This document shows positions 1 through 64,000 of a stretch of 64,000 nucleotides of DNA, piece by piece (position 1 is the stretch's first letter; the number at the start of each line of letters is the position of its first letter). The notes beneath the pieces are model-generated. The model worked only from the letters and a program-made list of their open reading frames with translations, made no database searches and had not been told where the DNA came from. The stretch is taken from NCBI GenBank assembly GCA_964019135.1, contig OZ025256.1, positions 37,482,035-37,546,034 of the forward strand. The letters are read 5' to 3'. The DNA is from Arenicola marina (taxonomy: Eukaryota > Annelida > Polychaeta > Arenicolidae). A program made the translations under genes and the position numbers.

Positions 1-1336
1 CGCCGACCCAGTCACCCCCACAGCCAACTAGGGTCACGGGACCGACACATATACCAACCTGCGGGGACAAGCGGCACCGGATTACCATAGACTAATTATT
101 ATATATTACACAACGCCGATATTCCCGAGTCGCTGCCAGGGCAGTATAGAGCCTATCCGCGGGTGATATCAGCGGAAGTCTGCCTCAGGGAAGGGTGGGG
201 TGGAGGGGGTCATCGGACCCCTGGGGCCGACGGCCGCCACCCCACAGTGAGGCGGTGTAGGGGGGCGCAGGTACCAGGCCGGCTGTGCCTGGGGTAGACG
301 GCGATACCTCGCCAGTCTAACAGCAGCAAAAGGGTCTTCAGTGGGCGGTAACCACCAGGTAGGTGCTGAACCTGGTGCACTGTTTACAACCTAAGTGGCC
401 AGCACAACTCGGCCATTGTATAACTGTTGTATAACGATCAGTAAGATGTTGGTCTGTGGCCATGTTATGATGTTAAAATTAACAATAGCCTACGCGTGAC
501 TTGCTTAAGCCATCATGGAGAGGTCCGTCTAGTCGTTAAGGTGCTCATCCCTCGCCGGTGGGTAACGGGGTGTAAGAACGCAACACGTCCGACTGCCCAA
601 AACGGGCCAGGATCAGGACTTTTACACCTATAACATAATGTACAGTTAGACGCCGATTTTTGTCCAAGCACAACACGGTCATGAAAGAATAAATATATCC
701 CCCGATTTTGTTGCATACCCTCCCAATCTCGCAATAAATATTGTTTTAATGGCTAGATCTAGGTCCGGAGGGTGTGACAAGTTCCATAACGAGCAAAGAG
801 GCCTAGTCTATAGAGTACTGCTAACGCTTTTTCCGTGCCTTGTTACGCACCGTTTCCATACTAAAGCTCACACGTCCGCCCCCCCCCCCCACCCCTCCCC
901 AGTTTCTCATGAAACCTCAATGTTATTCGTATATCGCTAACTGAGAGCTACAAAACGGGCGTATCGCGGTTTCATATCGGCAGACTGTGTAGGATCGCCA
1001 AATGTCAAATATAACTGTTAGTTTGTTCTTAGTAATGTAGGACGTTTTGGGCAGTCAGACGTTTTGGGCCCTAACAGACGGGGTTGTCCCATAGAACACA
1101 TTGTATGACGGGCTGGGGCTGGGGCTGGAGAGCGACTACCACGGTGCCTGTGTATGAGTTTATTGCAGAAAACGGCCAGCGGCCAAAGTGCATACATGGT
1201 GATATTCTGTTGTGTGTGCTCATTGTGCGTGGGCTATAGGACAAATATACACAATTGAGTTTCCCTAAATGTAAACATATTATAAACAAAAGCAGCCAGT
1301 TGACAGATTAAAACTTCATCTCTCGTCGACAGAATT
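1..1336. other. No gene recognised
   Basis: No exon with splice sites, no RNA gene and no family-like translation was seen. Short open frames on both strands do not resemble proteins. A homopolymeric C run near 875-890 is the only simple-sequence feature. Confidence 0.5.
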
Positions 1337-1618
1337 CTAACAAAGGAAAAAACTTAAATCACACGCTCTAACAGTTTGTAGATTTAAAGGTAAATACTTT
1401 GAACGCAAAACAGAATAATGATGGCATTGTAACAGGACATGTTTTTCGTTTTCTACAACCCCTAAATTACAATGAGTACAGATCCTAGCGTCATATGGTA
1501 TGCTGTTGTGCCGGCCTGTCTCAACAAGTAGCGAATGGCTAGAGCAACGGAAGCGTGCAAGTGCGACTTTATGGCGTCTCATGTTAACCGACATTAGATA
1601 CCGCTCAGGTTCTAACAT
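1337..1618 (-). mobile_element. LINE ORF2 C-terminal fragment with Cys-His motif
   Basis: A 93-codon open frame resembles the C-terminal tail of non-LTR retrotransposon ORF2 proteins, downstream of the reverse transcriptase. A block of the form 'LARFRCSSHSLLVETGR' followed by a D-R-x-C turn leads into a C-x2-C-x9-H-x4-C zinc-binding motif (CTHC...H...C) and then a tyrosine/arginine-rich end. In known families this tail follows the RT domain and is thought to bind nucleic acid. No RT or endonuclease sequence is seen upstream on the minus strand, so this is a 5'-truncated, dead copy, the usual fate of LINE insertions. The clade cannot be assigned from this piece alone. Confidence 0.6.
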
Positions 1619-2104
1619 TGTCTTAAACTGGCAGCTTTTGATCTAAGCTCAGGTGGTAGCACACCAAGTCTTCGATACTGTTCGGCATGTGAGTCTGTGA
1701 GTCTGGGGGAATGTGTCACATGTCAGTGATCTCAGTGTCCCGGTAACATCGATCCAGGTCAGCCTGTGTGTGCATGAAGGTGGCCTTAAACAGCGGGCGG
1801 GAGACTGGCGCTGTTGCCTCTGTACAGGTTGCTTTGTTCCTGTTTTATATTGAACACTGACATAATTAATGGATGAAGTAGGGCACAGACCTCCTGGGCT
1901 AGTGAGCGCTTCGTGAGTTATTCCACCGCGTTGACGCACCGCGTCGTTTGGTCTGACGCTACACGCCATGAAAGCTTACCATGTTAAGCGTTGGTGTCGA
2001 CATTGTCTCCGCTGTTGTCCAGAAAACAAACAGGTAGCTGAATTCAGACAAACAATAGCACTTTGCTGATGCGGATTCGTGGTTATGACGTCATAATCAA
2101 CAAC
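1619..2104. other. No gene recognised
   Basis: No coding or RNA feature is supported here. The sequence directly upstream (minus sense) of the LINE tail shows no recognisable retrotransposon remainder. Confidence 0.4.
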
Positions 2105-2187
2105 AAAAAACGTAGCGCAGTATATACACCACAGATCATTATTTGTGTCCTGGGTTCGAATCCGGGCCCTGGCACCAAACCTACGGC
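2105..2187 (+). repeat. Degenerate tRNA-like segment (possible SINE head)
   Basis: The stretch has a box A-like TAGCGCAGT near 2112 and a box B-like GGTTCGAATCC near 2153-2163, followed by CCTGGCACCA, which mimics a tRNA 3' end. The T-arm would contain a mismatch and the anticodon arm is not clear, so a functional tRNA is unlikely. A tRNA-derived SINE head or tRNA pseudogene fits better. Confidence 0.35.
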
Positions 2188-2477
2188 ATTTTTCATCCTT
2201 TCAACCTTCATATGTTCCATGGCCCAATTTAGCCCTTCTTTACCCCAAAATCGCCTATGGCCCAATTTAGCCACCCTTTACCCCAAAATCGCCTACAACA
2301 CCGATATTTCTATTCTCTCGAGTCGTTCATACTCCACCCATATCGAGGTTCCGGTACAGCATGGGGGGAAGGGAAGAACACTGACCTCGACATCTTTCTA
2401 ACCTCTAAATCTCACTGACCTCCGGGGGTACTTAATAAATTTTCATGGGCGGGGGAGTTCCGCGGTAAAAGCCCCCC

Positions 2478-2573
2478 CCCCTGTTTCACCGCCTCCCCCC
2501 CCACCCCCCCCACCCCTGTTTCACCGCCTCCCCCTCCCCACCCCCCCCCTGTTTCACCGCCCCCCCCCCAACC
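2478..2573. repeat. C-rich tandem repeat with CTGTTTCACCGCC units
   Basis: Three copies of CTGTTTCACCGCC are separated by long C/A tracts. Together with the flank to about 2700 it resembles the sequence at 28580-28760, which shares CCCCGGTCGCA, TATCTTTTT.ATCA and ATTTG.ATAAT blocks. This points to a dispersed poly-C-containing repeat family. Confidence 0.5.
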
Positions 2574-2709
2574 CCGGTCGCATTATAGGGGTATCTTTTT
2601 TATCACAAATGTCTGCTCCCTCAGGCATCAAGGGGTACACGCGGAACCCCCCAACCAAATTTGCATAATAGTGCCCCCCCCCCCTCCGGGCGTGGCAGCC
2701 AGACACCTG

Positions 2710-2800
2710 AAGCTATGTAGGCCAATACACATTTGAACACCATTCTTTACAATCACCCTAAAGCTATCTAGGGCAACACACATTTGAATACAATTCTTCC
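2710..2800. repeat. Two-copy direct repeat, 51-bp unit
   Basis: AAGCTATSTAGG...ACACATTTGAA...ATTCTT occurs at 2710-2760 and again at 2761-2800 with several differences, indicating an older tandem duplication. Confidence 0.6.
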
Positions 2801-3884
2801 ATTTCATGATATCCATCTTTGATATATGGGTAATGCAAAGTGGTCGACTCCTCATATGCCAGCCAACTTCTTGAGCCCCCCCCCCCCCACCTTCCCTCTT
2901 AGATATCTAATGCTAAGCACATGGTTTGTGACACCCTCATCAAGGTCTTGATGATAATTAAGTGGACGTCTGTAACCAATCAAACATGAGCGATGTAGGT
3001 GTGAAGACAACGGTCCCAACGACCCCATCCAGGACAGATCGCTTGAGGCCACCAGGGGACGGGTCCGAGAGGGTGGGGGGGCGGAGAGGGGGGTGCCGCG
3101 GTGGCGGAGAGGGGGAGGGGGTGTTTGGCAGGGTCTTACCCCTCGCAGACCGTTAGCTGGCTAGGTGGCACCACTCTGTGACGGAACGCGCTGACCCCGT
3201 CCCTCAGCAAACAGCCAGGACAGCCCCGCTCTGTCCGCCATAACACACACCCACAGCTTATCATGTTTGCAGATTAGACATTTCTCTCGGTCGCCATTGT
3301 CGGGAAGTATTCGCCGAGTTTGCCGACGCTAGGTGGCGCTGTCCTTCGACCTCTGGCCGTCAGCTTTTCACCAGCGTCTCATGCGCGAATCATAAAAAGC
3401 GGGGTTTACTCGGTTCAAACCCACATATTTGATTTCATTCGCTGGCGCTGACGCAAGTCTCTCACTTGCATGTGAATTAAGGTTAACTGGGTTCGTTCCG
3501 CTTCTGTCTGACCTGCGATTGGAAATCACCCATATCCATCAGGGGTTTTTGTTGATCAGGTCAGCTGCGTGTAAATGTAGTCTCGCAATAGGGGCGATGG
3601 TTTATGGAGCGCTATTTACCGAGGAATACATTATTTGACCTGTTCGTAAAGAAGTACCAAACAAACATTTCGGTGTCACAAAAAGTGTTCAGAAGCGAGT
3701 AACATAAGAAGCTTTGCAAAAAGAGTCTACGAGACTTTCATATATAATAGAAGCTTTACTGCCACCTTGGCTGACAGGTTTCTGAGCTTCGTCCGTCACA
3801 GATTCAAATGACCCTTCACGTCATAGCGAATTTGGTTTCCTAATATGATACACCGAGCGTGACAGTCTTACACAATGGGCAGAT

Positions 3885-4141
3885 CAGTGGCGGATCCAGG
3901 AATTTACGAAAGAGGGGGCATCAATTATTTGATGCTACCCAGGCGCAGATCCTGTAAGAAGCTGTGCGCCCGGAGGGCTGCTGGTGAGGTAGTGCAGAAA
4001 GAACAGTGCGCCCCATGTGCCAACTTCGTCAGAGAAAAGGGGGACATGTGCCTTTTTTTCGCTTAGTTTCCAGCGAAAGTGGGTGGGGGACACGTTTCCC
4101 CTGTCCCCCCCCCCCCCCCCTCCCACCTGGATCCGCCATTG
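3885..4141. mobile_element. 257-bp MITE with CAGTGGCGGATCCAGG termini
   Basis: The left end CAGTGGCGGATCCAGG (3885-3900) is matched by its reverse complement at 4126-4141 with one difference. The direct repeat CAGAT flanks both ends (3880-3884 and 4142-4146). No transposase is encoded. The CAG...-type terminal inverted repeat (TIR) recalls non-autonomous hAT-like elements, but those normally make 8-bp target duplications, so the superfamily is left open. The interior includes a long C run near 4104-4120. Confidence 0.7.
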
Positions 4142-4146
4142 CAGAT

Positions 4147-5278
4147 TGATTATAAGTTGGTTTCTTCCAGTGTAATATGTTTAATAATTGTGTGTAGAGT
4201 CTAAGACAAGTGTTCAGTGTAGTCTGTTGCACCTGTTGTTAGTAGTGGTTCAGACGAGCACAATCCTCCGCACATCACCGCCATACATGCCAACGGCCAA
4301 CGGTAGAGGGAGCTGCCAACCATCGCTCTTTGGTTACTGCGTCAAGCGGCATTTTATGATCTCTTCTGTGATTTTTTTCTGGAACATAACGACCAATCCA
4401 CACCCATTAACAACCCCCCCCCCCCTCCTCCCCTCACCCTTCAAAACATCCCTGTGCCCCTTGTCGGTGGTATCGACACGTCGGCCCCACTGCGATACCC
4501 TCTCACAGGACGCAATACAGGAGGTCAACCTGTCCCCCTGTACCGTTATCGATCACCCTGAGGACCCCCTCCCCGTACCCCCTCCACAATGGTGGCACTA
4601 TTGGTCCAACTGGAGTTTTGAACGCCGTGAAAACACGAGAAGTAAATACCAGGTGATGAGAGTTGGATGACAAGGACACAGCCAAGGTCACACTCTTCAT
4701 ACGGGGAACAATGTCACGTGTGTCAACACACGGGCGGACGCGACCGCTAGATGGCGCATCTGGTCCCCCCCCCACCCCCACTTCCATGTGGACCCTTTCA
4801 CACGTGCGCGGTGACCTTGACAATGTCACGGTCATTAGCGGTGTTTTCACGCTTTTATGCTTTCAACATGGCTACAAACAACCGTTTTCACCAATGAAGA
4901 TGATTTAAAGGGAACCTGTAATTAAGAGTCTTGATTCTGTCACACGACGCCAGCAAGCTTGGTTGAAGCAGACAGCGTAGCAGGATGGTGACAAGGACAG
5001 GGAAGTGCCAGAATCTGTGACGTCAGACTAGGGTCAATCCAGGGGGAGCTGGGGGGGGGGTGGGGCTGGGCGGGATGTCGACACTGACCTGCCCATCGTG
5101 TCTTATCGCGGCACGAGGACAGAGTAGCGCAAGAAAGTGACCTCGCCACGGGATTCCTCGACCCTCAATCATCGCTTGGCCCCTTTATCGCCCAGGACGT
5201 GTCTCAGTCCCCCATAAATGTCAAATAACTGGAGCTTCTGACGTCATAACACACTGACCCGGACAAACACCTCACCAA
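4147..5278. other. No gene recognised
   Basis: C-rich tracts near 4411-4430 and 4766-4780 and a G run near 5050 are present. No splice-supported exon or protein family was recognised. Confidence 0.4.
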
Positions 5279-6806
5279 GTGGCGCCCCTCGTGGCACGCC
5301 GGGAGCAGTGGCGCCCCTCACGGCACGCCGGGAGCAGTGGCGCCTCTGACGGCACGCCGGGAGCAGTGGCGCCCCTCGTGGCACGCCGGGAGCAGTGGCG
5401 CCCCTCGCGGCATGCCGGGAGCAGTGGCGCCCGTCACGGCACGCCGGGAGCAGTGGCGCCTCTGACGGCACTGCCGGGAGCAGTGGCACCCCTCGCGGCA
5501 AGCCGGGAGCAATGGCGCCCCTCGTGGCACGCCGGGAGCAGTGGCGCCCCTCGCGGCACGCCGGGAGCACCCCTCACGGCACGCCGGGAGCAGTGGCGCC
5601 TCTCACGGCACTGCCGGGAGCAGTGGCGCCCCTCGCGGCAAGCCGGGAGCAATGGCGCCCCTCGTGGCACGCCAGGAGCAGTGGCGCCCCTCGCGGCACG
5701 CCGGCAGCAGTGGCGCCCCTCGCGGCAAGCCGGGAGCAATGGCGCCCGTCGTGGCACGCCAGGAGCACTGGCGCCCCTCGTGGTACGCCAGGAGCAGTGG
5801 CGCCCTTCGCGGCACGCCGGCAGCAGTGGCGCCCCTCGCGGCAAGCCGGGAACAGTGGCGTCTCTCACGGCACGCCAGGAGCAGTGGCGCCCCTCGCGGC
5901 ACGCCCGGAGCAGTGGCGCCCCTCGCGGCACGCCGGGAACAGTGGCGCCTCTCGTGACACGCCAGGAGCAATGGCGCCCCACGCGGCACGCCGGGAGCAG
6001 TGGCGCCCCTCGCGGCACGCCGGGAACAGTGGCGCCCCTCGTGGCACGCCGGCAGCAGTGGCGCCCCTTGCGGCACGCCGGGAGCAGTGGCGCCCCTCGC
6101 GGCACGCCGGGAGCAGTGGCGCCCCTCGCGGCACGCCGGCAGCAGTGGCGCCCCTCGCGGCAAGCCGGGAACAGTGGCGCCTCTCACGGCACGCCAGGAG
6201 CAGTGGCGCCCCTCGCGGCACGCCCGGAGCAGTGGCGCCCCTCGTGGCACGCCGGGAGCAGTGGCGCCCCTCACGGCACGCCGGGAGCAGTGGCGCCCCT
6301 CGCGGCACGCCGGGAACAGTGGCGCCTCTCGTGGCACGCCAGGAGCAGTGGCGCCTCTCACGGCACGCCGGGAGCAGTGGCGCCTCTCACGGCACGCCGG
6401 GAGCAGTGGCGCCTCTCACGGCACGCCGGGAGCAGTGGCGCCTCTTACGGCACGCCGGGAGCAGTGGCGCCTCTCGTGGCACGCCGGGAGCAGGGGCGCC
6501 CCTCGTGGCACGCCGGGAGCAGTGGCGCCCCTCACGGCACGCCGGGAGCAGTGGCGCCCCTCGCGGCACGCCGGGAGCAGTGGCGCCCCTCGTGGCACGC
6601 CGGGAGCAGTGGCGCCCCTCACGGCACGCCGGGAGCAGTGGCGCCCCTCGCGGCACGCCGGGAGCAGTGGCGCCCCTCGCGGCACGCCGGGAGCAGTGGC
6701 ACCCTTCGTGGCACGCCGGGAGCAGTGGCGCCTCCCGTCTCACGCCGAGAGCAGTGGCGCCCCTCGCGGCACGCCGGGAGCAGTGGCGCCTCTCGCGGCA
6801 CTCAGC
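5279..6806. repeat. 29-bp minisatellite, about 52 units
   Basis: The unit reads roughly CGCGGCACGCCGGGAGCAGT followed by GGCGCCCCT. It is GC-rich with many CpGs. Because 29 is not a multiple of three, all frames on both strands stay open for long stretches and give 500-residue arginine/alanine/proline 'proteins' that are artefacts. Variant positions (CTCGTG/CTCACG/CTCGCG, GGGAGC/GGCAGC) recur in blocks, as expected from unequal exchange. No splice or stop signal of a recognisable gene is embedded. Confidence 0.9.
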
Positions 6807-7363
6807 AGAATTCAGTGTCTCAGTCCCTCTTCACACGTGCATGGCACCCTGTCGGCGTCAGAATGTGACACTGTGTCACTGTGTCACATTGTACAGCAAG
6901 GTTCTGTCGTGCCGGGCAAGGAACGCTTCCTTGAACAAAGCGAACGTGCTACACGCGCCGCAGCGTCCCGTAGATAACGAGATATGTGAGTTTTTTGCTT
7001 CGACTCGGGGCCCTTTTTTGCTGACGTCATGGCGGCCGTGACGTGGAGTGTCAATAGCGGGGTGCCCCACAGACGGCATCGGCGTATCACATCCCCGGAT
7101 CAGCTGGCTGGTGTGAGTCCTGCGGTCTAGACAGGGACAAGAGCCCCCTAACTAGGATCTCATAACTCACACCAGGCACGCGCTGGTCTTGGCATTCATG
7201 TCTGTGCGTCCCGCTCAATACAACATCATTATATCACAGTTTACACGTACCGACGACAACATAAAGAATATTCAAGTAGCTTGTGTACCCAATCATTATA
7301 TTGAGGGCACCAACGCACATATATAAGACGACGTCTCAGTTAAAACCTCTACTAAGTGACTGG
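6807..7363. other. Spacer between two minisatellites
   Basis: Unique sequence with no recognised gene separates the 29-bp and 39-bp arrays. Confidence 0.4.
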
Positions 7364-10300
7364 CCCATCAGTTCCATGACTCCACTATGACACTTTGACG
7401 TCTCCATCAGTTCCATGACTCCACTATGACACTTTGACGTCTCCATCAGTTCCATGACTCCACTATGACACTTTGACGTCTCCATCAGCTCCATGACCCC
7501 GCTATGACACTTTGACGGCTCCATCAGCTCCATGACTCCACTATGACACTTTGACGTCTCCATCTGCTCCATGAGTCCACAATGACACTTTGACGTCTCC
7601 ATCAGCTCCATGACTCCACTATGACACTTTGACGTCTTCATCAGCTCCATGACTCCACGATGAAACTTTGACGTCTTCATCAGCTCCATGACCCCGCTAT
7701 GACACTTTGACGTCTCCATCAGCTCCATGACTCCACTATGACAATTTGACGGCTCTATCAGCTCCATGACTCCACTATGACACTTTGACGTCCCCATCAG
7801 CTCCATGACTCCACTATGACACGTTGACGTCCCCATCAGCTCCATGACTCCCCAATGACACGTTGACGTCTCCATCAGCTCCATGACTCCACTATGACAC
7901 TTTGACGTCTCCATCTGCTCCATGATTCCACTATGACACTTTGACGTCTTCATCAGCTCCATGACCCCGCTATGACACTTTGACGTCTCCATCAGCTCCA
8001 TGACTCCACTATGACAATTTGACGGCTCTATCAGCTCCATGACTCCACTATGACACTTTGACGGCTCCATCAGCTCCATGACTCCACTATGACACTTTGA
8101 CGTCTCCATCAGCTCCATGACTCCATAATGACACTTTGACGTCTCCATCAGCTCCATGACTCCACTATGACACTTTGACGTCTCCATCAGCTCCATGACT
8201 CCACTATGACACTTTGACGTCTCCATCTGCTCCATGACTCCACTATGACACTTTGACGTCTCCATCAGCTCCATGACTCCACAATGACACTTTGACGTCT
8301 CCATCAGCTCCATGACTCCACAATGACACTTTGACGTCTCCGTCAGCTCCATGACTCCACTATGACACTTTGACAGCTCCATCAGCTCCATGACTCCACA
8401 ATGACACTTTGACGTCTCCATCAGCTCCATGACTCCACTATGATACTTTGACGTCTCCATCACCTCCATGACTCCACTATGACACTTTGACGTCTCCATC
8501 TGCTCCATGACTCCACAATGACACTTTGACGTCTCCATCAGCTCCATGACTCCACTATGACACGTTGACGTCTCCATCAGCTCCATGACTCCACTATGAC
8601 ACTTTGACGTCTCCATCAGCTCCATGACTCCACTATGACACTTTGACGTCTCCATCAGCTCCATGACTCCACTATGACACTTTGACGTCTCCATCAGCTC
8701 CATGACTCCACTATGACACTTTGACGTCTCCATCAGTTCCATGACTCCACTATGACAATTTGACGGCTCCATCAGCTCCATGACTCCACTATGACACTTT
8801 GACGTCCCCATCAGCTCCATGACTCCACTATGACACTTTGACGTCCACATCAGCTCCATGACTCCACAATGACACTTTGACGTCTCCATCAGCTCCATGA
8901 CTCCACAAAACACTTGGACGTCTCCATCAGCCTTATGACTCCACTATGACACTTTGACGTCTCCATCAGCTCCATGACTCCACAATGACACTTTGACGTC
9001 TCCATCAGCTCCATGACTCCACAATGACACTTTGACGTCTCCGTCAGCTCCATGACTCCACTATGACACTTTGACAGCTCCATCAGCTCCATGACTCCAC
9101 TATGACACTTTGACGTCTCCATCAGCTCCATGACTCCACTTTGACAATTTGACGGCTCCATCAGCTCCATGACTCCACTATGACACTTTGACGTCCCCAT
9201 CAGCTCCATGACTCCACTATGACACTTTGACGTCCACATCAGCTCCATGACTCCAAAATGACACTTTGACGTCTCCATCAGCTCCATGACTCCACAAAAC
9301 ACTTGGACGTCTCCATCAGCCCCATGACTCCACTATGACACTTTGACGTCTCCATCAGCTCCATGACCCCACTATGACACTTTGACGTCTCCATCAGCTC
9401 CATGACACCACAATGACACTTTGACGTCTCCATCAGCTCCATGACTCCACAATGACACTTTGACGTCTCCATCAGCTCAATGACTCCACAATGACACTTT
9501 GACGTCTCCATCTGCTCCATGACTCCACTATGACACTTTGACGTCTCCATCATCTCCATGACTCCACTATGACACTTTGACGTCTCCATCAGCTCCATGA
9601 CTCCACTATGACACTTTGACGTCTCCATCAGCTCTATGACTCCACTATGACAATTTGACGGCTCCATCAGCTCCATGACTCCACTATGACACATTGGCGT
9701 CTCCATCAGCTCCATGACTCCACGATGAAACTTTGACGTCTCCATCAGCTCCATGACTCCATTATGACACTTTGACGTCTCCATCAGCTCCATGTCTCCA
9801 GTATGACAATTTGACGGCTCCATCAGCTTCATGACTCCACTATGACACTTTGACGTCCCCATCAGCTCCATGACTTCACTATGACACTTTGACGTCTCCA
9901 TCAGCTCCATGACTCCACAATGACACTTTGACGTCTCCATCAGCTCCATGACTGCACTATGACACTTTGACAGCTCCATCAGCTCCATGACTCCACTATG
10001 ACACTTTGACCTCTCCATCAGCTCCATGACTCCACTATGACACTTTGACGTCTCCATCAGCTCCATGACTCCACTTTGACACTTTGACGTCTCCATCAGC
10101 TCCATGACTCCACTATGACACTTTGACGTCTCCATCAGCTCCATGACTCCACTATGACACTTTGACGGCTCCATCAGCTCCATGACTCCACTATGACACT
10201 TTGACGTCCCCATCAGCTCCATGACTCCACAATGACACTTTGACGTCTCCATCAGCTCCATGACTTCACTATGACACTTTGACGTCTCCATCAGCTCCAT

Positions 10301-11257
10301 GACTCCACTATGACACTTTGACGGCTCCATCCGCTCCATGACTCCACTATGACACTTTGACGTCTCCATCAGCTCCATGACTCCATAATGACACTTTGAC
10401 GTCTCCATCAGCTCCATGACTCCACAATGACAATTTGACGGCTCCATCAGCTCCATGACTCCACTATGACACTTTGACGGCTCCATCAGCTCCATGACTC
10501 CACAATGACACTTTGACGTCTCCATCAGCTCCATGACTCCACTATGACACTTTGACAGCTCCATCAGCTCCATGACTCCACAATGACACTTTGACGTCTC
10601 CATCAGCTCCATGACACCACTATGACACTTTGACGTCTCCATCAGCTCCATGACTCCACTATGACACTTTGACATCTCCATCTGCTCCATGACTCCACTC
10701 GTCTTCATCAGCTCCATGACTCCACTATGACACTTTGACGTCTCCATCAGCTCCATGACTCCACTATGACACTTTGACGTCTCCATCAGCTCCATGACTC
10801 CACTATGACACTTTGACGTCTCCATCAGCTCCATGACTCCACTATGACACTTTGACGTCTCCATCAGCTCCATGACTCCACTATGACACTTTGACGTCTC
10901 CATCAGCTCCATGACTCCACTATGACACTTTGACGTCTCCATCAGCTCCATGACTCCACTATGACACTTTGACGTCTCCATCAGCTCCATGACTCCACTA
11001 TGACAATTTGACGGCTCCATCAGCTCCATGACTCCCCAATGACACATTGGCGTCTCCATCAGCTCCATGACTCCACGATGAAACTTTGACGTCTCCATCA
11101 GCTCCATGACTCCACTATGACAATTTGACGTCTCCATCAGCTCCATGACTCCACTATGACCCTTTGACGTCTCCATCAGCTCCATGACTCCACTATGACA
11201 CTTTGACGTCTCCATCTGCTCCATGACTCCACTATGACACTTTGACGTCCACATCAG
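7364..11257 (-). repeat. 39-bp minisatellite, about 100 units, open in one frame
   Basis: The plus-strand unit is CAGCTCCATGACTCCACTAT followed by GACACTTTGACGTCTCCAT. The 39-bp unit equals 13 codons, so the minus strand stays open as a MELMETSKCHSGV repeat. Frames run 11359-9278, 9302-8889 and 8913-7336, broken by small indels near 8910 and 9295. Each unit carries a TGACGT (CRE half-site-like) motif. No splice sites, domain or non-repeat coding sequence was found, so I treat it as a non-coding satellite. A repetitive protein cannot be fully excluded. Confidence 0.85.
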
Positions 11258-11619
11258 GTTTTGACTTCGAGCCCCCGTACCTATTGACCTTTGACACAAT
11301 GAAAGTTTGCCCATCAGAACAAAATTATGTCGAAAATCCAAAGGGCCGGTTGAGGCCAAGTGAGATCGATTATTTCAAACGCGAACAGTAACACAGGTAG
11401 GTCTAAACCATTATGGAAACCATTGCCCCCCCCCCCCCACCCCACACACACAGGCCCGTGACCACGTGCTCTGGCTCGTCGGTCAGCGAGATGGCGTGTC
11501 CCGCGACCAGCACGACGCAAGCACTCGGGGCCAAGGGTCAGACAGAATCTCGCTAAACCGTCGCGGCTGCCAAATTATACCAAGCGGCGTGCATAGTGAG
11601 ACACAACATTAACCAGACC
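11258..11619. other. No gene recognised
   Basis: Unique sequence with a C run near 11426 flanks the 39-bp array. Nothing was recognised. Confidence 0.4.
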
Positions 11620-11935
11620 ATGTTAAAGGTACTTATCGAGCTAGTTCCCACCAGATCTACAGAGGTCAAAAAGCAGTCCTTCAATCATCCAGAATTTCTT
11701 TTGTCTATATTCCACGCATACCAGACTGCCAAATGGAGTTTCTTGGCCTTGCCCGTGATATCAATTGACCACAGTTTAAACTTAATGGTTAATGGTAAAC
11801 GTCATCAGACACGTTTGCCAAAAAAAGTTCTGAATTTATAGAATGAAACAATCGAGTTTTCTGCAAATTGTGATACATATGTCGCCTGGGCTTAGATTTG
11901 GCTGAAATATCTCGACAAGCAGCTTTAAGATGAAT
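11620..11935 (+). repeat. Dispersed repeat copy A (partner at 29895-30250)
   Basis: It shares ordered blocks with 29895-30250 in the same orientation: an AGATCTA-rich start, a CAGTCCTTCAATCATCCA-like block, TTTCTTTTG/ACAGTCTA, and an end with CTGAATTTATAGAAT and TTTTCTGCAAATTGTGATA, then CTCGACAAGCAG. No TIRs or coding capacity were seen, so the class is unknown. Confidence 0.6.
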
Positions 11936-11989
11936 TGAGTGTGACGAAGGGCGGGGGATGGCTAGTGGCTCACACGTGTCATAGTAGGA

Positions 11990-12095
11990 TATACATATGA
12001 GTAGATATATGTGAGATTATATTTAGATGAGCAGATATATGTGATATATATATATGTATCATATATGATTATTACCATCTTTATATATATATAAA
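11990..12095. repeat. AT dinucleotide-rich microsatellite
   Basis: TATATG/ATATAT runs (for example 12035-12060 and 12081-12095) form an imperfect AT microsatellite. Confidence 0.7.
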
Positions 12096-12540
12096 AAAAT
12101 TGGGGGTGGGGGTGAAGTGATTGACCCGGTCTAAACATATGAGAGGGTTACGCTGGCGGCGGATCATGTCATATACCGTGTCGGAGTAAAGCTTCCGTCC
12201 GCGACATGAGGCGACACCTGGCGTGTGGAGTTCATTAGCTGGGGGCTGTCTTGGTGTCAGGACTGGCCTGGATGTCCAAAGGAGCCACGGCCAGCCGCTC
12301 GAGGGGGGCACTTGAGCACGCGGCAATAGTCTGGTGACACCCCACAAGAGGTTGTCAGCGAGCTCTGACGTGGGTCTGCCTGGAGCCAGGAGGTTCATGG
12401 GCCTGAAGGGTCATACCACAGACAGGGGGTGACATGAGGGTCGAGACTGATCCTCGTGCGTCTGTCCTCTGCCTTCTGTGTGATTGACATATTGGGAGGG
12501 GGGAGAGGGGGCGGTGGCGGAGTTAACATACAAGCAGGGG
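12096..12540. other. No gene recognised
   Basis: Unique sequence lies between the AT tract and the C-rich array. No exon is supported. Confidence 0.4.
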
Positions 12541-13405
12541 CACTATCCGGCACCACTCTCAGCACCACCACTCGGCACCACCCCCAGGACCACCACCCGG
12601 CACCACCCCCAGCACCATCCCCAGCACCACCACCCAGCACCACCACTCGGCACCACCCCCAGCACCACCCCCAGCACCACCCCCAGCACCATCCCCAGCA
12701 CCACCACCCAGCACCACCACTCGGCACCACCCCCAGCACCATCCCCAGCACCACCACCCAGCACCACCACTCGGCACCACCCCCAGCACCACCCCCAGCA
12801 CCACCACCCGGCACCACCCCCCGGCACCACCACCCAGCACCAACCCCAGCACCACCACCCGGCACCACCCCCCGGCACCACCACCCAGCACCAACCCCAG
12901 CACCACCACCCGGCACCAACCCCAGCACCACCACCCGGCACCACCCCCCGGCACCACCACCCAGCACCAACCCCAGCACCACCACCCGGCACCAACCCCA
13001 GCACCACCACCCGGCACCAACCCCAGCACCACCACCCGGCACCACCCCCCGGCACCACCACCCAGCACCAACCCCAGCACCACCACCCGGCACCACCCCC
13101 AGGACCACCCCCAGCACCACCCCCAGCACCACCACCCGGCACCACCCCCCGGCACCACCACCCAGCACCAACCCCAGCACCACCACCCGGCACCACCCCC
13201 CGGCACCACCACCCAGCACCAACCCCAGCACCACCACCCGGCACCACCCCCCGGCACCACCACCCAGCACCAACCCCAGCACCACCACCCGGCATCACCC
13301 CCCGGCACCACCACCCAGCACCAACCCCAGCACCACCACCCGGCACCACCCCCCGGCACCACCACCCAGCACCAACCCCAGCACCACCACCCGGCACCAC
13401 TAACC
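12541..13405. repeat. Nested CACCACC/CAGCACC minisatellite
   Basis: It is built from about 15-bp cassettes (CACCACCCGGCACCA, CCCCCAGCACCA) organised in higher-order units near 48 bp. The left part is irregular and the right part (from about 12780) is regular. Long Pro/His/Thr or Gly/Val/Trp frames on both strands are by-products of the repeat. The minus strand is a dense series of GGG/GG runs with G-quadruplex potential. Confidence 0.9.
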
Positions 13406-13410
13406 GCCAC

Positions 13411-13520
13411 GGGGCCAACCCCGTGACCTAGTGGTAGCGTGTTCCGCCGTGTCGAGTGCTCTGCTTGGCTTGCCCCAGCCCCCGGTGGGTGGTTCGAGCC
13501 CCCCTGTGCACGTCTATGTT
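13411..13520 (+). repeat. tRNA-like segment, probable SINE head
   Basis: CCTAGTGGTAGCG (13427-13439) resembles box A and the D-arm, and GGTTCGAGCCC (13491-13501) resembles box B. They are about 64 nt apart, longer than in a normal tRNA. The sequence directly abuts the C-rich array. A tRNA-derived SINE fits better than a functional tRNA. Confidence 0.45.
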
Positions 13521-14509
13521 TGTGCAGGATAAAGATCATGTCTTTCGTTGCACACAGCAGCACAGTCGGGGGTTTCTCCTGATGCATGGCCCCTCTCTAC
13601 CTTGACCTTTACCATTGTCCCCATATGGTTTAGAGAGGTTACAGCATGCTACTTAGACCAATCCACCAGCACTCGGCGCCAACACTGACGTCGGGGGTCA
13701 TGCAAAGTCAGTCTTTTCATAAGGGCTGATCTGCACACAAGCCGCGTTTCTCGTCTTGACTAAATTTGTCTAATATAAGACAGTGTTTGGACCGGTGGCT
13801 CCTCGTAGTGATTGAAATGTGGACTCTATAGCTTGTTTCGCTTTGCACCTGGCAATCTGTATTTTAAACAACGGTAATAAATTTGGGACCGTGACTCGTA
13901 AAAGCAAAAGCTTGCCGTTAAATGTGCTTCACATTGCCCTGGCCCTTGCCCTGGCCCTGACCCTGGCCCTGGCCCTGGCCCCGGTCAGTCGGAACCAGCG
14001 ATGGAGACGGGTTAAAGCCAATCCTAAACTAAACGGCTTGACCACCTAGCTGGCTCATGTGACTTCAATATAACTGTTCACCCGCCGCCCACCTCAACCC
14101 CCCCCCCCCACCCCCTCCTCACCCCCGGCCCACCACATCCACCCCCCACCACCGACCCAGCTCCCCCGCCCCCCACCTCGGCACTTCCTCTTGTGCACCT
14201 ATACTATCTATAGATGCCTCATACCGCCTCGCCCTGTAGTATATATATCAGGTGGTCCACTGGGACTGAGCTCCGGTATCGGGTGACGAGATTACATTGG
14301 ATTATCGGTGATAATTCCCTGGCTTTGATATCTGGGATTAGTTACTGGGTGTAGCGTTAACACGGGTCAGTCCGTACCTCAGTCGTCTCGGCCACCGACT
14401 CCAGCCGCAGATTGGCAGACTAATGAAACACATACTGATTTAGCCGGAACTGGTGGGCGGCTTAAGGCATTCTGGGTAACTGTTCGTTACCACACATTGT
14501 GTGGGCTAA
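13521..14509. other. No gene recognised; CCCTGG microsatellite and C-rich tract
   Basis: An imperfect CCCTGG hexamer array lies at 13936-13982 and a C-rich tract at about 14095-14180. No coding exon was recognised. Confidence 0.5.
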
Positions 14510-14992
14510 TCACACGGACACGTGGCACCAACCGGAAGCGGTCATACCGATCGGAGCTTGGTCAATGGGGGCTCCACCCAGATGCTGTTTGTAATGGTGT
14601 TCTACTCGCAAAAGGAGACTTCGGAATAAGATGTTTTGTAGTGGCGTTTTAGACAAAAAAGGAAACATCTGAAACAGATGTTTTGTAGCGGTGTTCAACA
14701 CATCTATCCGCGCATAATACACCTTAGGTAAGGATTTACCATTAAGTGAAACTGAAGGCTGCGGAACCAGCAACACATTTGGATATTTTGTCGAACATTT
14801 CAATTCATTCTTAACACGTGGTGAGCACTGCTGATTCACACTGTACGGATACCCACTTATGAATGTGGCGTTATTCAAATTGCAAAAGCCTATAATAACA
14901 AATATTATTAAAATAATACACGCTTCAAGTCCATGTACATTAGGTATAACGGCTACAGATGTGTTGATGCACCACATATATCGGTGGATCAA
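14510..14992 (-). CDS. Hypothetical 160-codon open frame, doubtful
   Basis: This open frame runs from an ATG at 14992 to a stop at 14510 in moderately AT-rich DNA. Residues about 24-37 form a strongly hydrophobic segment (ACIILIIFVIIGFC), which could be a type II signal-anchor, followed by a moderately polar stretch with three cysteines. No domain or family was recognised. Near 14614-14700 the DNA contains an AGATGTTTTGTAGYGGYGTT block twice, which argues that part of the frame is repeat-derived. There are no splice signals or neighbours that would support a gene. It may be a chance frame. Confidence 0.15.
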   Translation of the reverse strand: MIHRYMWCINTSVAVIPNVHGLEACIILIIFVIIGFCNLNNATFISGYPYSVNQQCSPRVKNELKCSTKYPNVLLVPQPSVSLNGKSLPKVYYARIDVLNTATKHLFQMFPFLSKTPLQNILFRSLLLRVEHHYKQHLGGAPIDQAPIGMTASGWCHVSV

Positions 14993-15310
14993 AATGTCAG
15001 CTCTGCATTAGAGCCACCAGTTAATGTTAATGTAGTGCAAACGATGAATGGCTTATTCAGCACACAAATCTAGTGTATTATAAAATGAAGGTTCAATTTG
15101 CTGAGCATAACAGATTGTCATAGTTTCATCATGGGTCATCAGTAGATATTCATGCTCATAGCACTTCGGAGAAAATTTACAGCATTTCTGTTGTTTACAA
15201 TTATAATATGTTGTCAAGTATTATGACGAAGGCTCTGATCCTCTAGATACGTGTTAAATATTATGTGATTTTCTGCGGGTTCTCCGATGTGACGGCGCAG
15301 AACAGGGTTT
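14993..15310. other. No gene recognised
   Basis: AT-rich unique sequence precedes the 33-bp array. If the gene at 16624 continues upstream, this is intronic. Confidence 0.35.
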
Positions 15311-16546
15311 GATGCCACGGTGGGGGCTTCAACGCTAGGCCATCTGATGCCATGGTGGGCTTCAACACTAGGCCATCTGATGCCACCGTGGCGGCTTCAA
15401 CACTAGGCCACCTGATGCCATGGTGGGCTTCAACACTAGGCCACCTTATGCTACGGTGGGGGCTTAAACACTAGGCCATCTGATGCCATGGTGGCGGCTT
15501 CAACACTAGGCCATCTGATGCCACCGTGGCGGCTTCAACACTAGGCCACCTGATGCCATGGTGGGCTTCAACACTAGGCCACCATATGCTACGGTGGGGG
15601 CTTAAACACTAGGCCATCTGGTGCCATGGAGGGCTTCAACACTAGGCCACCTTATGCTACGGTTGCGGCTTCAACACTAGGCCATCTGATGCCACGGTGG
15701 GCTTCAACGCTAGGCCACCTGATGCTACGGTGGGGGCTTAAACACTAGGCCATCTGATGCCATGGTGGGCTTCAACACTAGGCCATCTGATGCCATGGTG
15801 GGCTTCAACACTAGGCCATCTGATGCCACGGTGGGGGCTTCAACATTAGGCCATCTGATGCCACGGTGGGGGCTTTAAGGCCTAGGTATATGATGCCATG
15901 GTGGGCTTCAACACTAGACCATCTGATGCCATGGTGGGCTTTAACACTGGGCCATCTGGTGCCACGGTGGGCTTCAACACTAAGCCATCTGATGCAACGG
16001 TGGGGGCTTCAACACTAGGCCATCTGATGCCATGGTGGGCTTCAACACTAGGCCATCTGATGCCATGGTGGGCTTACAAAACTAGATCATCTGATGCCGT
16101 GGTGGGCTTTAACACTAGGCCATCTGATGCCATAGTGGGATTCAACACTAGGCCATCTGATGCCATGGTGGGCTTACAACACTAGACCATCTGATGCCAT
16201 GGTGGGCTTTAACACTAGGCCATCTGATGCCACGGTGGGCTTCAACACTAGGCCATCTGATGCCACGGTGGGGGCTTCAACACTAGGCCATCTGATGCCA
16301 TGGTGGGCTTCAACACTAGGCCATCTGATGCCAAGGTGGGGGCTTAACACTAGGCCATCTGATGCCATGGTGGGCTTCAACACTAGGCCATCTGATGCCA
16401 TGGTGGGCTTACAACACTAGATCATCTGATGCCGTGGTGGGCTTTAACACTAGGCCATCTGATGCCACGGTGGGGGCTTCAACACTAGGCCATATATGAT
16501 GCCACGGTGGGGGCTTCAACACTAGGCCATATATGATGCCATGGTG
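15311..16546 (+). repeat. 33-35-bp minisatellite, about 37 units, in probable intron
   Basis: The unit is approximately CAACACTAGGCCATCTGATG followed by CCATGGTGGGCTT, with GGG/GGGGG length variants giving 33 or 35 bp. It ends about 75 bp before the splice acceptor of the exon at 16624, so it is probably the 3' part of that gene's last intron. The units carry no consensus donor and no stop-codon context, unlike the exon-derived arrays elsewhere in the window. Confidence 0.85.
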
Positions 16547-16623
16547 AATTTGATATTGAGGCCATCTGCCGCCATTTCACTATATTATGATGCTAATACA
16601 TCTTTTCCTTTGTCTGTTTTCAG

Positions 16624-18063
16624 GAGCGTCCTATTAGGATTACAGTTCCAGAGGGCAGGGGGTCGGCCACGAGGAGCCCCCAGGGTCGTGGTAAGGACAG
16701 CGCTCCCCCAACCCCCCGCCGCCTCAGCAGCCCGGCCGCTGGCCTGGCCCACAGCCGCCCAGCCGACCGCCAGGTCGTGCCCAGGCGGTACTCGCTCCAA
16801 GTCCCGCCGCACCATGTCGCTTCGTACCGCACGCGATCCCCGCGAGACCTAGACTCGGAGGCCATGAGCCTGGCGGGCGAGCTGCCCCCCATCCACCCGC
16901 GCTCGGGGTCCGGGTCTCACCGGCGGCGCAGCTCGGGGGCCAGCTCCCTCAAGGACCCCGTCACTAACGGCTACGAGAGCACGGTGCTCATCCCGCTGGA
17001 GGCGCCCTCCCCGACCGACCCCCGGGCCACCGGGCACCCCCACCAGATGAGTCCCTGCGCCACGCCGTCATCCAGCGGCAGCAGCAGCCAGTGGCCCGGG
17101 GCGGGGGGACCCGGGGCGGGGGGACCCGGGGCGGGGGGACCCGGGGCGGGGGGACCCGGGGCGGGGGGACCCAAGGTGGGGCTGCGCGCGGGGCTGCCGC
17201 GGACTCAGTCCTGGTGCGACTCGGACCGCGGGGGGGTCGGCCTGCTCCTGGACAGCAATGGGCTGCAGAGACAGACGGGGCCCAGCGGCGTGACGCCGCG
17301 CGCGGCGGGCAAGCAGCGGCGGCCCGGCCGGGGTCAGCTGAGCGGCCGCTGCCCGGGCCTCACCCCGCGCCGGACGCTATCCAACTCCTACACGGACCTC
17401 TCCAAGCACGAGCCCGAGACCCCCCGCAAGGGCACGGCGCCCGCCCTGCGGCTGAAGATGGCCGAGTACCGGCGCCAGCGGGCGGGACTCCAACGCTTCC
17501 ACAGCGAGCAGGACCTCGCGTCCATGGCAACCAACAATGGCGTAGTCACGCCGCGCGCCGACAGGGTGCGCTCCGACGCCGCTCTGCCTTCCGCCATCGG
17601 TCGGCTGCGGCCGCAGGGTGTCGGGGGCGGGGACGGTGGGGCTGGGGGTGGGGGCGCCGCCGGGGTGGCCACGCCCCGGGGTACTAACGGACTGACTAAG
17701 GCCGCTCAGAACGCCGCCTCCCGCCCCCTCAAGGCAGTGCGCTCACAACCCAACATGGTGTGCCACCCCAGGGACCCGGATATGTACGGCCCCCCACCGA
17801 CCCGCGCGGCGGGGGGCAGGGGCACGCTCCCCGGGGTGGGGGCCACGAGGGTGGACACGCTGGGGACGCGCCAGGGTCAGGGCCAGGGACAGGGCACGGG
17901 GGCGGAAGAGGCGGAGGAGCCCCTCCCGGAGGACACGAAAGTGCGGATCCAGGAGTGGCTGGAGGGGGTGGAGGATGCCGAGCGACCAGAGTCTCCAGCG
18001 ATCCAGGAGGACTCACCAATCCAGACAGACACGTCAATCCACGTAGTGTACAACGGGGACTAG
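16624..18063 (+). CDS. Last coding exon of an unrecognised Ser/Pro/Gly/Arg-rich protein
   Basis: A pyrimidine-rich tract and TTTTCAG at 16617-16623 precede an uninterrupted 479-codon frame in phase 0 (starting E-R-P-I-R-I-T-V-P-E-G), ending at TAG 18061-18063. The frame is GC-rich with biased codons and looks like real coding sequence. It is largely disordered: Ser/Arg-rich start, a PGAGG pentapeptide run (about 17095-17172), basic patches (LRLKMAEYRRQR near 17450), and a more conserved-looking C-terminus, EDTKVRIQEWLEGVEDAE, ending HVVYNGD. Function and family are not recognised. Upstream exons are not in the part I can read. The last seven codons and the stop belong to the first unit of the 28-bp array that follows. 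Confidence 0.7.
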   Translation, partial: ERPIRITVPEGRGSATRSPQGRGKDSAPPTPRRLSSPAAGLAHSRPADRQVVPRRYSLQVPPHHVASYRTRSPRDLDSEAMSLAGELPPIHPRSGSGSHRRRSSGASSLKDPVTNGYESTVLIPLEAPSPTDPRATGHPHQMSPCATPSSSGSSSQWPGAGGPGAGGPGAGGPGAGGPGAGGPKVGLRAGLPRTQSWCDSDRGGVGLLLDSNGLQRQTGPSGVTPRAAGKQRRPGRGQLSGRCPGLTPRRTLSNSYTDLSKHEPETPRKGTAPALRLKMAEYRRQRAGLQRFHSEQDLASMATNNGVVTPRADRVRSDAALPSAIGRLRPQGVGGGDGGAGGGGAAGVATPRGTNGLTKAAQNAASRPLKAVRSQPNMVCHPRDPDMYGPPPTRAAGGRGTLPGVGATRVDTLGTRQGQGQGQGTGAEEAEEPLPEDTKVRIQEWLEGVEDAERPESPAIQEDSPIQTDTSIHVVYNGD

Positions 18064-19353
18064 CCGCCCTGTAGTGTACAACGGGGACTAGCCGCCCTGC
18101 AGTGTACAACGGGGACTAGCCGCCCTGTAGTTTACAACGGGGACTAGCCGCCCTTTAGTGTACAACGGGGACTAGCGGCCCTGTAGTGTACAACGGGGAC
18201 TAGCCGCCCTGTAGTGTACAACGGGGACTAGCCGCCCTGTAGTGTACAACGGGGACTAGCCGCCCTGTAGTGTACAACGGGGACTAGCCGCCCTGTAGGG
18301 TACAACGGGGACTAGCCGCCTTGTAGTGTACAACGGGGTCGAGCCGCCCTGTAGTGTACAACGGGGACTTGCCGCCCTATAGGGTACAACGGAGACTAGC
18401 CGCCCTGTAGTGTACAACGGGGACTAGCCGCCCTGCAGTGTACAACGGGGACTAGCCGCCCTGTAGTGTACAACGGGGACCAGCCGCCCTATAGTGTACA
18501 ACGGGGACTAGCCGCCTGCAGTGTACAACGGGGACTAGCCGCCCTGCAGTGTACAACGGGGACTAGCCGCCCTGCAGTGTACAACGGGGACTAGCCGCCC
18601 TGCAGTGTACAATCGGGATTAGCCGCCCTGTAGTGTGCAACGGGGACTATCCGCCCTGTAGTGTACAAGGGGGACAAGCCGCCTGCAGTGTACAACGGGG
18701 ACTAGCCGCCCTGCAGTGTACAACGGGGACTAGCCGCTCTATAGGGTACAACGGGGACTAGCCGCCGTGTAGTGTACAACAGGGCATAGCCACCCTGTAA
18801 TGTGCAACGGGGACTAGCCGCCCTGTAGGGTACAACGGGAACTAGCCGCCCTGTAGTGTACAACGGAGACTAGCCGCCCTGTAGTGTACAACGGGGACTA
18901 GACGCCATGTAGTGTACAACGGGGACTAGCCGCCTGCAGTGTACAACGGGGACTAGCCGCCCTGTAGTGTACAAGGGGGACAAGCCGCCTGCAGTGTACA
19001 ACGGGGACTAGCCGCCCTGTAGTGTACAAAGGGGACTAGCCGCCCTGTAGTGAACACCATGGAATAAGCCGCCTGCAGTGTACAACGGGGACAAGCCGCC
19101 TGCAGTGTACAACGGGGACTAGCCGCCCTGCAGTGTACAACGGGGACTAGCCGCCCTGCAGTGTACAACGGGGACTAGCCGCCCTATAGTGTACAACGGG
19201 GACTAGCCGCCCTGTAGTGTACAACGGGGACTAGCCGCCCTGTAGTGTACAACGGGGACTAGCCGTGCTGTAGTGTACAACGGGGACTAGCCGCCCTGTA
19301 GTGTACAACGGGGACTAGCCGCCCTGTAGTGTACAATGGGGACTAGCCGCCCT
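18043..19353 (+). repeat. 28-bp minisatellite seeded on the stop codon, about 47 units
   Basis: The unit GTAGTGTACAACGGGGACTA plus GCCGCCCT starts inside the preceding coding exon. There it reads V-V-Y-N-G-D-stop, and it is repeated downstream for 1.3 kb, so every unit carries the ancestral last codons and TAG. Variants (GTAGTG/GCAGTG, AGGGTACAA) occur in runs. It would form most of the 3'UTR. Confidence 0.92.
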
Positions 19354-22300
19354 GACCATCCGTCCGGTAGTGCACTTCCATAATATCATGCACACATATA
19401 TTTCGCTCTGTACATTACCGATGCATGTGATATTGCCATTCCCTCCAGAGCTGTATAGAATCTATGAAATGCCATTGTAATGGAAAAGAAACTGGTCAGG
19501 TCGGGGGCTATACGGTGATTTGTACACCAAACGGCCCCAGTGTATGCACCCCATTGTCTCTCCGGGTCTACGAACAAATGGAAGAAGTAACACAAGTGCA
19601 TAGGTCAGACCCGATGTTGTATGCTGAATACTACGCCGAGTGCCTTCAGACACGTCAGATAAAATCATCGTAGAAGGTCGTCGTTTTTCTCATAGACAAA
19701 CTGAAGTTCGTCTAATCCTATTCTTTGGCAGACATGGTAGCTCCAGATTGTGAATGTATGAATACTGCGGAAGCGCAATTGAATAATAAGAAAAAAATCA
19801 ACTGCCGCCATCTACAGGTATCGATACGTCACAAAATTATGGGGTATTGAAGCCTGTTACCAAGACTACGAACACCCTCGGTGTGAGCGCTTAGGTCATA
19901 CATAGAGTAAACTCCGCATGAGACATCTTATTCATGGTTGTGAATTAAACAAACGTAGAATTAATATGCATTACATGAAATACTGCGCGTGATTAGATCG
20001 TAGTTCATATGTAACAAAGTGTTTCCATTGAAGAGATAGTGAATAGCTAGAATCGACTTTCGGTGGGAAATCTATAATTGGACTTCTCACGGACAAGATG
20101 ACATAAAACTCTGGCGGGTTGTTTTTTTGTATATCAAAAAGGACATATCTTACCCGTCCACAGAATCCTAACAAACAGGTTTACGTGATTATTGTTTGCT
20201 TGCGGTCCGAATGTCCCCCATAATAGTGACGACGGTACCAGTGAATGCAAGCAAAAGTGCTGTTATAGTCCATTTCATAAAAAAAAGAGTGTTGAGTGTT
20301 ACAAGTCGGTATTCATCCACAGTGGGGTGGGGTAGTCGTGTATTTATAGAGGACACTTGTACTTGGTGCCTCACACATTCACTCCGACACAATTAAGCCG
20401 CTCTGTGATATATATATATTCTTGCCTGTTTGTTGTGTATCGCTTTGTCATGTTACCTGCAGCCTGAGCCATATTTATACAAGTGTACAATAACCAAGGT
20501 CGGTTCTCGCGTGAGACGGTGACATACGTTATTGACCTATAAAATAATATACCAGCCTTCTTGTGTCTTGGTTTTTACGAATTTACTTGCGCTATATAAC
20601 GCCAATACACATGATGAGAGATCATGTTTCAATTGTTTCGCTTTAACCCGTAGGGTCGTATCGGGACAAATAGGGGGCCTAAGGGTGTCCACCAATAATA
20701 ATTATAATAAAGCCTTGAAATGACGTTTTCGGTTGCATGGCAAAAGGTGATATGCACACACAAAAACAAACTGTCAAAACGTCTTCATTCCAACATCTGC
20801 ACGGTGGCGATGTTGAGACCAAGGGCCATACACATCTGCACGGTGGCGATGTTGAGACCAAGGGCCATACACTGAACCGATGATGGCAAACGTCATGGAC
20901 AGACTGTTAGTCTCGGCCTTAGACCGTGAAGACCAGGAAAGTGGAAGACTGGCATGAGGTCAGACAACAGTCGACCGGCAGCTCCCTCAATAAGGAGATG
21001 AAGAAGAGAATGAAGGACTAAATGGAATGAAGACTAAATGAAAAGGACATGTGTGGAGCAAGAATATACAAAGGAGAAGAACGAGAGGAGGACAGAGAAG
21101 CAGAAGAATGGAGATACAGGATGGATCTCAACCCTACAACTTATTACGTTGTTAAGAAGTATCACCCTTAACATTTGGTGACAAACTGGATGCTCTAGCG
21201 CGGTTGTCACTGGACCAATATATTGACTGCCCGAACCGCAGATCCAATCATATATTGTAAGTTCCAACCTTTAATGGTAGTAAGAGCAAAGCAAAATGAG
21301 CAAAGACCTCTACACTAGCTTGGGAAAACGTTTCCAGAAATTACCAGCCGGGCAAAAGTATTATGCATGAAATCATGTTATGAAAGGATAAATTAGTTAG
21401 AGACCAATCAACCAAATTTGGCTCGAGCTACTGAAACAAGTCCGACTTCCAAGCCGGTTAACCCTTTGCGACACCCTCTGTACAAATACCAACTACACGT
21501 ACGTTATGCCTGACGAAGGATCGCAATATGTCTGCTTTATGTCTCGGTGTCGTGCTTAAAGACCTCGTAACGGCCCAGTTTCATGTTGTCAAGAAGCAGT
21601 TTGTATTCTAAATTACTCCCAGTTTTATTAGAGTGACAAGACAAGACACCACGTGCCGGATCACCGAAACCGGGAACTAGGGAGTTATTTAGAGAACACG
21701 GACTCACATTCTGGTGAACGAGTGTTTGCAACCAACATAAAACGTGTCAAAAAAACAAAAACAATAATACGTTTTATTTAGCTCGCCCCCAGCTGGTTTT
21801 GAAAACATCTTTTTGAAATATTAATTATCAGGTAATATTGGAAAAGAGGTACACAAGAACTAACTTACGGGTTGTCTATAAAATTTATTCGCATAAAATA
21901 GCTAGCTTCCCAAGTGAAGCACAATACTGAGAAAGTATAAATAAATATGAAAAGTATCGAGGAATGATATCACAACGAAGAGTATTCTACAGCACTGGAC
22001 AGCTAAGACGTTACAACCAAAAACAAATGGTAAAAACGAGCATATACAGAGCTAGCCCCAGTTCTGTGATTGTAGGACGGGCAAAAATCTGACAGGGCCT
22101 TACAGTCACAGATCATGGGCTAGTACAGAGCATGGTGTACACACGGAATGTTGTGCACATAGCCTCAAGGATACATACACATTGCCTATAAAGGCTAACG
22201 CTAATATGTAAGATGATATGACGAGATAATACCTCCAAACATAAAACAAATACATTAATCCTTTTTTTAAGTCTTTCGTTGGTTTTGATTTACTGCCAGA

Positions 22301-22360
22301 GAAATACACGTGTTTCGCCACCATATAAACATCGTTCACCCTCGGGCTATCCATGAGACA
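19354..22360. other. No gene recognised; 39-bp tandem duplication
   Basis: This is mostly AT-rich unique sequence. A perfect 39-bp tandem duplication (ACATCTGCACGGTGGCGATG...) lies at 20793-20870. AATAAA at 20706-20711 is a possible plus-strand polyadenylation signal but is far from the exon at 16624. On the minus strand AATAAA at 21884-21889 is a candidate signal for the ZDHHC transcript. Confidence 0.4.
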
Positions 22361-22592
22361 GACAGAGTGTCTGTCTCCACTCCCACAGATCAAACCTCGG
22401 TCACACAGACTTGCCCTGGGGCACCCTATCACCGTACGACAGAGTGTCTGTCTCCACTCCCACAGACCAGACCTCGGTCACACAGACTTGCCCTGGGGCA
22501 CCCTATCACCGTACGACAGAGTGTCTGTCTCCACTCCCACAGACCAGACCTCGGTCACACAGACTTGCCCTGGGGCACCCTATCACCGTACG
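22361..22592 (-). repeat. 77-bp tandem repeat, 3 units, containing the ZDHHC stop codon
   Basis: The three units start at 22361, 22438 and 22515 and are nearly identical. The 22515 unit, first in gene orientation, holds the last codons of the palmitoyltransferase (Y-G-D-R-V-P-Q-G-K-S-V) and its TGA at 22555-22557. The other two are downstream copies in the 3'UTR. Confidence 0.93.
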
Positions 22593-23541
22593 CCCCCGGT
22601 ATCGGCAGGAAGGGTAGCGGTGCCAGGAAGTGCAGCGGCCAACAGCACCCGAAGACCGCGCGCAGGTTGTGGCAGAGTCGGCGCAGGGACCACGGCAGAC
22701 CCTTGGTGAACTCGTGCGTCGTCTGCCCGACCAGCACGAGGAAGAACTGCCACGAGAACATGGCCACGGTGCCCAGCGCCGATATCCCGCACAGGTAGAG
22801 CAGGCATATCGCCAGCATGAGGCCTCCCTCCACGTACCCGAGCAGCCACTCCAGGCAGGCCAGGGGCAGCATGTAGTGGGCCACCCCCATGGGCTGTCCG
22901 CCCAGGAAGGCGGCGTGTAGCGCCTGCCAGGTGAGCCAGGAGCAGTACGAGGCCCCCAGCGCGCAGTGCAGGATGAAGGCCAGGAAGTAGCGGTGGTTCT
23001 CCAACCCGACGCAGGAGCCCGTGAAGAAGCAGTGGTGGTCCCGCCGCATCACGCACCTCCGACACAGCACGCAGTGGTGGGCGCGCGGGGGCACCCACAG
23101 CTCACAGTCCGGACACGGCTTCCAGTTGGTCCCAGGCAGGGACCAGGAGTCTGCCACAGAGGCGGCGCCAGATGTGGCGGCACCGGACGTGGCGGCGCCA
23201 GATGTGGCGGCCATTCCTGACGACGAATCGGGTCGACAGAAGCTCTTCCGGCGCATCACGAACCAGAAGTTCACTGCCACATTGGCAAAGAGGTAGAGTA
23301 TGACGGCTGACTCTGTCTGATGCGATACTGCGGGGGAGTGCTGGGCTAACACTGGCAGCGACCAGGTCAGCGCAGATATCGTCATCGTCAGAGACACGGT
23401 AATCGAGTACGAGATGCCGCTGATACTCATGCACCGCAGAAGGTCTTTGTCGGACATTTTTTTCTTTTCCTCCGAGGTGAGTGAATTGAGCGGCCCTGCT
23501 TTGAGCCTCTGGATGAAGCTTTGCGGTTCATCCCGGGCCAT
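22555..23541 (-). CDS. ZDHHC24-like: DHHC palmitoyltransferase, ZDHHC24-like
   Basis: A 328-residue single-exon frame encodes a membrane S-acyltransferase, which transfers palmitate to cysteines of target proteins. Hydrophobic segments lie near 44-64, 78-96, 184-205 and 224-270. The Cys-rich domain (about 143-177) has the C-x2-C...HC-x2-C-x2-C pattern and the catalytic D168-H-H-C171. A TTHE (TTxE) motif follows at 274-277. V-P-P-R, R-R-D-H-H-C, Q-T-T-x-E and the CHNL...W...P end match ZDHHC24, while F-F-T-G after DHHC is like ZDHHC22. The N-terminal tail is longer than in vertebrate ZDHHC24 and holds an AATSG x3 run (111-125). ATG at 23541 is in good context (ACGATGG). A TTTCAG upstream (about 23576) may be a 5'UTR acceptor. 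The stop lies in a 77-bp tandem repeat. Confidence 0.88.
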   Translation of the reverse strand: MARDEPQSFIQRLKAGPLNSLTSEEKKKMSDKDLLRCMSISGISYSITVSLTMTISALTWSLPVLAQHSPAVSHQTESAVILYLFANVAVNFWFVMRRKSFCRPDSSSGMAATSGAATSGAATSGAASVADSWSLPGTNWKPCPDCELWVPPRAHHCVLCRRCVMRRDHHCFFTGSCVGLENHRYFLAFILHCALGASYCSWLTWQALHAAFLGGQPMGVAHYMLPLACLEWLLGYVEGGLMLAICLLYLCGISALGTVAMFSWQFFLVLVGQTTHEFTKGLPWSLRRLCHNLRAVFGCCWPLHFLAPLPFLPIPGAYGDRVPQGKSV

Positions 23542-23579
23542 CGTTTTTCTTCACAACTGGGACAGACACTGAAAGCTGA

Positions 23580-24093
23580 TAATAAAACCTTTATTAAAAT
23601 AAATACATGGAAAAAAACCAGCAGTTCAATGGTTTCAAGAACTGACCGGTGTAGTTTCCTGCAGACATTGGGGTCTACCAGCTTCTTCTAAGAGTCTGTC
23701 CCACCCAAATTCTAGACCTAACATACTTCCAGAGTATCTTTCGATAAGTTAAATACTTTCTGACACCCTGTCACAGATGTTTAATGTTGTGTATTGTAAG
23801 CTTTAGTACAGCAAGATTGATGCAATACCCATGTATACATTATGTCAGACGCCATGCTGCCACACACTGAATACTTACTGTAGTTCATTTATAGCATTAC
23901 AGGTTTACAGCTCAGTCCAGGACACATCATATCAGTCTCTCAATTTTAATTTTACAACCTAATTTAAACCATGAATAATCCATTCCAGTCACAAAATGTA
24001 TTATTTGGAGACTGCTAGTCTTCCTGAGCTGAGCTCACTGAACAATAAACATGATGAATCAGTCAACTATAACATAAGTACACATATGTATAC
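23580..24093. other. No gene recognised
   Basis: AT-rich sequence lies upstream of the palmitoyltransferase and may hold its 5'UTR intron or promoter. No TATA/initiator combination can be supported. Confidence 0.35.
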
Positions 24094-25312
24094 GGTCTCA
24101 CTTTATAGCGAAAAGACGTGTCTTTTCGCGAAAAGACACTAATCTCGCGAAAAGACAGCCCAAATGCCAATTAACCCCGATTTGAAGCTGTTGAACCGGC
24201 TGATTCGGGTTGTAATATCTTTACTGCGGGCAGGAATGCAAATATGTATTGTTTAATCGGGCTCATATGCATATTTAACAAATATTTCAACACGGATGCC
24301 GTTCAGCGATCGGTACGGCTGCCGCCTGTTGCCTCACTAGATGGCGTAACGCGACAGATGATGTTACATACATGTTTGCGTTATGAGGTCTTTTCGCGAA
24401 AAGACGGTTACATCGGCGTAAAAGGGACATGTATCGCTGCTAAAAGACTTAAAGACTTAAAACTTAAAGCATTATTAGCATAGTAGATTTGTACAGTTTA
24501 TTTACACGCATCACACCACACACATTACGCCTTCTTCTTACTTGTCGTCGTCGTTTTAGCGGAGCGCTTCCGTTTGCGTTGGCATGGCTTCTTGCCGCCA
24601 GTGGGTGCCGTGACCACGAGTTTGCCGTCTGTTGAGCGGACACAGCCTTTGAGCAGTCCCGACTTCTACCCCATTGCTATTTACCTTTTACTCCACACCT
24701 CTCGACACAGTCATGTAACAAGCCAAGTGATGAGAAACCTTTGCTGAACTGAACTGCCCTTAGATGTAAACTCGATGTAACAAACTAATTGGTGTTAACT
24801 GATTAGCCCTGCACGAAACCGGCGCCCCGAAACCGGGTTTCTTCCGACTTCTACCCCAACTAATTGGTGTCACATAACTGCGGCATGCGTGTCTCCTACC
24901 CCAATAATACTAACGTTTTATTTCATGGAAAATGGCAACCCAATCTTGATGAATTAAAAAAACGTTTCAGGCGATACATGTCGCATTATCGTCTTTTCGC
25001 GAAAAGACTTCATAACGCAAACATGTATTCGACAATGCACGCCATCTAGTGAGGCAACGGGCAAGTGTCTATCCAACATGGCGGCAGCCGTACCGATCGC
25101 TGAACGGCATCCGTGTTGAAATATTTGTTAAATATTCATATGAACCCAATTAAAAAATACATTTTTTCATTCCTGCCCGCAGTAAAGACATTACAAACCG
25201 AATCAGCCGGTTCAACCGCTTCAAATCGGAGTTAATTGGCATTTGGGCTGTCTTTTCGCGAGATTAGTGTCTTTTCGCGAAAAGACACGTCTTTTCGCTA
25301 TAAAGTGAGACC
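24094..25312. mobile_element. 1.2-kb element with about 330-bp terminal inverted repeats
   Basis: The ends GGTCTCACTTTATAGCG (24094 onward) and its complement ending at 25312 begin inverted repeats that can be followed for about 310-350 bp. The outer 95 bp are almost identical. CATATGTATA flanks both sides (24083-24092 with one extra base; 25313-25322), a 10-11-bp duplication. Four perfect palindromes GTCTTTTCGCGAAAAGAC occur, two per arm (24120, 24388, 24991, 25269). The interior contains, on the minus strand (about 24675-24530), a 47-codon frame ending in a lysine/arginine/threonine-rich tail, which looks like a captured or element-derived protein C-terminus. The superfamily is unknown. MULE-like target size is one option, and a larger virus-like parent cannot be excluded. 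Confidence 0.75.
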
Positions 25313-25322
25313 CATATGTATA

Positions 25323-27413
25323 TGATTTTACGATGCCTATACTTCTAGGGCCCAATGTTAAAGCTTGTCTGCTTGTCCGAGACAAGCAAGCCATCTCGCT
25401 CCAGGTTTGAATGAGGTGTAGCAAATAGCATTACATTCATTATACATACTGGGTACTGATATCGCTCCAGATCTCATCAATTATATATATTTCAACTTGA
25501 CAAGAGTTTAGCCTACATTATATTCCAAGGGTGGAATATTTATTTCTACAGACATCTGTTGAGCTGATAATTTTTCTAGCAGCATGGAGGCCTTTAAAGT
25601 TCAATATTAGTATGAAGGTTTCTATAAATGTATCTTAGATATAAATATGTCAAATTTTAGTGGAATTCATCCAGAAATCTTTGGCACTATACCGCCTGCT
25701 GTGATATCCATACCTTGGGCTGTCATTGACCAAAGTCCAACAGTCGGCTGTATTAATTAGTAGATTTACTGTTATGTTTACACTAATGGAATTAGTTACA
25801 GATCTAAAGCTGTAAGGTCCAATAACATGCAAGTTTAGCAACTGGACCTATATCAGAGCTGACTGCGTTATATATCTATGAAATAACCCCTTCCCTGGAC
25901 TAAATTTAGATGTAAGCTTAAAGTTACACATCAAGTTGTTTTGCTATTTTAGAAATGTCAATTTTGCATATAAGAATTAACACAAACCTGCTTACAGCCT
26001 CAGAAAATAAAGGTTTATAAAAAAAAATACATATAAATAGGCCTAGTCTACCAACTATATCTTGCATCATTTATCTGCCAGTGACCCCAAAAAATCCAAC
26101 TTTTTGAAATTTTATTTTGGTGCACCCACAGTTATAGGCGCCTTAAGGTAGCTGCATAGATTACATTTTTTTCAGACAAACTTCTTGAAAAAATTTCAAC
26201 TTATCAGCTTATAGTAATGTGTATCCAAAACGATAAAATAACATAAAAAAGATATGTCTTCTACCTACTTTTCTGTCAAAATGATTTTGAATAGGTAGGG
26301 GGTCACATCTAATTTTATAATGGTTGTCAATGGAGAATTTTGGAATTTCGACACGAAATATTCAACAGAAAAAAAATGGCTCAGACAAAGTTAATAAAAA
26401 TTTATCTGTAACAAGCTTGCTCCTTGTTTATTCAAATAAGAGAAAAAAATATATGGGTCTTCTACCTCATTTTTTTCGTAAAATGACTCTGAACATGGAA
26501 ATTGTGCCAGTAATTCTAAGGGTCAGAATGGGAAACATGCTGAATTAGAGATACGACAAGTACTCACAAGATTGAATAAGATACTTGGTATTATCCAATT
26601 TACATGAAAACATTCAAGCAACCAAACGTGTAAGCATATAGGCCTACGATGGCATGGGAAACCCCTACACCCCCCCCCCCCCCCCCGGCCCCCGCCTCTC
26701 CCACTGATTTACTGTGCCTGTGTGGTCAAAGCTATGTAATTTACCGGCTTGTTTTTATTGTCAGTTCGTTCAAAGATATCTTTATACATCCGAATAAGTT
26801 CTTTAATTTGCTTGGACTTGCATTTGTCTATCAATTTCCCTTTACAGCTCATCAGTTTCGCGACTTTGTTACATAAACAAGAAATAAACGATGATACGCG
26901 GCGGACAATAGAGCATTCGCCAGATTAGCCTGGTTCCGCGGCCCAACTTTGCTCGCTCGCTCGCTTACAAGTATTAGTATGAGCGGCGGTACCAGCTTAT
27001 CGCCAGATCGCAGCGGCATAGTCCACCAGATGGCGCCACAGTGATGCCGGGAACCTCCTTAAATCAACTCTTTTGTTTAAGGGTAGCCTCTGCCCCCTCC
27101 CCCCCCACCCCCACCAGCCCGACCACCTCGGAGTGTATCTTTAATCAGTTAGACTGTCTGTGTGTGGTGTGTCATGGCATGACAAAAGTGTTGAAAATAA
27201 TTCCCTGTTCTACTTATTGTCTTACAAGTAAATAAATATAGTTATGGTATCACCGCGGCCTGCCAACTGTCAACTGGTATCAACATCCGCTGCGGCTAGT
27301 TGACAGAATCCAATTTGAAACTATTTACCGAAAACAGCGATGACAAAACGAGCCCTACAGCTTTTTTTTACCTGCAAACTTAGCCTCAGGAGACCTAGCC
27401 CTGATACATGGCT
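25323..27413. other. No gene recognised; AT-rich DNA
   Basis: Low-GC sequence with no splice-supported exon. A C run lies at about 26669-26686 and a short GCTC tetranucleotide run near 26951-26965. Confidence 0.4.
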
Positions 27414-27607
27414 GCTCATACGCGCTAGTACCCGAGTACCCGACGTGCTTTCGCGCGTCGGGTACCAGCGCGTATGAGAGTCATGTATCACTGATACATC
27501 ATGATACATCATACATCAGTGTGATACATCACTGTAGCCCTGATACTATCAGGGCTACAGAGAGGGGACCCACTCAGTTCCGCTGTTGGCGGAACAGAGT
27601 GGGTCTC
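27414..27607. repeat. Cluster of three strong inverted repeats
   Basis: Hairpin 1 (27414-27478) pairs CTCATACGCGCT and GTACCCGACG with CGTCGGGTAC and AGCGCGTATGAG. Hairpin 2 (27532-27560) pairs CTGTAGCCCTGATA with its exact complement across one base. Hairpin 3 (about 27567-27605) pairs GACCCACTC and GTTCCGC with GCGGAAC and GAGTGGGTC. GATACATCA repeats lie between the first two. No protein is encoded. A palindromic transposon remnant or a structured RNA are both possible. Confidence 0.7.
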
Positions 27608-29198
27608 CCGAGGCTACTGCAAACTCCGCTCGCAGTGGGTATGTTTTTGCCATGGACCCGCTCTACGTCCTATTTTCAGCGCCCGATGGTTTTTTTTTTC
27701 TCCCAGCAAACCCACCCTGCGGACGATATATATCCATGGCATTGGTTCGAGTGCGAGGTGTGCGGTTATCTCAGCAGACGTTTCCCGTAACAGCGTAACG
27801 TAGCTGTATGATCCGTGTCCTGTAGGCCGACAAGAGAAGATATATTTATATATAGGATACATGTATATATGTGCATTTTCTCACGCAAACCGGTATCACA
27901 GGCGGAGATGCCCCACTTGTATAAGATACATGTTAATAATTAGACTCGATCCCCGCTCCATGTGTTCGTACGGTGCCATTTTGATAGATAGCAGGGGGGC
28001 ATATCTCTGCATGGGGGGCATTTCCGCATGGGACACCGGAACTGGTGTAGCCGCAACCCTGGATGAGTCGGCCGTCAGCCGTCTAGTTTGTACATTTTTA
28101 GTGTCGATTCACTGACATATCAGTGAAATATCTATCAGCTCTATAGCTGTAAGCTACGTGTGAAAACTTTAGGAATATTGTGTAAGGGTCCTACCTTTTT
28201 CACGCCAGAAATGTCCGCTTTTCATGCATGATTTACTGGACGTCCAGAGATCGCCCCTTAATATTTGGAGTACTTATTACATTGCTGAGTTTGGGGTGGG
28301 GCGGTGGGGGGGGGGGGGGGGGGGTCCGGGGTAAAGGCCCCTCTTTATAATTTTCACGGCCAAAATCCGCTCGATCGGGGCGTTTTACACATTACTACAG
28401 TGGTGAGGGTGTGCCGCCCATGCCGTAGAGAGGATTTAATTGGAGAGCAAAAGAAAAGTGCCAGATTTTGTGGTCATTGAGAGTTTTTTTTTTTAAAGGC
28501 ATCTAAAATGGACACTGACATATTGTTTTGGATTGAAAAGGCATATAAAATAGACATTGACCGAAAATTGGGGACCCCTTCACCCTTACCCCGGTCGCAA
28601 GTTAGTTTGAAAATATCCGCTCAATAAAAACATATCTTTTTCATCATAAATGTATATTTTCCATCACAAATTATCCGCTCTTCCTTGCATCGAGCACCCC
28701 GCCCCCCCCCCCCTTCCCCGTCCACCACCAGATTTGTATAATATCAGTTTCACCTGCTTAGCATATACAGTACTGATGCATAATCCCCACATTAGATCGC
28801 CCAGACCTGTCCTAAATCCGATCTGGGCGATCTAATCTTTTTTCAACATTTTTTTTCCTTTAAAAAAAAATAATTTCTGTTATAAGTCTTATCAATTAAA
28901 AGTGTTTTAAGCGGGTCAAATCAGTGGGGGATTTAATTTTTGCTCGCCAATGTTATTAAGTTGAATGAATAACATAAATGAGCAAAGCCGAAAGCCAGTG
29001 AGAGCAGCCATTGACAATATGCATTTGACAGCAAAGCCGCTCTTCTGACATCCCCCCTTCCTGCACACGATTCATGAAACGTTCAGTGTTGTTTTCGGTC
29101 ATTAGCCGACATTTCGGTGTGTCAGAAAATACAAATTAGGTCAACTCATGACCTATTATGGTCATCAAACCGGATGTGACTCCTTAACGGTTTTGGAA
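27608..29198. other. No gene recognised; poly-G run and dispersed repeat
   Basis: A G run of about 18-20 bases lies near 28307-28324. 28580-28760 resembles 2570-2700 (dispersed repeat with C runs). AT-rich DNA follows to 29000. Confidence 0.45.
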
Positions 29199-29241
29199 AT
29201 GGCGGAATCGAAATCTGACCTTGTGCGCTACACAACGATAG
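29199..29241 (+). CDS. PRDM15-like: Candidate alternative first coding exon of the PRDM gene
   Basis: ATGG in good context opens M-A-E-S-K-S-D-L-V-R-Y-T-T-I and reaches a strong donor (G|GTAAGA) at 29242 after 14 codons plus one base. This phase fits the acceptor at 32844, giving I-G-C-D-V-C without a frame break. It does not fit the exon at 32429, which would add a stop. The flank holds CCGGATGTG (ETS-like) and ATGGCGG (YY1-like) motifs, typical of promoters of housekeeping regulators. Transcript data are needed to tell it from a separate gene start. Confidence 0.45.
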
Positions 29242-29894
29242 GTAAGATCGAATTTATCGCCAAATAACACAGTTTGGATTGTTTTCTGTACGTTCTGTAA
29301 CAAGAATGTTCATTGTAAATGTATTTGTAGGCAGTTTTGGGGAAGTAATTACTTAAATTGACGAGTATGATGATGTGTTTAAACACGTCATTTTGCTTTG
29401 AATGGTCTCATTTTATTGGCAGCCTTCAACAGCATTTTCGTGAACGCAGGAGATCGTTACTTTAGTGAAGCTGTACTTGCGGTTTCTCTTGCCGCGCAAG
29501 ACCGATGAAAAACCTTAGGAAACCTAAAACCATGGTTTATCCCATTAGATCTACTTGTGCTTGTTATGTGAGTTTGGGTCAATAAACTAATCAATAAGAA
29601 GTCCTTCGAATCTGTTCAACAGTTACCACTGGTTACTTGGTCTCAGATCCATTCACTGACACTGGTCCATGCAATTGCAAGACAGCTGGGGGCCCGCGGC
29701 GTTGGCGTTGACGTTGTGGCTTGTCCTTGAAATTTAACGACCCCCTGCTCCCCCACCCCCCCTTCCCTGAAAGTCAATTTTTTCAGTGCCCATATGTTCT
29801 GCTAATTTGCTATGATTGCTTTGCTGCAAATGAAATGTTACCATGAAGATATACTATTTGTCTCATAAAAAAGGATAAGTTATTAAATTTATTG

Positions 29895-30250
29895 AGCTCT
29901 TTCCCTCTATAAAACTAGTAGATCTAGAGGTCAATCAGTCCTTAATCATCCAAGATTTCTTTTACAGTCTAGACAGTTGCATAATGGACCAGACCCCCCA
30001 GAATATAGATTCTAACGTCTTTAAAAATTTATGTTAAGCTTTACGATACTTTGGTATAAAGAGCAGTGCAGAGACAGGTCTGTTGTATCCCGATTAGATG
30101 TATTTGCCATATCACAGCTGAAATGGTGATGTTTATTAGGTTTCTGAATTTATAGAATAAAATAATAGAATTTTCTGCAAATTGTGATAAGCTTATATGT
30201 CACCTAGCTGTACTTAGATTTGGAGTGAAAGGCTCGACAAGCAGTAGCCA
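29895..30250 (+). repeat. Dispersed repeat copy B (partner at 11620-11935)
   Basis: It matches copy A block by block, including CAGTCCTTMATCATCCA, CTGAATTTATAGAAT, CTGCAAATTGTGATA and CTCGACAAGCAG, with insertions between them. It carries no coding capacity. Confidence 0.6.
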
Positions 30251-32428
30251 AAGGATATAACTTAAGTGCCCTACAGTAATACAAAATTACAAGGCTGCAA
30301 ATGTAATAAGTTTTTTAGATCTATGATTAAAATCATAGTTTTGCTTACTCACAGCAAGGATGTTAAGAGCAAATTCACAGGGAATTGTGGCTTAAAATGA
30401 CTTTACAGCCTTTATGATTTTGATGGTCTATTTCCATCATCATCATTTTGCCCCTTCCGGGCCTGGGCCATACCAAAATGGAAAAAAATGTTTTGACTAC
30501 AACATACACAAAGCACAATCTCTCGGGACTGGTCCAGTGCGACATAAATAGACCAAAACAACCTGTACCAGTAGGAATATCTCTTTGGCAAATTGTGTTC
30601 AATATTTTCACTCTGAACAACCTGGGAAGCCAGAAGTCAGTGGTTGGAGCCCGAACCATATGTCTGCTACCAAAAACTTTCCAGGTCGGATTGTGACCCC
30701 TGTTTTCCATATACAGGGGTATAGGTACTTGAAGGGGTCCACGTTAGACTGGGCCAAGAGATATCACAGGGGGGGCGGCATTAGGGAAGATGTAGAGAGT
30801 TGCCAAAGTACAGGTGTGGCTTATAATGTGTTGTGTCTGAAAATCTCTTGGAAAGTACATAGGGGGGTTCATGTATAAGTTGCACCCCTCAGCTGCGAGG
30901 AAAATTAGATGCTACTTATACACCAGAAATTATGGTAATGGATTATCCCATCAAAATAGAATACCCATTAATTTTATTCTGCAGCACTATTAGAAATATT
31001 GGCCATTATCACAGATGACTTGTTAAAATATCATGAAGTAGTCTAGGCCTTCATTCATTCCTGTGACTTCATATAGGTTCCCCCTTGAAGATTTGGTGTG
31101 CTGTAGCATTAGACAGGCAGCTATAATGCGGTATCTCTTTTGTTAAAAAAATACTAACTTATCTGACTATTGACATAAAGCCTTCACCTGGCTATATTTA
31201 TATATGTTTACCAGTACTCTTCTGTGGATATATTCTGTTAATTTTATGAATTAATTTACCCAGAATGAAGCTGGCCTGTAACCACCTAAATGAAAATAAA
31301 CAAATTTGGTTCCCCTCCATCAGTTGTGTTGCGATGCCTGCCATATATAACTGATTGCATTGCACAACCTCCTAACTGGTCCTATAGAAAGTTGTACTTG
31401 TAAGGCAGACTAATTAATAATAATTTCCAAGTGACTTAGGGCTGCGTATGCCTATTGTACTGTTGTATATATAGTATTGTGTCATCTACATACTGTGTCA
31501 CTATAATAAAGTAATTCATTTATACATATATCACCGGAAAGCACTATATATTCTTGTCGAACCACTTTTTTTTTTGTTTTACCGTTTTTGTATAGTCATA
31601 TAAGAAGGGGATCTTTTGCTACCAGTATATTGTTTTTGCGCAAATAAATTTATTCTGCATACTAAAGTTCTTGAACTGAATTGCTTAGCATTTTTTACAG
31701 AATGGGTTTGCAATGTGTAGGTCAATACACTTTAATAGAGAATGGTGCTCAGGTGTTTCGCAGAGCTAAAATAAGAAATTGGTGCCAGAGCTGCTTACTA
31801 CCGTAGTTTAGAATACTAACATGCACATAGTAAGGCCAATTATTATGGAATTACTCAAGGGCCCAATTTTCTTCAAACCAAAATTGGTAGTCAATGACTA
31901 CATGCATGTAGTGTAGAAAAGTCTTAGTGCACCAGATAAACATTTTTCAGTGTGTTTTACACTCCATTCTTATATTTGCTTCCACTGACAAGTGCAAACA
32001 TAGAACACCACTTAGTACCTCCCTCCAGGGTATTAGACAGAATTATTATAACTGTTGCTGGAAAAGAAAGAGGGTTCAGTGTACACACACAACATGGCAC
32101 CAACCAATCCGGTCGCATTCTGAGCTTGCAATTTACAATACCGGTACTATAAAGAAAAGTAGTTCTCTATGTCATACCTCCCCCCTCCCTCTCCTTTACC
32201 ACTACTCGCTCCACCAGAGATTAGTCAAGCTGTGGTGTGACCAAACCGCCTCCCTCCATCCACCCTAACCTAATCCAAAAGTAATGCATTATTTTTCCAA
32301 CTACACATTTTTTTTACAGAATACTCATTTATGTTTGTGATATGTTGCCGGCATGCCTGAGCTGTGAAAGTTAATTGCCATCAACTGATTCGAATAGTTC
32401 AGTAAAATACATTTTTTTCATATTTAAG
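30251..32428. other. Probable first intron or upstream region of the PRDM gene
   Basis: AT-rich sequence without splice-supported exons. ATAATAAAG occurs near 31503-31512 but cannot be assigned to a transcript. Confidence 0.35.
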
Positions 32429-32449
32429 GACGGATTGGATCAGAGCTGA

Positions 32450-35400
32450 ATGGCCACTTGTGACAACATGACAGACATTCTAGATGGTGAGTTGGCGTGG
32501 TAATACAGGTTTTGTGTTGACAAGAATAGGCAAATGTCTCGTCTCGTGTACATTACCGTACTCTCGCACCTGTGCCTCAGGAAAAAAAGAGAACTGAGGT
32601 GACATTTTGTGTAATGTAGATACCATAAGAGATTACAATCATATCAATCCATCCCATGTGTTCTGAAATGGAATACCCTTGCAGAGTCAATACATGAGAC
32701 TACCAAGAACATCATAAGAATGTGATATATCCAGTCTCTCTTTTGTATGTTGCTATTTGGTATAAAATATAAGAACATATTGTTTGTCTTATGGTAAAGC
32801 TGTCATTTTATAACTGCCGTATATTATGTGTTGTATTTTGCAGGCTGTGATGTGTGTGGTGGAGACCACTGTGTGGAACAATGTCCAGAGCTTGGCTACA
32901 ATGAACCAGGAACCTCCCTAAACACCATTACTCGGTATGTGTAATTACAAGTCAAACATTACACTGTCAGTTCCAGTATCAATTAGATGCTTATAACAAT
33001 GAGTCATAAGATGTACCAACATTGTTTTTGTTCTATTGTTAAACTGGTATTAAATGGTTCAAAGATAAAACATGTTCTGTCTATGCCCGTAATTCAAGAG
33101 TGGTAATTTATTTAAGTTTGAGTTGAAATGAAGGGTACGCATTACTATTATGCATACTATTATGATATTGCTGTTACCTACAGGGTTTGTGCTTTAGTAT
33201 TACGGTACATTGTATTATTCCTGTGTGTGCAGGGCCAGAGCTACGTTACCCACAGGGTTTGTGGCAGTGGATCACGATGACGGACGCGTCAGTGTCATTG
33301 TTACCCAGTCTCTTCCGGCGCGCACCAAGCTCGGCCCGTACGAGGCCCCCAGAACCACTCACAGCATAGAGGGCGTCAATGCCTTCGTCCTCAAGGTAGG
33401 CGTTCGCCACCAGTGTCACTGACAGGCCTCCCAGCATTCATATATTTTTTGTGCCACTCCTATAGTTTAGTATCCCTAAAACAAAATGTGTCTTAACAAC
33501 ATACATGCTCCTCCTGTCAAACCTGGGCAGGCAATGCAATGCCTGCCGTTTGACAGTTAGCCTTGCTAAAGCCGGCTGGTTTTTATTAGCTGCTTGACAA
33601 GTAGAACATAATCTTCAAGTTTTATGTATTATTATGAGAAAAATCTGCAACAAGATAATGATTTCTTAAGCAACAGTGCGGTCCACACTACAGGCAGCAT
33701 GTTACGCTGTAAATAACTTGTTCAAGGTAGAGGGTTAGGAGGTATATTAATGAATATTACTTGTCAAAGTTTAAGGTGCAATGACCTAAAAGACTAAAGT
33801 AAAAAATTAGTCTTAGGCCAGAGAAATTCGGCTCATCCAACTGATCTTGGTCTTAATAAATTGGACCGATATGTCGGTAAAACAATCGGATATAGACCTC
33901 AGGTAACAGTGATCAATCCAAGATTATTTAACATGTCCAACTAATACTTAGGACGTCTCTCCTGTACATTATGTTGATGACCTTCAGGTGCTGGTGAGGG
34001 ACAGCCTGCCGGTGTGCCTGAACACGAGCCGCGAGTCTGACTGTAACTGGCTGTGCTTGGTGTCCACCGCCTCCAGCCTTGCCGAACAGAACTGTATGGC
34101 GCTCCAGATAGGCACCGACATCTACTACATGACGACCCGCGACGTGGCCGTGGACGAGCCGCTCAAAGTGTGGTACGCGCCGCACTACGCCAAGAAACTG
34201 GGCTACAGTCCACAGCCCACCGGCCTAACCAATGGTGAGTCCGCCCGAGTGCCTTCCCCAGTCCACAACCCACCGGCCTAACCAATGGTGAGTCCGCAGG
34301 AGTGCCTCCCCCAGTCCACAGCCCACCGGCCTAACCAATGGTGAGTCCGCCCGAGTGCCTCCCCAGTCCACAGCCCACCGGCCTAACCAATGGTGAGTCC
34401 GCCCGAGTGCCTTCCCCAGTCCACAGCCCACCGGCCTAACCAATGGTGAGTCCGCCCGAGTGCCTTCCCCATTCCACAGCCCACCGGCCTAACCAATGGT
34501 GAGTCCGCCCGAGTGCCTTCCCCAGTCCGCAGCCCACCGGCCTAACCAATGGTGAGTCCGCCCGAGTGCCTCCCCCAGTCCACAGCCCACCGGCCTAACC
34601 AATGGTGAGTCCGCCCGAGTGCCTTCCCCAGTCCGCAGCCCACCGGCCTAACCAATGGTGAGTCCGCCCGAGTGCCTTCCCCAGTCCACAACCCACCGGC
34701 CTAACCAATGGTGAGCCCGCCCGAGTGCCTTCCCCAGTCCGCAGCCCACCGGCCTAACCAATGGTGAGTCCGCCCGAGTGCCTTCCCCAGTCCGCAGCCC
34801 ACCGGCCTAACCAATGGTGAATCCGCCCGAGTGCCTTCCCCAGTCCACAACCCACCGGCCTAACCAATGGTGAGTCCGCCCGAGTGCCTTCCCCAGTCCG
34901 CAGCCCACCGGCCTAACCAATGGTGAGTCCGCCCGAGTGCCTTCCCCAGTCCACAGCCCACCGGCCTAACCAATGATGAGTCCGCCCGAGTGCCTCCCCC
35001 GGTCCACAGCCCACCGGCCTAACCAATGGTGAGTCCGCCCGAGTGCCTCCCCCAGTCCACAGCCCACCGACCAAACCAATGGTGAGTCCGCCCGAGTGCC
35101 TTCCCCAGTCCACAGCCCACCGGCCTAACCAATGGTGAGTCCGCCCGAGTGCCTCCCCCAGTCCACAGCCCACCGGCCTAACCAATGGTGAGCCCGCCCG
35201 AGTGCCTTCCCCAGTCCACAGCCCACCGGCCTAACCAATGGTGAGTCTGCCCGAGTGCCTCCCCCAGTCCACAGCCCACCGGCCTAACCAATGGTGAGTC
35301 CGCCCGAGTGCCTTCCCCAGTCCACAGCCCACCGGCCTAACCAATGGTGAGCCCGCCCGAGTGCCTTCCCCAGTCCACAGCCCACCGGCCTAACCAATGG

Positions 35401-38400
35401 TGAGTCCGCCCGAGTGCTTCCCCCAGTCCACAGCCCACCGGCCTAACCAATGGTGAGCCCGCCCGAGTGCCTCCCCAAGTCCACAGCCCACCGGCCTAAC
35501 CAATGGTGAGCCCGCCCGAGTGCCACTCCCAGGCCACTGCCCACCGGCCTAACCAATGGTGAGTCCGCCCGAGTGCCTTCCCCAGTCCCCAGCCCACCGG
35601 CCTAACCAATGGTGAGCCCGCCCGAGTGCCACTCCCAGGCCACTGCACACCGGCCTAACCAATGGTGAGTCCGCCCGAGTGCCTTCCCCAGTCCACAGCC
35701 CACCGGCCTATCCAATGGTGAGCCCGCCCGAGTGCCTCCCCCAGTCCACAGCCCACCGGCCTAACCAATGGTGAGTCCGCCCGAGTGCCTTCCCCAGTCC
35801 CCAGCCCACCGGCCTAACCAATGGTGAGCCCGCCCGAGTGCCACTCCCAGGCCACTGCACACCGGCCTAACCAATGGTGAGTCCGCCCGAGTGCCTTCCC
35901 CAGTCCCCAGCCCACCGGCCTAACCAATGGTGAGCCCGCCCGAGTGCCACTCCCAGGCCACTGCCCACCGGCCTAACCAATGGTGAGTCCGCCCGAGTGC
36001 CTTCCCCAGTCCCCAGCCCACCGGCCTAACCAATGGTGAGCCCGCCCGAGTGCCACTCCCAGGCCACTGCACACCGGCCTAACCAATGGTGAGTCCGCCC
36101 GAGTGCCTTCCCCAGTCCACAGCCCACCGGCCTAACCAATGGTGAGCCCGCCCGAGTGCCTCCCCCAGTCCACAGCCCACCGGCCTAACCAATGGTGAGT
36201 CCGCCCGAGTGCCTCCCCCAGGCCACAGCCCACCGGCCTAACCAATGGTGAGCCCGCCCGAGTGCCTTCCCCAGTCCACAGCCCACCGGCCTAACCAATG
36301 GTGAGTCCGCCCGAGTGCCTCCCCCAGGCCACAGCCCACCGGCCTAACCAATGGTGAGCCCGCCCGAGTGCCTTCCCCAGTCCACAGCCCACCGGCCTAA
36401 CCAATGGTGAGTCCGCCCGAGTGCCTTCCCCAGTCCACAGCCCACCGGCCTAACCAATGGTGAGCCCGCCCGAGTGCCTCCCCCAGTCCACAGCCCACCG
36501 GCATAACAAATGGTGAGTCCGCCCGAGTGCCTCCCCCAGGCCACAGCCCACCGGCCTAACCAATGGTGAGCCCGCCCGAGTGCCTTCCCCAGTCCACAGC
36601 CCACCGGCCTAACCAATGGTGAGTCCGCCCGAGTGCCTCCCCCAGGCCACAGCCCACCGGCCTAACCAATGGTGAGTCCGCCCGAGTGCTTCCCCCAGGC
36701 CACAGCCCACCGGCCTAACCAATGGTGAGCCCGCCCGAGTGCCTTCCCCAGTCCACAGCCCACCGGCCTAACCAATGGTGAGTCCGCCCGAGTGCCTTCC
36801 CCAGTCCACAGCCCACCGGCCTAACCAATGGTGAGTCCGCCCGAGTGCCTCCCCAGTCCACAGCCCACCGGCCTAACCAATGGTGAGCCCGCCCGAGTGC
36901 CTCCCCCAGTCCACAGCCCACCGGCCTAACCAATGGTGAGCCCGCCCGAGTGCCACTCCCAGGCCACAGCCCACCGGCCTAACCAATGGTGAGCCCGCCC
37001 GAGTGCCTCCCCCAGTCCACAGCCCACCGGCCTAACCAATGGTGAGCCCGCCCGAGTGCCTCCCCCAGTCCACAGCCCACCGGCCTAACCAATGGTGAGC
37101 CCGCCCGAGTGCCACTCCCAGGCCACTGCCCACCGGCCTAACCAATGGTGAGTCCGCCCGAGTGCCACTCCCAGGCCACAGCCCACCGGCCTAACCAATG
37201 GTGAGCCCGCCCGAGTGCCTCCCCAAGTCCACAGCCCACCGGCCTAACCAATGGTGAGCCCGCCCGAGTGCCACTCCCAGGCCACTGCCCACCGGCCTAA
37301 CCAATGGTGAGTCCGCCCGAGTGCCACTCCCAGGCCACAGCCCACCGGCCTAACCAATGGTGAGCCCGCCCGAGTGCCTCCCCCAGTCCACAGCCCACCG
37401 GCCTAACCAATGGTGAGCCCGCCCGAGTGCCTCCCCCAGTCCACAGCCCACCGGCCTAACCAATGGTGAGCCCGCCCGAGTGCCACTCCCAGGCCACTGC
37501 CCACCGGCCTAACCAATGGTGAGTCCGCCCGAGTGCCACTCCCAGGCCACAGCCCACCGGCCTAACCAATGGTGAGCCCGCCCGAGTGCCTCCCCCAGTC
37601 CACAGCCCACCGGCCTAACCAATGGTGAGCCCGCCCGAGTGCCACTCCCAGGCCACTGCCCACCGGCCTAACCAATGGTGAGTCCGCCCGAGTGCCACTC
37701 CCAGGCCACAGCCCACCGGCCTAACCAATGGTGAGCCCGCCCGAGTGCCTCCCCCAGTCCACAGCCCACCGGCCTAACCAATGGTGAGTCCGCCCGAGTG
37801 CCTTCCCCAGTCCACAGCCCGCCGGCCTAACCAATGGTGAGCCCGCCCGAGTGCCACTCCCAGACCACAGCCCACCGACCTAACCAATGGTGAGTCCGCC
37901 CGAGTGCCACTCCCAGTCCACAGCCCGCCGGCCTAACCAATGGTGAGCCCGCCCGAGTGCCACTCCCAGGCCACTGCCCACCGGCCTAACCAATGGTGAG
38001 CCCGCCCGAGTGCCTCCCCCAGTCCACAGCCCACCGGCCTAACCAATGGTGAGTCCGCCCGAGTGCCTCCCCCAGGCCACAGCCCACCGGCCTAACCAAT
38101 GGTGAGCCCGCCCGAGTGCCTTCCCCAGTCCACAGCCCACCGGCCTAACCAATGGTGAGTCCGCCCGAGTGCCTCCCCCAGGCCACAGCCCACCGGCCTA
38201 ACCAATGGTGAGCCCGCCCGAGTGCCTTCCCCAGTCCACAGCCCACCGGCCTAACCAATGGTGAGTCCGCCCGAGTGCCACTCCCAGGCCACAGCCCACC
38301 GGCCTAACCAATGGTGAGCCCGCCCGAGTGCCTCCCCCAGTCCACAGCCCACCGGCCTAACCAATGGTGAGTCCGCCCGAGTGCCTTCCCCAGTCCACAG

Positions 38401-41400
38401 CCCGCCGGCCTAACCAATGGTGAGCCCGCCCGAGTGCCACTCCCAGACCACAGCCCACCGACCTAACCAATGGTGAGTCCGCCCGAGTGCCACTCCCAGT
38501 CCACAGCCTGCCGGCCTAACCAATGGTGAGCCCGCCCGAGTGCCACTCCCAGGCCACTGCCCACCGGCCTAACCAATGGTGAGCCCGCCCGAGTGCCTCC
38601 CCCAGTCCACAGCCCACCGGCCTAACCAATGGTGAGTCCGCCCGAGTGCCTCCCCCAGGCCACAGCCCACCGGCCTAACCAATGGTGAGCCCGCCCGAGT
38701 GCCTTCCCCAGTCCACAGCCCACCGGCCTAACCAATGGTGAGTCCGCCCGAGTGCCTCCCCCAGGCCACAGCCCACCGGCCTAACCAATGGTGAGCCCGC
38801 CCGAGTGCCTTCCCCAGTCCACAGCCCACCGGCCTAACCAATGGTGAGTCCGCCCGAGTGCCACTCCCAGGCCACAGCCCACCGGCCTAACCAATGGTGA
38901 GCCCGCCCGAGTGCCTCCCCCAGTCCACAGCCCACCGGCCTAACCAATGGTGAGTCCGCCCGAGTGCCTCCCCCAGGCCACAGCCCACCGGCCTAACCAA
39001 TGGTGAGCCCGCCCGAGTGCCTTCCCCAGTCCACAGCCCACCGGCCTAACCAATGGTGAGTCCGCCCGAGTGCCTCCCCCAGGCCACAGCCCACCGGCCT
39101 AACCAATGGTGAGTCCGCCCGAGTGCTTCCCCCAGGCCACAGCCCACCGGCCTAACCAATGGTGAGCCCGCCCGAGTGCCTTCCCCAGTCCACAGCCCAC
39201 CGGCCTAACCAATGGTGAGTCCGCCCGAGTGCCTTCCCCAGTCCACAGCCCACCGGCCTAACCAATGGTGAGTCCGCCCGAGTGCCTCCCCAGTCCACAG
39301 CCCACCGGCCTAACCAATGGTGAGCCCGCCCGAGTGCCTCCCCCAGTCCACAGCCCACCGGCCTAACCAATGGTGAGCCCGCCCGAGTGCCACTCCCAGG
39401 CCACAGCCCACCGGCCTAACCAATGGTGAGCCCGCCCGAGTGCCTCCCCCAGTCCACAGCCCACCGGCCTAACCAATGGTGAGCCCGCCCGAGTGCCTCC
39501 CCCAGTCCACAGCCCACCGGCCTAACCAATGGTGAGCCCGCCCGAGTGCCACTCCCAGGCCACTGCCCACCGGCCTAACCAATGGTGAGTCCGCCCGAGT
39601 GCCACTCCCAGGCCACAGCCCACCGGCCTAACCAATGGTGAGCCCGCCCGAGTGCCTCCCCCAGTCCACAGCCCACCGGCCTAACCAATGGTGAGCCCGC
39701 CCGAGTGCCACTCCCAGGCCACAGCCCACCGGCCTAACCAATGGTGAGCCCGCCCGAGTGCCTCCCCCAGTCCACAGCCCACCGGCCTAACCAATGGTGA
39801 GCCCGCCCGAGTGCCTCCCCCAGTCCACTGCCCACCGGCCTAACCAATGGTGAGTCCGCCCGAGTGCCACTCCCAGTCCACAGCCCGCCGGCCTAACCAA
39901 TGGTGAGCCCGCCCGAGTGCCACTCCCAGGCCACTGCCCACCGGCCTAACCAATGGTGAGCCCGCCCGAGTGCCTCCCCCAGTCCACAGCCCACCGGCCT
40001 AACCAATGGTGAGTCCGCCCGAGTGCCACTCCCAGTCCACAGCCCGCCGGCCTAACCAATGGTGAGCCCGCCCGAGTGCCACTCCCAGGCCACTGCCCAC
40101 CGGCCTAACCAATGGTGAGCCCGCCCGAGTGCCTCCCCCAGTCCACAGCCCACCGGCCTAACCAATGGTGAGTCCGCCCGAGTGCCTTCCCCAGTCCACA
40201 GCCCACCGGCCTAACCAATGGTGAGTCCGCCCGAGTGCCTTCCCCAGTCCACAGCCCACCGGCCTAACCAATGGTGAGCCCGCCCGAGTGCCTCCCCCAG
40301 GCCACTACACACCAACATTGCTACGCCCAGTTCCCTCACTACACACCAACAGTGTCAGTCCTAGTCACCAACAGCATTTCCTCCGCTTTTGGCTTAATTT
40401 TTAATTTTGATCTAACAATGAACTATAATATGAAATATCTCTGCATATATATCGTATTTCCAGAAGAAAATTATAAACTAGAAAGATGGGTGTGCGGTTC
40501 TTGTATTCGAGTGCAATTGCTGTTTACTATCCCCCGGGTGTTGGCACACCTGCCTGTTTGTTTATTTCCAGTATTGTTGAACTGTGTGGTGAAGGACCAG
40601 ACCTCTGAGGATGTGAGCGGGATCGGACTAGACCACACCAGCTTCCTGGATGATCCACTCTATTGTAATCAGCGCAGTGAGTATATTAACTTGTCTTCTT
40701 TTGATTACATGACATTTGTTGAATTCCTTACTTAAGACTGATTACTTTCGATATTTATTTGATTTAGATGTAGCCATGGTGAAGCAAAATGTAGTGTTGT
40801 CCATGGCGGGCGCAAGAAGACCAGTTTAACTATATTACCCGAAGGGAATGAGCCAGAAGTGTCTCGACTAACACGCGTGATATGCATAGCAAAGATGTAA
40901 TAGCTGAGCGAATGTTGGAATGAAGTGTTTGATACAGCTACTGACGGTCCTGTTATGTAGCCGACCGCGTGACTTACGCCCACCTTGTGGTTCGCGCAGG
41001 TCCGTCTCCCAAGAAGAGCTTAGAGGACGTGAGCGGCAAGCGCACCCTGTACCCGTGCCTGGAACACGGATGTAGCCTGCTGTTCAACCAGCGCGCCGAC
41101 CTGCTGACCCACAACGAGGCTCACCGCCTGGCCCCGACCCCCGACCTGGAGACCCCGGGTGAGGAGGCCCTGGGGTCGACTGGGGACGAGGCGAGCCCCC
41201 TCCGGGGCCTCAACAGGCTGAGGTCCGGGTACGAGGCGGCTGTGGGGCCCAGCAGCGGGCTGAGCCTGTTGGCGTGCATCCCCCCGACAGCCCACATCCG
41301 CCACAAGGCGGGCGGGCCGCACGAGTGCTCCCAGTGCATGGCCGTGTACGACGACCTCAAGGAGATGGCCAAACACGTGCGCGACCACGTGTTGGACTCG

Positions 41401-44400
41401 AGTCGGCAGGACCGGCGCCGGCGGCGGGGGGCCAAGCGTGGGCGGGCGGACAGCACGGAGGAGGCCGAGGAGGACGGGGCCAAGGCGCTGGTCATCGACG
41501 CCGGGCCCGACTTCAGCGCCGACACGCCGCGTACCTCGGCGCGAATCCGGGGCAAGGCCAAGCGCGGCTCGTCCGGCAGACCGGCCGACGACATCTACGT
41601 CACGTACATCCCCAAGAGGAAGCGGCGCGAAAAGAAGGGGGAAGCGGAGGAGGCGGAGCGCGGCGGTCGCACGCTGCTGCCGCACCAGATCAAAGTGGAG
41701 CCCACGGACGCGTCGCCCGCCAAGCCCAACAAGAAGAAACGCGGGGCTCCGGCCAAGACAAAGCGACGGTCGCCTGATCCGGCGCGGGATGAGGCTTCCC
41801 CGGACGAGGCATCCCCGGGCGAGGACCTCCTCTCTGGTGGGGGTGCGGCGAAGGGGGAGCCGTGGACTGTGGACAGCCTGATCCACACGACCGCCGAGGC
41901 GTCCGGTGAGGAGGCCATGGAGCTGGCCATCGGCGCGGCCGACGGCGAGTTTCTGATGGGCGCCGCGGGCGAAGAGCTGGTGATGGGCGATATTACAGGC
42001 TTATCCGACCACGTGGCTGACAACAGTGAGGAGGTGGGCGGCGAGTCGCAAGGACCTACGACTGGAGGAGTGTGCGAGGATATCGCCCCACAGGGTGATG
42101 ACGTCACCCCCAGAGAGAACGCCAACAAGGTTCCCGGCGAGAAGAAGAAGAATATTATCAAGCACCGCGTGGTGGTGAAGAGCGACCGGCGCTCGTACCT
42201 CTGTGAACTCTGCAACGAGCAGCGACCATTCTCCGGCATGCCGGAGGTGGAGAGCCACCTGTTGTCGCATATGGACATGAAGAAGTGTCCTCAGTGCGCC
42301 GTCGTCTACTCCCTGAAGAAGGAACACACGTGCCACAAGGAGGGCGAGGCCACAGTGAAAGGGGAGCCGGGGGAGCCGGTCACCAGTCACAAGTGCGACA
42401 AGTGTCCGCGCGTGTTCGCCGACGAGGAGGCTCTCGGCCAGCACACGGCCGCTGAGCACGTCAACCTGCAGTGTCCCAAGTGCAACCGGCGCTTCGTGCG
42501 CAAGCGCAGCATGGCCTACCACGACTGCGAGTGGAGCGAGGAGCGCGTGTACTTCTGCGAGTTCTGCGGCGGGCGCTTCTTCAAGCAGGAGTACCTGGCA
42601 CGCCACATGGCCGCCCACACGGGCGAGTTCTCCTGCGAGAAGTGCTCCAACCGCTACACGCGCAAGGAGTCTCTGATGCGCCACTGGGCCAAGTGCATGC
42701 CGGAGGAGGTGCTGAGCGGCCGGAAGCAGATCAACGCGTGCGCGCTGTGCCACAAGGCCTTCATGAAGGAGTCGTCGCTGGAGCACCACCGCAAGCTCCA
42801 CGAGGAGGAGTTCAAGTGCAAGGACTGCCTGAAGGCGTTCGCGCGCCAGTGGACGCTGGAGAACCACCAGTGCCTCGGGGTGACCACGCAGGACGACCAG
42901 CTGATGTACCGCTGCGGCATGTGCGAGAAGACCTTCCTGGAGGTGGCCCAGCTGCGCAAGCACCTGGACACGCATCGCGGCCGCCACACGTGCGACATGT
43001 GCTCCCAGGGCTTCCTGCGCAAGCCCCAACTGCTGAAGCACCTCGTCACGTGCGCCGCCGCCGTGCAGGTGAAAAACGGCGGCCAAATCGAGTGCACAAT
43101 GTGCCCGGAGGTGTTCGCCGACGTGCACGTCTTCAAGGCCCACATCTACATGCACACGCACCCCTTCAAGTGCGACAACTGCGACCGCATGTTCAAGCGG
43201 GAGACGGCCCTGGCGAAGCACGTGGACACGTGTCTGCCGCTGGTGGAGGGCGAGCGGGCCGAGTGCCCCGTCTGCCAGAAGGTCTTCCGCACCCAGATCC
43301 AGCTCAACCGCCACAAGTCGGTGCACGACGAGCCCAAGTACCCGTGCGCGGCGTGTGGCCAGCGCTTCCACCGCATCGACTTCTACAACAAGCACGCCTG
43401 CCATGACCAGGACGGCCACCCGCTGGCCGTGGAGCCCATGGCCAAGAAACTCCCCTCCTGCGGCTCGCTCATCTGCCCCACCTGCGGCAACTCCTTCAGC
43501 TCGGCCGGCAACCTCAACAAGCACATGGTGACCCACGGCGAGAAGGGGGAGGAGTGCGAGGTCTGCGGCAAGAAGTTCCACCACCGGGTGGCGCTGCGGG
43601 AGCACCAGCACTACGTGCACACGGACCAGTACCGCATCCAGTGCAAAGTGTGCGGCAAGAAGCTGAAGAGCCGCAATTCGCTGTACGGCCATATGCGGCA
43701 GTTCCATTCCGGGGACGTGACGCTGTACCACTGCGAGGAGTGCAACAAGGCCTTCTGCCAGAAGGGCAATCTGAAGAAGCACATGCTGACGCACTCGGAC
43801 GTGAAGCGGTACAAGTGCAAGTTCTGCGGCAAGAAGTTCAAGTTCCCGGAGCAGATTCGGCGCCACGAGCTGTGGCACACGACGGGCGCGCGCTTCAAGT
43901 GCGACCTGTGCGACAAGGGCTTCATCATGGAGTTCGAGATCCGCAAGCACATGAACACGGTGCACGGCGGCCTGACGTACGTGTGCTGCTACTGCAACAC
44001 GGACTGCCACCACTTCCACTCGATGAAGCGCCACTTGGGGCGGCGCCACTTCGACATCAAGGACTGGCAGGAGACGCCCAACGAGTTCGTGCGCGCGCTG
44101 GCCATCAAGCGGGCGGACTACGAGAAGACCGTCAAGAAGGAGGACGGGCCGGGGGCGATGCTGGGCCCCCAGCAGACCCTGGTGCTGGAGGGGCTGCCGG
44201 GGGAGCAGGGACAGACCCTGGGCCAGCTGGTCATCACCAGCTCGTCCTACTCCGCCGCCACGGACTCCGGGCTGCTGATGGCCCAGGGGGGAGACGCCCT
44301 GGGGGAGCTCAACCCAGGCGACCTCACCCAGACCATGATGGTGTTCCCCCAGCAGGGCGGGGACGCGGCTGGGGGCCTGACCGCCGGGGACGGAGGGGGC

Positions 44401-44853
44401 GTCCTCCAGGCCATGCCCACCCTCATCGAGCACTTGACGGGCGTGAAGTCGCAGGGGGACGCGGTCTCGCAGGCCCGGCACGTCATCCTGCCGGACTCGC
44501 TGATGGGCGGCCACGAGCCCGTCATCCTGGCCGAGGTGCAGGGCATGACGTCAGACGGCGAGGCATTCGGCTTGCCGCAGACGGTCATCATACAGTCGGA
44601 CGACCAGGACCTGGAGCGCAACGGCGTCATCTCGGAGGAGGTGGCGCAGGCGCTGCGCTCGCTCTCCATGCAGGGGATGCTGGAGCGCGGCGAGCAGCAA
44701 ACCATCACCATCGGCGACATCTCCAGTCCCCGCGGCCAGTCCATCCCCATCGCGCTGTCGGCGGACGGCTTGGGCAACCCCCAGGGCGTCGTCATAGTGC
44801 CCATGGCTAGCGACTCCCAGGAGGGGGCCGCCGAGCAGAGTGTCGAGCTCTGA
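32450..44853 (+). CDS. PRDM15-like: PRDM-family PR/zinc-finger transcription regulator, PRDM15-like
   Basis: Six coding exons join in phase: 32450-32486, 32844-32934, 33233-33395, 33988-34234, 40572-40676 and 41000-44853 (about 1498 aa). All have GT donors and AG acceptors. Residues about 16-30 form a zinc knuckle (C-x2-C...H-C...C-P-E-L-G), followed by a PR domain (about 43-165) with R-A-R-x-x-L-P, L-G-P-Y-E, S-D-C-N-W and L-K-V-W-Y-A-P-H-Y-A-K-K, closest in my memory to PRDM15 and next to PRDM10. More than 20 zinc fingers follow. Such proteins bind DNA in the nucleus and recruit cofactors; PR domains of this branch usually lack strong methyltransferase activity. A TGA sits in frame directly before the ATG, and an upstream alternative start is possible. 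Intron 4 is a 6-kb minisatellite built from the end of exon 4, and the stop codon lies in a second array. Confidence 0.88.
34207..40305 (+). repeat. 53-bp minisatellite of exon-4 end plus splice donor, about 115 units
   Basis: The first unit is the last 28 bases of PRDM exon 4 (AGTCCACAGCCCACCGGCCT then AACCAATG) joined to the first 25 bases of the intron (GTGAGTCCGCCCGAGTGCCT then TCCCC). The whole is repeated to 40305 and fills the intron almost completely. Nearly every unit keeps AATG|GTGAGT or AATG|GTGAGC, and most keep a CCTTCCCCAG or CCCCCAG acceptor-like sequence before the exonic part. Higher-order copies are present (for example 36715-36933 equals 39152-39370). Confidence 0.95.
41000..44853 (+). 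CDS. PRDM15-like: Zinc-finger and C-terminal exon of the PRDM gene
   Basis: This exon encodes residues about 215-1498. Two isolated fingers (from about 41064 and 41320) flank a basic, acidic-patch linker with K-x-K-R-R nuclear-localisation-like clusters. One more finger lies at 42199, and a continuous block runs from 42388 to 44053. In the block, five successive pairs alternate a classical C2H2 finger with a C2HC finger (endings H..H, then H..C: HMAAH/HWAKC, HRKLH/HQC, HLDTH/HLVTC, HIYMH/HVDTC, HKSVH/HAC), followed by seven classical fingers. The last 260 residues are Gly/Gln/Asp-rich and resemble a transactivation tail. The acceptor (TTCGCGCAG|G at 40999) has a weak pyrimidine tract. The long minus-strand frames over this exon are shadows. 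Confidence 0.92.
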
Positions 44854-46995
44854 CACCCCTTACCCCACGCCAGTGTCGCTCGGACACCCCACACCCCCCG
44901 CCACTGTCGCTCTGACACCCCACATCCCCGGCCAGAGTGTCGCGCTCTGACACCCCACACCCTCCGCCAGTGTCACTCTGACACCCCGCACCCCCGGCCA
45001 GTGTCGCTCTGACACCCCACACTCCCGGCCAGTGACGCTCTGACACCCCACACCCCCGGCCAGTGACGCTCTGACACCCCACACCCCCGGCCAGTGACGC
45101 TCTGACACCCCTGACCCCCGGCCAGTGTCGCTCTGACACCCCTCACCCCCCGCCACTGTCGCTCTGACACCCCACACCCCCGGCCAGTGACGCTCTGACG
45201 CCCCTCACCTCCGGCCAGTGTCGCTCTGACACCCTCACCCCCGGCCAGTGACGCTCTGACACCCCTCACCCCCCGCCACTGTGGCTCTGACACCCCACAT
45301 CCCCGGTCAGAGTGTCGCGCTCTGACACCCCACACCCTCCGCCAGTGGCGCTCTGACACCCCACACCCCGGGCCAGTGTCGCTCTGACACCCCACACCCC
45401 CGGCCAGTGTCGCTCTGACACTCCACACCCCCGGCCAGTGTCGCTCTGACACCCCTCACCCCCCGCCAGTGTCGCTCTGACACCCCACACCCCCAGCCAG
45501 TGCCGCTCTGACACCCCTCACCCCGTGCCAGTGTCGCTCTGACACCCTCACCCCCGGCCAGTGACGCTCTGACACCCCTCACCCCCCGCCACTGTCGCTC
45601 TGACACCCCTCACCCCCGGCCAGTGTCGCTCTGACATCCCTCACCCCCGGCCAGTGTCGCTCTGACACCCCACACCCCCGGCCAGTGACGCTCTGACACC
45701 CCTCACCCCCGGCCAGAGTGTCTAGGTCTGACACCCCACACCCCCCGCCAGTGTCGCTCTGACACCCCACACCCCCGGCCAGTGTCCCTCTGACACCCCA
45801 CACCCCCGGCCAGTGACGCTCTGACATCCATCACCCCCGGCCAGTGTCGCTCTGACACCCCACACCCCCGGCCAGTGACGCTCTGACACCCCTCACCCCC
45901 GGCCAGAGTGTCTAGGTCTGACACCCCACACCCCCCGCCAGTGTCGCTCTGACACCCCACACCCCCGGCCAGTGACGTTCTGACACCCCACACTCCCGGC
46001 CAGTGACGCTCTGACACCCCACACCCCCGGCCAGTGACGCTCTGACACCCCTCACCCCCGGCCAGTGTCGCTCTGACACCCCTCACCCCCCGCCAGTGTC
46101 GCTCTGACACCCCACACCCCCGGCCAGTGTCGCTCTGACACCCCACACCCCCGGCCAGTGTCGCTCTGACACCCCTCACCCCCCGCCAGTGTCGCTCTGA
46201 CACCCCACACCCCCGTCCAGTGCCGCTCTGACACCCCTCACCCCCGGCCAGTGTCGCTCTGACACCCTCACCCCCGGCCAGTGACGCTCTGACACCCCTC
46301 ACCCCCCGCCACTGTCGCTCTGACACCCCACACCCCCGGCCAGTGTCCCTCTGACACCCCACACCCTCGGCCAGTGACGCTCTGACACCCTGCACCCCCC
46401 GCCAGTGGCGCTCTGACACCCCGCACCCCCGGCCAGAGTGTCTAGGTCTGACACCCCGCACCCCCGGCCAGAGTGTCTAGGTCTGACACCCCTCACCCCC
46501 CGCCAGTGTCGCTCTGACACCCCTCACCCCCCGCCAGTGTCGCTCTGACACCCCACACCCCCGGCCAGTGACGCTCTGACACCCCTCACCCCCGCCAGTG
46601 TCGCTCTGACACCCTGCACCCCCCGCCAGTGGCGCTCTGACACCCCGCACCCCCGGCCAGAGTGTCTAGGTCTGACACCCCACACCCCCGGCCAGTGACG
46701 CTCTGACATCCCTCACCCCCGGCCAGTGACGCTCTGACACCCCTCACCCCCGGCCAGAGTGTCTAGGTCTGACACCCCACACCCCCGGCCAGTGACGCTC
46801 TGACACCCCTCACCCCCCGCCAGTGTCGCTCTGACACCCCACACCCCCGGCATGTGACGCTCTGACACCCCTCACCCCCCGCCAGTGTCGCTCTGACACC
46901 CCACAGCCCCGGCCAGTGTCGCTCTGACACCCCGCACCCCCGGCCAGTGTCGCTCTGACACCCCGCACCTCCCGCCTCCCGCCAGTGCTCTGACA
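44837..46995 (+). repeat. 31-bp minisatellite seeded on the PRDM stop codon, about 69 units
   Basis: The unit AGTGTCGCTCTGACACCCCA plus CACCCCCGGCC begins in the coding exon, where AGTGTCGAGCTCTGA encodes the final S-V-E-L-stop, and continues as a 2.1-kb 3'UTR array. Longer units with AGAGTGTCGCGCTCTGA or AGAGTGTCTAGGTCTGA recur in it. Confidence 0.92.
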
Positions 46996-47125
46996 GTGGG
47001 GCTCTGACCGCGTTCCAACGGTCATATTATATATAACCTGAACATTAGCTGTTAAATTGTTATTTATTTATGTTAAACAAAGTGGTAAAGCGATTCTACC
47101 GTTCCAAAGATGTATTCTGTTATTG

Positions 47126-47131
47126 ATTAAA
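47126..47131 (+). promoter_or_regulatory. Candidate polyadenylation signal ATTAAA for PRDM
   Basis: ATTAAA followed by a TG/T-containing stretch lies in the first unique sequence after the 31-bp array. If used, the PRDM 3'UTR would be about 2.3 kb and nearly all repeat. Confidence 0.4.
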
Positions 47132-49273
47132 TGCCTGTTGCATCTAAAGATCACGCACTTATTGGTGTTTTGGGCGATCACTTGACTTGCTAAACCGCGC
47201 TCACATCTCACATTCCCAGCTTAGTATGTTTCCCAACTATTTCCGCGAAGCAGATTGTTGTCTGTGCCCTTGAGGGGTGTAGCCGTGTCGCATGGCAAAT
47301 TTAAAGAAGAGGTCCATGTCGCGTGTCGCTAAGTCTTTTGTCGCATGTCGATTTAAGGCAGCCCAATGTCGTGTTGTCGATTTTTACAATCGGCGTGCCG
47401 CCGTCTCGAAAAAGGCCATCTGGGGCCCTCTTAATTTCTAGTTCTCAGAGAAAAGACTGGATAACACTTGAAGGGCAATGCCGGGCCCATATCATTTACA
47501 TTTCCAGTTAAACTATAGGGAATTAACTCAACATTACACAGAATATATATTTTTTAAATCCTACATTAGTGAAGTTTCAAGCACTTGCACAACCACCCAA
47601 CTTGCCATGGGCACCCGCCTTAGTGCACTGATGATGACGCCACTGGCGATGAAGTGACCAGTAGGTTTAGACGACTACTACCACTGGAAGCTATAATAAT
47701 TTCTGGTGAGTCGAAGAAGTTGAAGTAAACACGGAATTTACACCAACTGCTGATTTAATCTGGGACTAGTTTGAACCTGTAGGGGTCGGACGATGGCTCC
47801 CAGCCAAGCCCGCTTCTCTAGGGGCACACCGGTAGCTATGTTAAAATCCTTCGACGTTAGTAGGGAATCGACTGTAGCTATTATCATAATGTGTGCGCGT
47901 TCAATCATAGTGTTTATGTATTCTATATACTTTGTTCTATCTTCTGACATCAAGAAAGTGTGTCAACACTTAGTTGTTAGTGAAATATATTCGCGAATAT
48001 ATGTTTGAGCAAAAGTCTAGTGACGTCAACGCCTTGCGTGTGATTGGATAACTTTGGTCACGTGTTCAAAACATGTCGACACCCGCTTGATGGGCAAAAA
48101 TGTGTATTTTATACCGTTGATGTGCGATTTTCTCGATAATGCTTTCTTTTTAAACAGAACAATTAACGGCACATAGATTTTATACCAACAGAGTTTTATT
48201 TTTGTATCACATTGCAGCCCCCCGTATTTTCTTTTAAAAAGGACTAGTTTTATTGAACAAGGCGCAACAATAGTAGATCTTACCTTTTTGCCAAAATATT
48301 GGCCGTTGTACTTATACAATTTGCAGTTCTCTAAATAAGGACAATATATAACTTTGTAAATCGAAGTCTCTAAACGGACATTTGTAACACTATTTTGTCC
48401 TTTTCATCTTTCTCATCGATAACGCATACAAATTGGGACCGTTCTTAAGTGTTCAATCGGCAACACTTGCTCATGGGACCCACAAATCAGTCTTAGAACA
48501 ACTAAATTGTTCCTTCATCACTGTATTTGTAGGTTCAAGTGTAGACAATGACATATTTCAAGCAAAATGTGTACATTTGAATGTGAACTAGCCTAATATA
48601 AGTACGAAGCCTTTAATCACTAAAACAAAGCTATATACTTCATGTAAATGTACACATGCAACACTGGAACTTTGGCGAATTCAGACTAAGGCACATGTAG
48701 ACTGAATACATATCAACCAAAAAGAAGCGATCTCCAGAAATACTTTACGCGATCAGGAATGATCGGAAGTTCATTAAAAGCCTGAGTGTGTTACATCGTT
48801 GCGCATATGGAAGAGCAGTTCACTTACGACACCCCGATTGCTTGCGACCTTTAATATTTTTGTTATATCAAACCCAAGCGAAACACCTTAATTAAAAATT
48901 GAATAACTTTCTATGGACATGTCTTACATTGATACATTCCTAAATTGGGCATTTAATAAAACATTCTGGAGAAAAAAAATCCAGAAATGTTGCACAGTAA
49001 CGCCGGTGCCGGGTACAGCAAGCGCCCTCCCTAGTCTACCATGCAACTCCGATACATTTCGTAAACCGTCCATGATACCATCTCAAGCACAGCGTTCAAC
49101 GCCAACTGATCCAATAAAATGTATCTTCTATTTGTTTCCACAAATAATTTCTTCTTTTGCCAAAAATATCCGTTAATATACATAACTATACTACATAAGG
49201 CTGGTCGAGAGATCCAGGCCTTCAGGATGTTCCGGAGATCGCTAGGCTGGTTCTGTGGTCCCGGGCGCAGTCA
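47132..49273. other. Convergent intergenic region, no gene recognised
   Basis: AT-rich DNA lies between the 3' ends of the PRDM (+) and SDR (-) genes. Plus-strand TTTAAT at about 48842 and 48954 would read ATTAAA on the minus strand and might serve the SDR transcript. Confidence 0.4.
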
Positions 49274-52200
49274 CTACTCCTTCTTGGTCTGCCTGCCCAC
49301 AAACTCGTCCATGGTGCTGTTGATGCCCAGCGCATTGCTGACGTACAGCGAGGCCTTGATCGGCAACAGGCTGCAGGAAACAACGTCAGGCCATTATACA
49401 CGAGACTCTGCCAGGTCTAACGTGAGGTGATTGCATCAAGCAAACATTCCAATATGAATACTTTTATTTCGATGAGCACGGACACGAATACATTTTTCTA
49501 AGATGTATTTAAATACAAATATTTCCACAAGTGTATTCACGAATGCATTGATATGGGTCTGGAAGGGGTGGTTAATGGCGACACTGACAAGGTCATATAA
49601 AAAAATAAGACATTCGACATTGACCCTCAAATTCCCACACCGAGGATCAAGCGACATCGACACTGATATTGGCAAAAAAAATGACACTGAACGTCGTGAG
49701 AATTTTGAAAAATCGACACTGGACACTATTTTTCTTATTGAAACCTTGCGATGTTTCCTTGACAAAGAAACATATTTGGTATATTGCGTTTTGATCTTCT
49801 ACGTTATTTGTTCTAATATCAGGCTGTCCAGCACACCCTCATGAAAAAGTAGGACAAAAGTAGGAATGGAAATACAGAAAAAGTAGGACAAAAGTAGGAA
49901 AATAGAAGCAAAACGTATGACTCAAATAGCATATGTAGCAACATTATTCCAGATAAACAAATAACAAAAATTATATTACTTAGAACATGCTTTTTTAGAA
50001 CATTTGTTATATGCTGCTCAGCTGTACCTGTATTTTCATTATTAGAACTTGACGGACACTAGTGTTGATTTAAAGATATATCAGGACGCAAAAACAAAAT
50101 ACCTCTGACTTTTGCAATAATAGACGCGACATCCACACTTTACAGCAATTCACGACACTTTGAAATTGCGCCTGGTGAAGCAAATACTAAAAAGTAGGAA
50201 AATGTAGGTATTTTGAAGAAAAAGTAGGATCACTGGACAGCCTGTAATATAGCTATTCTAGCTTTGTTAATTCAATCAAATCTTCGGACAAATGCCGCAG
50301 ACTGCGTGACAAACCCTCATTAACACCTTAAGCACCGCACCGAGTGAGAGTTCAAGGTCACGGACATTCACTAACTTTACCAACCTCGCTAGTGCTTTCT
50401 ACGGTTGTATAATAGCGGGTGTCGCCATGGCAACGACGCAAGCAGGCCATGAGCAAGAACTGTTACAGAGAAGGGTCAAGGAAACGATGGAGCCATATTT
50501 CCCGGCTTGGACATAGCGTCTTTATCCTTCACACAGTAGCGCACGAGGACGCTGGCTAGATAGGGAGGGCTCAGCCGAGCCGACTGCTGTAGCAGTGGTA
50601 AAGTAGGTTGGTTAGTTATCCAGGACGCTTTAACCACTTTTGATCATATTGTGTCAATGGGAGAAGAAAGGGAGAGTGGAGCCATGTCCCCGGGGGTAAC
50701 CCCCGAACCATATATCCACGTGCCGTTAGGCTCTCAGGTGGCCAGAGCACTCGATGCGAGCGCTTCCAGCCTAAAGAGCTATCGCGCCGGCCCCAGGAGT
50801 AAAGTAGGATATCATATCATGAAACAATGACTGACTGCTTGAGGACGGCGAAGATATAGACGAGGCGCGGGAGGTAGAGGGCTTGTTGGTTGGTCAGCAC
50901 CGCCTCCAGGATCTTGTCCACCGCGTAATCCTGGTCCAGCAGTGCCATCAACTTCGGGTACCTGCAAAGTAGTGGGAAAACATGGATTCTAATCTAGCCT
51001 CTTTCATTTAATAGTTATTCAATTCATTCAATAGTTTGGTGACATTGTCCATACTTTTTTGTTCATGTATGGCGCATGAAAAAAAAAAAAAAATGTGTTT
51101 AAATCTGGGGTAGTACAATACTGGTTGTGATATCTTCCTCAAACATCACGGTCCACATATGATATATTTACAAGAAGATGTTATGCAACTGATACGTACT
51201 CGTGTGTCAGATTCGTCCGTTAACTGCATGCAAAAGATTTACATTTGAGTCAAAATACGAAAAGTAGGCAAGTCGGGTCAGAGTACTTTGACTCGACGCC
51301 GTCAAACATACCAGTGTTGATATAGAAGGGACAGACTTACTTTGACTCGACGCCGTCAAACATACCAGTGTTGATATAGAAGGGACAGTACTTACTTTGA
51401 CTCGACGCCGTCAGACATACCAGTGTTGACATAGAAGGGACAGTACTTACTTTGACTGGACGCCGTCAAAAACATACCAGTGTTGATATAGAAGGGACAG
51501 AGTACTTACTTTGACTGGACGCCGTCAGACATACCAGTGTTGATATAGAAGGGACAGAGTACTTACTTTGACTCGACGCCGTCAGACATACCAGTGTTGA
51601 TATAGACGGGACAGAGTACTTACTTTGACTCGACGCCGTCAAACATACCAGTGTTGATATAGAAGGGACAGAGTACTTACTTTGACTCGACGCCGTCAAA
51701 CATACCAGTGTTGATATATAAGGGACAGTACTTACTTTGACTGGACGCCGTCAAACATACCAGTGTTGATATAGAAGGGACAGAGTACTTACTTTGACTG
51801 GACGCCGTCAAACATACCAGTGTTGATATAGAAGGGACAGAGTACTTACTTTGACTGGACGCCGTCAAACATACCAGTGTTGATATAGAAGGGACAGAGT
51901 ACTTTGCCTGGTCGCCGTCAAACATACCGGTGTTGATAAAGAAGAGACAGATTACTTACTTTGACTGGACGCCGTCAAACATACCAGTGTTGATACAGAA
52001 GGGACAGTACTTACTTTGACTGGACGCCGTCAAACATACCAGTGTTGATATAGAAGGGACAGAGTACTTACTTTGACTGGACGCCGTCAAACATACCAGT
52101 GTTGATATAGAAGGGACAGAGTACTTGCTTTGACTGAACGCCGTCAGACATACCAGTGTTCATATAGAAGGGACAGAGTACTTACTTTGACTGGACGCCG

Positions 52201-55200
52201 TCAAACATACCAGTGTTGATATAGACGGGACAGAGTACTTACTTTGACTGGACGCCGTCAAACATACCAGTGTTGATATAGAAGGGACAGAGTACTTTCT
52301 TTGACTGGACGCCGTCAAACATACCAGTGTTGATATAGAAGGGACAGAGTACTTACTTTGACTGGACGCCGTCAAACATACCAGTGTTGATATAGAAGGG
52401 ACCGAGTACTTTGACTGGACGCCGTCAAACATACCAGTGTTGATAAAGAAGGGACAGATTACTTACTTTGACTGGACGCCGTCAAACATACCAGTGTTGA
52501 TATAGAAGGGACAGAGTACTTACTTTGACTGGACGCCGTCAAACATACCAGTGTTCATATAGAAGGGACAGAGTACTTACTTTGACTGGACGCCGTCAAA
52601 CATACCAGTGTTGATATAGAAAGGACAGAGTACTTTGACTCGACGCCGTCAAACATAGCAGTGTTGATATAGAAGGGACAGAGTATTTACTTTGACTTGA
52701 CGCCGTCAAACATACCAGTGTTGATATAGAAAGGACAGAGTACTTTGACTCGACGCCGTCAAACATAGCAGTGTTGATATAGAAGGGACAGAGTATTTAC
52801 TTTGACTCGACGCCGTCAAACATACCAGTGTTGATATAGAAAGGACAGAGTACTTTGACTGGACGCCGTCAAACATACCAGTGTTCATATAGAAGAGACA
52901 GAGTACTTACTTTGACTGAACGCCGTCAAACATACCAGTGTTGATATAGAAGGGACAGAGTACTTACTTTGACTGGACGCCGTCAAACATACCAGTGTTG
53001 ATATAGACGGGACAGAGTACTTACTTTGACTGGACGCCGTCAAACATACCAGTGTTGATATAGAAGGGACAGAGTACTTACTTTGACTGGACGCCGTCAA
53101 ACATACCAGTGTTGATATAGACGGGACAGAGTACTTACTTTGACTGGACGCCGTCAAACATACCAGTGTTCATATAGAAGGGACAGAGTACTTACTTTGA
53201 CTGGACGCCGTCAAACATACCAGTGTTGATATAGAAAGGACAGAGTACTTTGACTCGACGCCGTCAAACATAGCAGTGTTGATATAGAATGGACAGAGTA
53301 CTTACTTTGACTTGACGCCGTCAAACATAGCAGTGTTGATATAGAAGGGACAGAGTACTTACTTTGACTTGACGCCGTCAAACATACCAGTGTTGATATA
53401 GAATGGACAGACGACGGTGGTGTGGACCTTGTCTTTACCCAGACAGCTTAGTTCGTTCCGTAGCGACTCATCAAAGCCGACGGCCGCGTGTTTACTGGCG
53501 CAGTAGTCACACAGACCTGGAACAGAAACACGCTCCAATAGTACTGTCATCACAAAAATTATTCAGATTTAGGCGAGCCACAAACTGGCGAAATAAGCAA
53601 GCCATTGTTTATTAACTACGGTAAATTAATCTTTCGACATGCATACAATTTGGGGTTTGATACACACTTAGGAACTGATACATGAGTTATATCATATTGA
53701 GACGCATACACGTGTACGTTCTGGTAAAATGAAAGTAATATGTTACAGGAGTATGTGCAGACATACTTAGAGATGTAGATATCATATTCATGTAAAATAT
53801 AGCATAACAGACAAGCGTCTGACACTGACCATTGACTCCACTGAGTCCAGCAGCGCTCGCTATCGTTACAATGTGTCCCTTGTTCTTCTTCATCATGGCC
53901 GGCAGGAAGGACTTCACCGTCTGTACAACCATAAGCAACAGTCATAGACCTAACTTCACCAAACTTATGTTCCTTACCTTACTTACGTTTCTTATCTTAC
54001 GTAAGATTATAACAAATGCACTGGCATGAAGCTGTATTACACTGATTTACCATAAAATAACAAATATAGTTTGATACAAATACTACCGGTATGTATACAT
54101 TCCGTTAAAACAGTGGGTCATTTACACTGATACCATAGTGCTGATTTTATTTGATTTGAGCTTAACGGCACTGGCATATCGTGCCTTACTGGTGCAGTTC
54201 AGTTTAAATAACTCAAGAGTCGGTGTTAAATCCCTGAAGATACTGGTAGCCAATGATCAATTGACTTATAAAACACTGAAAACATCAACTACCTGTCAGT
54301 AATATGTTTAAAACCATGAACGTGAACAACAGTAAAACAATGAAGTGAATAGGTTGTCAGACTATAAAACCATGAATGTTCGTATCGATTTAAATCGCTT
54401 TAAAACCAGTCTTTCGCAATTAATATGTACCAACTGTGAAATACTTACACATTACCTTAGTCAGCATGGTCAGTGCTACTTTTACAAGTGTGCAAGGTTA
54501 AACTATTGAAGGTTTAGAATTGAATATATATTTCCAGCATTAGAAATTTAACCCACATGTAATCAGTAATTATATTATGTACTCTTACCCAGAAATGAGC
54601 ATTGGCATTGACTTGCATGGTTTTCTCTACAAGATGGTCAGGGCACTGCATGAATTTTCTGCCAGTAACTATTCCAGCATTGTTCACAAGGATGTCTACA
54701 TCACCAGCCTCAGATTTTGTCTGAAAAATAATAATGTATTTTCTGGACAAACAATTTTATTATAAATAAAATTATAAAATTATTATAAAAAGTATAATGA
54801 CACAAAATGAATGTCATGAGTGTTTACCATGAAATATCCCATCCTATGTTATAGTCACCATACCTTTTCAGCTGCCTTGTAAATTTCTTCTCTGGAGCTC
54901 AAGTCAACTGTGTATGTGAAAGCCTCAGCTCCCAGTTCCCGCACATGTTCAGCTGTTGTTTCATTCCCCTGACTATTTATATCCCACAGTACCAGTCGGC
55001 ATCCAAGTTTAGCAAAACGTAGAGACATCAATCGCCCCAAACCACTACCTGTAAAATGAATTGAACAGATCTACTTAACAGTATTTCAAACGAAAACTCA
55101 CATAAACCATATCATGCAATACCAGAAATAGGTAAACCAAGAGGGGTCACTCTTGAATACATTCAAAGATACTGTTAATAAGCAATTTATATGTGGGATT

Positions 55201-58200
55201 AAATACACTATTTTAATTTAATGTATCTAGTAATTACTGCAAGTGATATCCACCAAAATATATCATTTAAAATAAGTAACATTTTTACTATGGTTGAATA
55301 TGTCATGTATTCTGTCAGCAGGTGCTCTGATCTATGCATCAGTTTAAAATTAGGTTTTGGCCTAAGGGGATGGAGACAGAAAGGAGGGTGGGTGATGGGT
55401 GTTCACAGATGTTGTGACCCCACCCCTCTGCCATCTATTCAGTTTCCTTCAATATTTACTTAATTTATTCATGTGCAGTTGTCCCAATTATATAAAATAC
55501 TAGCAGCCCTGCTCGCTCCATTTGCAGGACGTCTAGTGCTGTTTTCGCATGTAGTCTGCTTAACGCGGGTGTCCAACCTAATTTAATCGCGATCGGCACC
55601 GAAAGTTTACATCTTAAAGTTAAATTGGCGAGTGTTAACGCTTCGTTTCCGCCGACTGGTAAGGAGAAAAAAATTAAGGCAACCCGCCCCCAGCAATGTC
55701 AAGCAGAGCGCCATTTTGCCGGGAGCAGTGACGCGTATTGTGACTATTCATGTGGCACCGCCTTATGTTATCACTCGCGGGGAGAGAGATCAGGGCCGCG
55801 ATTTACAGATGAACAGCGGCAGTTCCAAGCCGCACAGGAGAACATGATCTTAGTGTTTAATGGAAATGTACCATTCAAACAAACTGATATACGTCTTGCG
55901 ACGATAGACTCCACAACAATGCCATGATTGGAGCAGCTCTTTATATTAGCGATGATCACACAATAGGCGCAATTTCCGGTTTGAATAAACTAGAGTATCG
56001 CCTCCTGAATGGTCAATCGCGGACATACCTCCAAAAAGGGCTGCCGCCTGGGCAGGCGGCGAAATCGTGCCCGGCGGTCACTTCTAAATTGTATTGTGAA
56101 CTAGAGACAGGACGAAAAATTCTGTAATTTGGAGGATAGACAATTGGGTATTATATGAATCGGTAAAGCAGCGTTAGAGGCCAGGCTGGCGGTTCACTTT
56201 AACTGTAAATTCGGATACTGCATTAATCAATGCCTATCACTGTCTCTGCATGTAGTCCACTGAACTGTAAAGTTGGATATTGTGGTATCTGATGTCTTGC
56301 AGTGTTTTTGCATGAAGTCTGCTTAACTGTAAAGTTGGATACTGTGTTAACTGGTATCTAGCGCTGTTTCTGTATGTAGTCCCCTGAACTGCACAGTTTG
56401 ATACTGTGGTAACCGATGCCTAGCACTGTTTCCGAATGTAGTCCACTTGACTGTAAAGTTGGATACTGCAGTACCTGATGTCTAGCGTAGTTTCTGCATG
56501 TAGTCCGCGTAACTGTAAAGTTGGATACCATGTTAACTGATGTATAGCACAGTTTTCTCATGTAGTCAGCTTAACTGTAAAGTTAGACACTGTGGTAACT
56601 GATGTCAAACGCTGTTTCAGCATATGGTCAGCTAAACTGTATAGTTAGATACTGTGGTAACTGGTGTCTAGTGGGTGTGCAATGTTGTTGCTTTGATGAC
56701 GGTTAAAGCATGGCTACCAGTTTGCCTACAGACTTGCTGTAGATATCTGACATGGTGTTGAATATGGCAATAAGGCATTGGGACTAATGTTATTAGTATT
56801 GGCACCCAGCCAGATAGTGGCAGTCAACAGTTTGGTGCCTGCGGAAAAAGCGATAAGAATCCAGCTATATTGTTGACACATCCAAGGTGGCTGCTGGTGC
56901 ATGCAGCCAGTGCATAGGTGGGACAGACAGACAGACAGCTTCATTTTATTAGTATAGATATAACATTTAGACCACCTCTATTCTAGTGCTATAATGATAC
57001 TGATAGATACAGACGGGTTTTTACACAAGGAGACCATGACAATATACACTATCCTGCTTACCACACCCAGTAACTTAACCTGGATTTTCAGATGCTACAG
57101 TGTGGGCTCGCGCTAGGATATTTTTTTCATTAGCCAATTTGGCTAATTCCGTGGAAAAACATTAGCCAAAATTAGCCAAATATATTGGTTATAAACTGGT
57201 TATGTGTTTGTAGTTGAAATTTTATCTTCGCCATTTTGGCGAGTGTCCAGGAAGTTTTTCTCGCCAAATCCCGAATTTTCTCGCCAAATGGCTATTGGCG
57301 AATGCTAACGCGAGCCCAGACAGTCTAGATTGTTGAAAGCACAGATCTGCGGCGCCTGTGTTGGAAGCCATCTGTGATATCTCGGCCCAGGCCCGGTGGA
57401 TGAAAGACACCAAGCCCCTCGGGCCAAATGGGAATTCCCTTTGGCCTAACGTGTAAGGTGTTCGCTCGGGATGCGGAAGGTCGCCGGTTCGAAACCCGCC
57501 TGGGTAGAAAGTTCTAGCTAGGCTGGTAGAACTTTCGGCGTCCATTCGAGCCTGGGGCCAGAAATACTACATTTGGTGCCGTGACCAGGATGAACCTGGG
57601 TTGTCGGAGCCACCCGGAGCCACATGATAAGGCCAGTGTCCGGTTTGACGGCGTGGCGCATGGTAGCGGTTACTGCGAGGTAGCAGTCCACTGGGGAAAG
57701 GGTGGAGTATGATATCTCGGCCCAGGCCCGGTGGATAAAAGACACCAAGCGCCTCGGGCCAAATGGGAATTTCCTATTGGCTTAACGTGTAAGGTGTTCG
57801 CTCAGGATGCTGAAGGTCGCCGGTTCGAAACCTGCCTGGGTAGAAAGTTCTAGCCAGGCGGGTAGAACTTTCGGCATCCATTCGGGCCTGGGACCAGAAA
57901 TACTACACATCCATTAAAAGGCATTATCCAACTAGGATATCTAGACAAAAAATTCAGTCTATGGATGTCTATCACCTTGCTAATAGGCCTAGAGGGGGCC
58001 TAAAAACAAGACGTTATTGTCATAAGACAGAGACAGCATCTTATGATACTTCATTCCAACTTTGCGGCCCTTGTCATCATACACTTATTGGGCTTACCTG
58101 CCCCAGTGACAAGCACTGTCTGCCCAGTTACGTTTTTCTTTCGCAACAGCGCAGCTGGAATGAAGGCGAAAATGATGCCCTCCAAGACATAAAACAACAT

Positions 58201-58239
58201 GACAACAGTTGCCCACAGAATTTCAAGTGCGGGATGCAT
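49274..58239 (-). CDS. SDR16C5-like: Membrane-anchored short-chain dehydrogenase, SDR16C5/RDH10-like
   Basis: Seven exons join in phase on the minus strand: 58239-58098, 55048-54864, 54720-54589, 53920-53830, 53516-53363, 50961-50836 and 49370-49274, giving 308 aa, the usual family length. Residues about 7-32 are a hydrophobic anchor. T-G-A-G-S-G-L-G (45-52) binds NAD(P), W-D-I-N follows strand 2, NNAG is at 122-125, and the catalytic Ser175, Tyr188 and Lys192 (Y-C-A-S-K) are intact. [11 protein letters not shown] matches SDR16C5. By family it oxidises retinol (or related lipid alcohols) at the ER or lipid-droplet membrane in retinoic acid synthesis. An in-frame ATG 30 codons upstream (58329) is an alternative start; I chose 58239 for length and anchor position. 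The donor of exon 5 is amplified in a 57-bp array. Introns hold two MITEs, a TRIM and other repeats. Confidence 0.9.
49820..50244. mobile_element. 425-bp MITE with CAGGCTGTCCAG termini
   Basis: CAGGCTGTCCAG (49820-49831) and its complement CTGGACAGCCTG (50233-50244) form the ends, and TAATAT flanks both (49814-49819, 50245-50250). AAAGTAGGA motifs recur inside near both ends. It has no coding capacity and lies in the last SDR intron. Confidence 0.7.
50690..50800 (-). repeat. tRNA-like segment in SDR intron (possible SINE)
   Basis: On the minus strand GATAGCTCTTTAGGCTGGAA resembles a D-arm/box A, and GGTTCGGGGGTTACCCCC (ending near 50693) resembles a box B region about 75 nt later. The spacing is too long and the stems too imperfect for a working tRNA. 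Confidence 0.3.
51280..53410 (-). repeat. 57-bp minisatellite of SDR exon-5 end plus splice donor, about 37 units
   Basis: In gene sense each unit reads the end of exon 5 ([17 protein letters not shown]) followed by the donor GTAAGTACTCTG, then the next copy. Units nearest the exon (53280-53410) keep the exon-like GTCAAGTCAAA, and distal ones mostly have GTCCAGTCAAA or GTCGAGTCAAA. A minority lack the ACTTAC stretch (plus strand), which removes the donor and shortens the unit to about 50 bp. Confidence 0.95.
55498..56955. mobile_element. Unclassified element with internal 62-bp tandem repeats
   Basis: The left boundary ATACTAGCAGCCCTGCTCGC (about 55498) and a right boundary ending GAAGCTTCAT-like then TTTTATTAGTAT (about 56938-56952) share an inverted ATACTA terminus. 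Internally, 56200-56690 contains about eight degenerate copies of a 62-bp unit (AACTGTAAAGTTGGATACTG...TGTAGTC). A single related unit at 55530-55580 shows the array is part of the element. A 100-codon frame (55625-55927) has no recognised family. The boundaries are inferred, and the class is unknown. Confidence 0.4.
57102..57319. mobile_element. 218-bp palindromic MITE
   Basis: The ends GTGGGCTCGCGCTAG and CTAACGCGAGCCCAG are inverted copies with a few differences. ACAGT flanks both sides (57097-57101, 57320-57324). The interior repeats TTAGCCAAATT/CTCGCCAAAT-type motifs in both orientations. It is non-coding and lies in SDR intron 1. Confidence 0.7.
57373..57907 (+). mobile_element. TRIM-like miniature LTR element with tRNA-type promoter in its LTRs
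   Basis: Two direct repeats of about 199 bp (57373-57571 and 57708-57907) enclose only 136 bp. The element is flanked by CATC on both sides (57369-57372, 57908-57911). The first repeat runs TG...CA. The first LTR is followed at once by a primer-binding-like TGGTGCCGTGACC, and the second is preceded by a purine tract (GGGGAAAGGGTGGAG). Each LTR holds a tRNA-like box A (TGGCCTAACGTG at 57442 in copy 1) and box B (GGTTCGAAACC at 57486), 44 nt apart as in tRNA genes. No gag/pol is present, as expected for a TRIM, and it looks structurally whole. The two LTRs differ at roughly 7% of positions, suggesting an old insertion. It lies in SDR intron 1. Confidence 0.75.
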
Positions 58240-58610
58240 CTTTACAATGTTTCGTTGTTGTATACGGTGTATAGTAAAGATACAACTGTTGCAGTGGCCT
58301 TCTGGCTGGGCAAGATCTTGTGTGAACAAAGTTCACTCCCACTCGTTGTTGACCCTGCGAACCGCCATCAGCGCACAGACGAAACGGAAATGAAAGGTGC
58401 ACACCAACAAATGCCTCCGCATATTTCACGCTGCCAGGTGGCGTTCCAACCAATTTACTGGAGAAGGAAAATGAAACACCCAGCATGAGACGCGATACTT
58501 CTTTCGCCATTTATGCAAAAAATAATTGCTAGTTATTGCAACTCAACCTTGAAATACGACCCAGTTTGACACGGAAATTCTTGTCTGTGCTTTACGTAAA
58601 TAACGTCCCA

Positions 58611-60183
58611 TTGGAGCCACCCACCAGCCCCTTTGGCTGGCCTCGGAACAACTCACCGGCCGCCTGGGCTGGCCTCGAACCACCCACCGGCGCCCTGGAC
58701 TGGCCTGGAGCCACCCACCGGCCGCCTGGGCTGGCCTCGAACCACCCACCAGCCGCCTGGGCTGGCCTCCAACCACCCACCGGCGCCCTGGGCTGGCCTG
58801 GAGCCACCCACCGGCCGCCTGGGCTGGCCTCGAACCACCCACCAGCCGCCTGGGCTGGCCTCCAACCACCCACCGGCGCCCTGGGCTGGCCTCGAACCAC
58901 CCACCGGCGCCCTAGGCTGGCCTCGAACCACCCACCGGCCGCCTGGACTGGCCTCGAACCACCCACCGGCCGTCTGGACTGGCCTCGAACCACACACCGG
59001 CCACCTGGGCTGGCCTCGAACCACCCACCGGCGCCCTGGACTGGCCTGGAGCCACCCACCGGCCGCCTGGGCTGGCCTCGAACCACCCACCAGCCGCCTG
59101 GGCTGGCCTCCAACCACCCACCGGCGCCCTGGGCTGGCCTGGAGCCACCCACCGGCCGCCTGGGCTGGCCTCGAACCACCCACCAGCCGCCTGGGCTGGC
59201 CTCCAACCACCCACCGGCGCCCTGGGCTGGCCTCGAACCACCCACCGGCGCCCTAGGCTGGCCTCGAACCACCCACCGGCCGCCTGGACTGGCCTCGAAC
59301 CACCCACCGGCCGTCTGGACTGGCCTCGAACCACACACCGGCCACCTGGGCTGGCCTCGAACGACCCACCGGCGCCCTGGGCTGGCCTCAAACCACTCAC
59401 CGGCGCCCTGGGCTAGCCTCGAACCACCCACCGGCCGCCTGGGCTGGCCTCGAACCACCCACCGGCCACCTGGGCTGGCCTGGAGCCACCCACCGGCCGC
59501 CTGGGCTGGCCTGGAGCCACCCATCGGCGGCCTGGGCTGGCCTGGAGCCACCCACCAGCCCCCTTGGCTAGCCTCGAACCACCCACCGGCCGCCTGGGCT
59601 GGCCTGGAGCCACCCACCAGCTCCCTTGCAAATTGGCTAGCCTCGAACCACCCACCGGCCGCCTGGGCTGGCCTGGAGCCACCCACCGGCCGCCTGGGCT
59701 GGCCTGGAGCCACCCATCGGCGGCCTGGGCTGGCCTGGAGCCACCCACCAGCCCCCTTGGCTAGCCTCGAACCACCCACCGGCCGCCTGGGCTGACCTGG
59801 AGCCACCCACCAGCTCCCTTGCAAATTGGCTAGCCTCGAACCACCCACCGGCCGCCTGGGCTGGCCTGGAGCCACCCACTAGCTCCCTTGCAAATTGGCT
59901 AGCCTCGAACCACCCACCGGCCGCCTGGGCTGGCCTGGAGCCACCCACCAGCCCCCTTGACTGGCCACGAACCACCCACTGGCCGCCTGGGCTGGCCTGG
60001 AGCCACCCACCAGCCCCCTTGACTGGCCACGAACCACCCACCGGCCGCCTGGGCTGGCCTGGAGCCACCCACCAGCCCCCTTGGCTAGCCTCGAACCACC
60101 CACCGGCCGCCTGGGCTGGCCTGGAGCCACCGACCAGCCCCCTTGCAAATTGGCTAGCCTCGAACCACCCACCGGCCGCCTGA
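58611..60183. repeat. 31-bp minisatellite upstream of the SDR gene, about 50 units
   Basis: The unit is about CTGGCCTCGAACCACCCACC plus GGCCGCCTGGG, with CTGGAGCC and CGCCCTGG variants. A block of 11 units (341 bp, 58687-59027) is repeated nearly unchanged at 59028-59368. The right half contains longer units with TCCCTTGCAAATTGGCTAGC. All frames on both strands are open by virtue of the repeat and are not genes. The array begins about 370 bp upstream of the SDR start codon. Confidence 0.9.
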
Positions 60184-60297
60184 ATGGCCATAGAAATGGA
60201 AATCCGCTACAAAGGTTAAGTTTCTCCCTTCATGCATACTTCTATTGTTTCCTCGCAGTCGTGTTTTGCCGGTAAGGACCTGCGGACCTTAAGCTGA

Positions 60298-60519
60298 AGG
60301 TCATTATTTTCTCAGAGCGGGTCATCATATAGTTCCGTCACAATAATGACCGCTCGCTCACATACTCTATGCCATCGCCGCCTCCTCGGAGAAAACAATA
60401 GAAATAAACATTAAGCCAGATAAGGAATGAGTTGTAGGTCATTATTGGGATCAAAGAACTTAGGGGCGGAGCCGAGAAGTTGAGAGACCTGCAACTCATT
60501 CCTTATCTAATACTTAATG
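60298..60519. repeat. Two neighbouring inverted repeats
   Basis: GGTCATTATT near 60298 is mirrored by AATAATGACC near 60341-60350. The larger hairpin at 60409-60519 pairs CATTAAG, AGATAAGGAATGAGTTG and AGGTC with their complements around a 45-bp loop. No TIR-flanking duplication was recognised. Confidence 0.6.
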
Positions 60520-62751
60520 GGGAAAGGGGGTGACTCTGCGTGAGTCTGAAGGTCTTAACCATCGTCAGATCTACTACGTAATAGTATCCCATGTGTGCGA
60601 AGAACTCGCTTGTTAGAGTCTGAGCCGAACTGGAGACAAAGACTCCGAACGGTGACTCAGCGGCGTGGGACCGGCAAAAAGTTTGTTTCGAGATCAGTAG
60701 CAAAAGATTAAGAGCGTCTGTGTTTCCACGCTTATATTATCGAGCTATAACGACCCAAATAGTAGAAGGGAATATTTTTTCACTTGTTTTCGCACATGCC
60801 GATATAAATTCTGGGAGCGAGGAAAGTGACGGCAAAGGGTAATGCAAACGCATGTGCTTTTACATTGAGACTCCGATTCTCTCTGCTCATTGGCTTGAAA
60901 CGAGAAGCCCTCAACCAGGAGAACAATACACGCCCTTGACAACAGATGCCTACGCACTGCATCAAAGCTCATCTGTCAATCTTGTGACATCATTGGGGAA
61001 TATCTAAATAACGCTCAGATGCAGTGTTTCCAGAATTACACCCGCCGGACCTCACTTTTGCCCCTTTGACGAGCGCGTTTATAGTGATATCGTGGAATGA
61101 AAACTGTAAACTCCCATTAAAACAGATTCTTATTTGTTTGTCTTCCCTAAACAATGTAAATTCTGAGCTAAACAAAATCGTGGCACAAACAGAGCTTGAC
61201 GAGATTCATCGCACAATTAAACACCAATCTCCAAAAACAAGTAACGAGTACACTGGATACAAGTTTATTGAAACGGTAAAGCCCCTTCACGGGTGCTTTT
61301 AGGTTGGATAAAAAGAACCTACACGATGATCGGAGAAAAGTGCTCTACCCAACAACCATCTCTGGTCAGGAAACCCTAAATGATGTACCGATTTAAGTCT
61401 CAAGACTTGCAGGCCACTTCTTAAAAGTGGGATTCCGAGTGAAAAGACAGGCTAACAGTGTAGCTATCCTGGTAAGCCACTGCTATTCGCAAGTCAAGCT
61501 CTGTAATTGAACAATCACACGACAGCAATGTTTCACTGCCCTTCATTCGTCCAAGGGCGGTTCTCAACCGGCATCTGTCAAATAGCGCAAGGTTTCCTGA
61601 CCCGAGCTGATGCAAACACAGTACAACAAATCTTGGGTTAAAAGTTTGTCCCCATCCCAAAGATATTCAAATATTTAGCCTTCACAAAACAGTGACTTGG
61701 CCTCGATCAGTGATCCTTCAATCAAGGTAACATGGACAGTTTAAGTAAAATGTGGGTCGTACAACAAAACTATTGTCATTGCTACGGTAAAACAACTCCC
61801 TTACAAAACACTTAATTTTGTTTAACATATCTTGCCAAGTACATTTATTTTTAGTATTCCAAGAAACCTGGCTAAAATCTCGAATTTAGTAATCTGAAAA
61901 CGCACTGACGCAATCTATAATACTAGACAGGCCGTTAAAAATAAAGAGATCAGAAGTGTTCATGGCATTAGCAAATATATTTTCGTGATCGGTTTTCAAT
62001 AACCAGTATTGGATAATATTGGAATATGGCGACACTGTAATGCAAGCCTTCTAAAGTACCTGATATTTGCGTAACTATGGACGATTATAGATAAAATTAA
62101 CACACATCCGCGAACAATTACTTTGACCCTTGTACACAAACCGATAGCGTTAAATTCAAATAAGACTGCAACCACTCTACTTGTGGTAAATTTCTGAAGT
62201 ATTCAATAGCCTGGATGAGAACAGCCGGAGCTGACTTTATTGTGATGGCTGCAACAACTAGACAACCAATGGTATATTTCAAGTGGCCCTCCTGTAAGGC
62301 AAGTAGACATTGGAAAGTGTTGTAGGAACATGGCTTTGTGGTCGGACTATCCTCAGTCTGTATACATATCACGATGCTTGGGGTATCCAGCCAAGCTCAG
62401 TTTGCCTTTATTATTTCTACTAGGTGCTGACATAGCAAGCGAGCACATGAAGGATCACAGCTGCACAGCACTGGCTGGACCAGTTGGTCTCCTGTCCTGG
62501 CTTCCACAGGAAATCATGTCCAACTTCGATGGAAGCAGCCTGGCTTGTTGAGATTTTAACGGAGATGTCACGGAGAGAGGGTGACCCCCCCAATAACTGT
62601 CTTCCAAGAAGCCTTTGAATTGCTGTTGTCTCTGAGCGGTCTGTGATCAGTGGCGCCCTCGGGCGGTCGCTGTCGCAACTGAAGCGTCCAGGGAAATATT
62701 CCACGAGACACCTGCTCAGCCGCAGCGCGGGGAACGAGCCGCCGCTTCCAG
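60520..62751. other. No gene recognised with confidence
   Basis: This is mostly AT-rich sequence. Between 62394 and 62560 (+), a TTTCTACTAG acceptor-like site leads into a 43-codon frame beginning A-D-I-A-S-E-H-M, which looks more protein-like than its surroundings but matches no family I know. Confidence 0.35.
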
Positions 62752-62886
62752 GTGGAGGAGTGGGGCATCACACTGGACCCGCCCGACCAGGCAGGGCCAG
62801 CCGAGTCTTTCGGGCGAATCATTCGTCACTTGGCAGCAGCCCACGCTGCCTCACTTAGGTCCAACAATATCAACTTAAACAAGTAG
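62752..62886 (+). CDS. Possible last coding exon, 44 residues, unrecognised
   Basis: GCCGCTTCCAG at 62741-62751 resembles a splice acceptor. The following frame V-E-E-W-G-I-T-L-D-P-P... F-G-R-I-I-R-H-L-A-A-A-H ends N-K-TAG at 62884-62886. Composition is protein-like with an amphipathic C-terminal helix, but the family is unknown and no matching upstream exon was identified. It lies tail to tail with the minus-strand gene that ends at 63333, whose candidate polyadenylation signals (AATAAA on the minus strand at 62891-62896 and 63129-63134) fall just beside it. It could be a chance frame. Confidence 0.25.
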   Translation: MEEWGITLDPPDQAGPAESFGRIIRHLAAAHAASLRSNNINLNK

Positions 62887-63128
62887 TGTTTTTATTTGTC
62901 TCAAATGTTTCCAAAGTACCATGTCCAACAACACCTTCACGGTCAAAGCACTACGGATAATGTGTTGAGCCGGTCTCAATGTAATGTCCATTATCTCGGC
63001 TATCGTGTGTGATGGTGAAATGCTAAGGTTCATGACAATTCTCCAGCAACCGAAAGAAGTTCACATGCCATAGTACTGTTTTCTGCCGTCCACACTTAAT
63101 ACACAAAGTAATTACACTCAAAGTATGT

Positions 63129-63134
63129 TTTATT
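63129..63134 (-). promoter_or_regulatory. Candidate polyadenylation signal for the RG-repeat gene
   Basis: AATAAA on the minus strand lies about 200 bp downstream of the TAA at 63333. A second one is at 62891-62896. Confidence 0.4.
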
Positions 63135-63332
63135 TCATTCGTGTAAGTAAATAACAGCTTCGTGGTTGCAGATTCAGAACCAGAGCCTTGTCCAGTGTGA
63201 CAATCCTTGAACTGAGACAACCGATCGATGCTAGCTCCTCCTGGAGTCATTCCCCAAGCGTTCCGACCACGTGGACCGGAGGGCGATATTAGGGAACAAG
63301 GGGGGCGGAGAAGGTTGAGGGGGCGGTCGACC

Positions 63333-63614
63333 TTAGTTCCTCCTGTCCCTGTCGCCGCGTTCGCGGTCACTGCGAGCGCCGTTCTCCCTCTCCCCCCTGT
63401 CGCCGCCACGATCACCGCCACGATCACCACCACGATCACCGCCACGATCACCACCACGATCGCCTCGGTCTCCGCGGTCCCCACGGTCACCGCGATCACC
63501 ACGGTCACTTCTCTCTCCCCGGTCACCACGGTCACTCCTCTCTCCCCGGTCACCACGGTCACCGCGGTCACCGCGGTCGCGGTCTCCACGGTCACGGTCA
63601 CCTCCACGACGTTC
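63333..63614 (-). CDS. Last coding exon of an RG/GDR-repeat, probably RNA-binding, protein
   Basis: TTTTTCCTCCCCAG (minus strand, ending at 63615) is a strong acceptor. The phase-0 frame of 93 residues starts E-R-R-G-G-D-R-D-R, continues as GDR, GER and GGDR tri- and tetrapeptide repeats, and ends G-D-R-D-R-R-N-TAA. Arg/Gly/Asp-rich tails like this occur at the ends of RNA-binding and splicing proteins (FUS/TAF15-type and others), where they bind RNA and are arginine-methylated. The actual family cannot be read from this exon. The rest of the gene lies beyond 64000. Reading the same repeat in another frame gives a Val/Thr-rich shadow, which I reject. Confidence 0.65.
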   Translation of the reverse strand, partial: ERRGGDRDRGDRDRGDRGDRGDRGERSDRGDRGERSDRGDRGDRGDRGDRGDRGGDRGGDRGGDRGGDRGGDRGERENGARSDRERGDRDRRN

Positions 63615-64000
63615 CTGGGGAGGAAAAACATGATAATCACCATAACATACATGATAACATACCGTAACAATGCGGTAACCCCGAAAATAAACACATAGAA
63701 CCAATTTTTCAGTTCAATTGTATCTCATGTCACTTTTTATAAACTTTAACACTAACAGAATCTCTGGGCCAAATATAGATTGCTTCCTAAATCACAAGTT
63801 CCTATTTGCATATAAATATATGGCACCCAATAAAGATTAATCACAAGTTCATGGCACAAACATGGGACCTGTCACTGATGAAGTCCTGCTAAATAAAGTA
63901 CAGTGGTCGCAACAGACAGATATGCGGTATGTAACAGAGACGTTGCCTTAGGTATGGTCTCCCAAGTTCTGGACATAATATAAGTCATACAGGCGCAGAA
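63615..64000 (-). other. Intron of the RG-repeat gene, running off the window
   Basis: AT-rich sequence upstream of the acceptor. No further exon is recognised before the window edge. Confidence 0.45.

Follow-up and report, generated by a model that had tools for sequence, protein, structure and literature searches.

Why should minisatellites begin where a coding exon ends? The question is raised by a stretch of 64,000 bp from Arenicola marina (the whole DNA analysed, here called the window), for which the first-pass annotation had described five tandem arrays in four genes, each with a first unit at an exon 3' end. All five were recovered by TRF together with our gene models:

18043-19354, plus strand: A28, a 28-bp minisatellite of 47 copies (TRF), with a unit made of the last 6 codons, TAG and 7 nt
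22361-22592, minus strand: B77, 77 bp x 3 (TRF, score 450), whose high-coordinate unit holds the final 37-38 coding nt with the TGA
34206-40305 by TRF (to 40313 in the feature list), plus strand: C53, a 53-bp minisatellite of about 115 copies
44847-46974 by TRF, with homology from about 44835 and to 46990, plus strand: C31, a 31-bp minisatellite of about 68 copies
51284-53411, minus strand: D57, a 57-bp minisatellite of about 38 copies (TRF)

According to TRF, unit segmentation and the gene models, the exon-proximal unit of every one of these arrays is an exon end plus the sequence adjoining it. The C53 unit consists of the last 29 nt of exon 4 of gene C and 24 intron nt starting GTGAGT; the exon-side unit of D57 is the last 49 nt of exon 5 of gene D (53411-53363, minus strand), followed by GTAAGT; and the first unit of C31 holds about 5 final codons of gene C and TGA (44851-44853). 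Unit segmentation also agreed with the proposed division into two arrays that carry a splice donor (C53 and D57) and three that carry a stop codon (A28, B77 and C31). In the minus-strand genes the exon-side unit lies at the high coordinate (22592 and 53411), not at 22361 and 51280.

The host genes were modelled from frames, splice signals and homology:

16624-18063, plus strand: last exon of gene A, an open frame after a consensus acceptor, ending ...HVVYNGD-TAG with the stop at 18061-18063 in the first array unit
22555-23541, minus strand: gene B, a DHHC palmitoyltransferase with a single coding exon (328 aa) and TGA at 22555-22557
33988-34234, plus strand: exon 4 of gene C (end of the PR domain), with the donor GTGAGT after 34234
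32450-32486, 32844-32934, 33233-33395, 40572-40676 and 41000-44853, plus strand: further modelled exons of gene C
53363-53516, minus strand: exon 5 of gene D, an SDR dehydrogenase nearest HSD17B13/11, with an open joined frame

The gene B protein matched Pfam PF01529 (E 5.9e-30, residues 140-280). Gene C matched PRDM2_PR (E 1.9e-27), had PRDM10 (3ihx) as its best solved-structure match and is open for 1498 codons when joined. Gene D matched the structures 8g9v (E 2.3e-73) and 1yb1 (E 2.2e-70), both aligned over the array region, and the proteins of genes C and D resemble animal PRDM and HSD17B proteins. No Pfam family was found for gene A at E 0.1, and Rfam and ARAGORN searches gave no matches. 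Patterns of a SINE-like and an inverted-repeat element had 0 matches in viral contigs. The 3' part of gene D exon 5 lies in the first unit of D57, where CPFYINTG aligned to the SDR family. Thus this unit holds conserved coding sequence, which indicates that it was derived from the exon.

Many units of the arrays keep the copied signals. GACTAG occurs 36 times in A28 and TCTGACA 66 times in C31; in C53 (about 115 units) GGTGAG was counted 113 times and ATG|GTG sites 114 times, and in D57 (about 38 units) TCAAAGTAAGT 27 times. Unit identity is generally about 0.92-0.97, and distinct units number 28 of 48 segments in A28, 35 of 116 in C53, 44 of 70 in C31 and 26 of 38 in D57. In three of the four arrays compared unit by unit the exon-derived part seems a little better conserved than the remainder (0.974 versus 0.940, 0.956 versus 0.918, 0.965 versus 0.923); A28 shows the reverse (0.946 versus 0.954). 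In this comparison the exonic/intronic split of D57 was one base off.

As the first-pass annotation had suggested, the donor class has a precedent. In amphioxus, such repeats have been called 'mirages' and are described in Adh3, troponin C, the globins BflGb6 and BflGb9, and PGBD5, where they appear not to disturb splicing (available sections of PMC3087553 and PMC3902484). According to the same sections, it is exon 2 whose 3' boundary is duplicated in BflGb9, and PGBD5 has its first repeats directly next to 5' splice sites. The likeness lies in minisatellite-like copies that span an exon-intron boundary, many of them keeping splice signals. In our window, units spanning such a boundary and copies retaining splice signals were found in two of the five arrays, C53 and D57. 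A28, B77 and C31 span, in the present gene models, a stop codon and no splice site, and are filed as a variant of mirages, not as members. Unlike the amphioxus cases, the arrays described here run to about 115 copies and 6 kb, and three of the five span a stop codon, a feature unmentioned in those sections. The first-pass annotation knew of no description of the stop-codon class, and we found none of such an exon-end minisatellite in the literature searched.

Other systems are more distant. Minisatellites of about 30 bp lie over exon boundaries in human segmental duplications and have been linked to new introns; as far as the available text of PMC2812944 goes, these differ in averaging 4 copies and in belonging to recent paralogs, and its main text does not contain the term 'stop codon'. 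Intron gain through tandem duplication of AGGT segments (the Rogers model, cited in PMC3087553; potato RdRp, PMC4974935; both in excerpt) likewise involves tandem copying of part of an exon that includes a proto-splice site, but in our case the intron pre-exists and only its donor edge was copied. In the accessible part of PMC2632668, the introns of amphioxus VCBP3 contain whole or partial copies of the exons beside them, some with canonical splice sites, yet they are described as exon copies and not as minisatellite arrays. The portions available on amphioxus huntingtin (PMC2206037) and earthworm metallothionein (PMC12783039) contain no example of the exon-end class.

Long arrays are error-prone in assembly, and copy-number disagreement or aberrant assembly is reported at amphioxus mirage loci (PMC3902484 and PMC3087553, in the sections available). 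That the present arrays are assembly artefacts is nevertheless hardly credible: their units differ from each other, as in the 44 distinct units of C31, and in every one of the five the open reading frame runs on into the exon-side unit.

Among the window's 11 large non-coding tandem arrays, five straddle an exon 3' end with their first unit. The others are not at exon ends:

At 5278, 7365, 12551, 15310, 56199 and 58617: six other large arrays

The count of 11 excludes TRF rows that are nested in larger arrays or give another period of the same array, rows internal to coding sequence, a 6-bp repeat at 13936 and a set of 11 small non-coding rows (scores 50-164). Random-seed nulls over the whole window gave 0.15-0.33 expected edge arrays, with P = 1.9e-7 for uniform seeds, 3.7e-7 when frame-breaking seeds in coding sequence were barred and 5.9e-6 when seeds were also GC-matched. 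When the null was limited to genic DNA, 0.36 were expected (P = 5.4e-6), and with the small arrays added, five of 22 lay at exon ends where 0.27 were expected (P = 5.3e-6). The excess over expectation is roughly 14- to 33-fold. The seed nulls took the high end of D57 as 53404, where segmentation gives 53411; very little change is expected from this.

The first-pass annotation had held that chance is not a plausible source of such a set, and the placement is indeed non-random under the nulls tried (P about 2e-7 to 6e-6), albeit in one window and with a pattern and a score cut-off (450, just reached by B77) that were fixed after the data had been seen. If many windows of a repeat-rich genome are scanned and the pattern is chosen afterwards, coincidences may turn up. 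The 11 arrays cover 21,472 of the 64,000 bp, about one third of the window, six of them are not at exon ends, and the donor subset by itself reaches only P = 0.006 (0.023 when limited to genic DNA), all of which fits such a look-elsewhere effect. We consider it unlikely, since four selection-aware nulls gave P values from 3.7e-7 to 5.9e-6 and amphioxus cases were published independently (in the sections cited above), provided that the present genome is of that kind.

Is the pattern one-sided? No straddling array was found at the 16 modelled exon 5' ends, versus five at the 16 3' ends (Fisher P = 0.043); donors versus acceptors and stops versus starts each gave P = 0.20. The 3'-versus-5' contrast in the window is weak. 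When all 32 exon edges were searched by self-shift, the five arrays were recovered (C31 at a period of 97, which is its best shift without gaps), and no further clear tandem copies. Weak self-shift scores of 2 and 1 occurred at the 5' edges of C2 and C6. A match at the D5 5' edge (53516) was set aside, since it is D57 itself continuing at 73% identity. The random-position control of this search was dominated by arrays and was excluded.

The reading frame may offer a way to understand sidedness. All eight coding-internal TRF rows with a score of at least 50, at four places, have periods of 9, 12, 15, 18 or 27; among 13 further coding-internal rows scoring 30-49, three have periods of 7, 10 and 10, with about two copies each. 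The multiple-of-three rule is thus mostly obeyed within coding sequence and is not strict at low scores. Of the five edge arrays, four have periods not divisible by three (28, 77, 53 and 31); in the remaining one, with a period of 57, a TAA stands in frame at the donor. In the joined models, the first donor of C53 yields the full protein, with a stop after 1498 codons; with seven later ones, tested out of 113, the stop comes after 194. The corresponding values for D57 are 308 and 235 (seven of 26). Hence, among the eight donors tested per array, the joined frame stays open only with the first.

In the stop class, the stops sit inside unit 1 and in frame with the upstream sequence, which indicates that an ancestor with a single copy of that unit already had its stop at this position. 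A frame running into any array would hit a stop sooner or later, but we rejected such a run-in artefact in view of the position of the stop, within unit 1 and in the upstream frame. Entered in the other frames, the arrays give stops after 0.14 and 1.14 units (A28), 0.13 and 1.13 (B77) and 2.61 and 3.74 (C31). Unit 1 may have been converted by inner units.

We favour, with a probability of roughly 55%, the interpretation that mirage-type minisatellites have an ordinary birth and then pass a one-sided selective filter. A short tandem duplication, presumably arising by ordinary slippage or unequal exchange, would by accident lie across a coding exon's 3' edge and subsequently expand like any minisatellite. 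If the donor closest to the exon body is the one that is spliced, and translation ends at the first stop, as we suppose for the cell as well, unit 1 would remain the real exon end and the further copies would sit harmlessly, and probably neutrally, in an intron or 3'UTR. If the duplication instead affected an acceptor or a start codon, additional, seemingly functional signals would come to lie upstream of the genuine one, and a duplication inside coding sequence would break the frame unless its unit were a multiple of three. The harmlessness of downstream copies is the likeliest reason why arrays were seen only at downstream exon ends. Against the filter, the one-sidedness comprises five cases, the multiple-of-three rule is loose at low scores, and plain neutrality does not predict a better-kept exon-derived part.

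The filter accounts for the sidedness and not for the excess of five among 11 arrays. Filter-aware nulls give only 0.18-0.36 where five were seen; thus an extra bias towards exon ends or GC-rich coding sequence seems to be needed. A mutational process favouring exon 3' ends or coding sequence, in which for example GC drops, R-loops or transcription-coupled repair start the duplication, is a possible but less likely explanation. It would suit the observed five against 0.15-0.36 expected, and GC falls from the exon side to the far side at all five ends (0.70-0.47, 0.67-0.41, 0.55-0.41, 0.68-0.42 and 0.44-0.35, over 300 nt each). Yet GC matching lifts the expectation only to 0.33, and the data come from one window and a post hoc pattern. 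Moreover, we know of no DNA signal common to stop codons and donors, and the stop codon is, to our knowledge, not a DNA-level signal at all. What donors and stops seem to have in common is only that extra downstream copies would be invisible to expression.

The annotation had gone further and proposed a genome-wide process that nucleates duplication where coding sequence ends. This is not supported here: the 3'-versus-5' contrast is weak, and BflGb6 is an acceptor-side globin mirage with a unit of 150-160 bp, going by the sections available on it, a case that speaks against a mutational bias as well. A unit of that length might accommodate a branch point, a tract and an AG all at once. It is doubtful that tandem duplications in this lineage originate preferentially where coding exons end, at donors and stops alike, through a process tied to expression or to the composition step from coding to noncoding, so that exon ends would supply minisatellites genome-wide, along with raw material for new introns and 3'UTRs.

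Positive selection for arrays that are functional at gene ends, as decoy donors, in intron or 3'UTR regulation or in recombination control, is very unlikely. The many donor motifs in C53 and D57 would suit such a role, but with unit identity already as high as it generally is, retention may need no selection.

With an ordinary birth followed by a one-sided filter, one would predict tolerance at 3' edges, where the first signal wins, and intolerance at 5' edges, which can be tested in any repeat-rich assembly. The gene C intron with its approximately 114 near-identical donors is a natural test of donor choice. If the excess is genome-wide, the birth and survival of minisatellites would be tied to gene anatomy, and the old observation of amphioxus mirages would become general and quantitative, with a stop-codon counterpart.

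The first-pass annotation held that five arrays in the window are built from exon 3' ends, and this proved real. According to unit segmentation and the gene models, the exon-proximal unit consists of the final coding nucleotides of the exon and the adjoining sequence in all five of these edge arrays:

18043-19354, plus strand: A28, 28-bp array across a stop codon; starts in frame with GTA GTG TAC AAC GGG GAC TAG
22361-22592, minus strand: B77, 77-bp array across a stop codon; unit with the final 37-38 coding nucleotides, TGA included
34206-40313, plus strand: C53, 53-bp array across a splice donor; unit with 29 exonic nucleotides, then GTGAGT
44835-46990, plus strand: C31, 31-bp array across a stop codon; onset within the final ~5 codons plus TGA of gene C
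51284-53411, minus strand: D57, 57-bp array across a splice donor; unit with 49 exonic nucleotides, then GTAAGT

The CPFYINTG portion of the D57 coding unit aligns to HSD17B13 and HSD17B11; therefore the exon is the source of the array and not the reverse. The exon end at C53 aligns more weakly to PRDM11 and PRDM1. TRF additionally reports a higher-order period of 167 bp in D57 (51284-53411).

The gene models are predictions combining reading frames with splice signals and homology:

Gene A: last exon only, without Pfam family
Gene B: DHHC palmitoyltransferase (Pfam E 5.9e-30)
Gene C: zinc-finger gene with a PR domain (PRDM2_PR in Pfam, E 1.9e-27; PRDM10 the best solved relative; zinc fingers by eye from the translation)
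Gene D: SDR dehydrogenase encoded by seven exons (HSD17B13/11 nearest, E 2.3e-73)
Gene E: repeat-rich last exon, predicted from an open frame only

The joined frames of genes C and D are open up to one terminal stop each. The 16 modelled exons comprise 11 donors, 5 stops, 13 acceptors and 3 starts. TRF returned 50 rows for the whole window; after merging of overlapping rows, 11 large non-coding arrays were obtained (21,472 bp, ~34% of the window), "large" being a TRF score of at least 450, a cut-off chosen post hoc with the list in view. One of the window's arrays, with 33-bp units (15310-16546; comparable TRF multiples of 68 and 101 bp), ends 77 bp 5' of the last exon of gene A, near but not over the exon 5' end. 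Two further elements were recognized by eye:

24100-25310: inverted-repeat element of ~1.2 kb with ends GTCTCACTTTATAGCGAAAAGACGTG... and reverse complement; probably a DNA transposon of the non-autonomous type
57386-57600 and 57710-57910: tRNA-like element, present twice within the first intron of the SDR gene; probably a SINE

Neither pattern had a match among viral contigs, and ARAGORN found no tRNA.

That five such coincidences exceed chance was borne out within this one window, with all enrichment tests being post hoc. Each array was collapsed to one unit, and seeds of the same length were placed randomly. Uniform placement gave 0.15 expected straddles of exon 3' ends (exact P(>=5) = 1.9e-7), barring frame-breaking seeds from CDS gave 0.18 (3.7e-7), and additional GC matching within 5 points gave 0.33 (5.9e-6). 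Restriction to genic regions plus ~500 bp of flank per side, which hold 7 arrays, yielded 0.36 (P = 5.4e-6) and inclusion of 11 small repeats 0.27 (P = 5.3e-6). The three stop arrays alone reached P = 1.9e-5 (genic DNA 1.3e-4), the two donor arrays P = 0.006 (0.023). The exon-edge enrichment in the window is thus strong; the pattern is real and a chance origin here is unlikely. The limitation to the 3' side is only suggestive: 5/16 exon 3' ends versus 0/16 5' ends carry an array (P = 0.043), with donors versus acceptors (2/11 versus 0/13) and stops versus starts (3/5 versus 0/3) each at P = 0.20.

All eight coding-internal TRF rows with a score of at least 50 (4 places) have a period divisible by 3; four of the five edge arrays have a period that is not. 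At scores 30-49 the period is divisible by 3 in 10/13 further coding-internal rows; the remaining three have two copies each, with periods of 7, 10 and 10 bp. Among the donors tested, only the first one of C53 and D57 gives an intact protein; the 7 later donors tested per array lead to a stop after 194 codons (gene C) or 235 (gene D). In A28, B77 and C31 the stop lies within unit 1, and therefore added copies are entirely downstream. Taken together, the period, donor and stop data indicate that a selective filter most likely lies behind the edge arrays. Splicing would take the donor adjoining the exon body and translation would end at the first stop, so that copies added beyond either would stay unread. 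At acceptors and start codons, as general knowledge of splicing and scanning implies, added copies would precede the real signal and should be harmful, at acceptors more so if the unit is too short for a branch point.

With ordinary minisatellites as raw material, such a one-sided filter accounts for most of the pattern in qualitative terms; the process proposed in the first-pass annotation, nucleation of duplication where coding sequence ends, is only a possibility. Why exon edges are so enriched in arrays relative to other harmless places is beyond the reach of the filter. GC content drops from the exon side to the far side at all five edge arrays, and therefore a mutational bias linked to base composition may act on top of the filter.

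Identity to the consensus by array quarter is 0.93-0.97, with a trend only in A28, where the exon-side quarter is closest (0.974 versus 0.929-0.945). Neighbouring units are barely more alike than distant ones, as expected if the arrays turn over as a whole. An assembly artefact is disfavoured because the units vary among themselves. Most units keep the splice or stop signal in C53 (GGTGAG, 113 times), D57 (TCAAAGTAAGT, 27 times), C31 (TCTGACA, 66 times) and A28 (GACTAG, 36 times). In three of the four arrays analysed (C53, C31 and D57), copies nominally agree slightly better in the exon-derived part of the unit than in the non-coding part. The longest open runs in the 450 bases past the three stop arrays (80, 84 and 52 codons) neither show nor exclude lost downstream coding sequence.

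The donor class has a precedent, as had been suspected. According to excerpts of PMC3087553, mirages are minisatellite-like arrays copying an exon-intron boundary; they occur in amphioxus Adh3 (units 10-72 bp) and in the amphioxus globins BflGb6 (150-160 bp, intron 3' end plus the 5' part of exon 2) and BflGb9 (157 bp, at the 3' boundary of exon 2). Their length is unstable, and splicing seems intact. In passages of PMC3902484 the first repeats of a PGBD5 mirage abut 5' splice sites, 3' splice-site repeats are named too, and a troponin C mirage is cited; extracts elsewhere report repeats at human exon-intron boundaries (PMC2812944) and mention partial exon copies in amphioxus VCBP3 introns (PMC2632668). 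Because they share this anatomy, C53 and D57 are of the described kind. No description of stop-codon arrays was found in the literature searched (mostly open-access, at listing level), which is no proof of absence; this class is a natural variant of the known donor class.

With C53 (34206-40313), a single intron of the PR-domain gene holds 114 ATG|GTG donors close to the consensus. Splicing is expected to use the first of the 114, which makes this array an unusual natural experiment on how a 5' splice site is chosen.
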